From Prostheceraeus crozeri (lineage: Eukaryota; Platyhelminthes; Polycladida; Euryleptidae), in contig CAJQUW010012908.1 of the NCBI GenBank assembly GCA_907163375.1, positions 1-64,000 of the forward strand: a DNA stretch of 64,000 nt, written 5' to 3'. This document shows, piece after piece, positions 1 to 64,000 of the stretch. The stretch's first letter is position 1. Each line of letters opens with the position of its first letter. A model generated the notes under the pieces. It worked only from the letters and a program-made list of their open reading frames with translations, had not been told where the DNA came from and searched no databases. The position numbers and the translations under genes are program-made.

Positions 1-3000
1 TGTGAACTGCAGAACGCATCGTTTGTGAAGCTGTCAGGGAATCGCTGGATGCCTCTAGTAAGTGTGAAACTGCAGAACAGACATCGTTGAAGCTGTCAGG
101 GAATCCGCTGATGCCTCTCAGTAAGTGTGAACTGCGAGAACAGGACATCGTTTGAAGCTGTCAGGGAATTTCATGATTGCTCTAGTAAATGTGAACTGCA
201 GAGAAACAGACATCGTTGAAGCTGACAGGGAAATCGCTGATGCCCTCTAGTAAGTGTGAACTGACAGAAACAGACATCGTTTGAAGCTGTCAGGGAATTC
301 GCTGATGGCCCTCTAGTAACGTGTGAACTGCAGACAGACATCGGTTGAAGCTTGTCAGGGAATCCGCTGATGCCTCTAGTAAGTGTGAACTGCAGAACAG
401 GACATCGTTTGAAGCTGTCAGGGAATCGCTGTTGCCTCCAGTATTGTGTGAACTGCAGAACAGGACATCGTTGAAGCTGTCAGGGAAATCGATGATGCAC
501 TCTAGTAATTTGTGAACTGCAGAACAGACATCGTTGAAGCGCTCAGGGAATCGCTGATGCCTTTGTAAATTTTGGAAAGCAGAACAGACATCGATTGAAG
601 TGTCAGGGAATCACTGAGGCCTTAGTAAGTGTGAACTGAGACAGACATCGTGAAGCTGTCAGGAGATCACTGATTGCCTCTAGTAAGTGTGAAACTGCAG
701 AACAGGACATCGTTGAAAGCTGTCAGGGAATCGCATGATGCCTCCAGTAAGTGTGAACTTGCAGATAACAGGACATCGTTGAAGCTGACATGGGAATCGC
801 TGATGCTCTAGTAAGTGTGAACTGCAGAACAGACATCGTTGAACGCTGACAGGGAATCGCTGCTGCCTCTCTAGTAAGTGGTGAACTGCAGAAGACTGGA
901 CATCGTTGACGCTGACGGGAATCGATGATTGCCTCCAGTAAGTGTGAACTGCAGAACAGACATCGTTGAAGTAGTCAGGGATCGCTGATGCCTCTAGTAA
1001 GTGTGAAACTGCTTGAACAGACATCGTTGAAGCTGTCAGGGAATCGCTGGATGCCTCTATTAAGTGGTGAACTGCAGAACAGACATCGTTTGAAGCTGTC
1101 AGGGAATCATCTGATGCCTCTAGTAAGTGGTGAACTGCAGAAACAGACATCGTTGAAGCTTGTCAGGTGAATCACTGATTCCACCAATAAGGTGGTGACT
1201 GACAGAAGACATCGTTGAAGCTGTCAGGAATCACTGAATGACTCTAGTAAATGGAAACTTGCGAACAGACATCGTGAAGTGACAGGGATATCACTGATGC
1301 CTCTAGTTAAATGTGAACTGCAGGAACAGACATCGTTGTTGAAGCTGTCAGGGAATCGCTGATGCCTCTGTAAGTGTTGAACTGCATGAACAGACACTCG
1401 TTTGAAGCTGACAGGGAATCGCTGATGCCTCTAGTAAAGTGTGAACTGCAGAAACAGACATCGTTGTTGAAGCTGTTCTGGATCGATGATGCTCTAGTAG
1501 TGGAACTGCAGAAACAGAACATCGTTTTGAGCTGGACAGGGAATCGCTGAAGCCTCAGTAAGTTTGAAACTGAGAACAGACAACGTTGAAGTAGGTCAGG
1601 GAAATGCTGATGCTCTCTAGTAAGTTGTGAAACTGCAGAACAGACATCGTTGAAGCTGTCATGGAATCGCTGATGCCTCCAGTAGTGTTGGGAACTGCAG
1701 CCGAAAGACATGTTGAAGCTGTCAGGAATCGCTGCTATGCCTCTAGTAAATGTGAAACTGCAGATACAGACATCGTTTTGAGCTGTCAGGGGAATCACTG
1801 ATGCCTCCAATATGTGTGACTGCACAGAACAGAATCGTTTGAAGCTGTCAGGGAATCGCTGATGCTCCAGTAAGTTGTGAATGCAGAACAGACATCGTTG
1901 AAGGATCAGGGAATCGCTGATGCCTCTAGTAAGTGTGAACTGCAGGAACAGTCATCGTTTTTGAAGCTGACAGGAATCGTGATGCCTCGTAAGTGTGTGA
2001 ACTGCAGTCCTGAACAGACATTCGTTGAAAGCTGGTCCCCCCAGGGAATGATGATTTGACTTCTGAGTTAATTGTGAATGCAGATCAGACATCGTTGAAG
2101 CTCTCAGGGAATCGCTGTGCCTCTAGTAAATGTGAACTGCAGACCAGAACATCGTTTGAAGCTTGTCAGGGAATCATGATGCCTCTAGGTTAAAGTGTGA
2201 ACTGCAGAACAGACATCGTTGAAGCTGTCAGGGAATCTTGATGACAGTCAATGTGAATGCAGAAAACAGAAATCGTTGAAAGCTGTCAGGAATCAACTGA
2301 TTCTCCAATAAGGTGATAACTGCAGAACAAGACATCGTTGAAGCTGTCAGGGAATCCTGATGACTCTAGTAAATGTGAATCTGCAGAAACAGCATCGCTG
2401 GAAGTGACAGGGATCACTGATGCCTCTAGTAAATGTGACTGCAGAAACAGCATCGTGAAGCTTACAGGAAACGCTGATGCCTCTAGTAAGTGTGAATGCA
2501 GTTAAACAGACATCGTTGAAGTGTAGGAATCGCTGATGCCTTTGTAAGTGTGAATCCCCCCCCCCCCCGCAGAAACAGACTTCGTTGAAGCTGAGGGAAT
2601 CGCTTGATGCCTCTAGTAGTGTGAACTGCAGACAGACATCGTTGAAGCTGTCAGGAATCGTGATGCCTCCAGTAAGTGTGACTGCAGAAACAGACATCGT
2701 TGGAAGATGTCAGGGAATCGCTGATGCCTCTAGTATATGTGATTGCAGACAGACATCGTTGAAGCTGTCAGGGAATCACTGATGTCCAATATGTGTGAAC
2801 TGCAGAACAGACATTCGTTGAAGCTGGTCGGGAACGCTGATGCCTCCAGTTAAGTGTGACTGCAGTACAGACATGTTGAAGTGGTTCAGGGGATAAAGGA
2901 GAAAAATCGCTGATGCCTCTAGTAAGTGTTCTGAACTGCAGATACAGACATCGTTGAAGCTGGTTGAAGCTGTCAGGGAATCATGATGCCTCAATAAGTT

Positions 3001-4895
3001 GTGAACTGCAGACAGACATCGTTGATAGCTGACAGGGAATCGTGATGCAACCGTAAGTGTGAAACTGCAGAAACAGATCGTTGAAGCTGTCAGGATCGAT
3101 GATGCCTTAGTAAGTGTGAAACTGAGAAACAGTCATCGTTGAAGCTCTAGGGAATCGCTGATGCTATAGTAAATTGTGAGACTGGCAGAACAGACATCGT
3201 TGAAGCTGTCAGGGAATCACTGATGCCTCTAGTTAAGTGTGAACTGCAGAACAGGACATCGTTTGAAGCTGTCAGGAATCGCTGAGCTCTAGTAAATGTG
3301 AATCGTCAGAAACAGACATCGTTGAAGTGTCAGGGAATCACTTATGACTCCAATAAGTGTGGAACGCAGAACAGCCATTTTTCCGTTGAAGCTGACAGGG
3401 AATCGCCTGAGCCTTAGTAAATGGAAACAGCAGAACAGACCAGCGTTGAAGTGTCAGGGGATTCGTGATGCTTAGTAAGTGTTGAACTGGCAGAAAAGAC
3501 ATCGTTGAAGTGACAGGGAATCGCTGATGCCTCTAGTAAGTGTGAAACTGCAGAACAGACATCGTTTGAAGCTGTCAGGGAATCGCTGGATGCCTCCAGT
3601 AAGTGTGAACTGCAGAAACAGACATCGTTGAAGCTGTCAGGGAAATTCGCTGATGCCTCTAGTAAGTGTGAACTGCAGAATCAGACATCGTTGAAGCTGT
3701 CAGGGAATCGCTGATGCCTCTAGTAAGTGTGACTGCAGAACAGACATCGTTGAAGCTGTCAGAGGATCGCTGAAGCTCCAGTCAATGTTAACTGCAGAAC
3801 AGGACATCGTTGAAGCTTGTCAGGGGAATCATGATTACCTCCAATAAGTGTGAACTGTCAGAACAAGGACATCGTTGAAGCTGTCAGGGAGATCACTGAT
3901 GACTCTAGTAAGTGTGAACTGCAGAACAGACATCGTTGAAGCGTCGGGGAATCGCTGATGCCTCTAGGTAAGATGTGAATGCGAACAGGACATCGTTTGA
4001 AGCTGTCAGGGGGGGGACGGGGGGGGGAGGTGGGGGGGGGGGGGGGGGGGGGGGGGGGAATCACTGATTCTTTGCAAGTTTGTGAACTGCAGCAGAACAG
4101 ACATCGTTGACGCTGTCAGGGAATCCTGATGCCTCCAGTACGTGTGAACTGCATGAACAGACCTGTTTGAAGTGTCAGGGAATCGACTGATGCCTCATGT
4201 AAATGTGAACTGCAGAACAGACATGTTGAAGCTGTCAGGGAATACTGATTCCTCTAGCAGTGTGAACTGCAGAACTGACATTCGTTGAAGGCTGTCAGGG
4301 AATCATGATGTCCAGTAAGAGTGAACTGCAGTAACAGGACATCGTAGAGCTGGTCAGGGAATCGCTGATGCCTCAATAAGTGTGAACTGCAGAACTGACA
4401 TCGTTGAAGCTGTCAGGTAATCACTGATGCCTCTAGTTAAGTGTGACACTGCAGAACAGACATCGTTGAAGCTGTCAGGGAATCGCTTGATGCCTCTAGT
4501 AAATGTGAACATGCAGAACCAAGTACATCGATTGAAGCTGTCAGGGAATCAATGATTCCTCTAGCAAGTGTGAACTGCGGGAACAGGACATCGTTGAAGC
4601 TATGTCAGGGAATCACTGATGCCTCCAGTAAAGTGTGAACTTGCAGCAACAGACATGTATGAATGCTGACAGGGAAATCGTGATTGCCTCCAGTTAGTCG
4701 TGAAACTGCAAGAAACAGACATCAACTGAAGCTGACAGGGAATCACTGATGCCTCTAGTAAGTGTGAACTGCAGAACAGACATCGCTGATGCCTCCAGTA
4801 AGTGTGAACTGCAGAACAGACATCGCTGAAGCTGACAGGGAATCACTGATGCATCTAGTAAGTGTGAACTGCATAACAGACATCGCTGAAGCTGA
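1..4895. repeat. 60-bp satellite array, very indel-rich
   Basis: A head-to-tail array of about 80 copies of a unit near 60 bp. Each unit can be recognised by GTGAACTGCAGAACAGACAT, then CGTTGAAGCTGTCAGGGAAT, then CGCTGATGCCTCTAGTAAGT. The array runs off the left edge of the window. Nearly every copy carries one or more single-base insertions or deletions, mostly in short homopolymers, while substitutions are fewer; the last copies (about 4735-4890) are cleaner. That pattern fits uncorrected long-read errors better than biological decay, but I cannot prove it. Open frames inside the array are by-products of the repeat. Confidence 0.93.
4009..4058. repeat. Long G homopolymer inside the satellite
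   Basis: About 50 bases that are almost all G interrupt one satellite unit; a shorter C run lies near 2556-2567. No other unit has them, so they are probably local expansions or assembly/basecalling artefacts. Confidence 0.7.
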
Positions 4896-5272
4896 CTCTG
4901 TTGCTCTTAGGAAGTCCATGAAATTTGAATTCTTGAGCTGTTTGTGACAGATAATGAAGAAATGTAGAAAGTTTATGAAAGTTTGCTGTCTCAATAGATT
5001 GTAATTCATGAAAAGCTTCTAAAATCTATGAATTTGTGCACTCCGGATTGATTCGAATTTCTATTTAAAAATGATTTGAAATATCCATTCACCAATTCAT
5101 TCATTTATAGATTCTCAAGCGGGGGCTATCTCGTACGGTAGGAATGCTATGCGAAATTGGCGGGCAGAAATGCATTTCAAACTCATTTCAATCAGTTCTA
5201 TGACCTCAATAGCTATCGAGAGTGAAATACACTGGGTTTTCCACATCTCCGAGACATAGTAGGGTATAAATC
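4896..5272. other. Unannotated spacer
   Basis: Ordinary AT-rich sequence between the satellite and the first dispersed repeat. I see no gene, splice-flanked exon or repeat here. Confidence 0.5.
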
Positions 5273-5515
5273 ATAGAAATAGATTGTTGTTTATCTGAAG
5301 TTGACTAGAATGGAAATTGACTCAAAGTCGCGGCACATCCGGGGGAACTAAGTTGCGGCATGAACCACCAATGAAAAGCTTAGAATGGCACATGTGACTG
5401 ATTCTAACCCAATCATACAGCCGTTGACAAGCGAATCTAAGTGAAAATGCGTGCGATTTTTGTGCCACTATTGTGTATTGCATGAATCTTTACTTCCATT
5501 CTAGAGGTTTTATTG
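5273..5515. repeat. Dispersed repeat, copy A
   Basis: About 245 bp that recur in the same orientation at 17425-17668 with scattered substitutions and small indels. Shared blocks include TTGACTAGAATGGAAATTGA and GCGGCACATCCGGGGGAACT. No coding potential; probably a non-autonomous interspersed repeat. It directly precedes the LTR element. Confidence 0.8.
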
Positions 5516-5561
5516 TTATCAATTTCTATGGTATAAATAACTGCATTGCAGACATTCACTT

Positions 5562-5774
5562 TGTTGTCGTGAGATTTCTATGACCTCTTTGACAGTCTGC
5601 ATGTGACGCACTGGTAAATTGTGTTCATCGCATTTCATGAGTCTCTCGATGCATGCTTTCTTAACATGATATTCTGCTGGCACGTTAGGTTGTTTTCAAT
5701 TAACTACACACTTTCCAGTTTGAGTTGCCCTTGTTAATAGAAATTTCAATATCTAACTCACAACTTTCTTGGGC
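5562..5774 (+). repeat. 5' LTR
   Basis: Begins TGTTGTCGTGAGATTTCT and is nearly identical to 7361-7573. The 3' boundary is uncertain: the shared sequence continues to the GGGC just before the gag ATG, beyond the last plausible CA end at about 5762. Confidence 0.7.
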
Positions 5775-6427
5775 ATGGAAAAGCTCAATGACTGCATCAA
5801 ACCGTTTGATGGATCATTGGATATTGTGACTTGGCTAAAGAAGGTGAAGTTGATTGCCCGAATAAAGAAGATAACTGATTTGGCTGCTTTAATTCCACTT
5901 TATTTGGAGGGACCAGCATTCGAGGTATATGATCAATTGACAGATAAAGATAAGGACGACGGTGATATCATTGAGAGAACGTTGGTACAAGCTTTCGGTC
6001 AAAACAAGTTTGCCGCTTACGATGTTCTTCGACAACGTGATTGGAAAGCTGGAGAAGCCGTAGACGTATACCTCGTGACCTTCGTCGATTGGCAAAATTA
6101 GCAGAAGTTGACTCAGATGAACTCGTATGCTGTGCATTCATATGCGGACTTCCAATAGACGCATCTTCGCAACTGCGCGCTGGATCTCGCATTGCTGGGT
6201 CAGACTTACCTGAAATAGTTAAACAAGCATGTGTGCTAATGGATGAAAGAATTCAAGGTGCTATGGCTGCTGTTGGGAGAACTACGAAACACAGGGACCG
6301 CAGCGAAACTGTGAGGGATGTTCAAAGGCGTGCGACCTGTTATGCGTGCGGAGGGAATCATCATATTCGATTTTGTAATCAAGTTCGCGACATTATTTGT
6401 TATCGTTGCCACAACCCTGAAGGTTGA
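5775..6427 (+). pseudogene. Gag-like protein with zinc knuckles, frameshifted
   Basis: The first frame starts at ATG 5775 and runs to about 6075. It encodes a retrotransposon gag-type helical domain (residues such as MEKLNDCIKPFDGSLDIVTW). The same domain then continues in another frame to 6427, so one frameshift lies near 6070-6080. The second part ends in a zinc-knuckle region, CYACGGNHHIRFC followed by CYRC. The first knuckle is one residue shorter than the usual CX2CX4HX4C, and the second is cut off at the junction with the integrase, which marks the probable internal deletion. Gag would form the particle shell and bind RNA; this copy cannot make an intact product. Confidence 0.7.
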
Positions 6428-7279
6428 AGTCTTCGTCAATTACCAAAGATCAAGTGTCGAAAGTTCTGGCAGCATGTGTTCAATTCCGTTCAATCGACCC
6501 AGTACCAGTCAAGTGGGAGAAGGGAGCTCTTGATGTTGATCAGAATTGGCAGAGGATTGCTATTGATGTCACTCATTACAACCGGTCGTGCTATTTGACT
6601 CTGATTGACTGCGGCCCCGGAAGATTCGCAATTTGGAGACGGATGCCAGATGAATCGGTATCTTCGATTTTGAAAGAGATAATTCAAATATTTCGTGAGC
6701 GAGGCCCTCCACGAGAGATCTTAATGGACAATGGACCTTCATTCAGATCTGCGGCTATGAGAAATGTGCTCAAGGAATGGTCCGTGGAGCCAATGTATCG
6801 CTGTGCTTACCGACCTGAAGGCAATGCAATAATAGAAAGGCATCACAGAACGATCAAGTCTAAGGCCGCGAGGTCGAATCAGAATCCTTTGCAGATTGTA
6901 TATTGGTATAATATAACGCCTCGAGATGCAACCAATCCTGAATCTTTGCCATGTAAAGCCATACATAATTACGAATGGAGATTGCCTGAGGTAGGCTTAT
7001 GCCCCAAAGAATCCAATCAGCAATCAACTGAAGAACTCCGAGGCATGAAGCGGGGTGATAAAGTGTTCGTGAAACCTGGTTCGGCAAGATGCACTTCGAT
7101 TTTGATTTGATGCACTGATCGTCAAATCAAAGTGAACGGAATACCTCGACGTGTCTGATGTTCGTCCGGTGCCTGAGGCTGAGGTACGAGAGGACTTGTC
7201 AGACAGTGAACCTCAACAAAGACTAACTAGGAGCGTAAGGCGTCGAGACTTTCATGGCAATGATATCTATGATACGTGA
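6424..7279 (+). pseudogene. Retroviral-type integrase (rve) core and C-terminus
   Basis: The frame 6424-7110 carries the catalytic D,D,E of a Ty3/gypsy-type integrase: D in IAIDVTHYN, D in LMDNGPSF and E in AIIERHHRTIK. The N-terminal HHCC zinc finger is missing, as expected if the junction at about 6425 deleted everything upstream. After a stop at 7108-7110 the conserved tail (KVNGIPRRVSDVRPVPE) continues in a different frame to 7279, so a second frameshift separates core and tail. Integration activity is therefore unlikely. Confidence 0.75.
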
Positions 7280-7360
7280 TTTATATGATGTGTACAGATT
7301 GTGTAGTTATAATTTTTGTATTTTTTTTATTTTATTTTCAAACTCAAGTTCGAGTGGGCG

Positions 7361-7573
7361 TGTTGTCGTGAGATTTCTATGACCTCTTTGACAGTCCGCA
7401 TGTGACGCACTGGTAAATTGTGTTCATCGCATTTCATGAGTCTCTCGATGCATGCTTTCTTAACATGATATTCTGCTGGCACGTTTGGTCGTTTTCAATT
7501 AACTACACACTTTCCAGTTTGAGTTGCCCTTGTTAATAGAAATTTCAATATCTAACTCACAGCTTTCTTGGGC
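7361..7573 (+). repeat. 3' LTR
   Basis: A copy of 5562-5774 with about four substitutions in 213 bp, which suggests a fairly recent insertion. The sequence just upstream, CAAGTTCGAGTGGGCG, may be a degraded polypurine tract. Confidence 0.7.
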
Positions 7574-9684
7574 TTCAAAATATTTGTTGAAAGGACTGAA
7601 TTTCATGTGTTTTCTGTATTTGTAAACACTTAGAAGTAAGCATGGGATGTGTGCTATGTTAAGGCTTGTGTTTTACGTGCTGACGGTCTTCTATTACTCC
7701 TACTAAAGTTATTAACAGCAAGTTCGAATTGCATTTCATTTTGTCACCACAGACCGATGTTCTTGACGAATGCCACTGATTTTGTAAAGGTCCTCTTGAC
7801 AAACAGATGTCAGTGAAGATGAATAGACTGCTAAAGCTCCGCCAAGGAGGCTGACGGTACCACTTTTCTCTTGTCAAATGGTGCAATCGTAAATTAAGTA
7901 TCTTCCCAATTTGTCATTGAAGTTTAAAGCAGGTGATTATGATGCGCCTTAGTGACATTTGCCGCATAGCAGCGAAAAGTACATTATCTGTGTTTTATCA
8001 GCCTGGTCACTCGCAGAAGCTATTACTTACATAAATTTCAATGTAATATTGCCTCAGTTTTTCACATTCGAATTGAAGATCTTCGATGAAAGCAGTGACC
8101 CATGACTGCAATGCCGTAACTGACCGAATTTTTTCTACCCGTTTTCTTCACGATTATTGTATCACTAGATTTTAGGTTTTGTTTTGATGAAAGCAACGGT
8201 GTCAAGAAAACTTGATGAATGAAGGCACAGCCGTTTATGATGCATTGCTAAAGAAAGGAGAGAGCGTCCAGAACATCGCATTGAACATGAGATACCATCA
8301 CAGCATTACATCAGAAACCAATAGGCTGCTGATTTGAGATTCGGTTCCAAGCTGTGATGCGAGAAATGTCGAATCTTGTCAATCATTTCTCCAATTTCTT
8401 CTGATTTAAAGCCTTTCATTGTTCGACACGAATTGAAGGTGAATAAATATGTGATTCTACCTGGAAGCGACTGAAACGTCGGTTTCTAAACAAGTTGAAG
8501 CACATATAGTTCGCTCTGCATGTTGTTCAGATGACCCTTGGTTGGTCTCTCCTATTTTCAAACCTGGGCATGTGCAATATGCATTGATAGGATCTATGGT
8601 GTAACTTTCTACAACAAAGATGAAAGCGAATAGAAAAGAAAGTTTGAAAAAGATGAAAAAAATTTCTTCCACAAAGTAATTTACAGAAAAGCAAGTGATG
8701 GCCACGGGCGGTAGCTCTTACAGAAGAGCGGAAAATGAGTTCTCGCGTCACAGTAACACAAATAAAGCACATTCTTTAATCACTTTTTGAAGGCAAAAGT
8801 TGACGGAGCCAAAACACATGACAAAGGCGATTTATTCCAAATCTTGCAAACACGAAAGAAAAAGAAATAACTCAAATAATTACTTTTTGGGAAAATGCGA
8901 TGAACTGGCTGAAGAGAAACTGGTAAAACTACGTGTACAGTGAGAAAAGGAGACGGAAGTAAAGTATTTATCAAAGTCGTAGTCCATGAGATCGTGAAAG
9001 TTCATAAAGGAAACAGAGGTCCAACATAGTTCTTCTCTTCCAAAGGGGAGGGGAAGTTTTAGTCGGCGTGCGAAATGCCGCATCTTTTACAAACTTGTCG
9101 AGTAAAGTATCTCTGCACATGTTCAAGTCGATCGATGTCGCGTTTTAAATATGGACTTAATATTTGAGAATTTGTCTCGAGAATAGGACGAACAAAGGAT
9201 TTGTAACCGTGGATTAACAAATCGACATCAGGTGACGTAAAACCTTACAGAAGGCTGTAGGCACGAGAATAGGATTTACTACAATTCTATCACAATGAGA
9301 ATGAAACTTCACGTCCGATGAAATGAGGATTCCCAAGCCGTTGACAGAATTAACAGATCTCAAGGTAGGATCAATCAATGCGTCTTCAGAGAATGTTTTG
9401 CCTATAGAAAATACACAGCATTTTTTAATGGCTAATCGACATGTAGTAAATTCAGTGAAATAAAAACAGAATCATAATGCCTTGATACTGCCCACATGAC
9501 GGAACGCGTTGGGTTTTTACTATTTATAGAAAAAAGAACTATTTGTCTCAACCAACGGAGAGACAAAGATATAGATCATTTATTCATCAATTTAAGTTGC
9601 AACATTTTGAGTAGAAGCGCACATCTGTTCAGGTTTATTCGCCGATAATCAGCTCTATTGACATGTCGATTACTTTCCTTTCAG
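7574..9684. other. Unannotated intergenic or intronic sequence
   Basis: I see no convincing exon, RNA gene or repeat in these 2.1 kb. Open frames are short and lack recognisable protein similarity. If the THUMPD2-like gene extends leftwards, this stretch is probably intron. Confidence 0.45.
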
Positions 9685-9802
9685 GATTGCCATTTAGAGA
9701 CGGTATTGTGGACACTATCTGTTCGGATCTTCCTTTCGGGTACAAACATTGTCGGGGGATGGATTTAATGAAGCACTACAAACGCTGGATCACTTGTTGG
9801 AG
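9685..9802 (+). CDS. THUMPD2: THUMPD2-like methyltransferase, penultimate exon
   Basis: An exon bounded by a good acceptor (TACTTTCCTTTCAG) and a donor (GGAG|GTAAAT). It encodes LPFRDGIVDTICSDLPFGYK. The SDLPFG block is the catalytic motif IV of THUMP-domain RNA guanine-N2 methyltransferases (THUMPD2/THUMPD3/TRMT11 group), and LPFRDG is the strand just before it. The exon begins in phase 2 and ends with two bases of a codon. It joins in frame to the exon at 17983, whose sequence continues as the next helix and strand of the same fold. THUMPD2 is known to methylate U6 snRNA; assigning this gene to THUMPD2 rather than a relative is inference. SAM-binding and THUMP exons must lie further left. 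Confidence 0.62.
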
Positions 9803-11010
9803 GTAAATTCATGTCTTCTGAAATCCGCTTGAGATGTGCCGACCGAGTTTATTCTCTAGAAATGATAAAATGTGCCAGACATCCCTTGGATTGGATTTTG
9901 TTGTCTGGTTCTGGTCATAGTGTTTGGAGAGAACCGAGAGGTGGCCACAATATCAAGGTTGATTCTCTCAATATATTTTGGAAGTGTACAGAATGTGTTT
10001 TATACCATTAGGATTTTTTGTGATGAATTTGCTCTGAGAATTGTTGTCAACAGATCAGGAAAACGCAGACTACGTGAGCATCAACTGCCTTATAATTGAT
10101 TAATGACTGCACAATGGCTCCCCACGTTTCAGTCATTCGTGGATGCTTTCGGGGTGGGGGAGGGGGTCGACCAAGTGATGCCTTCTTTGACATAAATATT
10201 ACGGAACAAGATTCAGTGAATTCAAAAGTTCGTCATTTCACACCTGCGATTAACACCAAGGATTTCTATGAACCATAGATAGTAGGATGGGAGCAGTGAG
10301 CGTAATTTTCCGTCTATAGACGGATTTCCGTCTATTTCGGACGAAATTTGTTGGGTCACGAGATTCGCCAAAATATCCAATATAAAATAAAAGGGGTAGG
10401 GGGTTGGGTTTCAGCAGGCTCTGTAACTTTTTATTTTATTGGTGATGGAAGTTACTTCCGTTTAATTATTTATTCATTCTTAACTTTCACATTTGTTCTA
10501 TTTGAATATGTGGTAGGCCTATGCCAATTAATGCGCCAATGTTGTGTTGATTGAATTGTAATGTAGAAGTAGGCCTGTTGCATCACTACGATCAACAAAG
10601 CCTACCTAAAGCTAGTGATTAAGTCGTGGCATATTAACATGCTAATTAGAATTTGAATGTTTTTGTCTGCTGTACTATGTCTCTCATGAATTACATCTCG
10701 TTATGTAGGCGTACAAGAGAGTTCTGGAAGGTTACACTGTTAGGTATCGTGACTAAGGATGGGACTTCGCATTTGCGTTTTTAATACATAGTTCTTCCTA
10801 TTCTTTACCACTGGTTTTCTTTACATGACCATGATGTACATACTGCCATGTTTTCCTAGAAATGAAGTTCCGGAAACGTTGCAAAAGCTGATTTAACAAA
10901 CCCTACTCGAATTATCTATGTGTAATTAACATCAATGATAGCTCTCCGCACCCACTTTTCCATACTACTAATTTTCCGTCTATTCGATAAGCGTGCGTTA
11001 CGCCCACTGG

Positions 11011-11968
11011 GTGGGAGCTACTAACACTTCCTAAATTCGTGCACAAAGGGCTGAATAGCATGGATTTGTAGATCTTGAAACGCTGAATAAAAAAAATCAA
11101 ATTCTTGAGTGTCACAGCCAGTCGCTTTCAGTTATAGGTAAGGTTTACCCTCAGATACTTGAGGGGGAGGGTCCAGTGGATCCCGGAGCCATATCTTTCT
11201 ATCTTACTTTATGTGTTGAGGATATATGCACGTTATGTTAGAAGATCGCAAAATGTGAATATCTAGTTCTCTTACATGATCGCACATGACTGGTTGGCCT
11301 ACATGAATGAATGTTTAAAATGAAAGCTATCATTATATTCATAGTCCAACACTAAAAACAGACTGTTGGCATGGATAGATTTGAAATAATGGTCAAATGT
11401 AAGGGCTATGCTGCATGGAATAAATCACTTTCATTGAAATCAGCTATCTGAGGTTTAATGGCAACAGAAAACATCGTAAAATCGACTCTCAGTACAACTG
11501 ATACTGTACTAAATATCGATTTAAGAAGATAAACCAAGAATTTGTAAAAGGAGTCCACTGGACAACCCTCACGTCTCTGAGGGTTAAAGGATTCCAATTG
11601 GAAATTCCCAGCAAATTTCATGTTTTGACTTAATTTTTGCGATATCACTCATTTTGTAGAGGCTCTCAAACATCAAATACTGAATCATGTGACTCACTTC
11701 AACTTTTCTATCGAAGTTGATGTTCTGAACTCAATCATGTTTCAAATTTCATGGGATTCTGATAAATAGTTTCTTTTCTGCAAAAGATAATGTACGAAAA
11801 TTACCAAGTGTTTCACAATCCATTGATATTTAACCTTACCTATAACCGAAATCGACTAGCTGTGACACTCAAGAATTTGGCTTTCGCATTCAGCGTTTCA
11901 AGATCTGCAAATCCATGCTATTAAGCCCTTTGTGCGCGAATTGAGAAAGAAAGTGTCAGTGGCTCCCG
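11011..11968. repeat. Inverted repeat pair around 0.7 kb
   Basis: Arms at about 11011-11146 and 11832-11968 are imperfect reverse complements. Matching blocks include GTGTCACAGC and the gene-facing AACCTTAC ends. The interior has no coding capacity. This looks like a fold-back or non-autonomous DNA element, or two opposed copies of one repeat. Confidence 0.65.
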
Positions 11969-13159
11969 GACAATAGCTTTATAGTTCGTTAGTTCCATCT
12001 ATGATTCGTAGACATCTCTGTTAAAACTACAGAGTGACCATAAAGTCGCGCAAGTGAAATGGCTATGTGACCTTGCTATCGCTAGTAATGATATCGACAT
12101 ATATAATATATCACATTTTCTTCACGCGCGACTTAGCTCTGTAGAAGAGAGAAGCTTGATGTGTGTAGTAGCCTCCTCTAAACGGGATTCAACTGGGTCA
12201 ATGAACCTTTTGGCATAGAAAGCATAGAAAAATTTTCAAAATCTAATATGCAGGCCTGTGATTATTCCTCAAATCCTCAAAAATTCCTCAAATATAGCTT
12301 AACTATGAGAAATTCCTCAAATACGACACACTACAGACTAAATGTCAGATAATGTATTGTTTTTTGGCGAATGGCGATGATATGTAAACTTCCAAACAAG
12401 AAGCTGAGATGGAATCCTATAACATGTACCCTACATCCATACTGCTAATCATGAATCATTCATGATTTATTACCTTTATTTTTCTTTTCTCATGATTTAT
12501 AACTTAATAATTTTTCTCTTACACACCTGGTAGATTTTAGATAGCGTAATCCCGCTGTCCTAGCTAGATCTTTTGATTGGAAACAGACCTGTCCTTTTCT
12601 CATCTGAATGGGCAGGCTGTTAAATAGAATCTTTTCAATATATAAGTGATAAACATAATTTTGAACAGAACGACTTACTCACCAATTCATTCCACATGAG
12701 GAGAGGAGAACCGTTGTTGTCCTTCAAGTATTTTTAAATTTCTAGACATTTTAGGATATAATGATTTTTTTTAGCCTTGTCATATTTAGCATATCAAAAA
12801 TTAACTAGTCGTTGGCTTGTTTTTTTTAATTTTGTTACCTTGACGCATTTTGTTACGTTGAATTGATCTTGTTTCATGTCGTTTTCTTTTCTGCAAGCTA
12901 CAGGGCTGCGTCATAAGTCATCTCTGACTTATTTTGCTAAGCAGAGAAGTTGTCCGAAGATATTGTCTGTCGAACTCACTCATTTAATACTTTCACGCAT
13001 TTAATGAGTAAAACACAGCTATCAACCTACAGAAATTGTATATTTGAACACTGCAAGCAATTTTTTTTACTTCTAACTTCATAATATTGCTTAGAATTCC
13101 AACAATAAAATGCATATTCAATTATTTTCATTAATTATCTTGACCTTTTTCACAAGCTT

Positions 13160-13478
13160 TTTTATATGTTACAAAAGTCTTTTTTTTTTATTTTTCTTTT
13201 TTTTGTTTTTCTTTGTTTTTTATTTATTTTATTTTTTTTTTGCTTTATCCTTTATTCTTTTTTATTTTTTTTTCTTACTTTTTTTTTTTTATTAGTTATT
13301 ACTTTTTGCTTTTTGTGTTGTTTTTTTTTTTTTAATTATTTTTATTTTTATGTTTTTTTTTTTCTTTTTTTTTATTTTTTTCTATTCGATTTTTTTGTGC
13401 TTATTTTTTCTTATTTTTTATTTTATTGTTTTTTATTAATTTTTTTTTATATTTTTTACTTTATTATTTATTTTTTTT

Positions 13479-13509
<31 letters not shown>

Positions 13510-13855
13510 GTTTTCTTCTCTTTTTTCTTTATTATTTATTTTATTACTAGCTTTTTATTTTTTATTGTTTTTTATTTGTGCTTTTTTTGTTTTGCTTTAT
13601 TTTTTAATTTTTTTTATTTATTTTTTTTTTTTTTTTTTTTTATTTTTTTTTGTTTTGTTATGTTTATGTTATTATTTTATTTTTTTTTTTTCCCTTTTTT
13701 CTGTTTTTTTCATTTTTTGCCCGTTTCACTCTTTTTCTTTTTTTGTTTTTTTTTTCTCGGGGTTTTGTTTTTTTTCCTGTATTCATTTATACTCCTTTTC
13801 ACCTTGTACTTTTTCTTTTTATTTTTATTTATTTTTCTTTTTTTTTTTTTTCTGC
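13160..13855. repeat. T-rich low-complexity tract
   Basis: About 700 bases that are mostly T with scattered A, C and G on the plus strand. The long Phe/Leu-rich frames across it are artefacts of composition. It could be an expanded A-tail of a minus-strand retrocopy or simple-sequence expansion. Confidence 0.9.
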
Positions 13856-14439
13856 GACTATATGGCTGCCAAATGCATGCCTGCACTTCTTAAAGAACTT
13901 GAGGATATAGTTCGACACATTCTAAGCAGACAATACTTGAGGCAACAAATTAATTTCGTAACAACGCGGGAAGTGATCATGACCAAGTCAGTATTCCTTT
14001 GCAATATACACAACTTCAAAAAGTGTGGTGGAGTGGGGTGTGGTCAACCCTGGGGTTACCTTGTTCGTTGTGACTTTCATGATTTGAAGTTTGACCCAAA
14101 ATCCGTGCTAAAATTTGGAGTTTTTCTTGCAATTATCATATTAGGCTTCATTTCCATTCCTCAAATTATTCACAAACAATCCTCAATTTTTTTCATATGC
14201 TAATCACAGGCGTGAATATGCTTCCGTTGAACGTGCTCCAGGTGCCGGTATTTAGGCGGTCAACTGGTCTGACCAATATGAACTGCATTTCACAGCGAGC
14301 AAGAACGTTTATGGATGAGATGACGGTGTAGAACAGGGTACGGAAAGGACTAAATGTTGGAAAGATGAATCGCCGAATTTCAGCAATGTATTTCCGAAGG
14401 AACTGCTTCTAGGTGACCTCGGAGAATAAATTTCACAAT

Positions 14440-14547
14440 CCAATGCCTCTGGGTTTCAAGAGATCGAAATAATATTTCTATGCGCCTTGTTCCCCCATGA
14501 AGCGCATAGAAATATCATTTCAACCTCGTGAAACCCAGAGTCATTGG
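14440..14547. repeat. Small fold-back element
   Basis: An imperfect palindrome with arms of about 45 bp: CCAATGCCTCTGGGTTTC at the left end matches GAAACCCAGAGTCATTGG at the right, with further pairing inward. Confidence 0.7.
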
Positions 14548-14853
14548 TGAAAGTACTTGCGCGTAGCGCCAGACGATTCAGGCTCATCATTTGAAAGGTG
14601 CATTGTCACTGAACCTAAAATCTATGACATCAAAAATCCAAAATTTTGATCCATAAATCACTCAAATCTATGACAATTTTTTTCCATAGCCCATGCCACT
14701 CAGAACATTAAAGTACATGCAAAGTTTGCGATATCTACGAGTTCAAATTGTGAACTATAGGAATCAACTCAGTACCATTTTCACTGGGAATGCGAAGGTG
14801 GATAGTGGTTCCTACCGCAATTTTATTACATAGCAGATTAGACGGACTTAAAT

Positions 14854-14944
14854 ATAGGAATATTGTCATAGTTTAGTGGACAATAATGCAGATTATCCGA
14901 GGACGCGTTATTTGTCCGATAAAACTATAACAATATTCCTCTTA
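14854..14944. repeat. Small fold-back element
   Basis: An imperfect palindrome: TATAGGAATATTGTCATAG pairs with CTATAACAATATTCCTCTT and the inner GGACAATAATGC pairs with GCGTTATTTGTCC. Confidence 0.65.
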
Positions 14945-15039
14945 TAATTCATGCAAGGTAATGGCTCGGACTGTCAAAAATGACAACTCTATGTTAAATA
15001 TGACATAGAACATTAGAATTCTAATTCCTAGTGTTCTAA

Positions 15040-16475
15040 TTGAGGATTCGTCTGCTTGTCTTGGGCTACATGTCAATTATAGAAAATGTGAATTGTATTC
15101 ACAATGTAATTTACAAATGTTTCCAAATGACATTCAAAGGTCAGCCTTACCAAATTTTCAGCTTCTCGGCGCTCCCATTGGCGACGTTGAATTTTGTAAT
15201 GACTTTATTATTCATCGAATTGAAAAAGTAAATGACCTCCTTACTACTTTTCCAAAGCTTGAAGATCCACAAGTAGCCGTGCTATTACTCCGAAATTGTG
15301 GCTCCTTCTGCAAGCCAGTTCATATAGCTCGCAGCACTCCTGCTGTCTCTCTCCAAGGAATCCTTTCGAAAATTTGATGAGAACATTCGACAGTGTCTGG
15401 AAGAATCGGCAGGCCTTCAACTCACTGAAAGTGCGTGGACTCAATCTCAGTTGAGTATGAAATTTGGTGGACTTGGATTACGATCACTTTCACGTCATAC
15501 AGCAGCGTGCTACTTAGCTTCCTTCAGTGCAGCCCGAGAAATGTTCAATCATAGCGAAATGCGCTCAATGTCATCTGACTTGAATGAAGTCATTTCACTA
15601 TACAATGAGAATGTGCATCGTGATTAACGTTTATCCACTGAAACACTTTTCACCGTCGAGCCTCTGTAACAACCTAAGTTGTCATCTGCCGTCGAAGAGT
15701 TTGACTTTGAAAACCTGTTTGAGTCATCAACGCCAGATTAATTGCAATGGCCAACTCTGATGCATCATGTTGGCTACGGGTGTTGCCTTCAATCTACATC
15801 TCGAACCAAATGAAATGCAGATCCTGCTGAAATTTTGGCATGGGCTAGAATTATTCGAGAGTGGTGCGATTTGTCCAGCTTGTCCTTCAGAAAAGGCACA
15901 AGTTCTTGATTCTCTGGGGCATCACGCCTTGACCTGCAAGTATGGTCCTAGTGTCGTCGCCCGTCACAATTCTCCGCGAGACTACCTCTTCGAATATTGC
16001 AAGCGATCTCACCTGTCTCCTGAGCTCGAGAAAGGAGGCGACCAACGTAGACCAGCCGACATACTTCTGACTTCTTGGCATTTGGGTAAGACGGCGGCTT
16101 TAGATATCAGGGTCACCCATCCACTGAATTCAAATTCATTATTGGAAGCGAGGGTTGCCGTGGGATCTGTAGTCGCCTCTGCCGAGAGCCGGAAGCTCGC
16201 TGACAACAGCGACAAATGTTCGCAGTTGGGCTGGAGTTGTACTCCAATCGCCGTCAGTACGTACGGAACCTGGGGAAATGTGGCTAGGAACACTTTGAGG
16301 CGCATTTCATCTCGCCTATCCCTCCACACCCTTACATCGCGAGAGGGCATCGAACAAGGCATTTTTGGTCGCCTTAGCCTAACCCTACAGCGCGCAAACG
16401 CGAGGGCTCTCGTGCTGAGATCTGCAGACATGATCGGAGCCGGTGAACTCAGACTTTCGGGCTTGCCGTAAAAGG
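15040..16475 (+). pseudogene. 3' half of an invertebrate RT element
   Basis: A 5'-truncated, frameshifted reverse-transcriptase polyprotein. The segment 15093-15377 and its continuation in another frame to about 15626 show the post-RT region (FQLLGAPIGDVEFC, LEDPQVAVLLLRNCGSFCK, FGGLGLRSLSRHTA). The clean frame 15767-16471 carries a cysteine/histidine cluster (CPACPSEK, DSLGHHALTC) followed by RPADILLTSW, GKTAALDIRVTHPL, TYGTWG and a conserved end. I recognise this C-terminal domain from RT proteins widespread in molluscs, cnidarians and sponges; its D...D-x-V pattern resembles a PD-(D/E)XK nuclease, which is inference. The 5' RT core is absent. Confidence 0.7.
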
Positions 16476-17424
16476 CGTAGTAAGGTGTGTCTTTTTTATA
16501 ATTTCATAACTTTCTTTTATACGTTTACTTTTGTACCATCCTATTTTCCTGTTGTTCTAAATATAAAGTTTCAATTCCTAGTAGTGGAAACTTCATATCA
16601 CATTGATCAAAACTTTCCAGACTACAGGCTGTATCTATCAATGGCTGGTCAACACAAGTAGGGAAAGTATCGCAACTCTATAACGTGAACAAAATGGTCA
16701 TTAAAAGTGAATAGGAGTATTCATGCTTCATTCAGTTTGCTTATTTATACTTTCATAAGTTTCATCAACTCTATTTAAAAAATAGTGGTTGAGTAAGAAA
16801 AGAGAATTTGCTTATAATGTGAATTTCATAAATGGATAGCAACTGACACCATTTCCAGTGAAAATGACAGGACAAATTTGAAAATATTTTTATCCAGAAT
16901 GCTAATCTTCATGGAAGGATTTGAGAAAAGGATTCTTTTATTCACGTAATTGATAAAACAACCATTTATGAGAATTAAAATTCCAATCAAAATTTATGTC
17001 ACAATGATCGTAGGATGCTGTTATTATGCATAAAATTTACCAGAGGACGAAGCATGTGCTTATAAATCTCGTTCATTCTAAAAGTAAATGATATCCTGTG
17101 GCTGAGAGGCAAATCTTCCGACGAATCTCTGCCAATGTAATTCTACATGTGAAGTCACATGATCACAGGACCCAAATCACTGTTTCCATGTTTTTCAAGT
17201 CATCTACGCACTTCAATGTATGGAATCCATGCTTTACATCAACACCAATAGACGATGGGTGGATACAAATAGCGGAACAATGGAAACGTAAAAAGACAAA
17301 TGATCTCATTCTTTGGTCATGAAGAAATTTGCCTTGCGATCTGATTTAGCGGTTGTATTACAGTCTACAAAGGCAATGCTTAATTCAATGAAATTATTGA
17401 ATCACTGAAACATCTGTGGTAGCC

Positions 17425-17668
17425 ATAGAAATAGATTGTTTATCTGAAGTTGACTAGAATGGAAATTGACTCAAGGTCGCGGCACATCCGGGGGAACTAA
17501 GTTGGGGCATGAAGAACCAATTAAAAGCTTCGATTTACTCATGTGACTGATTCTAACCCAATGATACAGACGTTGGCAGGTGCATCTAAGTGAAAATGCG
17601 TGCGATTTATGTGCCGTTATTGTGCATTGCATGAAGCTTAACCTCCGTTCTAGAGGCTTTATTGTTGT
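17425..17668. repeat. Dispersed repeat, copy B
   Basis: The second copy of the repeat at 5273-5515, same orientation, lying in the THUMPD2-like intron just before the last exon. Confidence 0.8.
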
Positions 17669-17737
17669 GGTGGTTTGTCAATGGTGGTAGCGGACATATA
17701 GTGGGCTTTTTTCTTCCATAGGAATTGCATGGCATTT

Positions 17738-17775
17738 GCCGGACAATATTACAACTAATAGCAATATTGTCCGGC
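17738..17775. repeat. Perfect 13-bp stem hairpin
   Basis: GCCGGACAATATT and its exact reverse complement flank a 12-base loop. The flanking sequence lacks a clear target duplication. Confidence 0.75.
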
Positions 17776-17982
17776 AGAATGTAGAAATCTCATGCTAGGA
17801 TGAATTATGATGTGCAATTATGTCCGTCGAATTTGGAATTGGAAATATATGAACGACTTTCATAGAAAAATGACTTGTCAGATATCGGCTGACAAACCTA
17901 CTTACTCAGCAACAATGGAAATTGAATGATGTTGTTATACTGTGTTGCTAAACTTTGCAATCTTCAACTTCTTCATTTCCAG

Positions 17983-18145
17983 GCGATGTCTGAAGAAGAA
18001 TAACGTCACATTCCTGACCAGCGCGGAACTCCTTCCTCATCTTCAAGAACTGGTCACTGAAACTTCGGGTGGAAACTTTGACAAGCAGCAGCTGAAACTC
18101 GCCAAGACTGACTCATGGATAGTGACACATTCTGTTGACGATTGA
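17983..18145 (+). CDS. THUMPD2: THUMPD2-like methyltransferase, last exon
   Basis: The acceptor CTTCATTTCCAG precedes a frame that encodes CLKKNNVTFLTSAELLPHL and ends KTDSWIVTHSVDD before TGA. The first part fits the helix plus strand following motif IV of a class I methyltransferase. The LAKTDSWI end matches the LGKTDAFI-type C-terminus I remember for THUMPD2 proteins. Splicing from the exon ending at 9802 completes a codon (AG|G) and keeps the frame. A polyadenylation signal follows 54 bp after the stop, which supports a terminal exon. Confidence 0.62.
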
Positions 18146-18198
18146 GTCTGTACAAGGATTAGAAATGAATCAGAGATGAAGTATTTTGTACAGTTTTC

Positions 18199-18204
18199 AA
18201 TAAA
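18199..18204 (+). promoter_or_regulatory. Polyadenylation signal AATAAA
   Basis: AATAAA lies 54 bp after the stop codon of the last THUMPD2-like exon, so the mRNA probably ends near 18220. Confidence 0.55.
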
Positions 18205-18736
18205 GATGTAAACAAAAGCAGTCATTTTCAGCGATTTCAAAGGGGATGTAGGGTGTCGATAAAAATCAGTGATTTGTGAGATTTCGACGTGAAAAATGTC
18301 CGATTTCATGATATTTCCAGTCTATGCAACAAGATCTCCAACCAACTGTCACAAAATCACATCTGGGACATGAAAGTCAAGAATTTCTTGATTGTGTGTC
18401 AATACTCGAGCCTGTGAAGCCTTTCGAAATATAATAAAGAATATTTCTGGCAGAAGATTGTATTTCAGGGAAATGCGACCTATGATTCGAAGATGGTCCG
18501 ACCCTTTTATGAAAGATAATGCTCAAAAATTAATTCATGATAAAACAGACCTTTGAGTCAAAGAGTAGGTAATATAAGGGAGAGTGATAACTCAGTATTT
18601 ACTAAATCCCCAATGTGTGATCACTTTCGATTTCATTAAATAGACATGAGTTGAAACCCAGCTCTACCTGTGACATATGCAAGTTGTCACACTTTTGGAG
18701 AAATGTACACGAATTTTACAGATTATGAAAGTATTC

Positions 18737-19330
18737 CACAAATCCTCCATGTCATGACAATGTGGAGAGGTAATAAAGTTTGTTAAATTAGCAATTCGAT
18801 AGGTTGCATTCACTAAAAGTTCAGCTTTATTATAAAAGGATTATTTTCTTAAGCGTGATCATATCACAGGCTGCCACTGAAACAGCAAATCATCGTAATC
18901 CAAGAAATTGATCATAATGAACTTTAGAAGATCTTCAATGGGTTCACATTGCTATTCAGATTTAAGAAATGGCGCATTGGGAATTGAATTATAAAATCAA
19001 GTCGCTGAAAATTGAATTAAAATCATGACATCTCAGCCAATAAACTCAACTTTTCCTTGAAGACTTGCATTATAAAGTAGTTCGTGAAATTTCCTTGATC
19101 ATCTGCTTTATTTCCGCTTAATAATCGAGATGCTATTGCTATGTTCTTTCCTCTTGATATCCAACTTGTTTCATAATACTTATAAAGCGTATTCATGTCG
19201 GTACCATATAAATTTGCAAACATTTAGCATTTAAAAACTGCTCAAATAATTTTTTGAGCCATGGGAACGTTATCTCGGCAAAAAACTGAATCTTTTCATA
19301 TAAAAATTTCAATGTATGCAGATAGGCTAC
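18737..19330. repeat. Dispersed 0.6-kb repeat, copy A
   Basis: Recurs in the same orientation at 22451-23080. Shared blocks include CCATGTCATGACAATGTGGA and TTCTTAAGCGTGATCATATC. Identity is high through the first 300 bp and falls off afterwards. No coding capacity. Confidence 0.85.
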
Positions 19331-19451
19331 TATTTTTTTTTAGTCGACACCATAGAGTAGGGATACATAGGTAGAGTGTCGGCTCAAGAAAGTGTCTGTA
19401 TACATTGAAAATTTTTATATGAAAAGATTCAGTATTTTGCGGAGATCACGT
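19267..19451. repeat. Long imperfect palindrome
   Basis: ACTGAATCTTTTCATATAAA and following bases on the left pair with the reverse complement ending near 19441; the inner GTCGACACC/GTGTCGGC also pair. The left arm is the end of the dispersed repeat copy A, so the palindrome arises from that family's end being duplicated in inverse. Confidence 0.7.
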
Positions 19452-21189
19452 TCTGCTGGTCCTAACCCTAACCACAAGAGCAGTTTTAAAAAAGTCTAAA
19501 TTTTGCTAGTTTATATACTACTGAGCCAACGTCCCCCCATAGATAAAGTTAAAAATAGACGCCCATGGGTCCTTAATAGAGAGTATTGGCCCTACTTAAT
19601 TGCGGGTAGGCCTACAATAACGCTACAAAATATTTCTGTAAGAAAAATAGCCATGTTGTTTACGGTGACTGCAATGACATTTTCATATGATGGTTTCAAA
19701 ACAAAGTTCAAGTTCAATCATCCCTGCTTTTGGGAGACCCTAAATGGATTGGTATGGAGCAGTAGAATGATAAATTCTTCAAACGTGAAGGATCAGACTA
19801 AGTAATAATTCTTCTGTGAAAAGCTATTATTATTCTAAAGTTAGGTGGCAAAGAAACTAAACAGTCATGGTAGCACAATTGTTAATGGGAATCGTCCACA
19901 CAATTCGCGGTCGTCTCCAATATGACATTCGAAGTCTGTAAAATTTCAAAATCAACTCCAACTTCCAATATTTCAAAAATGGTGACTCCTTCGAGGAAGA
20001 ATGATAAATTTCATGAGAACGAACTCGAACGGTTATCCATCTTATCATCGAGAATGCATGCAGATGAGATAGCATCGAGTTATATACAGGCTGCGCTTGG
20101 TGCAATTAATGCTCTGCACTCAAAACTTCTGGATCTTCTCGAGTATTATCTGTCTATGGGGCTTGCAGGTATTTACAGAAGTCGGAAATATATCATTAAA
20201 GCAATCTTTATTAGCCGGCATGAATGTCATTATTTGAAATTTTCTATGAAAAAGGGATCGAGGATGTCCATGGACATCGAGTATGACCAAAGTCATGCGA
20301 AGTATTGAACTTTACAAAACTGAATTTCTGACTCCTCTTGCTTGAGGATGATGGAAACTATACTTTCATCCACAATAAGAAACTTATCTGAATTGTCTAT
20401 ATTAAAAATATTTGTCCTACCATCACAAGCGAAGTACAAATCAAAGTTCGATTTCCAAATGAAGTAGGATCTCCTCTCAAGGTGAATATTGGCATCAGCG
20501 GTTCGCATTTAGTCGCTGAATCGCAAACGGATCTGAGATGTTTTTAATCCTGCTGATTTGGTAAATCACATGCATGTCCTTCAACGTTATTACACGATGT
20601 TATCTTCCATCTCCTTGTCGCCACCCAAGGAGTGGACGGTCGACCTACGTGAAGGATAACATTTGCAAGTTCATTCTAAACAAAGGCCAAGTTCAAAGGT
20701 CAGCCTTGTTTACAACTTGTGCCGAAACAAAAATCATCTAAAATTAGAGATGTTCTCATTTCAAATCATCATGACAACAGTCACTTGTCTTTCTCCCGCA
20801 GAGCCGCAAGCTGTCTTCAAAATATATTGTATATTTTGGTACGTCTGCGTTTGTGATATCGAGCAAGTTGCCAGCATGAAAACATGAGAACAAAGCACGA
20901 AGTTGTATGCATTGCATTTGAAATGCACGCATGTCAAATATATTGCTTGCATAATGCTTGTCTATTTCTTGCAATGTTATTATTATTTATTGTTGAATAA
21001 AATATAAGTCTTTTACCGCACAAAATTATGATACCAAGCTCGATTCCTACAGTCTGGACTGATCACTTGATTAGTATGCTTCAAACTCTGAATATTAAAA
21101 CTAGAAGTGTATTTCATTAGCACTTCTGTGGCTTTGAATAAGGATTTGGAGATGAATTTTGGTGTGTATTAACCCTCGCCGCATTGTGG
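19452..21189. other. Unannotated sequence
   Basis: I find no supported gene, exon pair or repeat. The longer open frames (for example 19922-20308) have no recognisable features. Confidence 0.4.
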
Positions 21190-21950
21190 TGTTTTTTCCG
21201 AACGCGGCCCATTGCGGGGACGAGCTGGTCTCCCAAACTATTACACCAATTTTACCAAACCACTCATCAATTGAATGGGCATTGAATGGGGACTCAAAAA
21301 ACAGCATCAGTTTTATTTCTACAGTCATCTCTGGACTGAGGTGAATGTCAAAGGTTAAAAAACGCCAATTTTTAACAAATTTCCATTAGACCGCTATTTG
21401 AAATGGAAATTGACAACAAAAAGTAATAAACTATTCACTAATCAAACGATCTGGCTAAAGTGGTTGATAAAATGATGATCATTAATCGGTCTGAGATTAC
21501 ATCATTATATTAGATGAGTTCAAAGGTCAAATATTTGAAGCTTTGAGTTCGACTCAAATAGCACTAAAATCACATATTTTAGTATTTTGATTAACTGCAG
21601 GTGAAGAAACAGCCCAATTCGGTGAACTTTTATCGAGACACTGAGACTAAAAGCAATATGATTCAGAAAAATTGCAATTATTGCTGATCAGATGCAGAAT
21701 TAAAAAGTACAAAAATAATATAGGCCTAAATTATGTTTTGAAATTTGAATTTCAAATTTCAAGCAAGCAATAAGCAGATGATTTCAAATTCAAAATTTAA
21801 TTGAGAATTGACGCGAGAATTGAGACCGCAATGTACATTAGAAGTGAATATGCCGAAATCAGTCAAAATATTGCAAGCATTCAAATTTTAAAATTGCTCT
21901 CATGCCAAAATTATAGTGTCAAATATATTTTCCTTCAGTCAAAAATTACA
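21190..21950 (-). repeat. Dispersed repeat; unoccupied paralogue of the Polinton target
   Basis: Read on the minus strand, this segment aligns first with the left flank of the Polinton (about 42425-42668; shared TTTTGGCATGAGAGC and ATTCACTTCTAATG). It then aligns without the 18.6-kb insert with the right flank (61240-61720; shared TTCTGCATCTGATCAGCAAT). It is therefore another copy of the repeat into which the Polinton inserted. No coding capacity seen. Confidence 0.8.
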
Positions 21951-22450
21951 TAACATAGAAAGTAAGCTACAAGAAATCCGGTGACCATAGCTTGACTTAA
22001 AAGACATCACTTAAGAAATTCGGCAGGGCGAAGGTTAAGAAACGGTTCGCACATTTATATCACATAGCTTGAAAAAACTTGTAAACTCTATTACATTAAC
22101 ATGTTCTGACAATATGCACTCAACTATGTAAGGACGAGGTTTTCAACTGGTCAGTGGTGAACGAGTGAAGTTAGCGAGCGAGATATCCCAGTACTGAACT
22201 GAACGAAGAATCTGCCGATCATAAACTGATTAACGAACTTAACTGATGTTTATCCAATTGTTCCATTTCCTATCGATTTTCCTGTGTTTTATACAAGTTG
22301 ACGTATTTGGCAATTATCTCTAAAATTCCAAATTTCAGATTCTCATTCCTGAAGAATATTACTCGTCTAGTCAATCAATGTGAAAAGGAAAAATTCTTCA
22401 GCAGATGCAAGATGCTAAATTCAAAACCTCACTAATTCCTAGATGAAGAC

Positions 22451-23080
22451 TCCATGCAATCCTCCATGTCATGACAATGTGGAGAGGTAATAAAGTTTGT
22501 TAAATTAGCAATTCGATAGGTTGCCATCACTAAAAGCTCAGCTTTATTCTAAAAGGATTATTTTCTTAAGCGTGATCATATCACAAACTGCCACTGAAAC
22601 AGCAAATCATCGTAATCCAAGAAACTGATCATAATGAACTTTAGAAGATGTTCAATGGGTTCACATTGCTATTCAGATTTAAGAAATGACGCATTGGGAA
22701 TTGAATCATAAAATCAAGCCGCTGAAAATTGAATTAAAAACATGACATCTCAGCCAAGAAGCTCTCGATAAGATCTCAACTTTTCCTTGAAAACTAGCAG
22801 GGACTTGCATTTTAATGCAGTTCATGAAATTCCCTAGATTATAAGTTCAATTTCGGCTCAATTAAGGTGTTCTGTTAGCAAATATTCATCCCTTTTAATA
22901 TCCAACTTGCTTCATACTACTTGCAAAGTGGCTTCATCTCCGTAGTATGTAAACACAGTAATAATTTGGCTTTTTAAAAACTGCTCAAATAATATTTTGG
23001 ACAGCATGACAGTAGGCCTAATCTCCGCAGAAAACTGAATCTTTTCAGAAAAAATTCATTGTATGCAGACACTTTTCTGA
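22451..23080. repeat. Dispersed 0.6-kb repeat, copy B
   Basis: The second copy of 18737-19330, more diverged in its right part. Confidence 0.85.
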
Positions 23081-24296
23081 GTCGACTATACCTACATTGG
23101 CTATACTTATACTCTGTGGATCCGTAGGTATTGCAGACTGTCGATCCCTTTGATTTTAAATCACATTTTTAAATATTTTAATGTCAATGGCTATAAAATG
23201 AGTTATTCAAATTTTAGAAAAAGTAAATTATTCGGAATAGTTTCGCAGAATTAGTTTTATTATCGCCCATCTCAACCAACAACTTGCACGTAAAGAAGTG
23301 CGGTAGATTGACATTTCCCCTATTTTTATATGTCTGGCAATTTGATACATTAGATTGTCTTTGATGAAATCGATTTGCCATCAAATTTTTAAATCCTCTG
23401 GATGGATTTACGAGCTTTTCAAATCAATATTCTGTACAAATGCGTGAGCCTATGAGGGTATGACTGATATACTCGCATGCGTTGGGTTCTCTCGCATCTC
23501 AAAGTCGCTGATTTTCAATCGGAAAAGTCCAGATTTGCATATGTAAGCTATTGAACAAATCGATCACTATCACAAGTGTCTTCTCTTCACACACGTGGCA
23601 CATTGGATAGGACCGAAATTCTTATAGGCCTAAAATCAGCGAAAGATGTGAAAAAACACCTCATTACAAAAGGATCGTTTCTTTGTCTTACGCTGTTATG
23701 AATAGTGAGTTTCATCGGGATTATTTGGTCTATTTCTATTCAAGGAAAACCTTGTGTCAAGATGCTATACTATTGGTTGTTTGAAATAGATCTACAAACA
23801 TCGATGCTTTGAAATTAGTTCTACTCAGGAACTGAAGATGTGATAGTCCCTGCATTGTGTGATGCTAAAGATGTCCAATTGCATTATGATTTTCATTTCG
23901 TGATCTCAATGGCGACGACATATTTCGTGTAACCGCGTGAGGCTTTCGCGTGGCATGCAAAGGAGTGGAGCCATAAAATCCGGTCGATTTTGCCAGGCTT
24001 GATGTTGCATACGGTCAACCACATCGAATTGAGCCAATGAAACGCATCTCAGTTAACTTCTATTATGATAGAATTAAGGGAAAACTGTTGCGTTTTCAAA
24101 GAAAGGATCAATATGCATGTATATGCACTACCAGAGTAAATTGCGATCATTATTCATGTTTACTTTTTCCTTACTTCTTTTTTTGGATTAATAATTGCTT
24201 GCTTCTGCAAGTGGACATACATGTACATACTTCCAGGCTCCTCAATCAAAATCTACTGATTCATATTTCCACAAGTTGTATAACTTTATGACAATG
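23081..24296. other. Unannotated sequence
   Basis: No supported gene or repeat; only short frames. Confidence 0.4.
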
Positions 24297-24672
24297 CTAC
24301 AATTCTGTCTCTTAGTCGGTGATATCCTAGAGGTTCTCTACGTTGCCCTAGTTGAGATTCACAGCAGTTAGATATGCTATGAGATACGGACCAAATACTA
24401 CAAATTTTTGTAGATCTCTGTCTGCAAGTAAGCATCTAATGAACATCGAATCTAATACTGGATTATTAAAACCAGAGCTGGTACAATTCTGTCTCTTAGT
24501 CGGTGATATCCTAGAGGTTCTCTACGTTGCTCTGGTTGAGATTCACAGCAGTTAGATATACTATGAGATACGGACCAAATACTACAAATTTTTGTAGATC
24601 TCTATCTTCATGCAAGCATCTAATGAACATCGAATCTAATACTGGATTATTAAAACCAGAGCTGGTACAATT
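24297..24672. repeat. 184-bp tandem duplication
   Basis: Two adjacent, nearly identical copies (24297-24480 and 24481-24672), each starting near ACAATTCTGTCTCTTAGTCG. Non-coding. Confidence 0.85.
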
Positions 24673-25584
24673 CTGAATTCACTTCACAAATGATGACATC
24701 TGTTGTGAGCCAGAAAAACAAAATATCTTCACTTCTAAACATATACTTTATTCTATCTAAATTCGTTGAGACATCAGAGGCACGTACAACGGGAGGGAAA
24801 ATGGGAAAATTGGAATCTCTAGGCATATTTCCCAATGAAAACAAATTTTCTGATGCTGCGGATGAGCTGTGAGTGATATTCGTGAGTAAATGATATTTGT
24901 GATGAATATCTCAAAAATTATGAAAACGATTAATTTACACTGATTAACAAATATCTGAAAGTCAGTAATGGATTAGTTCCCATATAACAAAATTATTTCT
25001 TCATTGTAGAGAAAATCTGTTGATTTCATTTTCAAAGATTGTTAGTCATTATGTACATCAATATGCAGTTTTCAACATATTTCCAGTGGTTTTCCTTCTA
25101 GATCTTGCTACTACTTATAGCTACTAGATTCTGGTCAAATATATATCATTTTGCAAAGATCGGAGGCCTCGGAACCTTGCATCTGTCAGTGAGACCACTC
25201 TCATGTAGAACTCATGCTCCGAATTTCGTAGAAGTCAGTCATTTCCAGCGGAGGATTCGACAAGTGACCAGTGCGCCACGATATCTTTTCTGAGCTTTGG
25301 TACTAGCACTGCATCTTTGAGTTTAATCAACTCATTGAACAGAGCGGGCGTCGAACTCGGCATCTGCACGTCAAATGACATTTGTAACTCACGCGCAACC
25401 AACTCGACTATCTTAACATCGACACATTTGAACATGGAAGCTCATTGTTGCTGATTGATATTTAAGTATTCAATTATTCAATCTACTCATTATGGAAAAA
25501 TTTTCAAGAGTTGCAAAAGATTTAGGACGAATGCAGAGAATACAGAGGCAAAGAGATAATTGGCAAGTTGAAATGAGATTCACG

Positions 25585-25980
25585 TCAGACCAAGTAGAAG
25601 CACCAATAGCTGAGATTGAAGAGAATGAAAAGGCTTGGGAAGGCGATTCTCGACATTTCATCGATCTTGTTGACGTCTCTCACTCTCGGCAGTCTTTCTC
25701 TGATTTCTTTGGCCCTTCGACGAACACTTGTCATCACTCGGCGACGGCGAGAAGTATTGGCAACGTTGTTATTTGTTAGAGGGGTAAAATTGGGAGGACA
25801 ACGGCCACGCCTCCGAAGTCCTGAGCTCACAGTGCGGACGGAGTAGGGCCGAGGAAGGATCGGAGTCATCCGGATAACTGTTGCTGGATAGCCGTCATTG
25901 TTAACTTCATCCTGAGGCGTAGAGGTGTTGTTCTTGATGCCCAAGATGGGAGACATTCGCACCTCGCTGTTGTCGTACTC
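25585..25980 (-). CDS. Cys-loop (GABA-A-like) receptor, last exon
   Basis: Minus-strand exon after the acceptor TTGTCTGATTCACAG. It encodes the end of the M3-M4 cytoplasmic loop, which is Arg/Pro-rich, and the final membrane segment: KIDEMSRIAFPSLFILFNLS then YWCFYLV and a stop. The KIDxxSRIAFP...FNLxYW pattern is diagnostic of M4 in anionic Cys-loop receptors (GABA-A, glycine and relatives). It starts in phase 0, matching the phase-0 donor of the exon at 28651. The product is a plasma-membrane ligand-gated channel subunit working as a pentamer. Confidence 0.88.
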   Translation of the reverse strand, partial: EYDNSEVRMSPILGIKNNTSTPQDEVNNDGYPATVIRMTPILPRPYSVRTVSSGLRRRGRCPPNFTPLTNNNVANTSRRRRVMTSVRRRAKEIRERLPRVRDVNKIDEMSRIAFPSLFILFNLSYWCFYLV

Positions 25981-26089
25981 CTGTGAATCAGACAAGACAT
26001 GGAAGCAGATAAACAGTGCGAGATGCATTCACAATCAAGTACAGAGCAGTTATCAAAGAATAATTGTAATTATTCTTGAACAGCATACA

Positions 26090-28008
26090 ATTACTTGTCG
26101 TCAGCAATCATTAACTTGCAATTACTCGTCGTCAGCAATCATTTACTTGCAATCACTCGTCGTCAGCAATCATTAACTTGCAATTACTCGTCAGCAATCA
26201 TTTACTTGCAATTACTCTTCGTCAGCAATCATTTACTCTTCGTCAGCAATCATTTACTTGCAATCACTCGTCGTCAGCAATCATTAACTTGCAATTACTC
26301 GTCAGCAATCATTTACTTGCAATTACTCTTCGTCAGCAATCATTTACTTGTAATTACTCGTCAGCAATCATTTACTTGTAATCACTCTTCGTAAGCAAGC
26401 ATTTACTTGCAATTACTCTTCGTCAGCAATCATTTACTTGTAATTACTCGTCAGCAATCATTTACTTGTAATTACTCTTCGTCAGCAATCATTTACTTGC
26501 AATTACTCTTCGTCAGCAATCATTTACTTGCAATTACTCTTCGTCAGCAACCATTTACTTGCAATTACTCTTCGTCAGCAATCATTTACTTGCAATTACT
26601 CTTCGTCAGCAATCATTTACTTGCAATTACTCTTCGTCAGCAATCATTTACTTGTAATTACTCTTCGTCAGCAATCATTTACTTGCAGTTACTCGTCAGC
26701 AATCATTTACTTGCAATTACTCGTCGTCAGCAATCATTTACTTTCAATTACTCTTCGTCAGCAATCATTTACTTGCAATTACTCTTCGTCAGCAATCATT
26801 TACTTGCAGTTACTCGTCAGCAATCATTTACTTGCAATTACTCTTCGTCAGCAATCATTTACTTGCAATTACTCGTCGTCAGCAATCATTTACTTGTAAT
26901 TACTCTTCGTCAGCAATCATTTACTTGCAGTTACTCGTCAGCAATCATTTACTTACAATTACTCTTCGTCAGCAATCATTTACTTGCAATTACTCGTCGT
27001 CAGCAACCATTTACTTGCAATTACTCGTATTCAGCAATCATTAACTTGTAATTACTCGTATTCAGCAATCATTTACTTGTAATCACTCTTCGTCAGCAAT
27101 CATTTACTTGTAATCAATTTTCGTCAGCAATCATTTACTTGCAATTACTCTTCGTCAGCAAGCATTTACTTGCAATTACTCTTCGTCAGCAATCATTTAC
27201 TTGTAATTGCTCTTCGTCAACAATCATTTACTTGTAATCACTCGTCGTCAGCAAGCATTTACTTGCAATTACTCGTCGTCAGCAATCATTTACTTGTAAT
27301 TACTCTTCGTCAGCAAGCATCTACTTGCAATTACTCTTCGTCAGCAATCATTTACTTGCAATTACTCTTCGTCAGCAAGCATTTACTTGCAATTTCTCGT
27401 CGTCAGCAATCATTTACTTGCAATTACTCTTCGTCAGCAATCATTTACTTGTAATCAATTTTCGTCAGCAACCATTTACTTGCAATTACTCGTCGTCAGC
27501 AACCATTTACTTGCAATTACTCTTCGTCAGCAATCATTTACTTGCAATTACTCGTCGTCAGCAATCATTTACTTCCAATCACTCTTCGTCAGCAATCATT
27601 TACTTGCAATTACTCTTCGTCAGCAATCATTAACTTGCAATTACTCGTCGTCAGCAATCATTAACTTGTAAAATTAGTCGTCGTCAGCAATCATTTACTT
27701 GCAATTACTCTTCGTCAGCAATCATTAACTTGCAATCAATCGTCGCCAGCAATCATTTACTTGCCATTACTCTTCGTCAGCAATCATTTAATTTCAATTA
27801 CTCTTCGTCAGCAATCATTTAATAGCAATTACTCTTCGTCAGCAACCATTTGCTTGTAATTACTCTTCGTCAGTAATCATTTACTTGCAGTTACTCGTCG
27901 TCAGCAATCATTTACTTGCAGTTACTCGTCGTCAGCAATCATTTACTTGCAATTACTCGTATTCAGCAACCATTTACTTGCAATTACTCGTCGTCAGCAA
28001 TCAAGCAT
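26090..28008. repeat. 31-bp minisatellite in receptor intron
   Basis: About 60 copies of a 31-bp unit (AGCAATCATTTACTTGCAAT + TACTCTTCGTC) with 28-bp variants that lack three bases. Because 31 is not a multiple of three and the unit has no stop codon on the plus strand, long frames appear in all three plus frames; none is a gene. The array lies wholly in the intron between receptor exons 28651-28910 and 25585-25980. Confidence 0.95.
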
Positions 28009-28650
28009 TTGCAATTATCAGTGTCAGACCGAGCGGCTAAAATTGAGATCAGTAGACGACTGCTGTCTATCAGCCTCACTAACTGAAACAATCGAAATTC
28101 GGATTTCTATGGTTGCAATAACCGGCTGGTTTCATTGTTTCAAGCCGCGATATATTGTAATAGCTTTGTTATTTGACTGCAAGAATGTCAGTTGAATTCA
28201 TTGAACAATTTGATGTGAATGTAAACGTTGACAAAAACATCATGATAAAGAACAAGAACTTGATCCATCCGTATAAAGGGATAACAAAGTACGCGCAGTG
28301 ATCGTCTGATTGAAGATCAACCTGAGCCGAAGCTAATCATCACATCTAGTGCGAAATCCGCACCTCCGATTCTAAACTGTCCTACTTAACTGCCGGTACA
28401 GCATGATCTGTGTGTATGTAAAAGTTCCATGTCTTTTTTCAGTCTACTTCTAGTTGAAAACTGATCGTCGCCTCCCAAATCATCGACTGCACTGACTGCC
28501 GTCCCACCCGGTTCCTACCCTATACCGCTATTGTTATGGCAAGCGCCGTTGATAGCCAAACTGAATTATCAAAGAAATTCATATCAGATTCGGCAGATTG
28601 CGAGCATGTGCGCAGTAACATGATTTATACAATTGATGAAAACGACTCAC

Positions 28651-28910
28651 TTGGAATCTGCCATTTCCATCTCTCACAGTTTCATTATTCTGCTGCTCTC
28701 TTTGTAGCCGCTCATTCAATCGTTTTGCTTTCCGCTTTGAGCGAGCTCCCCAATAAGTGTAATTTACTGCCGCATACTCCAATAGAGCAGCAAAGACGAA
28801 TACAAAACACATCACTAAGTAGATATCTATTGCTTTCACGTAAGATATGCGTGGGAGGGAAGAACGCACTCCGGTACTGATCGTCGTCATCGTCAGTACA
28901 GTTGTAATTC
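28651..28910 (-). CDS. Cys-loop receptor exon: M2, M3 and loop
   Basis: Acceptor ATTGATTTTCAG and donor CAA|GTGAGT flank a 260-bp exon. It encodes [20 protein letters not shown], the pore-lining M2, then [20 protein letters not shown] for M3, then LLEYAAVNY and a basic start of the cytoplasmic loop. [12 protein letters not shown] after the preceding exon's TSARV is the anion-channel form of M2 (cation channels have GEKV and differ here). The match is closest to GABA-A beta-type subunits from memory. It begins in phase 1 with the GA that completes a Gly codon split with the upstream exon. Confidence 0.92.
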
Positions 28911-29189
28911 CTGAAAATCAATTGAACATGACATGGCGTAGACCAACAATACACAAATAATTCTTTTTGCTCAATTGTGTCACAACATTTCACGGAGACA
29001 AGGGGAAATATTATGAAGAATCGAAAATTACGGTATCTGGTGCAAATGTGAAATACAAAATGAATTAACTTTGTTTCTACTGTGAAGCAAGCAAGCGCCT
29101 TTCTTCCAAGTTGCCGAGTTGAATTTTCTAACTTTCATTCTGTCATTCCGAGGACTAATAAAGAATGCAGTGTGTCTATTCGGTCTTTG

Positions 29190-29265
29190 GCTTGGTCCGA
29201 CTAAGAATCGACCTCAGGTCCTTCGGACGCAGAGCAAGCACTCTACCACAAGGCTACTGCACCGT
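29190..29265 (-). repeat. tRNA-like SINE head or tRNA pseudogene
   Basis: On the minus strand a pol III A-box-like block (TGGTAGAGTGCTTGCTC) is followed about 35 bases later by a B-box-like block (GGTCGATTC, one T short of GGTTCGATTC). The cloverleaf is not intact, so I call it a tRNA-derived SINE or decayed tRNA rather than a tRNA gene. Confidence 0.5.
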
Positions 29266-29329
29266 TGTAGGAAGCTCAGGAAAATTTCATCAGAATATGA
29301 AAAGTTGAGTTCAACAGTCTTTTTAGTTT

Positions 29330-29534
29330 GACTTTCAAGACTTTTGACATAAGAATGGCGCCAGTATATGTTTAGGATACCACGATTGCTTGGTTGAAAA
29401 TTGTCAACATTCATTTTAATTCTGTTGATATGTTCATTAGAGTAACCATTGGCAGTGAAAATACCTTTGATGATAGAGAAACTACTTTCGTAGGCATTTT
29501 GACTAGTACTTAACCGCTTTGCCCGAATAATCAA
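29330..29534 (-). pseudogene. Fragment resembling a Penelope-like RT
   Basis: The minus-strand frame encodes IIRAKRLSTSQNAYESSFSI then a stretch ending FTANGYSNEHINRI. This resembles the thumb region after the catalytic core of Penelope-like reverse transcriptases (RA..L...., F..NGYP..FI). The fragment is short and the assignment is from memory. Confidence 0.35.
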
Positions 29535-29880
29535 GGCGCGAATGGCCGACGTTTTATATCTAACAGGAGCATGAGCACTGTTAGGAATGTATAAACCAGT
29601 GTTGGTATCTTTCCAAACATTTCTAATTTCTAAACATTTGCACTCTGCTGACCTTGACGATTTCTCGATAATCTACAAAACGAAATACACAAAAATAGCT
29701 GAAAGTATCGCTCTTTGCCATAGCACTGACAGAACCTTGCTGAATGAACACGATCCCTCATTTAAGCTGCGGGTCTTTCTGTGACTGTCGCAATTTTATT
29801 GAGTACTATTCTCTTTTAACTTTAATCATTGTTGTACATATATACATGTAAGTCGATTTTTTCCCTGCCTGTACATGCAC

Positions 29881-29908
29881 CTGATGATGGTCTAAAATAG
29901 ACTGAAAC
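29881..29908 (+). other. Hammerhead-core-like motif
   Basis: CTGATGA, a short stem (GTCTA...TAGAC) and GAAAC occur in the spacing of a hammerhead ribozyme core; AAGTCGAT/ATCGACTT form an outer stem at 29850-29857 and 29921-29928. Stem III and the cleavage site do not pair convincingly. A related motif is at 30291-30333. Confidence 0.3.
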
Positions 29909-31457
29909 CGGTCGTGACACATCGACTTTTCATTTTGAAATGAATTTGGGCAGCCTCGCGTAAAATGCTTATTAATTAAGGTGCATATTCATAGTGAACA
30001 TCAAGCAAACCCTGCATCGAGTTCACACTCTCTTCCCTTAAAGCGGAAATGAAATGGAGAGAAAGAAGGAAGAACTTAAATTTATTAGCCAGCTAATGAC
30101 TGACTGGTCCTTCGGCCTCAACATGCAGCATGTATTCCAACGATCCTCTGATCTATGATCCACAATCCCCTAGCTGTATGTAAAAAGTAGACTTCCATTT
30201 CTATAACATTGTTCTATGACTCCACTGATCATTTGAATTTTTCCCAAGCCGTTTATGTAATAGGCCTTTCTATGGTAGGAAGAGTTTATCCTGAGGAAGA
30301 GTAGAAGTTCAATTTTTGACTTCCACTCGAAACCGGTCGAATTATATTCATATTGCCCGATTTCTGTGACGTTTTCCTTTATAAATACTTCGAAATATTT
30401 TCACATCGTCAACCGATCCGTCGCATTGAGCTGTTTTTCTAAATTTCAAAATAATTACGAAACTGCAAGGTGATGTTATCCTTGGAAACAAAATTTCACA
30501 GGTTTTTTTATTAGTATCGGGTAATATCGATAGTTAATCAGCTATTTTTCCTGCAAATGTATTACAACTTCAGGAAAGTAGTAAAATTGCGTGCAGTAAA
30601 TTACACTGATAAATACTTAACTCTCAAAGGTACAACAGAAGCTTCGTGAGCGTCTCCCTCATACTGACAGATATGAAAACTTGAAGTGAGTCGCCGGATT
30701 TTACAATATATTGCCGTTCATCAGTGAGAACCAGTCAACTTCTTTCACACGCAAACGTTTTGGTATAATTATCACATGCAACTATAATGATTTCTATCAA
30801 TACGACACAACATTTTTGCTATATTGCATCAGTGGATGTATTTGGATTCTTGCCACCGCTGAAACGGCTTTCGCGGTTCATATGGGCATAAATGTAATTG
30901 CGATTTTCTGAGTGCTGTGCACCAATTCCAGAAGGTTGCCCTCTGGAATATTATTCAGGAAGGTTTGAACTATAGAAATACACAAGGCAACCAAAACAGG
31001 CATGAAGTGTCCATTCATCTAAAAATCTGGGGTGGTTCTCCCCGACTTCGGATGATGCAGTTTTAATGAATACTAATGACTCATTCAAGTTCTTTGGCTG
31101 CTTTGAGTTACATGTTTTCAGATACATAACTGTCGGGTAATATCGACAGCAACCTCGATAAGCACCCAACAGCATCTTTTTCAACAGGATATTACCTTGT
31201 GTTTCATCATTATTGCTTGCTGTCTCACAGAATATTACCTTCACAAGACTTGAAGCATCCTTACTGTATGTGATAGACATGTCGGTTATTATCGACAGAT
31301 AAAATCAGTTTTAGGGCTCTCACAGTTGTTTTTCTCAGTAATAATATGAATTATTGAATCCAAACAATCTCTTTTTACACAAATTCAGTAATCCATCGGT
31401 TTAGCATGCGATTCTACGTGAAACCTAATTTGTGTAGCCTATGATGATATTCGTATA

Positions 31458-31581
31458 ATACTGCAAAACAGCAAATTTTCGCGATTTCATGGTCATGCAC
31501 CATTCGCCATATCCATGGTAAGGAATATTCGCGAGACACTCACCCTCGCGAAATTAGCTAAAACTTGTTGTTTTGCAGTAT
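31458..31581. repeat. MITE-like element with inverted ends
   Basis: ATACTGCAAAACAGCAA at the left end pairs with TTGTTGTTTTGCAGTAT at the right over a 124-bp element; inner TTTTCGCGA/TCGCGAAA also pair. Confidence 0.7.
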
Positions 31582-32359
31582 CGACACACAGCGGGGTGAT
31601 ATTGACAGTCCCCTAACGAAGTGTTAGAGGATGTAATAAACAAGTACAAACTAAATACATGGGTAGAAGCATAATAAACTTTGACGATGATGGATTCATC
31701 TGTCTAGAATGCCTTCAGCTATGAAATTTCGCATTTTCAGGCAATCAGAGAGGCAACAGACATCCAAACTTTGGCTTCACGGAATGTAAACATCAATGTA
31801 TAACATCAATGGCTTGCTGTACCTGGCATATTTTGATGTCACGTTTTGGGACTGTCGATCTTACCCGACAAAGTGTCGATATTTTGCATTGATATATATT
31901 TTTTGTTGTTTTGTTATTCTTGATTTCGAGGTCTACAAGACCTTACTGATACCTTTCGTTTAATTTCAGTTGTTCTTTTCCTTCTTGATGCTGATCTTTT
32001 CTACTGATCTTCGTATAATTTAGTAGCAATTGATTTTCTTTGCATATTAAATTAAATTAAATGTCTTTATCTAATTTCACGCATTTGTGTAGAGTCTTTT
32101 CTGTTTTTCTAAATTCATGCTTTTCCGTTATTGTCAATGTTTTTAGAATGATGAACGAATACCATTTTATTGCAAAGTATTTATTTAGCGATGTTTCGGT
32201 CTCTTACACAGACCATTTTCAAGCTTACATTATGAAAAGTGAGCTACAGTAATATTGAAATTTCAAAATTATCTCAACTATCAAACAGTTGTATAAAAAG
32301 CTCAAAGATATGTACACAGATAGTTTAAAAAGGGAAATAGAAATCAAGAAATGATATTC

Positions 32360-32641
32360 AGATGCCTTGTCAATATCAATCCTTTATCGTGTTGATTCAA
32401 TTTAAGTGCAATCTCTTTGATCAATATAGCCTATCTGCAATGAATTCGTATCTGCATAGCGAGCTAAAATTTCAGTATTTGTTATTAAATTTCTTAGTTT
32501 TTGTTGATGTACATTTATGTGATGAGATTTAATAGAACCATTGTTCTCATGTTGTTTCATCCTCACGTTCACTAAATTTGTTGTATATCCTATATAATCA
32601 GCATTATTACACATGCTCTCATTGCAAGAATATTGATACAC
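32360..32641 (-). pseudogene. Penelope-like element GIY-YIG nuclease fragment
   Basis: The minus-strand frame encodes SCNESMCNNADYIGYTTNLV followed by basic and HH-containing segments (RMKQHENNGSIKSHHINVH), then a frame change near 32430 into ILIKEIALKLNQH. YIGYTT with the downstream R..H and E positions is the GIY-YIG endonuclease found at the C-terminus of Penelope-like retroelements. Only this domain survives; the RT part is absent, and the frameshift makes it inactive. A motif typical of Penelope ends (GGTCTGTGTAAGAGACCGAAAC) lies downstream at 32180-32230 on the same strand. Confidence 0.65.
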
Positions 32642-33807
32642 AATTTATATATATATAATGAAATATATATATTATGTATTATTATGACATCATTGCAGTT
32701 TGAGTTTTGCACATTTTGCTTCTCACCAAGAATCACAAATTGTATCAATGAATTGATAGGTTCAAACAAGAAGAATTATTTGGATATCATAATTCACATC
32801 AAAGCTACGAAATACAGACGTGAGAGCTCGAAGACCATTTTACTGTCGATAATAACCAGATATCACCCTATATGTACCCTATCGTACAATAGAAGGTGGA
32901 AAAACCGACATCTCCGATGTTTCTAGCTGACAAAATACTTCCATTTGGTAATGAAATCACTCTTTCACTGTGGACTATGGGAAAAGCAAAAAATGTAGGT
33001 AACATTTCTCCATTAGAACCTGGAAAAGTTGAAATATTCAGGAGTAATATCATCACATGGAATATTAATGGGCGACATTTTGCCCCTTCCTCTGAAAAGG
33101 GATTCTTGACTTGGAGACATACATTTCTGAGCCGCTTCGATTGGCTATTACGAATATGTTTCTTTGAAACTGAACATCAGTTTCCGCACAGCTCCTTCCT
33201 GTTGGAGTTCTAGTTGAAAGTATTGAGCATGCTCTCCCAAACTCCTGAGACACTTTTCCAAATTGCTGCCTTTTTCTCAGGATTATGTAACTGTCTCAGC
33301 TCGGACGACTATGAGTTTGTGTCACGCGCATTTTTAAAAAATCACAAAAGGTTGCGTAGCCAAAAACTTGAGACCTCAAATATCAATTCTTCACAATCAT
33401 GAAATTTTCAATGTCATCTGAAACTCAAGTAGGGTCAAGGTTAGTGTCGCTTGCCTGGCCTGCCATGCGTGCACTGTAAATCTGTACATGAATAAGGCTT
33501 CAGGCAAAAGTTTTTTGCGGCTCTAATATGCATTCGGACTCCCCAAAACCGTTTTCCTTCTCTACAAGTACATTAGGCCTATTGTATTTATGGGGATATT
33601 ACAATGTACATCAATGCGAAAATCGCAAGAATTTCACAAAAAAGACGTTGATCTCTTCTGAAATACTCACATCCATACAAAGTCAACTTGAAATTTCGTA
33701 TCGAAAGTCCGAGCGTGAAATAATCTCCATAAACGTGTTCAAACAGCGTATGAAACAATTCCATCTAATGAAGACATATGAAGAACTTTAGAGCTTCAAC
33801 AACTTAC

Positions 33808-33960
33808 CTAATGCGACTCTTGCGGAAGTTGCCTCATGATTGATCCAGAAAGAAACCCATGATAACATAACAATCAAAATAGAAGGAAGGTAAGTTTGAA
33901 AGACAAAAAATCCAACATTTCTCCGGAGCTTAAAACTCAGAGATAATCTCTGATATTTTC
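33808..33960 (-). CDS. Cys-loop receptor exon: M1 to start of M2
   Basis: Acceptor CTTGTTTGCATTTCAG and donor TTAG|GTAAGTTG bound a 153-bp exon. It encodes [38 protein letters not shown] (M1 with its conserved Pro) and [12 protein letters not shown]. The 153-bp size and both splice phases are those of the M1 exon of GABA-A-type genes, and the split Gly codon is completed by the exon at 28910. The extracellular ligand-binding exons should lie at higher coordinates, but I could not identify them before the Polinton. Confidence 0.92.
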
Positions 33961-35087
33961 CTGAAATGCAAACAAGCGGATTCATTTACAGGGAACAATA
34001 ATATGAGAAGGAAAACTTCGCATTTTGGAATTATGAATTACTGAGAATTAACAAAATATCATGGGAATGAAGCCTTTTCCATTGATATGAAGTCTCATTG
34101 ATGAATGAACTTAGTAGTAAGGTGAAGGAAAATATTTCATCGCTTTGTCAGGCTTCTAAGTAGGAAAGAGCCTTTGAGACTTAAAGTAATTAGGAAAAAG
34201 TAGGCCTACTGTTTGCCTCAATAGGTCTTCTCCACCTATTTCTTTGACATTCGAACGACAGTGTATTATAAAGATTCCTTTAGTAGTTTCTCCTAAATTA
34301 GCTTTCAACGACTTTGGATGCTATTTTTTACGGTGGCTTCAGTATGATGCTCAAAAGACAGACTACTCTCATTCGAAAATTCACTAAACTAGCGATAGAA
34401 AAACTAACTAAATTCTGCCGGTGCTTGTCATGCTTTAAACATTTATTCTTCACTGGTCAAGTATAGAGCAAGTGCTTATCACCATCAACTGGCTTCTCCA
34501 AGAGAATTTTCCTAACGTGCCTGTTGTATCCTCATGGGAGAATACCTGAGAGGGTTCGAACAATTAGCCCTCTATAGTGAACGATGACTTGTACATCGTA
34601 GGATTTCGTCGATTGAAGTTGCTATACACTTCAGACCTCCAGCGGAAGATTATTTGATCTTTCATTATCTTTCACAAGAGCCTTGATGGCCCGATTACAT
34701 TCACTGTAGCTACCCTGTGAGTCCGGTGTAGTGAACGAAATCATTTTTCGGCTAAACAATCCAATTCAACGTAAGTAGTCAATGTCACGTCATTCACCCA
34801 AAACCTATACTACTCAAATTACTTTATAAAGAGCAAGTGCATGATGATCTTGGTGCTGCTTGAGATCATGAATTGAAGATACTGCCTCACAAAATTGAGG
34901 CCGTAGACATAGTACTTCTTCCTTAATCAGAGAAAACATAGAGAATCTCATTTCAACTGACAACTTCAATCTGTTTCCGATTGTGTTCACATTTCCTTCA
35001 CTTTGATCCTGTCTCGCAAGAAGAGGAACGTGTAGAACTCGGCAGACACGCACAATCGTAGCATACATGAGGTCTACATCATTCTGT

Positions 35088-35525
35088 GACAGTCTCATTG
35101 TCGGCCTCGTTCCCTGCAGAAACTCGCTCTGGATGCCGGACTATGAGGTGTACATCATTCTGTGAAAGTCTCATTGTCGGCCTCGTTCCCTGCAGAAACT
35201 CGCTCTGGATGCCGGACTATGAGGTGTACATCATTCTGTGACAGTCTCATTGTCGGCCTCGTTCCCTGCAGAAACTCGTGCTGGCTGCCGGACTATGAGG
35301 TGTACATCATTCTGTGAAAGTCTCATTGTCGGCCTCGTTCCCTGCACAAACTCGTGCTGGCTGCCGGACTATGAGGTGTACATCATTCTCTGAAAGTCTC
35401 ATTTTCAGCCTTGTTCCCTGCAGAAACTCGTGCTGGCTGCCGGACTATGAGGTGTACATCATTCTGTGAAAGTCTCATTTTCGGCTTCGTTCTCTGCAGA
35501 AACTCGTGCTGGCTACCGGACTATA
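35088..35525. repeat. 76-bp tandem repeat, about six copies
   Basis: Units begin near GTCTCATTGTCGGCCTCG and contain TTCCCTGCAGAAACTCG and GCCGGACTATGAGGTGTACA. Later copies differ at a few positions (CTCTGGATG versus GTGCTGGCTG). Each unit carries an acceptor-like TTCCCTGCAG and a donor-like GAG|GTGTAC about 28 bases apart, but I see no evidence that it is spliced. Confidence 0.85.
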
Positions 35526-37559
35526 TCTTCCATTTTGTATTTATTGATCGATTACAGCAATCTTTCATGAGCCATGGGCGCTTCTTTCATTTCGTACCAT
35601 TTTCGACAGGAAATGAAATACCTGTCCTGAAATGATGTGAAAATAGATTTAATTAAAGATTTACGTCGTGGTGTCACACATCCTGTGTAAACATATGAAC
35701 ACTTCCAAAGTTTGGAATTTTTTCATATAAAGAGTTTTTCCGTCGCTGTGTGTAATAGGTGTCACAGGGTCCGCTGCTCTACAGCGGGGGTCCGCCAACC
35801 AGGGCATACAGGGAATTAAAGGACCCGAAATGCAAACCTGGTTGGTTTTCCTGCTGACGAACCCAAAGCGTGACTCACCGGTGTCGAGATTTGTGTATAA
35901 CAATTGTAATTTTCCTTCGCCTATTGTTGTAAGATAGCTTTCTTTCGATTTGTGTGTTATGATAGAACATTTTGACTTTGCCTGTGAGAATGGTGATTTC
36001 CTCTGAAAGACTACCTAAAATACTACAATTTTGTAAACTTATGAAATATTCGGATATATTTTCAATGTTGCACATCATTGAAAGTAAAGCTCACTAATTC
36101 TCAACTCATGTCACGGATGTTAACACAATGGCGATTTCTTCAGTCGTTGACAGTTAGAAAATGTGATATATTGACCGGCGAACAAGTTGATCATCAAGAA
36201 TGAAGTTGGGATTATCATCTTATGCAATTGACTGATCCAATTTATATTGGTGAGATTGTGATGGATAACATTCATTCCGAGACTTCAAGTGAAGACCACA
36301 CGCAATATTCTTGTGACTGCGCTAGTTGAAGTTGACGTCTGAAACTTAATTAGTTTTGGGATCTCACTTCTCCATCTTAGCCTTCGATCTTATTCATAAC
36401 AAGATGTTTTAGAAATCAAATTTCAGATCCTTGTGAGAACCGCAATGATGAACACCGCGATTGATTGCAGAGAACGCTTTATCAGGACCCACGCCTATCA
36501 ACTTCTTTTTATATCTCCTGAAAAAGTCGGATGGAAGTTCAGATATTTGTGACTTTTGGTTGTATGTATTAATTTGGGCAAAATTGACTTGCAGCAAGGT
36601 CATTTTTAAAAGTACTTTTTAGAAAATTGATAGTTTTTCATTTAGAGTAGCATTGATTCAATGTTTCTGTATTTTATATGTACATGATATCAATGCATGT
36701 GCACTTCAAGATTGTTAACATACACATTCACCTTATCTGCCAAAATGAGCACATGTAATGTATGCATGTAAATGTAAAATGTGAAGCTATGACGTTTTGA
36801 TGTGAATTTTTAGATATGAAATCCACAGAATAATGCAAAATAAATATCACCATTCGAAAGATTGCATTCGGAATGTATCATAACCTTTTGTTTACAGCGA
36901 ACAAGTCATTAGAACGAGACATTTGTAAAGATAGAAAAATGCAATAATACATGAAAAGATATTATTTACGTTCAAATTGCTATTTATTAACGTAGAATAT
37001 TATACTTGTAACACCATATAGGCATACTTGAGTAAAAGTTTTCAGAAATACTTTAGCAACTTTTTAAGGAACAACTTTTGAAGAGTCAAAAAAATACAAA
37101 GATTCATGAAAAATGAAAAAAAAGAAAATGCGAATTTTGAATTTGAACTTTTAGTATGAAGGTCTTCCAATCATGCAAAATAGGCACTATCATTCGAAAG
37201 AGACTCGAAATATGGTGCAACCCTGTTTTCAAGAAGTTTTATCCATCGGAAAATGGAAAATTTGAGGGGGGCACAGACCACAGGGCCACGACGCTAAAAA
37301 TCTCCCGGTCCTCATAGGGTTGAGGCGATGGATTGCTGCGTTGTCTTGCAAGTGAAACTGTTGTGAAATGACAATGACTGCTCACTTCTTCCTAGTTGAG
37401 AAGTTTCACTCACGAAGACATCTCTATATTTCTTGATAAATTATAACTTTTTGGACTTTTTTTCTGGTCATTGTGCAGCTTTGTGAACACTTCAAATCAT
37501 GCCTTGAGAACTTCTGTCCTTCACTGCATGTCATTGAGCAACCCTAACTTTGATTTCTC

Positions 37560-37855
37560 AATGTCATTTTTCACCTTCCCAAAGAGGCAAGACACCTTAC
37601 GAGTTACGTAAATAGAAGCATCACATTCACGTACTGCAAGGCGATCAACAATCAAGACACCATTGCAAAAATTGAAAACCGCTTGTTCAAGGTCACTCAC
37701 TACCAACGAAACGCATCCACTGCACAAGTTCCTTCTTCCTAAGATAAACTGCGACCGGAATCTAAGAAGACCGCATTCATTACAAAGAACAGTGAGAAAC
37801 AACATCGGAAGGAACTTCTTCAACCGAATGCTTCACGCTGACTTTACCATTTGAC
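37560..37855 (+). pseudogene. Possible LINE 3' end fragment
   Basis: The plus-strand frame ends HPLHKFLLPKINCDRNLRRP ... NFFNRMLHADFTI before a stop, which resembles the C-terminal end of some LINE reverse transcriptases. Short and weak; no 5' part is recognisable. Confidence 0.3.
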
Positions 37856-37895
37856 ATTTCCGCCTTCAGTATACCACTCCCTTTATCTGACTGAC

Positions 37896-38091
37896 TTAGG
37901 CCTCAGCCACACTGAAAGCAAAGCAAACACGAGCGTCCCGATCAAACTCGTGTCCGCAAGCTGAAAATCGCTCTGGTTTGCTGTGCTCGCAGTGTGGGAT
38001 TCTATAACTGCTGCAATGATGACTTTATATTTGCTGCAAAACGCTTTGCTCGGAAACCCTTGGAAAAGCTCGCAGTGTGGCTGAGGTCTTA
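37896..38091. repeat. MITE with 19-bp inverted ends
   Basis: TTAGGCCTCAGCCACACTG at the left end matches the inverse of CAGTGTGGCTGAGGTCTTA at the right, spanning about 196 bp with no coding capacity. It is a typical non-autonomous DNA transposon layout; family not determined. Confidence 0.75.
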
Positions 38092-38699
38092 CGAAGTAAT
38101 TGACATAATTGTCTTTCTTCATCTATTGTAATCCGTCATGCGTTTGTCATATCGGAATAAATCTTTTTATTATTAATACTCTTCACTTATCTCTACAACT
38201 TTGGTCGTATTTTCAAACACGATGGAAATATTACTGAACACAGTTCATTGTTAATGACACAGTTAGCGGAGCTGTCAATGATAGTAAACAGCAAGCACAT
38301 CGGTTATTGGCAATTTGCGAGGAACTTTTAAGAGCTTCTAAGAATGATCAAACAGGGGACTGTTGAGGGTAGAGGACGAGGGCAAAACAACATGCCGGTT
38401 TTGCGCATAACATCTGAATGAAATCAGATTGCTCGAGTCGGACTGAAGTCATTTGAATATAACAAATAAAATTCAAATTTCCAAGATTTCCGGAAGTACT
38501 TTCGAATTCTCCTTCAATTTCCGCCACTCCATGTATTCCGTTAGTGCAGTACCGGGAATAGATTTTTAATACGAACAGCACGAATCGCTGGACTCGATCA
38601 AATGAGCATAAGAGTCCAGTGATGAAGTAAAAACATTTATAATACATGAGTTACATGTGTAACATTTCTACTTCAAATTATCAAAAGCTGAAAATCTTT

Positions 38700-40450
38700 A
38701 GCTGAAAATTTCCCATTTTCTGAAAAATTACTGGTAAATTTACATCACTGCCTCATGGCACCACTTTAGTAGTTGTGCCGACAAGTGATAATAGTGTGCT
38801 CCTCTATGACAAAGAACATATGCACTGAATATGCACAACTCAGCAGAAAACTTGTGCGAATTGAATACTTACTTGTCTTTCGCCGTTTAACAACAGGTCA
38901 TTGCATTTCCGATCACCAAGTGATTTCAAAGTTCACAATGTAGTTACAAGATTGCTCTTACAAAGGCTGTGATGCTCAAAAGCGAAAAGAACATCATCAT
39001 TGACTGGGTCAACGAATGGTGCCCTTGACCCACTCACCCGGTTTCCTTGCTGGTATGTATACTAGGTCTATCATGTTCTAACCTTTTTTCTTTGTCATCA
39101 ATATAAGCAGGAATATTCGACTACAACGATGATTTTAAAAGTGCATAATATGCTCTTAGTGTCATCGCTGAAATCCATTCCCAGAGAGCAATATCAATAT
39201 TAAATAAAAAAGCTTTGAGGACTGCAGCAATCGTCGTGCCTGATTGGGTGAATTTTCGTCTTATTTTGCCATTTACCTCTGGTTATCCAAGAGCCCGGAG
39301 GATTGTTTCGGGACACAAGTCGAATTTCTTAGCCGTGAAGATGCTCTCAGGATGTCATACTGGCAGAAATCGATCACAATCTGATGCAGGCAAGAAGTCG
39401 ACATCTGGATTTATTAAAATTTGATGGAATCGCGACAATTTGAACATTCTGAAGATATTCATAACATACATGTAGATAAGCGTAATCGATCAAAGGCTAT
39501 TTTTGCTCTTCAACAGATGCATTGAGATTCTCTGCCCACTCAATAAGTTCTCGTAGCCCTTTGGGAAACCTCTCGTTCATTGAATTTCTAGCAAACTTAG
39601 AAGATCAAGCAATATAAATCGGTGGGCTCTGGTATCAGTGGGTGTGGCTCTGCATCTCTGAACTCGCTGTACTGAGCAACAACTTCATTAATGCACAATC
39701 AAATAGACACGAATGCACGTGGATGACGGTTAAAAGGAAAGCATTGTGAAATGTTTATGAAATATCTATTTTGTATTGTTTGATGCAGGCTGTCGATGAA
39801 TTATACCATATTCCGTGATCGATGTCTCTGGGTGAAGGTTTCGGGGTTATTGCGAGTAGGTTGCTGAAATTTTAGGGAAGGGGCCCAGCCCTCCCTAGCC
39901 CCCTGTTGCCGCGTGCCTGTTCATACCATAGAAATCCTCCGAATATTTGTATTGTTTGTGAGACGAATGAACAACAGCTATTTATTGATGTCCCAAAGCT
40001 TGTCTATTGTATTTCTTGCTAATGTATTTCCGTTAAGTGACATTTACGATGTATGATCTAAGAAAATCAATGATGTCCGTATAATACTGTATCATATCGT
40101 TGCATCAAGATAGACAAAATGTGTATGTTTTCATGAGTATATATAAAGATATGTCTATGTAGACTATGCCATATTACTTTTTGTACATTTTATTTGTGCA
40201 TCTCTCTTTTCATTATTAGAATTCGCATCATTCGTATATCCACCCACTCTATGTATGTAGCTCCATTTCCATAACTAGGAGACAGTGATTGTCAAGACAT
40301 GGATATCCATGCTCAAAATATCAATGCAAAAGTCATTATAATGCATGCTATTGTGTAGCTTTCTATGTCCACAGGTTAACAAGTTCCACGAAGCAAGTAA
40401 TTATTTTCCCGATTGGAAATTATTAACCTGGTGCAAACTTCTATGGAAAA
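38700..40450. other. Unannotated sequence
   Basis: No supported gene or repeat in this stretch; only short open frames without recognisable features. Confidence 0.4.
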
Positions 40451-40460
40451 AGTCATGCAT

Positions 40461-40574
40461 TATAACAGATAATGCATAGATTTCTTCGGTCATTATTTGT
40501 CATAATAACCTCGAGCCTTCGGCTCTCGGGAATTATAGCAAATAATGACTTCAAATCTATGCATAATCTATTAC
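40461..40574. repeat. Fold-back element
   Basis: A near-palindrome centred on CTCGAGCCTTCGGCTCTCGG; AATGCATAGATTT and GGTCATTATTTG on the left pair with CAAATAATGACT and AAATCTATGCAT on the right. Confidence 0.75.
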
Positions 40575-40691
40575 ACAATCATTTTGTTGATGTAAGAATG
40601 ATATCTGTAGCTATCTATCATCGCCTGAATCATGCCTGAATTGATCACGAATATTCTTTCATATTTTGGAAACATCATCGGCTATGGGACA

Positions 40692-40759
40692 TACCAAATG
40701 TAACATAGCGCTTCAGCGACATGACCCGCATGTCTCTTCATCGCTATGGTACATTTGGT
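40692..40759. repeat. Fold-back element
   Basis: A 68-bp palindrome: ACCAAATGTAACATAGCG pairs with CGCTATGGTACATTTGGT; the inner GACATG/CATGTC also pair. Confidence 0.8.
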
Positions 40760-41344
40760 TAATGACAATTTTAGGTTCCACATCAGGAACTGATCTTAAT
40801 CAATGTTGCTAAATATTAAGAAGACTCATGTTACTGAATAGTATTTTCAGTATTTTCATGCTTCATTCACTCAAAACATTGTCCCCAGAAGAGTTGAAGG
40901 CAATAATAAACTACCCACTGGCTGACAAAAAGGTTGTAATTTACTTGATTTTTACATAAATATCACATGGAAAGGCTTCCACTTCATTACTGTCTCAAAG
41001 AGACTTCCGACCGATACCGAAAAAACGATAAATCACATTGCCTCCGTCGATAGAAATGTCTTCTCAGAGGAAATAACTGTCTGGTCTTTTGATGCATTAT
41101 TTATTGTTTTGTCTGGCTTTACATCGCTCGGTGTGAACGTCGGTCTGCGAATTCGATATGTGATGGGACGTTGTTAATCGTTGAATGTATATTGAATTAT
41201 AATATGACGCGAGATTCGCATACATTATATTTTCTACATGAATAAAGCAATTTAAAAGCCGTGATATTCATAGGTCTTTATAAATCATTTTATAGAATAA
41301 ATAGGTCCAATAATTTTCTAAAATAGGTCTTTATAGGCCTTATT

Positions 41345-42095
41345 CGCTACATTTTCATATTCTTTTGCTCAATGGCATCTCCAGTGACAGCAGAGCAACA
41401 AGTTTGCGACTGAATATCAACAAGCCTAGATTTTTATTGCTGCCAAAAAGAAATGAATCAAGGCTGGAAACATTCTCATTGCCAGAAGTACGAAATATGT
41501 CGCAGTTGAATATCCTCGGAGTCACATTATCTTCAAATTTGAGATGAGATCCACAACGGTATTCTCAGGAAGTGTAATTCAAGACCGTATGCTCTTCATG
41601 TCCTACGTCCTGTGATGTCTCGTAATATTTTGATACAGAACTACAAATGCATTATTCTATCTTTATTGGACTATGCATCGCCAGTGTTTATCGGATCATT
41701 TCGTCTCCTACAATCAAGATTGGAGCGATTCTTGAGACGCTGACATCGTGTAGTCCACGGAAATGTGTGCAATTGTCAAGAATTTGAAAACTTAAATGAA
41801 CACGGAATGAGAATTCCCTGCAAGTTGTCCAGGTCAGCTGAGAACAATATGAAGCATCCTTTACATCCAATCATTCCTCGCCAGCTAGCAGGAAGTGGAC
41901 AGTATTTCATCGTACTTGCGAGCACTTCCAGACGAGAGTGTCAATTTCATGTTCATGTTACCAGATATCTAGATGGCTTCCATACTGCATTTCATTAGTA
42001 CATTTTGTCTGTTTGTCAATTTTCTTGATTTCTTTGTCATGTGAATAGTAAGTTGTACTTACTTGATTACTTGGAGATACAAACGCTTTCTTTCT
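41345..42095 (+). pseudogene. LINE (CR1/L2-like) 3' end
   Basis: Frames in succession encode the C-terminal region of a non-LTR reverse transcriptase: FLLLPKRNESRLE, MSQLNILGVTLSSNL, LSLLDYASPVFIGSF, LLQSRLERFLRR, then HPLHPIIPRQLAGSGQYFIV and TSRRECQFHVHVTRYLD before a stop at 41998. At least three frame changes or stops break it. A short TTTC repeat at about 42090 fits the 3' microsatellite end of such elements. Confidence 0.7.
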
Positions 42096-42662
42096 TTCTT
42101 CTTGTTCCAGCAACTGACGTCAAGATTAAAACATTTTAGTCTCTTTTTACAAGGAATGTCTTTTTAGAAGGAGGCTCTTTATAATATTTTAGCTCAAATT
42201 ACATCAACATGAATATTCAAGCCTTAATGATAGGAAAGCACGTTCATGTATGAAGAAAATAGAGTGAAGTGCAGACAAAGTTTCTCACACTTAAGTTTCA
42301 CCAGTATTAATTCTGAGGATGAATTATTTAATCTTGCGGATAAAACTTTACGTCAGGCCTGTTGTGCATAGTAGTCTAGTATATTCAATCGTTATATATA
42401 TATCAGTATCTATGACAAAAGGATGATAAATTTGGCAAAATACTTTTGGCATGAGAGCTATTTTAAAATTTGAATGTTTGGAAAATTTTGCTGGTTTGGT
42501 GTATATTCACTTCTAATGCAGATTGCGGCATCATTCTGATGAAATAAGTTGAGATTACATAAAGGATTCTTCCTATCAATATAAAGTTATTCACAAATGC
42601 GAAATCTTTGAATTTGAAATCACCTGCTTATTATGTATGCATGTTTGATTTTTACTATTTTT

Positions 42663-42668
42663 GCCCTT
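42663..42668. repeat. Target site duplication, left (GCCCTT)
   Basis: GCCCTT immediately precedes the element's first AG and is repeated exactly at 61240-61245. Six bases is the known target duplication of Polintons. Confidence 0.95.
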
Positions 42669-42896
42669 AGTAATGGGTAAAAGACCGTTCCAGGACACCA
42701 TAAAATTCAAAAAAATAGTATCTTTAAAAACGACATAAATTCATGAATTTAGACCCTTTTTCAGGTTTTTAAGACCTAAATACATGGATTTAGTCCATTC
42801 AAAAAGTACCATTTTTTCAAAAATGGTACTTTTTAAAAACGACATAAATTCATGAATTTGAACCCTTTTTCAGGTTATGAAGACCTAAATTCATAA

Positions 42897-42928
42897 ATCG
42901 GCTAAAGCCAGAGGAGCTTCGCTCCGAT
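42897..42928 (+). repeat. Double hairpin in left TIR (type gct/gga)
   Basis: GGCTAAAGCC followed by GGAGC-TTC-GCTCC, bounded by ATCG and CGAT. The same unit, inverted, occurs at 60870-60901 and twice in frame in the polymerase gene. Confidence 0.85.
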
Positions 42929-42990
42929 TTGGGCGTTTTTAAAAATACCCAATTTTCAAATTTTTCAAAATCTCAAATTTGAGAATTACA

Positions 42991-43022
42991 ATCGGGCGAA
43001 GCCCTAGAACCTTCGGTTCGAT
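42991..43022 (+). repeat. Double hairpin in left TIR (type ggg/gaa)
   Basis: GGGC-GAA-GCCC followed by GAACC-TTC-GGTTC, bounded by ATCG and CGAT. Matched by 60776-60807 in the right TIR; related units sit in several genes. Confidence 0.85.
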
Positions 43023-43423
43023 TTTTACCTTGAAAATCATGACCGTTCCAGGACACCGAAAAAATCAGAAAAGTTAAGAATTTCAAATTCATGAATTTTA
43101 TCCATCTTTCAGGTTTTTAAAATATATCATGTGACTAATAATATTTCTTTAAGAATGTAACACAATCTCTTAGAATGCCCGTTATTGTTACTGCTTTGCA
43201 CTCTGATGAACTACCCAATTGTAGGGAACAGCTGCTCCCGCATACATGATATAATTGCAGCTGCTTATCGCATTCCTGAGCCATTGAATTACAGAGCAAG
43301 CAACCCGTATTAAAGATTAAAGATTAAAATGACGTTGAATATAATTGCAGCATGTAGGAAGTAAGACTTCATTTACAATTCCATTAATCATAACTAGTGA
43401 CTGTTTTCTTTCCTTATTGCAAA

Positions 43424-44029
43424 ATGCCAAAACGTACTGCCGCAGAAGCTTTTTCGTTTTACATGCCGATTTTACTAAACTTAATTAAAGAAGAGCACAA
43501 GGAAACTGCGAATAAATACTTTGAAGAGTGGAAGTTAGAAATTCAATCGAGAAAGAAGAACAAATTGGACTCTCAAAAACAAGTGGAGGATATTACAGTA
43601 AAAATAGAACAGTATCTTAACACTACTACAATTCCTCAGTTCAATGTTACAAAAGAACATTTCATTACCATCGAAGATAGTGCTACTATGATTTCAAAAC
43701 TGATTGCAAGTGATAAAGTGCACCATGGGTCGTTGCTGAGAAGTGCTGCTTATCAAGGTTATGGATTTAAAAGAATTCTGGAATTGAGTGACAATAAAAA
43801 AAACAGATTTGTGGTAAACTTGGAACTATTTAGAATTTCCTATAACGTAAGTTATTGTTATTTCTTGATGAACTTATCAGATCTAATTCTACCACACGTA
43901 TTATTTTTAAATTCATCAATGCCCATTAGTTTTGTTAGAAAACATTTTAAAGAAATCAAAATTTATATAGAAAAATTGAATCAACCGACAACTATAGAAG
44001 AAATGAGGTTTGGTTCCCAAGATGAATGA
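43424..44029 (+). CDS. Unknown Polinton protein, 201 aa
   Basis: The start is ATG 43424, in an AAAATG context; an open extension upstream has no ATG. I do not recognise the family. The protein is charged and helical at the N-terminus (EEHKETANKYFEEWKLEIQS), with a mixed middle and a hydrophobic stretch around YCYFLMNLSDLILPHVLFL. It lies in a 1.6-kb block present only in the left arm of the element, so it may be an accessory gene acquired after the terminal repeats were formed. Confidence 0.6.
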   Translation: MPKRTAAEAFSFYMPILLNLIKEEHKETANKYFEEWKLEIQSRKKNKLDSQKQVEDITVKIEQYLNTTTIPQFNVTKEHFITIEDSATMISKLIASDKVHHGSLLRSAAYQGYGFKRILELSDNKKNRFVVNLELFRISYNVSYCYFLMNLSDLILPHVLFLNSSMPISFVRKHFKEIKIYIEKLNQPTTIEEMRFGSQDE

Positions 44030-44115
44030 ACATTAACTGTGTTGTTTCACTTTTTAAGATATGTGCAATGTACATACATATTTGATGTATACATATTTAT
44101 GAAGACTTCTTTATA

Positions 44116-44540
44116 AGTAGTATTGCATTTTGGATTATTTTGAAATGTAATTAAATTTTCTTTTGTTCTCCAGTCTAATGGTAGTAGACTGACATTGTAC
44201 AATTGTATGATAAGATTGATTGTTGTATTATTATATTTGATATTTAAGAATGATTCATGGAACTTAGTAGTATTGCATTTTGGATTATTTTGAAATGTAA
44301 TTAAATTTTCTTTTGTTCTCCAGTCTAATGGTAGTAGACTGACATTGTACAATTGTATGATAAGATTGATTGTTGTATTATTATATTTGATATTTAAGAA
44401 TGATTCATGGAACTTAGTAGTAACACATTTTGGATTATTTTGAAATGTAATTCTATTTTCTTTTGTTCTCCAGTCTAATGGTAGTAGACTGACATTGTAC
44501 AATTGTATGATAAGATTGATTGTTGTATTATTATATTTGA
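44116..44540. repeat. Three 150-bp tandem repeats with open minus frame
   Basis: Copies start at 44116, 44266 and 44416; the third is slightly shortened. The period is exactly 150 bp, so the minus-strand frame stays open through all three copies (151 codons, repeated block VSLLPLDWRTKEN). The frame lacks a good ATG context. It may be a repeat protein or a fortuitous frame; multiples of three alone do not prove coding. Confidence 0.8.
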
Positions 44541-44622
44541 TGCAAAATACACTGCCGTTGTTTTCATTTTCCTGTACAAGAAGTAGACATTATTACAGTT
44601 ATTGGAATTTATTTCATTTAAA

Positions 44623-44770
44623 ATGAATGATGAAAATCCGACAGTTATACTGAGTAATATAGGTGATATATTACCTCAGGTTAATAACATGACTGAGTTC
44701 TTAGAAATATACGACAAACAAACAACTACGTATTTCGATTTAAATAGCATTTCAGAAGATTGTTTTCAAA
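44623..44770 (+). pseudogene. Truncated copy of the protease N-terminus
   Basis: ATG 44623 opens a frame whose segment MTEFLEIYDKQTTTYFDL matches INEFLKLYGTQTTTNFDL at the start of the protease gene at the other end of the element. Similarity stops after about 25 residues and none of the catalytic residues are present. The frame then runs over the start of the next gene. I take it as a leftover of duplication of the element's end. Confidence 0.6.
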
Positions 44771-44798
44771 ATATTTATTCAAAATATGTCTTTAAAAA

Positions 44799-45509
44799 AT
44801 GGAAGAAACAAAAATGGAAGAAACAAAAATGGAAGAAACCGCAAGAATATATCCTTCGTTATCATATGAACGTAGTTCTACTTTAATGGACATTGAAAAG
44901 ATTAACATTGAAAAAATGAACATTGAAAAACACAAAGATAGAGTACGCTATATGAAAGATAAGGAATCTCAATTATTATTAAGGTTAGAGCATTATAAAA
45001 AATTAAGAAAGAGATGGACTAAAGTTAAGAATGTAACACAAGGAATTGGCATATTCTTAACAATAAGTTTAAGTGCTTTAACAATTGTTATATCTTCTGG
45101 TGTTTTAGTAATTCCAGTAGTTGCTACAGCTTTAACAGGTACGGGCGTTTTTGCAACTTCACTTGTTACAATGTTAGATAAATCTTTAATAACTAAGAAA
45201 CGAAAATCATTAAAAACTAAGCATTTACATATTAAAGAAGTCTATGATAAACTACATTACTACTTTCAAAGAGTATGTAATGATAATGTTATTACGTTAG
45301 ATGAGATTGAAAAATTTGATCAAATAGCTAATGAAGTAAATCAAATATCATTTCAATCACAGACAGAAAAAGTTGATGATAAGAATAAACAGGATGGCAA
45401 AATTTCTAGTGATGGCAAAATTTCTAATGAAGAAAATGACAAAATTTTTTTAGAAGAGCTAAAAACTTTAAGCGAAAATTTAAGCAAAACTTTATTAAAC
45501 AAAACTTAA
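44799..45509 (+). CDS. Conserved Polinton membrane protein, 236 aa
   Basis: The start is the first of three ATGs in a repeated MEETK motif, in the element's usual A-rich context. Residues 35-75 are a charged helix, and residues 82-125 form a long hydrophobic, Gly/Ala-rich hairpin (GIGIFLTISLSALTIVISSG and VLVIPVVATALTGTGVFATS). A basic patch and a helical domain (ITLDEIEKFDQIANEVNQI) follow. I recall proteins of this layout from many invertebrate Polintons; function is unknown, membrane insertion is likely. A decayed copy of its first codons lies inverted at 60576-60660. Confidence 0.75.
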   Translation: MEETKMEETKMEETARIYPSLSYERSSTLMDIEKINIEKMNIEKHKDRVRYMKDKESQLLLRLEHYKKLRKRWTKVKNVTQGIGIFLTISLSALTIVISSGVLVIPVVATALTGTGVFATSLVTMLDKSLITKKRKSLKTKHLHIKEVYDKLHYYFQRVCNDNVITLDEIEKFDQIANEVNQISFQSQTEKVDDKNKQDGKISSDGKISNEENDKIFLEELKTLSENLSKTLLNKT

Positions 45510-45615
45510 AGCGAAAAGATGTCAAACAACAAAGCAATAAAAAAATAATTTGTTCAGTAAAATGTTTTTGCTGTATTCCAATGTTACCACAAAATTCAAA
45601 TATTATATTTTAAAA

Positions 45616-46437
45616 ATGGAAAAAATTAGAGCTGATAATTTTAAAAGAATAAAACAATTAGAAGAGTTAATAAAACAAAGAAATATTATGAAAGAAAATC
45701 ATCTTCAACATAGAATGATAAAAGCTGGTATTCAATCTGATATGTTTGAACAAATGCAGCAAACCGAGCAAGTAAAAACTGATTTTGAGAAAACTATGAA
45801 ACCATTTAAAACTCTTGAAAAAGAAAGTACAAATAATGATAAACAAATTGATATAACAGATCCAGAGCACAAAACTGTATTAGATGACTATGGATTACTA
45901 GAATCAAACATTAATAAGAAATTACCAAAATCTATGCAATTTGAACATTCTATTTCATTTATAGATGGAAAAACAATACCTAGATTTTATCTCGGACAAA
46001 AAGAAATATTTCCACAACCTTTTCGAGGTATAATTTTTTCACCAGATAAATCTCCTTTTAATTTAGATAGAAATTTTGTTAATCTTTTAAGAGGAGCAGA
46101 TTTAAATAATTATGCTGTAGAAGATCTCATAAAATATAAAGCTATGTTAGACAGAGTTGGTGCAGTAAAATCTCTTAGACGTTATAAACAATTAGAAAAT
46201 TTATTATCAACGGGAGTTAAAGTAGGGAAAGGTTTATCTGAAAAACAGAAAACTGAAACAACTGTATTTTTACCAGATGATCCACAAGAATTACTAAATA
46301 GATTAAATATTTTAATATCTGCAATAAAAGAAGGACATAATTCTAGTTTCAATGAAATTCATGCTATATTGAAAAGACTGTTAGAAAAGAAGATTCTAAA
46401 TGAAGAGGATTATAAAAGTATAACCGGACATCTCTGA
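45616..46437 (+). CDS. Conserved Polinton protein of unknown function, 273 aa
   Basis: The ATG at 45616 sits in TTTTAAAAATGG, the element's start context; an upstream in-frame ATG at 45550 lacks it. The N-terminal 90 residues are coiled-coil-like. The C-terminal part, FLPDDPQELLNRLNILISAI with NEIHAILKRLLEKKILNEED, is a helical module I recognise from other animal Polintons, where its role is unknown. The stop codon lies inside a hairpin (GGACATC-TCT-GATGTCC), so the last codons appear to derive from a double-hairpin insertion. Confidence 0.72.
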   Translation: MEKIRADNFKRIKQLEELIKQRNIMKENHLQHRMIKAGIQSDMFEQMQQTEQVKTDFEKTMKPFKTLEKESTNNDKQIDITDPEHKTVLDDYGLLESNINKKLPKSMQFEHSISFIDGKTIPRFYLGQKEIFPQPFRGIIFSPDKSPFNLDRNFVNLLRGADLNNYAVEDLIKYKAMLDRVGAVKSLRRYKQLENLLSTGVKVGKGLSEKQKTETTVFLPDDPQELLNRLNILISAIKEGHNSSFNEIHAILKRLLEKKILNEEDYKSITGHL

Positions 46438-46459
46438 TGTCCTCCAGGGCTTCGCCCGT
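46425..46459 (+). repeat. Double hairpin supplying a stop codon
   Basis: GGACATC-TCT-GATGTCC followed by GGGC-TTC-GCCC. The TGA stop of the upstream gene is formed by the first loop and stem. Confidence 0.85.
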
Positions 46460-46499
46460 AGCTGAAATATGTTGTTTAATTTTTTATTTTTTATCTATG

Positions 46500-46575
46500 A
46501 TTTTTATCTATGATTTTTATCTATGATTTTTATCTATGATTTTTATCTATGATTTTTATCTACGATTTTTATCTA
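46500..46575. repeat. 13-bp tandem repeat
   Basis: About six copies of ATCTATGATTTTT in the gap before the minor capsid gene; probably a promoter-proximal spacer. Confidence 0.85.
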
Positions 46576-46605
46576 TAATATTTATTTAATTTTTTTAGTT
46601 TAAAA

Positions 46606-47394
46606 ATGTGTTCAGCAGATTTAGACAAAATTAATAATCATTTAGAAAATCTAACAGAGATTTTGGGTTCATCAAAATTTAGTACGACGTTAAAAATTAT
46701 AACAACTACTTCATCACACACTTGTAATTTAGAACCCATTCTACATTTGGAACAAAATAAAAATTATCAAATTGCATTGACTAGTTTCTCTACATTTAAC
46801 ACTATTCAAAACGTTATCAAAGATGTGAATGATCAATTTAGATATTCTACTGATAAAGGCAAAACGTGGAAAATATTAACTTTTCTTCCTGGTTCTTACG
46901 AAGTTGAATCAATATCAAATGAAATTAAGAGACATTTAGGTATACCATTTAAAGATAAGAAACAATTACATTTTGCAGTTGAACCGGCAGTTAATAAATT
47001 TTCTCTTACTTTAGACGAAAATCATCAAGTTGATTTTAATCATGATAGATCATTGTCAAAGCTATTAGGATTTAATAAACAAACCTATAGTCAAGGTTAT
47101 CATTTAGGTGAGAAGATTCCAAAAATAACTGAAATAAATTCAATTGTTGTACATTGTGACATTATTGAAGGAGGATATATAAATGGTAAATTATCAAATT
47201 TAATATTCAGTTTTCCAGCTTTTACTGTACCCATTGGTTATAGATTAAATGTAATTCCACAAACATTAATATATTTTCCTATTACAAGAAAAACTATTAA
47301 CAACATTAACATGAGAATCACTGATGAGAAAGGACAAGAAATAAATTTTGGAGGTGAAGAGATTATGATAGATCTTTTGGTTCGAGAGGTATAA
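46606..47394 (+). CDS. Penton-like minor capsid protein, 262 aa
   Basis: Starts at ATG in TTTAAAAATG. The N-terminal part (YQIALTSFSTFNTIQNV) and the following TGKTW-like and LPGSYEVESISNEIKRHLG blocks match the pattern 'ALxxFxTYNSIPNI...GSYEIxxI' of the Polinton minor capsid (penton) protein, a single jelly roll that would sit at the capsid fivefold vertices. Position between the conserved unknown gene and the ATPase is usual for the capsid cluster. The stop codon lies in the first unit of the 21-bp repeat that follows. Confidence 0.75.
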   Translation: MCSADLDKINNHLENLTEILGSSKFSTTLKIITTTSSHTCNLEPILHLEQNKNYQIALTSFSTFNTIQNVIKDVNDQFRYSTDKGKTWKILTFLPGSYEVESISNEIKRHLGIPFKDKKQLHFAVEPAVNKFSLTLDENHQVDFNHDRSLSKLLGFNKQTYSQGYHLGEKIPKITEINSIVVHCDIIEGGYINGKLSNLIFSFPAFTVPIGYRLNVIPQTLIYFPITRKTINNINMRITDEKGQEINFGGEEIMIDLLVREV

Positions 47395-47485
47395 ACTCCC
47401 GTTCGGGAGGTATAAACTCCCGTTCGAGAGGTATAAACTCCCGTTCGGTAGGTATAAACTCCCGTTCGAGAGGTATAAACTCCTA
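47381..47485. repeat. 21-bp tandem repeat, five copies
   Basis: Unit GAGGTATAAACTCCCGTTC, each able to form a small hairpin (GGGAG...CTCCC). It overlaps the last codons and stop of the penton-like gene and ends at the hairpin-like ACGCGAAGCTAG. Confidence 0.9.
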
Positions 47486-47564
47486 CGCGAAGCTAGAGAA
47501 GTTTAATTTTCTTCTTCTTCTTTAAAAACAAAAATAAAATAAAAATAAATTTTTTTATTAAAAA

Positions 47565-48332
47565 ATGAGTGAAGTGCTACCATTAAATAAAAAAAAACTT
47601 AAATTTAATCATCATCCAAATTTATCTAATAAAGTTTTGTCAGTTATTTGTGGAAGATCAGGTTGCGGAAAAACGTATCTATTGTTTAAAATTTTAACGA
47701 CTCCAAATTTTTTGGATTATAACAATCTTATAATTTATACAACAACGGCAGAACAACCCGTCTATCAATTTTTAAAATATGGATTTGAAAATAATCTTAA
47801 AAAAACAGCAATTGCTTCATTATTCAAAGAATATGAAAAATCTGAAGATGAAGAAGAAATAAGTTCGTGGTGTGAAGAAGCAGCAAAAAATAATCAGTTA
47901 GTAGAATCTAATAAAAATAACCATATAAAGATACAATTAATAGATGATAGTGGTAATATGCAAGATCCTAGTAAACTAGATAAAACAATGAAACATTGTG
48001 TAATTTTTGATGATTGTGTTAATGATAGAAATCAGTCAGTTCAGAGAAATTATTTCACAAGAGGTAGACATAATAACTGTAGTGTGTTTTATTTAACACA
48101 AAGTATGTATTCATTAGACGGAAGTGTTATTAGAAAGAATGCAAATATATTTATACTATTTGAAATAAATGCAAGAAACTTAAGTGATTTGTTAAGAGAT
48201 TTATGCGTAAGAAATAAAGATGAATTTAAACAATCGTGTAACAATGCTTGGTCAAAAGATTATGGATTCATTACAATTAATATTGATAAAAAAATTCATG
48301 AAAGAGTTATCGAACAATTGTTCTCTGACTAG
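47565..48332 (+). CDS. Genome-packaging ATPase (FtsK/HerA type), 255 aa
   Basis: Starts at ATG in TTAAAAAATG. Walker A is GRSGCGKT at residues 30-37, Walker B is CVIFDDC at about 145-151, and the sensor-like segment FYLTQSMYSLDGSVIRKNAN follows. This is the A32-like packaging ATPase that drives DNA into the preformed capsid in Polintons, virophages and larger DNA viruses. Length is normal and the frame is intact. A cluster of three hairpins follows directly after its stop. Confidence 0.93.
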   Translation: MSEVLPLNKKKLKFNHHPNLSNKVLSVICGRSGCGKTYLLFKILTTPNFLDYNNLIIYTTTAEQPVYQFLKYGFENNLKKTAIASLFKEYEKSEDEEEISSWCEEAAKNNQLVESNKNNHIKIQLIDDSGNMQDPSKLDKTMKHCVIFDDCVNDRNQSVQRNYFTRGRHNNCSVFYLTQSMYSLDGSVIRKNANIFILFEINARNLSDLLRDLCVRNKDEFKQSCNNAWSKDYGFITINIDKKIHERVIEQLFSD

Positions 48333-48375
48333 GCTTTGCCTCGAGGGGCTTCGCCCCGACTGAAAGTCGATCGAA
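48330..48375 (+). repeat. Triple hairpin after the ATPase gene
   Basis: AGGCTTTGCCT, GGGGC-TTC-GCCCC and GACT-GAA-AGTC follow each other between the converging ATPase and polymerase genes; possible transcription or RNA-processing signal, or an element of the hairpin family. Confidence 0.7.
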
Positions 48376-48474
48376 AATATTTTCGCGGAGTGATAAAAAT
48401 ATACAAATATAGTGTTACAATATTTTTTTTATTTTATATATATATCAAATTTGTCTATCTTAGAAATTAGAAAA

Positions 48475-51400
48475 TTAAAAAGGTTCAGTAGTTATTCCAT
48501 CAGGTAAAATTTTTCTTTTATCATCAAATGGATCTAATGCTAATTTATGTTCTTCTTTTAAATACATGTTATGTTTTTTTGAATTAAGTCTATAATTACA
48601 TGCTGTTTTTATTTCATTATTAAATAATACATTTTTATAATCTTGAAATGTTATTTGATTAGCCACTGATGCCTTTGAAATTCCTTTTAATGTTTTATGT
48701 GTTTTAACGGGCGAAGCCCTGGAAGACATCTCCGATGTCCTAATATTATTAGTTGTATCATAACAGTAACATTTAGATTTTAAAAATATAGCTTCTGTTA
48801 TGAAATCTTCATTTCCTTCTAATTCATCTTTTACTTTACATAAATCAGAAGGATGAATGATATCTTTTATTTTATCTATTTCTTCATCAAGTGTAGAATT
48901 ATACGGTATTGTTAATTCTAAGAAAACAGAATCGGTATCTGTAAAGTGTAATTTATAGTTTTTGCCATAAGCAGGTGCTAAATAATCATATATAAATCTA
49001 TACATAAATAGTTTAGCTAATTCTAATATAGTGAAACCAATAAAATTAAACTTATCATGTTTTACGCTAATTCGACGTAAATGTACAGCACATAGTTCAT
49101 CACTAAATCTAGTAGTTCTTTTATATGTAGGTTTCCTTGTTAAATTTTGAAACCTATCTTTATCATAAACTATTTCAATATTTTGTCTATTACGCACATT
49201 TTCTAAAGTCTTACCATAAAATGCATTATTCATTAATTTGAAGAAAACGTTTCCAAAATCATCTTTATTTCTTTTAGCTATTTTACGTTTTTCAATATTG
49301 AACTCTATATAATTTTTTAACCATTTAGATTTTCTATACTCTAGTTTTCGATGTATTTTGGTGAGAATCATGCCATGATCTAAATACCAATCTAGCATTC
49401 TTCCTTCAACAACATACTTTCCTTTATTACCTTGTGTTAACATAAGTTTTTTTGTTGGTCTGTATTTTTTCGGTATTATAGATTTTTGATAATCTGAAAA
49501 ATCTTCTATATTAGGAATTTTGTTTTCGGGACAGAAAGGATAATATTTTGTTGCGTCTTTTATATAATCAGGGTATACTAAATCAACTTCATATACATAA
49601 CCAAAATTATTTTCACCATCATATGTTCTTTGATAATCTAGATCGGGCGAAGCCCTAGTAGACATCTCTGATGTCGCACGATTATTACACCATGACATTT
49701 CACCTGTTGGTAATTCTTGTATCATGCAAGAAGAATATAAGCTATTAAAATCATAATATAACAAATAGTTTTCTCTCATGAATTCATCAATTGCTTTTTC
49801 ACGTTCTACTCCTTCTCGTTTCGTTCGAAAAATTTCTAATATTTTTTCTTTTTCTTCTGGAGATAAAGGTTTCATTATTCCATATTCTTGTAGATTTACT
49901 TTCTTATTATAACATTTAACATATCTATTACCTAAAACTGATGAAACTCCACCTCTAATTCCAGATTCAAAAAATAATAATTTATCATATGTATTTTCTT
50001 TATAATGTTTAAGTTTAACGGACTTTGTCCTAGAGCCATCGGCTTGAACATATGTATGTTTTAATCCTGCTAGCCATGTTAAACCTGGTGTAGAATAACA
50101 ATAACATGGATCTATTCCGTAATATTCTAAACACATATCACGAAAGTTTTCAAAAAGATCAGCTAGTATTAATACATCTATCTGTAGATATTTCATTGTA
50201 TAATCATACATTGTTTTACAATTTAACTCTCTCCAATTTTTTTCAGCTTCTGCATAGTCTTCGTCAGATAATTTTGATTGTTTTAATGCTGATTTAAATT
50301 TATTTATTGGAGGAAGTTGTTTTTCTTCCATAATTTTATTCACAGAATTAAAATCAGTCTTCGACTGTGAACCACAGGTTTTATCTCCAGTTATATCAGT
50401 CTTCGACTGTGAGCCGCAGGCTATATACTCATACGGAAATATGCCTTTTAAAGGTTTTAAATTATATTTATTTAATATTTTACATTGTTCAGATTTCAAA
50501 GTTTTTCCCATAACATCTAATGAATAAGGAGTAAAAAATCTAAATGCATCTAAAATTCTAATACAACCTAATTGCATTGAAAAATATTCTTCTTCTGTTT
50601 TACATAGTACATTTATTTGTTGTTGTTGTAATTTTTCAGATGAAAATAAATCTTTCATTACTAGATGGAAATCATATTTAGAACCATTGTAGAAATATAA
50701 AGGAACAAAGTTATATTTAAATTTATTAGCATTAAGATTACAAGAATTATGTGCTGCACCTCTATATAATCCATTTAGATGATCATGATCTTTTACCTTG
50801 ACGGCAGAGCCGTCGCTTCGCCTATCAAGATATCTACCTTTGCCATTTTTATAATTTTTTGTAAATTCTCTTCCACAGTAATAACATTTTGTTTCATTAA
50901 TAAAATTTAATTTTTCTTTTTCTGTTAATGGCATCATTGGAATATTTGTTTCAAGCAATTGTGAAAAACGTCCTTGTAATTCTTCTACTTTCTTTGTAAA
51001 CATTTCTGAACTATCTTCACCATAGTATTGAAAATATTCTGATTTAAATAAATTAGGATAATTTGAGTGAATGTACATTCCCCAACATAATGGTTTTTGT
51101 TCAAATAAATATTTTTCTTTACTTTGTTCAGCTGAACTTTTTCCAGGTGCACTTTTTTCAGAATTATAATTTTCAGAATCGGGTGAAGCCCTGGAACTTT
51201 CCGTTCGATTTTGTGTCATATTAACATTATATGCTTCAAAATCACAATAAATAGTAAAGGGTACTTTATTTTTAAAATACCATTTATTATATTCTAAATA
51301 ATCATCTTTAGGAAAAGTATTTTGAACTGCTTCATTTTGTTGACAATTCTCCAAATGTCTATTCATTTCTTCTAAAGTTCTAAAACTTGTCATACATTGA

Positions 51401-53241
51401 AGACAAGGAAAATTTTTATTATCTGAAGTTTTTGTAAATATAGAAACATCTTTACACAATATAAAATGACCCTGATAATATAATATATTCGCTTGTGCTG
51501 GTTGTTTTGTCTGTTCTAGTTTTTCAAATTCATCTTTATATATTTCATGTGTTTCATTAATTTCTTTTGTAATATTAAATGTATTTTGATGATAATTTTG
51601 ATTTAATATTTGTAGCTGATAAATATATTCTTTATCATATTGTTCTTTATATTGTTGTAGACATTTTTTTAAACATTCATTTAATCGGAGCGAAGCTCCT
51701 CTGGCTTTAGCCGATTCTTTATTTTCTTCATTATTTAATCGGAGCGAAGCTCCTCTGGCTTTAGCCGATTCTTTATTATTTTCTTCATTTAATTTTTGAA
51801 TTGTTTCTATCTTATTTTGATATTTATGGCCATATTCTTGTACTAATATTTTTGTTTGTTGTTGATAATCTGTTTTACATTTTTGTAAACTTTTATTTAA
51901 ATTTTCTAATTTTTGTTGATATTCTGAAGATAAAGATGAATATTTGTAATTATAATCATCAGTACGTCCTTTATAATTATTGTGATTAATCATTATTGGT
52001 GATAGTGTTTTAACAAGTTCAAATTTTTCAGTACATATTATTTTTCCTTGGTAAAAAATATTATGATGCATGTAATTTCCTCTATCATTATATACTATTT
52101 CTGATTGGCATAAATTTTTATTATTCAAATAAAATTTTTTTGAATCTGAGTAAAGTGGAATAATTTTACCAATAGAAACATAATTCACATTTAATTCAAA
52201 AACATTTACTTCTATTAAATTTTTATTCTTTTTATGAAACTTTTTTAACCTATTATAATCATATGGAAATTCATCTAAGCCATCAGAAAGATCAAATTCC
52301 TTTATATATTCTTCTTTATTATAATGACTTAGTCTTTCTTTATGATATTCTGCAGGATGTAAATGTGCTATAATACTCCACAGAAAACAATAATCATCTT
52401 CATTTTTTATGTTGATTATTTGTGGTGAACTGAAAGGCAAAGGAACAAAAATACCACCAGTATTATTTTTATATTTATCAATTACTATTTTCTTAGATAG
52501 TATTTTAACAAATCTCCAACCAGATTCACGTAACTGGGCTTCAATTATACAATTTTCTAATTTAAGTATCATCGATTCAAATATGGGTTGTATATCATTT
52601 ACATTATGAATTTCTTGTGAATTTGTAAAATGTCCTTGTATTATTTCTTCAGGAATTCCATCAGGTCCATTTTTTGTATAAAGTACTTCTACATTCATAT
52701 AACATTTGAAAGATTTCTTAAATATATTATAAAAGTTGGTTAGAATATCAGAAAAAGTTTTATCGGTTTCATTATATTCAACGGGCGAAGCCCTGAAAGA
52801 CATCTTTGATGTCCCGCGAAAAGACTGATTAAATAAATATTTTATATTTGCTAAGGCTTCATCGTTTCGTTCAGCTTCATCAAATTCATCAGTATCGCCA
52901 ATTAAATATCTTCCATCTGGTACGGGCGAAGCCCTGGAAGACATCTCCGATGTCCCATGTACGGGCGAAGCCCTAGAACCTTCGGTTTGTATGGTCTCAT
53001 CTTCACTATTAAAAACTTTTTTATATTCCGAATGTGAATAATCATCAAACATTTTTTTAACTTTTATATCAGTAGGCAATGTTTCTAGATAGTTTTTATA
53101 ACTATTTAATTTTAATATATTTCCTTCATCAACTCGTTCTACATTTTGTAAATGCAATTTACTATTTAAATGAGATTGATAACTTCTTTTTGTTTGCAAC
53201 TTTTTTTTACATAAGACACAATAAAACTTGGTATTTTCCAT
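48475..53241 (-). CDS. Protein-primed DNA polymerase B, 1588 aa
   Basis: Family B polymerase of the protein-primed branch, expected to replicate the linear element from its ends. Visible parts: C2H2 finger at 6-30 (FYCVLCKKK...H...H), a second at about 610-635 (FPCLQCMTSF...H...C), exonuclease motif DFEAYN at about 667, a Cys/His cluster at about 785-835 (CYYCGREF, DHDHLNGLYRGAAHNSCNLN) resembling recombination endonuclease VII, motif A YYDFNSLYSS near 1165, motif B KLMNNAFYGKTLEN near 1340 and motif C HFTDTDSVF near 1435. It is longer than usual Polinton polymerases, partly because about a dozen double hairpins are inserted in frame (translated as SRASP-, GASLRL- or CGSQSKTD-type peptides). 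The frame is intact. Its ATG follows an A-run on the minus strand. Confidence 0.96.
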   Translation of the reverse strand: MENTKFYCVLCKKKLQTKRSYQSHLNSKLHLQNVERVDEGNILKLNSYKNYLETLPTDIKVKKMFDDYSHSEYKKVFNSEDETIQTEGSRASPVHGTSEMSSRASPVPDGRYLIGDTDEFDEAERNDEALANIKYLFNQSFRGTSKMSFRASPVEYNETDKTFSDILTNFYNIFKKSFKCYMNVEVLYTKNGPDGIPEEIIQGHFTNSQEIHNVNDIQPIFESMILKLENCIIEAQLRESGWRFVKILSKKIVIDKYKNNTGGIFVPLPFSSPQIINIKNEDDYCFLWSIIAHLHPAEYHKERLSHYNKEEYIKEFDLSDGLDEFPYDYNRLKKFHKKNKNLIEVNVFELNVNYVSIGKIIPLYSDSKKFYLNNKNLCQSEIVYNDRGNYMHHNIFYQGKIICTEKFELVKTLSPIMINHNNYKGRTDDYNYKYSSLSSEYQQKLENLNKSLQKCKTDYQQQTKILVQEYGHKYQNKIETIQKLNEENNKESAKARGASLRLNNEENKESAKARGASLRLNECLKKCLQQYKEQYDKEYIYQLQILNQNYHQNTFNITKEINETHEIYKDEFEKLEQTKQPAQANILYYQGHFILCKDVSIFTKTSDNKNFPCLQCMTSFRTLEEMNRHLENCQQNEAVQNTFPKDDYLEYNKWYFKNKVPFTIYCDFEAYNVNMTQNRTESSRASPDSENYNSEKSAPGKSSAEQSKEKYLFEQKPLCWGMYIHSNYPNLFKSEYFQYYGEDSSEMFTKKVEELQGRFSQLLETNIPMMPLTEKEKLNFINETKCYYCGREFTKNYKNGKGRYLDRRSDGSAVKVKDHDHLNGLYRGAAHNSCNLNANKFKYNFVPLYFYNGSKYDFHLVMKDLFSSEKLQQQQINVLCKTEEEYFSMQLGCIRILDAFRFFTPYSLDVMGKTLKSEQCKILNKYNLKPLKGIFPYEYIACGSQSKTDITGDKTCGSQSKTDFNSVNKIMEEKQLPPINKFKSALKQSKLSDEDYAEAEKNWRELNCKTMYDYTMKYLQIDVLILADLFENFRDMCLEYYGIDPCYCYSTPGLTWLAGLKHTYVQADGSRTKSVKLKHYKENTYDKLLFFESGIRGGVSSVLGNRYVKCYNKKVNLQEYGIMKPLSPEEKEKILEIFRTKREGVEREKAIDEFMRENYLLYYDFNSLYSSCMIQELPTGEMSWCNNRATSEMSTRASPDLDYQRTYDGENNFGYVYEVDLVYPDYIKDATKYYPFCPENKIPNIEDFSDYQKSIIPKKYRPTKKLMLTQGNKGKYVVEGRMLDWYLDHGMILTKIHRKLEYRKSKWLKNYIEFNIEKRKIAKRNKDDFGNVFFKLMNNAFYGKTLENVRNRQNIEIVYDKDRFQNLTRKPTYKRTTRFSDELCAVHLRRISVKHDKFNFIGFTILELAKLFMYRFIYDYLAPAYGKNYKLHFTDTDSVFLELTIPYNSTLDEEIDKIKDIIHPSDLCKVKDELEGNEDFITEAIFLKSKCYCYDTTNNIRTSEMSSRASPVKTHKTLKGISKASVANQITFQDYKNVLFNNEIKTACNYRLNSKKHNMYLKEEHKLALDPFDDKRKILPDGITTEPF
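48708..48740. repeat. In-frame double hairpin in the polymerase
   Basis: GGGC-GAA-GCCC and GACATC-TCC-GATGTC. Read on the minus strand as TSEMSSRASPV, between motif C and the C-terminus. Confidence 0.85.
49642..49676. repeat. In-frame double hairpin in the polymerase
   Basis: GGGC-GAA-GCCC and GACATC-TCT-GATGTC, translated TSEMSTRASPD, just after motif A. Confidence 0.85.
50019..50046. repeat. In-frame double hairpin in the polymerase
   Basis: GGAC-TTT-GTCC and AGCC-ATC-GGCT, translated ADGSRTKSV. Confidence 0.8.
50355..50422. repeat. Two in-frame double hairpins in the polymerase
   Basis: Units at 50355-50380 and 50398-50422, each CAGTC-TTC-GACTG plus AACC-ACA-GGTT or AGCC-GCA-GGCT. Note that the stem bases of the second hairpin differ by compensating changes while pairing is kept. 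Translated as paired CGSQSKTD peptides. Confidence 0.85.
50800..50823. repeat. In-frame hairpin in the Cys/His cluster
   Basis: GACGGC-AGA-GCCGTC with a weak second GC-TTC-GC. It inserts RRSDGSAVKV between the two halves of the endonuclease VII-like zinc cluster. Confidence 0.7.
51178..51209. repeat. Decayed in-frame double hairpin
   Basis: ATCG-bounded GGGTGAAGCCC and GAACTTTCCGTTC: both stems have mismatches, unlike the other units, so this is an older copy. Translated NRTESSRASPDS. Confidence 0.75.
51684..51769. repeat. Tandem pair of in-frame double hairpins
   Basis: Identical units at 51684-51715 and 51738-51769 (GGAGC-GAA-GCTCC plus GGCTTTAGCC, ATCG/CGAT bounded) in a 54-bp tandem duplication, translated twice as ESAKARGASLRL in a coiled-coil stretch. 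Confidence 0.88.
52781..52990. repeat. Three in-frame double hairpins near the polymerase N-terminus
   Basis: Units at 52781-52815, 52921-52955 and 52960-52990, all starting GGGC-GAA-GCCC; the first two have GACATC...GATGTC as the second stem, the third has GAACC-TTC-GGTT. Confidence 0.85.
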
Positions 53242-53411
53242 TTTTTTTATTTTTTTAGAGAAAATTTAAGAAAAAATTTGTGTTTTAATTTTAGATATAA
53301 ACATTCTAATATCAAGGACTTGAGTGTTATTTTATATTATTATATATTTCACGTTCTTTAGTTATTTTTTTCTTTATCACATTAAGTTTTATCATATTAA
53401 GTTTTATCTTA

Positions 53412-53905
53412 TTAAGTTTCATCATATAATGTTTTATCAAAAGATAATTTAAATTTTTTTTCACTAACTATTGATTCATCATCATCATCATAAATTGTTT
53501 CTTCATCATCATCATAAATTGTTTCTTCATCATCATAAATTACACTTTTTGGTATAGGATGCCCTTCCATGATAGGATACCATTCTCTTATTGGAATATC
53601 TAATTCTAAATTACATCTTTTATCTGATAATAATATAATAGAGAAAAATATTGGTCTTTGATCTCTTTTGGAAAATTTAATAACACCACCATAATTTGAA
53701 TCACTTTTAGTTTTAGTTAAAGATGATAAAATTTTAAATTGATTAGATGTAAATCCTAATTTAAATTTTGTAGACCCCACACATAGTTGTCTAACAGTAT
53801 CTTCAACTATGCCATCATTATTATTTTCAATTGTAAGAAAATGAAATTTGGATAAATTTTTATAATTACTAATATTTTTATAATCTTTTTTACCATTTAC
53901 AAACC
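53412..53905 (-). pseudogene. Second half of a clamp-like gene, no start codon
   Basis: The frame is open on the minus strand from about 53905 to 53412 but has no ATG in its first 40 or so codons. It overlaps the end of the gene at 53897-54712, shifted by one base. It encodes a beta-rich segment (TKFKLGFTSNQFKILSSL, GGVIKFSKRDQRPIFFSI) and an acidic DDEETIYDDD repeat tail. Together with the upstream frame the pattern of strands resembles a PCNA-like processivity clamp; this is a tentative inference. Either a one-base indel, a programmed frameshift or a short intron links the two. Confidence 0.5.
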
Positions 53906-54712
53906 ATTTTCAGATGTTTCTGAATCATCATCTATATTATCATAAGATTCTTTAAGATCGGGCAAAGCCCTAGAATCTTCGGTTCGTTTATTATGATTAT
54001 GATTATGGTCATTGTTAATAGTATAAGGTGTAGTCCACATATAAATTTTCTCTTGTTGAGCTAAACCATTTATATAAGATTTTAATAAATTAATATTTAA
54101 GTTGGAATATAATCCTATATACGTATCATCATCATATCTTTGGGGCATTTCTAATGTTTCTTGTTTATAAATTGTGTCTCTATAATAAACTTGACATAAT
54201 AATTCTTCATTATGTTTTTTACTCTCTATGTGAATGTTATATTGATTTTGATCGTCAACAAATAATCTAATTTTTTCTTTCGAAAAAGATTTTAATTTTT
54301 TAACTAATTCTTTAATATTTATATAATTAATAATTTTATTTTCTATCCAATCAGTATTACTAATCGGCAAAACTGCTCTGATAAACCCATATACATTATT
54401 ATGACCTATTATAACCATATTTTCTTTATTTAATTCAACATAAGCTACATCATTATATTTACTTACAATCTCCATAAATTTAATAAATGGGTCACCTGGA
54501 AATAAACAATAATTAGTTTCTATAGAAGGTAAACCTTTAGTCTGTTCTCTAAATATTTCGGATTGTAATTGAAACAAAAGATTAACATCTATACATGGAT
54601 TATTATTATTATTATTATCAAAACATTTATTTTCAAATCCCGTTGATCTCGTCGAATAAGAAGAACAGGATGATGCGGGCGAATATAATTTTTTTAAATT
54701 TGGATTTTCCAT
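53897..54712 (-). CDS. Possible PCNA-like clamp, N-terminal part, 271 aa
   Basis: ATG 54712 lies in an A-rich start context, divergent from the fibre-like gene. After a low-complexity Asn-rich start the protein has a pattern reminiscent of the first sliding-clamp domain: FIKFMEIVSKYNDVAYVEL, then INYINIKELVKKLKSF and KIRLFVDDQNQYNIHIES. No definite motif proves it; other beta-rich replication proteins remain possible. A double hairpin at 53957-53986 is in frame (KRTEDSRALPD). The frame ends where the next one, shifted by one base, continues. Confidence 0.45.
   Translation of the reverse strand: MENPNLKKLYSPASSCSSYSTRSTGFENKCFDNNNNNNPCIDVNLLFQLQSEIFREQTKGLPSIETNYCLFPGDPFIKFMEIVSKYNDVAYVELNKENMVIIGHNNVYGFIRAVLPISNTDWIENKIINYINIKELVKKLKSFSKEKIRLFVDDQNQYNIHIESKKHNEELLCQVYYRDTIYKQETLEMPQRYDDDTYIGLYSNLNINLLKSYINGLAQQEKIYMWTTPYTINNDHNHNHNKRTEDSRALPDLKESYDNIDDDSETSENGL
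53957..53986. repeat. In-frame double hairpin in the clamp-like gene
   Basis: GGGC-AAA-GCCC and GAATC-TTC-GGTTC (one G-T pair), bounded by ATCG on the left. Confidence 0.75.
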
Positions 54713-54816
54713 TTTTTTATTTTTATTAGAAAAAATTTTATTTTTTTATTTTTATTAGAAAAAATTTTATTTTTTTATTTTTATTAGAAAAAGTTTTACT
54801 TTTTTATTGTTTTAAA
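54713..54816. promoter_or_regulatory. Divergent promoter region with 29-bp repeats
   Basis: About three 29-bp repeats containing TTTTTATTAGAAAAA lie between the divergently oriented clamp-like and fibre-like genes, so they probably serve both. Confidence 0.5.
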
Positions 54817-55705
54817 AATGATGTTACCAAATGTTGGTGGAGGTGCATATATCCCGATAATCGTGAATTAGAAATAGAGATAGAAAATTATATCATGAAA
54901 ACTGGAGACGTTTTATCTGGACCATTGCATCTTTCTATTCTTCCGCAACAAAATACAGAGTTAACAAATAAACAATATGTTGATACACAAATCAATGACT
55001 TAAAGGAAAAATATATAAACGATGTTTTGGTTCCACTGATGAATGAATTAAAGTTGCTAAAACTTAATGACAAATCATTAAACGAAAAATTATTAAAACT
55101 TGATAAAAAGGATAGAGAGCTAGAAGCAGATATAGCAAAACTTTTTAAAAAGATTTCTGAACAATCAAAAATTTTAATATTACTTTCTTTAAATTTAAAA
55201 TCTGCTGTAATTAAAAATAAACATCAGATAAAAATGTTAAAAGAACAATTAGAAGATGAAATAGAAAAACTACCTGAAAGAATTAAAAAAAATTTAAAGC
55301 AGTTACAAACTACATTCCAAAAAAAGTGTTGATGAATTGAGTTCTAAAATTACTCAACAAATGAAAAAGATGAATAGAATAATAAATGAAGTAAACTCAC
55401 TTAATCAAAAAGTTGATAAAATGAAAACTCTTAAAATCAATTTAGAAAATGAATTAAAGAAAAATTTACAAGAAAACTCTAAAGAAAATAAAGAACAGTT
55501 AGATGCTGTTAAAAGACAATTAGATGTTCTTAAAATTAAGTTAAATGCTCTTAAAACGGCATTGAAGATTAATCAGCAGAAAATGCAAGTTAATAGAAAA
55601 GAAATTAAAGTACATCACACGCTGCTTGACGCAATAGATAAAGTGCAACAGTCAATTAATAAAGTTATCTCGAAGTTGTTGTCCATTCACAAACGTAAAT
55701 CTTGA
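54817..55705 (+). pseudogene. Fibre-like coiled-coil protein in three frames
   Basis: ATG 54817 has the element's TTTAAAAATG context, but its frame stops after about 18 codons (MLPNVGGGAYIP...). The open frame 54895-55332 continues with GDVLSGPLHLSILP and TNKQYVDTQINDL, a motif pattern I know from phage tail-fibre N-termini, then a long coiled coil. It ends at a stop after an A7 run (55319-55325), and the coiled coil goes on in another frame to 55705. Two one-base shifts, one at a C-run near 54850 and one at the A-run, thus split one protein of about 295 residues. A surface fibre or spike is the natural inference. Sequencing error in homopolymers is possible. Confidence 0.6.
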
Positions 55706-55863
55706 TCGGAGCGAAGCTCCTCAGGTTACTAACCAATCGGACCGAAGCTCCTCGAGGCTTTAGCCGATCGGACCAAAGGTCCTCAGGTTACTAACCAATC
55801 GGAGCGAAGCTCCTCGAGGCTTTAGCCGATCGGACCAAAGGTCCTCAGGTTACTAACCGATCG
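55705..55863 (+). repeat. Tandem cluster of double hairpins
   Basis: Five or six hairpin pairs in a row: GGAGC-GAA-GCTCC or GGACC-AAA-GGTCC alternating with GGTT-ACT-AACC or GGCTTTAGCC, joined by CAATCGG or CGATCGG. It directly follows the fibre-like gene's stop, showing that units can stack end to end. Confidence 0.9.
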
Positions 55864-55902
55864 TAAATATTTTTTCTCAAAAGTCAAATTTAATCCTAAA
55901 AA

Positions 55903-56460
55903 ATGCCTATAATTTATAAACACAATCTTAAACATTTTGCATCAAATAATAAAATTGCTCATGAACCATCTCAGAAACCTGTGTACCATTATGATAGTGT
56001 AGAAACTGTCGGAACACAAAAGTTCCTAGAAAAGACGTTCCAAAAAGAAGGGGCTGGCATCTTTTCTGGTATTGGAAGTATCGTTAACTTAATTAAAAAT
56101 AATAAAGATTTGATTACATCTGCTGCAAAAGGAGCAGCTGCTATAGGTAGTACAGCTAGTGCAATATCAAATGCTGTTAAATCTCAAAACGAATTAAAAC
56201 AACTAGAAGCTATTCGTAAACTTAGGAATGATTCTGAAGAACTAAAAAATTTAAAAAAACTTTCAGATGAAACAAAAAATAAAATTGCTAACATAGCTGT
56301 GGGGGGTGAAACCTTGAGGAGCGGAGCTCCGTCTAATAGTAAACATAATGAAAATAAAAATAATAAAAAAACAATTGAAGAAATAAGAGGTAATGGCGTC
56401 AGCAGCAACCTTCGGTCTAACCAGCAAAGCTGTAGCGGAGCTGGTCTAGCAAAATTCTAA
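55903..56460 (+). CDS. Virion-type membrane-active protein, 185 aa
   Basis: Starts at ATG in CTAAAAAATG. The N-terminal 45 residues are polar (KHNLKHFAS, YHYDSVETVGTQKFLEK). Residues 50-95 form an amphipathic to hydrophobic Gly/Ala-rich stretch (GAGIFSGIGSIVNLIKNN, TSAAKGAAAIGSTASAISNA), then a charged coiled coil. This layout resembles adenovirus protein VI-like entry proteins in Polintons and adintoviruses. The last third contains hairpin-derived residues (LRSGAPS, NLRSNQQSCSGAGLAKF), so the C-terminus may be recent. Confidence 0.6.
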   Translation: MPIIYKHNLKHFASNNKIAHEPSQKPVYHYDSVETVGTQKFLEKTFQKEGAGIFSGIGSIVNLIKNNKDLITSAAKGAAAIGSTASAISNAVKSQNELKQLEAIRKLRNDSEELKNLKKLSDETKNKIANIAVGGETLRSGAPSNSKHNENKNNKKTIEEIRGNGVSSNLRSNQQSCSGAGLAKF

Positions 56461-56554
56461 AAATTATATTTTAGTAAAATTTTTTAGTAATTTTTTTAGT
56501 AAAATTTTTTTCTGTGTGTGAGAAAAACAAAAAGTCAAATTATTTTTTATAAAA

Positions 56555-57886
56555 ATGTCTTCGCTTATCGAAAATAAATTTAGATTAGACGATCCTCCGT
56601 TCGTCAGTTATAATCAAAAAAAGAATGACTATATAAGAATTGCTATGAATCCCGGATCTTCCAGTAGAGTAAATACTGGAGATTTAATTTTTGAAGTTGA
56701 TAATCAGCAGAGCTATTTATATTTACCTGATTCATTTTTACACTGTGAATATTCTTTATATAGTGATGCTAATTTTACAACACCATTACCAGATACCGAT
56801 AATATTACACTAGAGAATAATTTTTTCCCAAGTTTATTTACACAAATGCGTTTAGATGTTGCAACTCAAAATATAGAAACAATAAGTGATTCTCCAGGTG
56901 TAATTGATACAATGCTTAGATTTATAACAATTGGTGAAAATAATAAAAAGTATGAAATCGAAGGTTGGTTTCCTGATACTAATGATGGTATAATTGTTGA
57001 TGATTTAACTCACGCTGGAACAGATGCAGCAGGAATTGCGAAAGATGTAGAAAATATTGCAAAACATTTAAATAAAACAAATAATGAAGCATATAAAGAA
57101 AGACGTGAATTTAACAAAAAAAGTAAACAGACAGTAAATTGGTCATTGTCTCCATTATTCGGATATTTAGATTATGATAAAATATCATATCAATTAAAAT
57201 TTAAATTAATAATTCATCGTACAGCAAATAATGAATTAATCTTTTTTGGTAAGACTGGAAAAAAAGCATATTTAAAAATTGATAGACTTGAATGGTGGAT
57301 TAAGCATATTACTCCTAGTTTAGAAATTGAATCAGCTATTGCAAAAAGATTAAATACTAACAAACCAATTCCAGTTAATTTTCTAAAGAGAACTGCTAGT
57401 TCAGTAACTTTTTCCGAACAAAGATTTAACTGGCATTTTACTAGAACTGCGAATACCCCAAGATATTTATTACTAACATTTCAAAGAAATAATTCTCCAA
57501 GTTTTGATAAGAACAATAATATTTTTCATATTAATACAATTCGAAGTTTACAAGTTTCATTAAATCAAACTCGATATCCAATTGATCCATTAAGATTCGA
57601 TGATACCAATAATCAATTTATGGAAGGATATGATTCTTATAGAAATCTTTGTATAGAATTTGGAGTTGAACCACAATTAACTCCTGGAGATTGGAGACAT
57701 TTATATCCAATTTTCTGTTTCGATTTAAGTGCACAATCTGAAGATATTATTAAAAATGGTTGTGATGTAACAATTAATATTGAAAAGAAAGATTCCACAA
57801 CTTCATTGATGGCTTATGGTTTATTGCTAGAAGATGCAAAATATTCTATTGAAATTCTTAATGGAAAGATGGTAAGGATAAGTTAA
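56555..57886 (+). CDS. Major capsid protein, double jelly roll, 443 aa
   Basis: Starts at ATG in TATAAAAATG. I recognise the Polinton hexon-like capsid protein by its C-terminal jelly roll: TPRYLLLTFQRNN, QVSLNQTRYP, GDWRHLYPIFCFDLSAQSED and MAYGLLLEDAKYSIEI. The N-terminal jelly roll holds YLYLPDSFLHCEYSLY and the W-rich centre YLKIDRLEWWIKHITPSLEI. Trimers would tile the capsid faces. The frame is intact, contains no hairpin insertion, and is of usual size, perhaps a little short. It lies in a capsid cluster with the membrane-active proteins on both sides. Confidence 0.93.
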   Translation: MSSLIENKFRLDDPPFVSYNQKKNDYIRIAMNPGSSSRVNTGDLIFEVDNQQSYLYLPDSFLHCEYSLYSDANFTTPLPDTDNITLENNFFPSLFTQMRLDVATQNIETISDSPGVIDTMLRFITIGENNKKYEIEGWFPDTNDGIIVDDLTHAGTDAAGIAKDVENIAKHLNKTNNEAYKERREFNKKSKQTVNWSLSPLFGYLDYDKISYQLKFKLIIHRTANNELIFFGKTGKKAYLKIDRLEWWIKHITPSLEIESAIAKRLNTNKPIPVNFLKRTASSVTFSEQRFNWHFTRTANTPRYLLLTFQRNNSPSFDKNNNIFHINTIRSLQVSLNQTRYPIDPLRFDDTNNQFMEGYDSYRNLCIEFGVEPQLTPGDWRHLYPIFCFDLSAQSEDIIKNGCDVTINIEKKDSTTSLMAYGLLLEDAKYSIEILNGKMVRIS

Positions 57887-58035
57887 TTAAAATTTTTCAT
57901 AACTAGAATAGATTAAAATTTTTGTTAACTTAAAAATTCTTAACTTAAAATTTTTTCATAACTAGAATAGATTAAAATTTTTTCATAACTAGAATAGATT
58001 TAAATTTTTGATAACTTAAAATTTTTTTATTAAAA
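57887..58035. repeat. AT-rich 27-bp repeats
   Basis: Copies of TTCATAACTAGAATAGATT separated by AAAATTTTT stretches fill the gap before the next gene; likely promoter spacer. Confidence 0.75.
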
Positions 58036-58521
58036 ATGTCGCAAGCGAAAAGTAATATTAATAATAAAACTGTTGAATTAAAATTACGTAATATTGTTGA
58101 CAAAAATACCCCTAAAACTATTACGATTAACAAAAAAAAGTATTACATAAGTAAACCAATGATAGAGAATATTCAATTACAAGAAGAAAAGAATGGCGGG
58201 ATTCTCCCATTAATTCCCCTAATAATAGGTGGCATAGCAGCTGCAGGAAGTGTTGCAGGTGGGACAGCTGGTATTGTCCAAGCAGTAAATAAAAATAAAT
58301 CAGAGAAGGCAGCATTAGAAGAACAAAAACGTCATAATAGGGAGTTAGAGAAAGTTGCTAGGGGTGAAGGAGTAGTAGATAATTTTATTAGTAAATTAAA
58401 ATTAGTTGATGAAGGAAAACGAGTTCTTAAAAATATTCTCCACAATGTTGATGATTTAATTGAAATTAAAGAAACTAAAGATGGTTCTGGAATATATCTA
58501 AGTCCTAGTATGATTCGGTAA
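58036..58521 (+). CDS. Adenovirus pX/pVI-like virion protein, 161 aa
   Basis: Starts at ATG in TTAAAAATG. The core is NGGILPLIPLIIGGIAAAGS followed by VAGGTAGIVQAVN and a charged helix (KSEKAALEEQKRHNRELEKV). The GGxLPLxPLIxGG block is typical of small membrane-active virion proteins in Polintons and adintoviruses, compared in the literature with adenovirus pX. The C-terminal end GSGIYLSPSMIR resembles a protease-cleaved tail (GSG-type context). Intact. Confidence 0.75.
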   Translation: MSQAKSNINNKTVELKLRNIVDKNTPKTITINKKKYYISKPMIENIQLQEEKNGGILPLIPLIIGGIAAAGSVAGGTAGIVQAVNKNKSEKAALEEQKRHNRELEKVARGEGVVDNFISKLKLVDEGKRVLKNILHNVDDLIEIKETKDGSGIYLSPSMIR

Positions 58522-58524
58522 TAA

Positions 58525-58545
58525 CCTCAGGACCTTTGGTTCTTT
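58525..58545 (+). repeat. Hairpin between virion gene and PLA2-integrase gene
   Basis: GGACC-TTT-GGTTC with one G-T pair, preceded by CCTCA, matching half of the double hairpins in 55705-55863. Confidence 0.7.
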
Positions 58546-59100
58546 TCGGTAAAACTTTTATTTTATCTTTTAAAAGTTTTTTATCTTTAAAAATGGATAC
58601 CGCAAATTCCACAAATTCAGAAAATTTAATTAAATTAAAAATTGCTAATTTAGATTTATTAAATTATCTATTAAACAAAAATAAAAACTCAAACTGTCAG
58701 CATATTGGAGGTGACAAGAACAAAGTTCCACACCACTTCGGTGGTGATATACAAAAAACATTAGAAAACTTTCCTGGATTTATTTGGAGTAAATATTCGA
58801 AAGAAAAACATCTTCCTGGTCATTCATATACTGGGCCAGGAACTCGATTAGATATAAGACTAGATGAGAATAATAATCCGAAACCAGGTGAAGAACCAAT
58901 AAATAGAGTAGATGCCGCCGCTTACAGGCATGATTTAGCTTATCGAAATCATGATCTAAGTTCTCGTCATGCAGCTGATAAGAAGATGATTCAAGAATTA
59001 GATAGTATTCAGAATCCTACATTTAGAGAAAAAATTGAAAGAATGTTTGTTAAGAAAGCTTTACAAGCTAAAATATTATTCGGACAGGGTTTAAATGAAA

Positions 59101-59160
59101 CGACAGCAAAGCTGTCTGAGAGCAACGCTCGAACTAATAACTCTGAGAGCAACGCTGGAA
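59101..59160 (+). repeat. Double hairpins forming the PLA2-integrase linker
   Basis: ACAGC-AAA-GCTGT followed by GAGC-AAC-GCTC, and then a second GAGC-AAC-GCT half unit. Both are in frame (KLSESNART, NSESNAGT). Confidence 0.85.
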
Positions 59161-59276
59161 CCTACGCGTCCGAAATCCACAAGGAATATAGAAGGCCTAA
59201 ATATTTATTGAAAGTAAAAGTATTTAATAAAGATGATATTTGGAGTGCTGATCTTATTCATATGCCGAATGAAAGG

Positions 59277-59309
59277 GACCGAACCGAAGGTTCTAAGACA
59301 AAGTCTGAC
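59277..59309 (+). repeat. In-frame double hairpin in the integrase core
   Basis: GAACC-GAA-GGTTC followed by AGAC-AAA-GTCT, nine codons after the first catalytic Asp; translated RTEGSKTKSD. Confidence 0.85.
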
Positions 59310-59980
59310 TACAAATACGCATTGACCGTTATAGATTTATATACACGATATGCTTGGGTAAAGCCTTTAAAAAATAAAAGTGGTCTTTCAGTTAAATATG
59401 CGTTTGAAGAAATCTTTAAAGAAAGTAATAGAAAGCCAAAAAAATTGTTTGTTGATAAAGGGTCGGAATTTTATAACCGAAACGTTCAGCCACTATTTGA
59501 AATTGTTTATTCAACTGAAAACGCTGGGAAGGCCGTAGTGATAGAAAGATTCAATCGGACGTTAAAAAATATAATTTTCAAAAAATTTACTCAGCAAGGA
59601 AATCAGAAATGGTTGAAGATATTACCAGGAATTGTAGAAGAGTACAATAATAAAGTTCATTCTGGTATTGAAGAAACCCCAAAGAATGCTTCTGACGACC
59701 CTGATTTGATACGAAAGAAAATATTCGAGAATAATAATTTGAATGAGAGTAATCCGAATTTGCAGAAACTTAAGCCAAAATTTAAAATTGGAGATAGAGT
59801 TAGGATATTTAAATATAAGAATAAATTTGAAAAAGGCTTTGTTGGCTATTGGACTAAAGAAATATTTGAAGTTACAAAATAAATCAAAGTTATCCGATTA
59901 CTTATGAAATTAAAGATTTAGATGATGAAGATATCAGAGGCCGATTTTATCAAAATGAATTACAGAAAACAGAGCTTTAA

Positions 59981-60014
59981 CCTCTAGGTGGCGCTTTAGC
60001 TAGCTTCGCTTGAG
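59981..60014. repeat. Hairpin pair between converging genes
   Basis: GCGCTTTAGC and AGC-TTC-GCT type stems in the short gap between the integrase end and the protease end. Confidence 0.55.
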
Positions 60015-60503
60015 TTATAGATTGTTTAACTCTAACATAATATCTAGAAATGATACTCCTTTTTGTAATTTGTACAAAACGTATAAACATAATTGCCCAC
60101 AATAAGTTGTTCCCGGTTTTTGAATTTGAAATGTATTATAAATTCCATTGCCAAGTAATTCTTTTACTTCATTTGTAGGGGGCAAACCGTATGAGTCGAA
60201 CCAATAGTTCTCAGCCTCCGGGCGGTCAAAATAATAGTTCTGCTGATAATTTTTAACGCCTGCTGACCAATGTACACCTTTTTCATTTGACGTATGAAGA
60301 TTTGTTATGAAATTTACAGTTATTGATGGAACTTTGTTCCGGGAACTGAAGGTTCCTGTTGGCTTATTTTTTAGGAATTGTAATTCGTCTCTCATTAGAA
60401 CATGAAAATTCTTTATTCCTAATTCATTTGCGATTTTCTTTAGGTCGAAATTTGTCGTAGTTTGCGTTCCATATAATTTTAAAAACTCATTTATGTTGTT
60501 CAT
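60015..60503 (-). CDS. Adenovirus-type cysteine protease, 162 aa
   Basis: Minus-strand frame from an ATG preceded by TTATAAA. Catalytic residues fit the adenain/Ulp1-like fold: His78 in GVHWSAG, Asp103 in WFDSYG and Cys135 in TTYCGQLCLYVL. In Polintons this enzyme is the maturation protease that trims capsid proteins. Length is slightly short and the frame intact. A double hairpin at 60327-60357 is in frame (TGTFSSRNKVP), ahead of the catalytic His. A truncated copy of its N-terminus is at 44623. Confidence 0.9.
   Translation of the reverse strand: MNNINEFLKLYGTQTTTNFDLKKIANELGIKNFHVLMRDELQFLKNKPTGTFSSRNKVPSITVNFITNLHTSNEKGVHWSAGVKNYQQNYYFDRPEAENYWFDSYGLPPTNEVKELLGNGIYNTFQIQKPGTTYCGQLCLYVLYKLQKGVSFLDIMLELNNL
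60327..60357. repeat. In-frame double hairpin in the protease
   Basis: GGAAC-TTT-GTTCC and GGGAACTGAAGGTTCC on the plus strand; one mismatch in the second stem. Confidence 0.8.
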
Positions 60504-60575
60504 TTTATAATAAAAAAATTTCTTAAGGGACCCCTAGAAGTCAGAAGGGACCCCTAGAAGTTAGAAGGGAGGGGG

Positions 60576-60660
60576 TAGTAGAACTACGTTCATATGATAT
60601 TGAAGGATATATTCTTGCGGCTTCTTCCACTTTTGTTTCTTCCACTTTTAAAGAAATATT
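60576..60660 (-). pseudogene. Decayed inverted copy of the membrane-protein start
   Basis: The reverse complement matches 44785-44880 (GCAAGAATATATCCTTC, CATATGAACGTAGTTCTACT), but the start ATGs have become GTG and the frame ends after about 25 codons. It adjoins the right terminal repeat directly. Confidence 0.75.
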
Positions 60661-61239
60661 ATTAGTCACATGATATATTTTAAAAACCTGAAAGATGGAT
60701 AAAATTCATGAATTTGAAATTCTCAACTTTTATGATTTTCGGTGTCCTGGAACGGACATGATTTAAGCAATGAAAATCGAACCGAAGGTTCTAGGGCTTC
60801 GCCCGATTGTAATTCTCAAATTTGAGATTTTGAAAAATTTGAAAATTGGGTATTTTTAAAAACGCCCAAATCGGAGCGAAGCTCCTCTGGCTTTAGCCGA
60901 TTTATGAATTTAGGTCTTCATAACCTGAAAAAGGGTTCAAATTCATGAATTTATGTCGTTTTTAAAAAGTACCATTTTTGAAAAAATGGTACTTTTTGAA
61001 TGGACTAAATCCATGTATTTAGGTCTTAAAAACCTGAAAAAGGGTCTAAATTCATGAATTTATGTCGTTTTTAAAGATACTATTTTTTTGAATTTTATGG
61101 TGTCCTGGAACGGTCTAAATTCATGTATTTAGGTCTTAAAAACCTGAAAAAGGGTCTAAATTCATGAATTTATGTCGTTTTTAAAGATACTATTTTTTTG
61201 AATTTTATGGTGTCCTGGAACGGTCTTTTACCCATTACT
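60646..61239 (-). repeat. Right terminal inverted repeat
   Basis: About 594 bp matching the left repeat, longer because a unit of 110 bp is tandemly duplicated (first copy from 61021, second from 61131). Double hairpins at 60776-60807 and 60870-60901 mirror those of the left repeat. Confidence 0.93.
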
Positions 61240-61245
61240 GCCCTT
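61240..61245. repeat. Target site duplication, right (GCCCTT)
   Basis: Exact copy of 42663-42668 directly after the terminal CT. Confidence 0.95.
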
Positions 61246-61720
61246 GTCTTCTGCATCTGATCAGCAATTATTGAAATTTTTCAGAATCATATTCTTGATA
61301 AAAGTCACCGAATTCGGCTGTTTCTTCACCTGCAGAAACTAAATACCAAAATGTGCGATTTCAGTGCTTTTGAGTTGAACTTAAAGTTTCAAATTTTTGA
61401 CCTTTGACCTCATCTAAAACAATGATGTAATCTCATAACGATTAATAATCATCATTTTATGAACCACCTTGACCAAATCCTTCGATTAGTGTATGGCTTG
61501 TTAGTTTTTGCTGTCATTTTCCATTTCAAACAGCGATCTAATGAAAATTTGTTAAAAATTGGCGGTTTTGACCTTTGACCTTCACCTCAGCCCATAGATG
61601 ACCTTGGAAATAAAACTGATAGTGTTTTTCTGAATCCGCTTTCAATGCCTGTTTGATTGATGTGTGGTTTGGCAAAATTGGGGCAATAGTTAAGGTTGCT
61701 GATGAAGTGTGATCTCTCAG
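61246..61720 (+). repeat. Host dispersed repeat interrupted by the Polinton
   Basis: Continues, across the element, the repeat that ends at 42668. It matches the inverse of about 21190-21700, sharing GACCTTTGACC-type and GGTTTGGCAAAATTGG blocks. Confidence 0.8.
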
Positions 61721-62235
61721 CGTCCGAAAACATTAGCCTGATAACGGTTAATTGCAATGTGTAATTGCTATCTATCAGAAATTTATACAAGATCATCAGA
61801 GATTGTCAGAATTGTCAGATTTTGTCAGAGAGAAAATGGGGACGGTTCCTGTGCGCACAACATCATTCGATTGTAAGAAAGTTTGATAAGTCATTTGTTT
61901 TGTTCTTGGAATTCAGCAGACTTAAATCAGAGTAAAACCAGATTTGTGTGTAGATTTGTCAGTTGTTTTCAACTCTTCAGTACAGGAATTTGAGGCACAG
62001 ATAGACTGGAATGAGTTTCCAGTTGGAAAATGATATTATCGTTTCAACTTCTCTTGAGAAAGTCTAGCGGAGGTAATGTTAGACTTTTTTCAGTCTGATA
62101 GTGACGTTGGAAGATACAAGCAATTCTTCTTTTCAACATAATTTTCATTAATCAGAAAGTCTCAGAGAAAATATTTGAAAATGAAGGAAATAAAAGCGTG
62201 CAAATATTTCAGCTCAAAGAGGATTAGATCAGATT

Positions 62236-62237
<2 letters not shown>

Positions 62238-62277
<40 letters not shown>

Positions 62278-62479
62278 AGAGAGAAAGAGAGAGGGAAAGA
62301 GAGAGGGAAAGAGAGAGAGAAGGAGGGAGAGAGAGAGAGAGAGAGAGAGAAGGAGGGAGAGAGAGAAGAGAGAAAGAGAGGGAGGGAAAGAGAGAATAGA
62401 GAGAGAGAGAAGAGAGAGAGAGAAGGAGGGAGAGAGAGAGAGAGAAGCAGGGAGAGAGAGAAGAAAGAGAGGGAGGGAA

Positions 62480-62510
<31 letters not shown>

Positions 62511-62883
62511 GGAAAGAGAGAATAGAGAGAGAGAAAAGAGAGAGATAGAGAGAAGGAGGGAAGGAGGGAGAGAGAGAAGAGAGAGAAAGAGAAGGAGGGA
62601 AAGAGAGAATAGAGAGAGAGAAGGAGGGAGAGAGAGAGAGAGATAGAGGGAAGGAGGGAGAGAGAGAAGAGAGATAGAGAGGGAGGGAAAGAGAGAATAG
62701 AGAGAGAGAGGAGAGAGAGAAGGAGGGAGGGGGAGAGAGAGAGAGAAGGAGGGAGAGAGAAGAGAGAAAGAGAGGGAGGGAAAGAGAGAGTAGAGAGAGA
62801 GATAGAGGGAGAGAGAGAGAGAAGAGAGAAAGAGAGGGAGGGAAAGAGAGAATAGAGAGAGAGAGAGAAGAGAGAGAGAGAAG

Positions 62884-62920
<37 letters not shown>

Positions 62921-63320
62921 AGGGAGAGAGAGAAGAAAGAGAGGGAGGGAAAGAGAGAGAGAGAGAGAGAGAGAAGGAGGGAGAGAGAGAAGAGAGAAAG
63001 AGAGGGAGGGAAAGAGAGAATAGAGAGAGAGAGAGAGAAAAGGAGGGAAAGAGAGAATAGAGAGAGAGAGAGAAGGAGGGAGAGAGAGAGATGGAGAGAA
63101 GGAGGGAAGGAGGGAGAGAGAGTGAAGGAGGGAAAGAGAGAATAGAGAGAGAGAGAGAGAGAAGGAGGGAAAGAGAGAATAGAGAGAGAGAGAGAGAAGG
63201 AGGGAGAGAGAGAGAGAGATAGAGAGGGAGGGAAAGAGAGAGGAGAGAGAGAAGGAGGGAGGGGGAGAGAGAGAGAAGGAGGGAGGGGGAGAGAGAGAAG
63301 AGAGATAGAGAGAGAGAGAT
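62238..63320. repeat. TG then GA-rich simple-sequence tract
   Basis: A (TG)n run of about 30 bases turns into 1.05 kb of GAGAGA with AAGGAGGGA interruptions on the plus strand. The long Ser/Leu-rich minus-strand frame and the Arg/Glu-rich plus frames are artefacts. One-strand purine content makes it a candidate for triplex formation. Confidence 0.95.
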
Positions 63321-64000
63321 CTGCGCTTTATCACCGATTATTTGAATCCACCGTCAGTATTGGCAACCAACAAGTAAATCCGCGCTTTGATGGCCAGAAT
63401 GATGAGAATTTCTCTATTATACGAAACATTCTTCATTTTCCGAAGCCAAAAAGAAGCTCAGCTACTATTGAATTTTTCATCTTATGACAACATTAGCATG
63501 CGTGAATGATATCAAACTAATAATTCATATCTGATTGGATGTGATGTCCTCTTCAGCAATGCGAACCATTTCTGCTCGTTATTGTTGCACTAAAAGATTA
63601 TTATTGATCCTATGAACGATGCTTTTCACTGCTTCATCAAGACATATGAAAATAAAATACCTACAAGCTTGCGGTCTGCCATACTGAGACAAGAATGAAG
63701 TAAGGTTGCATCACAATCTTGTGGATTAATGATGGAAAGTGTGAGAGTCAGCCATAAGTCATCAGTTCACAATTTAAGGATGAAATAGTAAACTTTGTGA
63801 TATCAGCAATAGAGACTTGTCAACTTTGTCAATGAATGCTTCTTGTTAATAATAAGAGGCTCTAGGGAAGGATAAATATCTGCAATAAAAGAGTCCAAAT
63901 AGAATTGAGAACTTCTTTCTAAAGATAAAATATCAAAATATATCGAAAGTAAAACAGTGTTTGTCCAACGTGACAGTCGCCTTACGTTTATCAAGGGTTA
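63321..64000. other. Unannotated right end
   Basis: Ordinary AT-rich sequence; no gene or repeat recognised. Confidence 0.4.

Follow-up and report, generated by a model that had tools for sequence, protein, structure and literature searches.

The Polinton in the analysed stretch of Prostheceraeus crozeri DNA (64,000 nt, referred to as the window) carries about 33 short hairpin units. We consider these units to be very small non-autonomous mobile elements that insert in Polinton DNA and likely spread as folded single strands during Polinton replication (rough probability 0.66). This is the best reading because the stems covary, the sampled units are present only in Polinton DNA, the inserts are missing from outside Pol B proteins at the seven sites open to alignment, and the second hairpin varies between copies. 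The unit cores leave no room for a gene of their own. All findings on the units refer to one genome.

The host Polinton spans 18,571 nt (42669-61239) and is flanked on both sides by the 6-bp target duplication GCCCTT (42663-42668 and 61240-61245). It has the AG...CT termini and the long terminal inverted repeats of Maverick/Polinton elements, and its repeats are 97.7% identical over a 473-nt alignment. The gene set is also that of Mavericks/Polintons, with a protein-primed Pol B, a retroviral-type integrase, a packaging ATPase and a double-jelly-roll (DJR) capsid protein. Domains for the DJR capsid (PF21738), the integrase (rve, PF00665) and PLA2 were found in the window Polinton, while the ATPase and Pol B were assigned via relatives bearing PF04665 and PF03175, respectively. 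Pfam applied directly to the window Pol B revealed only zinc fingers, and a search by sequence found no convincing solved relative of this protein. The unassigned genes showed merely weak matches to phage families.

A typical unit has a core of 28 nt (CG, hairpin, T/TA(G), hairpin, CG), and core lengths range from 19 to 37 nt; a few of the units, all located with hand-made patterns, have a single strong hairpin. When hairpins were defined by a stem of 4 or more, 3 or more G/C per stem arm and a loop of 3-4, the Polinton contained 45 hairpins, whereas 20 dinucleotide-shuffled versions averaged 4.0 and reached 8 at most; adjacent hairpin pairs numbered 11 compared to 0. Host DNA from the window (42,600 nt) harbored 43 hairpins versus 36.8 after shuffling, and no adjacent pairs. 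More than 20 paired-hairpin units had been claimed in an earlier note on this DNA, which was borne out, as was their presence in both terminal repeats, in gaps, in a stack at 55705-55863 and in genes. The two hairpins quoted there, AACC-ACA-GGTT and AGCC-GCA-GGCT, lie in the pPolB units at 50355-50382 and 50397-50424. Loops of 3 nt predominate, as had also been stated, and of the 30 distinct triloop hairpins that the polymorphic inserts contain, 29 have C-G as the loop-closing pair. The bounding ATCG and CGAT were seen often but do not form a fixed border: they result from the CG ends of the core together with the duplicated target dinucleotide, which is often AT.

Pairing was said to be kept while the stem sequence varies. 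In 13 hand-picked 28-nt cores, 95.2% of the stem cells were paired versus 83.7% in shuffles, and the covariation score was 0.452 versus 0.200, with none of 500 shuffles as high. Covariation also exceeded that of slid registers, so the chance level that would have spoken against the claim was not observed. For both-side-changed pairs and further pair types, the same 13 cores showed no excess over shuffles, and stem length and register vary among units. Stem compensation in the units is real. Folding predictions for single units as DNA gave only a modest gain over shuffles (z -1.0 to -2.3). Among 50 distinct G+C-rich inserts, which were called blind to structure, 21 had two hairpins and 21 had one (0.7% and 17%, respectively, in shuffled sequences). 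Rfam models at gathering score did not match within the window.

Table 1. Positions of the host Polinton and of hairpin units in the window
Feature	Positions	Strand	Remarks
Host Polinton	42669..61239		ends AGTAATGGG...CCCATTACT; GCCCTT flanks; gene domains
Unit, left terminal repeat	42899..42926		GGCTAAAGCC / GGAGCTTCGCTCC; flanks AT..AT
Unit, left terminal repeat	42993..43020		GGGC-GAA-GCCC / GAACC-TTC-GGTTC; flanks AT..AT; polymorphic in sister copies
Unit over stop codon, 45619-46437 gene	46424..46458		sisters have another second hairpin, or none
21-bp hairpin-bearing tandem array, end of 46606-47394 gene	47381..47487		different repeat type
Unit directly 3' of ATPase stop	48331..48357		3/11 copies have units after the ATPase gene
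pPolB unit	48708..48740	-	36-nt insert, TAA/AA duplication
pPolB unit	49644..49680	-	39-nt insert, AT duplication; sister L070 has a 30-nt unit at identical bases
pPolB unit	50019..50046	-	30-nt insert, AA duplication
pPolB unit	50355..50382	-	CAGTC-TTC-GACTG / AACC-ACA-GGTT; 30-nt insert
pPolB unit	50397..50424	-	CAGTC-TTC-GACTG / AGCC-GCA-GGCT; 30-nt insert, AT duplication
pPolB unit	50799..50822	-	24-nt insert
pPolB unit	51180..51207	-	five of the aligned sister copies have a second hairpin of GACATC type here
Two GGAGC/GGCTTTAGCC units in pPolB	51686..51767	-	starts 54 nt apart
pPolB unit	52782..52818	-	39-nt insert, AA duplication; sisters of AACC type
Two tandem units in pPolB	52923..52989	-	sister comparison
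Unit within 54712-53897 gene	53959..53986	-	pattern search; sister comparison
Five-unit stack, period 31, AT joining neighbours	55707..55858		sequence reading
Two units close to end of 55903-56460 gene	56310..56433		patterns; sister copies
Hairpin immediately past stop of 58036-58521 gene	58523..58542		patterns
33-nt insert, PLA2/integrase gene	58716..58748	+	overlap 1 bp only
Unit within PLA2/integrase gene	59101..59131	+	two sisters: 33-nt insert, AA duplication
Unit within integrase gene	59280..59307	+	30-nt insert, AC duplication
Unit within 60503-60015 gene	60197..60224	-	sister L071: 30-nt insert, GT duplication
33-nt unit, 60503-60015 gene	60327..60359	-	polymorphic in sisters
Unit, right terminal repeat	60778..60805		mirrors 42993-43020
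Unit, right terminal repeat	60872..60899		mirrors 42899-42926

The boundaries of the units were defined as the earlier note had suggested, by comparing filled and empty Polinton copies. Across 31 Polinton stretches the units appeared as precise presence/absence insertions, mostly with a 2-bp duplication. At most sites, filled and empty sister copies for each pPolB unit aligned base for base outside the unit. The target overlap, taken as the best over the copies of a cluster and thereby inflated, was at least 2 bp in 25 of 29 site clusters compared to 7% in simulated blunt insertion, and less than 2 bp in the other 4 of 29. These numbers were obtained after 12 of 79 G+C-rich calls (overlap >6, tandem repeats) had been dropped ahead of clustering; without four tandem or compound clusters, 21 of 25 showed an overlap of at least 2 bp. 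Thus, a short direct repeat, a trait considered for likeness to GC clusters and double-hairpin elements (DHE), flanks the insertion in 25/29 site clusters. An exact 2-bp duplication together with a core starting with C could not be placed in 8/29 clusters, and overlaps of 3 or more were commoner than a pure 2-bp model gives. The duplicated dinucleotide is variable (AT, AA, TA, AC, GT, AG). A duplication of 3 bp was the first idea and was replaced by 2 bp once the cores were seen to have C as their first and G as their last base. Judged by the comparison of copies, insertion was precise, and two target base pairs were duplicated at the majority of sites.

The length of the insert was a multiple of three for 52 of 53 calls in genes and for 11 of 14 calls outside genes. 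As for Rickettsia palindromic elements, insertion into protein genes was in frame. Four modules in genes had a single orientation in all 69 coding copies, while units outside genes occur in either orientation; the fixed orientation in genes is stronger than frame retention alone demands. It would fit the sense-strand intermediate of an RNA route, in which a unit would first be transcribed and its RNA then copied back into DNA at breaks in the Polinton, and RNA-mediated spread was also proposed for yeast GC42 (PMC4478555). Such a route is nevertheless unlikely, given that either orientation is found outside genes, that the preferred phase requires selection anyway and that no added-A tract was seen by eye at the listed junctions.

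The 16-nt unit pattern had 9,255 exact matches in the 2.05-Gb genome and the reversed pattern had 1. All 36 stretches that were fetched around matches, picked by the analyst and partly from clustered matches, were Polinton DNA on contigs of the 2.05-Gb assembly; none of the fetched units was organellar. Nine recurrent unit stems had 27 matches in the Polinton and 0 in the remaining 45 kb of the window. The units show an apparent confinement to Polinton DNA. A genome-wide MITE-like family, which is moved by a host nuclear transposase and merely often met in Polintons, would explain why the target is duplicated and why copies are so numerous. Against this, 36/36 fetched stretches were Polinton, modules had 0 matches in the host part of the window (45 kb), and single hairpins vary at one site, which makes such a family quite unlikely.

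Two further candidates were rejected. One was a family shared with viral contigs. The 16-nt pattern occurred once each in 47 contigs with a G+C content of 0.45-0.71; any second hairpin was present in just 1 of the 47, and three full-unit patterns matched none. No relative turned up when viral contigs were searched with the capsid. Transfer of a unit to a very different Polinton was considered for stretch L091, where an integrase (37%) adjoins a terminal repeat carrying a unit. This unit sits in an ordinary terminal repeat of the present family.

Different copies bear different second hairpins at 7 of 12 sites, according to a manual count with registers merged, one degenerate hairpin type read by eye and the second unit of one tandem pair left out. 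The automated tally, in which some units appear twice in two registers, gave 7 of 21 clusters. The four-gamete test was failed by 36 of 45 pPolB site pairs (12 copies), as expected for a recombining pool; in the underlying presence table states are coarse, degenerate units are scored as present, and the partial copies L059 and L066 are left out. Unit presence was linked to flanking differences at only 2 of 8 sites, so that recombination, repeated insertion and loss are indistinguishable. Four features go beyond the earlier note: single hairpins are exchanged per site, two target base pairs are duplicated, the units seem restricted to Polintons, and their orientation within genes is fixed.

In mimivirus, polyadenylation follows a hairpin rule. 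Several units of the Polinton lie just past stop codons and two are found in each terminal repeat, which could point to cis-signals (transcript 3' ends, polyadenylation, packaging, origin) that are maintained by selection. Hairpins were present after the gene in 8 of 10 sister copies for the 45619 gene, in 3 of 11 for the ATPase gene and in 4 of 12 for the capsid gene. Since units are missing after the same gene in some sister copies and many units are located mid-gene, a function as cis-signals is very unlikely. This patchy presence also led us to reject a general role as transcript terminators.

Inserts common to all relatives would have contradicted an origin by insertion. Six outside Pol B proteins were without inserts at the seven positions that could be aligned; at some of these, the inserts interrupt conserved blocks. 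Old gene parts precisely lost in some copies, a reading left room by presence/absence without direction and by four N-terminal pPolB sites that have no alignable outside counterpart, are hardly credible and largely refuted already by these relatives and by the direct repeats that flank most filled sites. Of 215 unit-derived 5-residue words tested, isolated words were found in 14 of 177 outside proteins, one of which had two; we read these as chance matches.

Polymerases of this class perform protein-primed strand-displacement replication. For the mobile elements that we favor, we propose a route in four steps, of which the insertion itself is seen in the comparison of copies and the enzyme and the spread during replication are what we infer. 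Strand displacement would expose long single strands, on which units could fold. A nuclease may cut with a 2-nt stagger, a copy of a unit would be joined, and gap filling would give rise to the 2-bp duplication. Template switching between units with common first 17 nt could swap one hairpin in place, and selection would purge insertions that shift the frame or produce poorly tolerated peptides. Only tentatively, at somewhat under even odds, do we suggest that the units represent a hyperparasitic class of hairpins specific to Polintons, which would move as ssDNA in protein-primed replication, with size and phase tolerated by proteins and with hairpins swapped in place.

To our knowledge, mobile double hairpins have so far been a curiosity of organelles and bacteria, with a mechanism that is not known. 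The units described here have a nuclear home, and the literature searched held no report of such hairpin units in a nuclear virus-like transposon. With thousands of copies and many sisters with empty sites, the junctions of insertions, the choice of target and the exchange of modules are open to direct inspection. Because the units sampled do not leave Polinton DNA, they offer a test for a virus-like, co-replicating Polinton stage, which they would mark if they moved only on Polinton DNA in replication; if the tentative reading as a hyperparasitic class is true, the insertion pattern would be a lasting record of Polinton copies co-replicating outside chromosomes like viruses. The units also show a natural route for short peptide inserts into conserved proteins, e.g., DNA polymerase.

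The likeness to DHE and Rickettsia palindromic elements noted earlier is good with regard to architecture and in-frame insertion, and two adjacent hairpins with variable stems are shared with GC clusters and DHE. The GC clusters in yeast mitochondria (GC42 and related clusters) are likewise short, G+C-rich and hairpin-forming and lie in AT-rich DNA; they differ in presence between strains, have variant forms at one homologous site and contain pieces with a common 13-nt start that merge and shuffle (PMC4478555). They are mitochondrial and mostly intergenic, whereas the Polinton units reside in a nuclear transposon and many of them in genes, and their flanking direct repeats are AG or ACT in contrast to a variable dinucleotide (PMC4478555). 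The DHE of chytrid (Allomyces) and Schizosaccharomyces mitochondria also consist of two adjacent G+C-rich hairpins, are thought to be mobile and are present in rRNA genes as well, but they are organellar and few (5, 14 and 1 copies in three fission yeasts) (PMC10085805). The cited passages on DHE make no mention of a target duplication (PMC10085805), and the likeness drawn here is one of description. In sponge mitochondria, repetitive hairpin-forming elements, some of them double, have invaded an animal genome; unlike the Polinton units, they are mitochondrial and mainly intergenic (PMC2800124). Rickettsia palindromic elements occur as in-frame insertions in protein genes that are unrelated to each other, with differing types per locus; they are 100-150 bp long, are located on bacterial chromosomes and are often common to different species at one locus (PMC10969869, PMC3767692). 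The Polinton units, with a typical core of 28 nt in a 2.05-Gb genome, are set apart from the 100-150-bp elements of Rickettsiales by size and host; their cores of 19-37 nt are polymorphic between copies of one transposon.

The Polinton of the window, which harbors genes for Pol B, a packaging ATPase, a double-jelly-roll capsid protein and a PLA2/integrase protein, has a G+C content of about 22–33% per kilobase. Hairpins of at least 4 pairs whose stem contained 3 or more G/C occurred 45 times in this element (4.0 expected), and 11 pairs of adjacent hairpins were present versus 0 expected. The host DNA of the window (42.6 kb) contained 43 hairpins versus 36.8 expected and no adjacent pairs. By use of hand-made patterns, 33 units, short GC-rich inserts typically with two predicted adjacent hairpins, were located in the Polinton. 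The hairpin and unit counts confirmed the claim of the earlier note that more than 20 such units are present. Nine recurrent unit stems had 27 matches in the Polinton and none in the remainder of the window.

Features of the Polinton and of adjoining DNA in the window
Position	Feature	Remarks
42669-61239	Polinton	start AGTAATGGG, end CCCATTACT; GCCCTT flanks both ends
42801-42834 and mirror 60964-60997	perfect 15-bp A+T-rich hairpin (AAAAAGTACCATTTT...)	present in each terminal repeat; differs from the units
43397-44029	210-aa frame	between left terminal repeat and first common gene
44100-44545	three near-identical direct repeats	~150-nt period; lie between 210-aa frame and next gene
47381-47487	21-bp tandem array GAGGTATAAACTCCCGTTCG	copy number differs among sister copies
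48708-51207	seven unit sites in Pol B	alignable to outside proteins
51686-52989	four N-terminal unit sites in Pol B
55707-55858	five-unit stack	period 31; units joined by AT
59800-59990	integrase frame	stops earlier in window copy; sister copies read on
61109-61239	additional copy of outer ~110 bp of terminal repeat	right side
62236-63320	long GA-rich simple repeat	host DNA adjoining Polinton

We aligned the Pol B gene (pPolB) of the window with 13 sister stretches, taken from other Polinton copies of the same genome. Units were present in some copies and cleanly missing from others; near 51686–51767 the alignment was repetitive and less clean. Insertions were also called blind to structure, as every clean 15–150-nt insertion between pairs of 31 stretches. 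This resulted in 353 filled sites, 79 of which were 20–45 nt long with a G+C content of at least 0.42. Among the distinct G+C-rich inserts with an insert/target overlap of at most 6 (n = 50), 21 had two hairpins, 21 had one and 8 had none, versus 0.7%, 17% and 82%, respectively, after shuffling. The hairpin content of A+T-rich inserts (n = 25) was like that of their own shuffles.

For the analysis of the borders, 67 insertion calls were merged into 29 site clusters, and the overlap was taken from the best copy of each cluster. Overlaps of 0, 1, 2, 3, 4, 5 and 6 were found in 2, 2, 10, 7, 3, 3 and 2 clusters, while simulated blunt insertion gave an overlap of at least 2 in 7%. An exact 2-bp duplication with a core starting with C could be placed in 21 of the 29 clusters, and with a core starting with CG in 17, by our own count; overlaps of at least 3 were in excess of a 2-bp duplication. 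Many of the C-starting cores end with CG or TG. The typical core of 28 nt leads to 30-nt insertions, and the duplicated dinucleotides include AT, AA, TA, AC, GT and AG. The ATCG...CGAT borders described earlier are thus not one entity: they result from a 2-bp duplication plus CG core ends (AT+CG...CG+AT), with AT as the duplicated target. The tandem stack would fit insertion of incoming units at the edges of existing units.

We tested covariation on 13 hand-picked cores in one register, excluding units of other registers (e.g., GGAGC/GGCTTTAGCC). Paired cells amounted to 95.2% versus 83.7% in shuffled sets, and the covariation score was 0.452 versus 0.200, with none of 500 shuffles as high. 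Both values fell when the partner was slid by 1–3 columns. Pairs changed on both sides (3 versus 2.7 shuffled) and further pair types (9 versus 8.3) showed no excess in these cores. The statement of the earlier note that stems vary while pairing is kept was confirmed by paired cells and score. A C-G pair closed 29 of 30 distinct triloop hairpins of the inserts. Loops such as GAA and GCA, when closed by a C-G pair, form some of the most stable mini-hairpins in DNA. The predicted DNA folds of individual units had energies of −4.2 to −7.3 kcal/mol, with z-scores between −1.0 and −2.3.

To examine the units inside genes, we aligned the encoded Pol B with six outside Pol B proteins. At all seven alignable sites the inserts were missing from the outside proteins, although at the first site one of the six falls short and another has a long unrelated insert. 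Units shared by related Polinton proteins, which would speak against insertion, were thus not found at these sites. Two of the seven interrupt conserved blocks such as PGLTWLAGLK. The four N-terminal sites have no alignable outside counterpart and are hence uninformative. Insert length was a multiple of three in 52/53 coding and 11/14 non-coding calls, with calls at one site being non-independent. Four modules (recurrent unit types) had a single orientation in all coding copies (41/41, 6/6, 16/16 and 6/6), representing by our own reading about 7 or 8 independent sites for the first module and one or two for each of the others. Of the commonest module, 37 copies were open in the SRASP phase and 10 in a different one; the other three modules read AKARGASL, CGSQSKTD and ADGSRTKS, with phase nearly as fixed as orientation. 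By our reading of its sequence, the first module has three further open frame/orientation combinations, so either peptide-level selection or biased orientation must be at work.

The commonest unit type consists of a common CGGGCGAAGCCCTRGAA followed by an AACC or a GACATC hairpin. Both kinds of second hairpin occurred at the same bases in 7 of 12 sites with at least two copies (registers merged by hand). In 12 pPolB copies, all four combinations of the four-gamete test were found in 36 of 45 site pairs, and unit presence was linked to nearby differences at only 2 of 8 sites. The pattern is compatible with recombination among copies, and units gained and lost repeatedly may also produce it. In three sister stretches (L072, L067 and L065) some units have tandem GCGAAGC expansions or extra pieces following the second hairpin, which suggests slippage at hairpins.

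The unit pattern GGGCGAAGCCCTRGAA had 9,255 matches in the 2.05-Gb genome (14,165 contigs), and the reversed pattern had one. We took 36 stretches around matches chosen among the first 100 in the list, a few of which are adjacent; 20 stretches were 10 kb long, 10 were ~5 kb and 6 were ~3 kb. All 36 were Polinton DNA; since the picks favored clustered matches, the share of matches outside Polintons is only loosely constrained. The assignment was based on proteins for all 10-kb and nine of the ~5-kb stretches, on terminal-repeat sequence judged by eye for the remaining one (L080), and on protein or nucleotide matches for all six ~3-kb stretches.

A role as general transcript-end signals was rejected, as hairpins after the stop were optional (8/10, 3/11 and 4/12 copies for three genes). 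Three full-unit patterns had no match in viral contigs; the 16-nt pattern used for the genome matched once in each of 47 viral contigs, 46 of them without any second hairpin. Rfam gave no match in the window.

We favor a model in which the units would move as folded single-stranded DNA while the Polinton replicates. This class of polymerase works by protein priming and strand displacement. A unit lacks the length to hold an enzyme gene of its own. The 2-bp duplication points to a cut with a 2-nt stagger, and template switching at the 17-nt shared start would account for the hairpin exchange.

As excerpted from the published accounts, yeast mitochondrial GC clusters likewise show flanking short repeats (AG or ACT), polymorphism and shuffling of pieces (PMC4478555), double-hairpin elements have a fold in common with the units (PMC10085805), in-frame insertion is also a feature of Rickettsia palindromic elements (PMC10969869, PMC3767692), and related repeats occur in sponge mitochondria (PMC2800124). 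The excerpted part of PMC12220804 describes nested retroelements in Polinton-like viruses and names no units of this sort. Titles and abstracts of the mostly open-access literature, bioRxiv preprints excluded, reported no such units in Polintons/Mavericks.

The 210-aa frame had its sole match among the 31 Polinton stretches in L058 (29%) and showed a weak match to a functionally uncharacterized phage family. It is possibly cargo of the window's Polinton copy.
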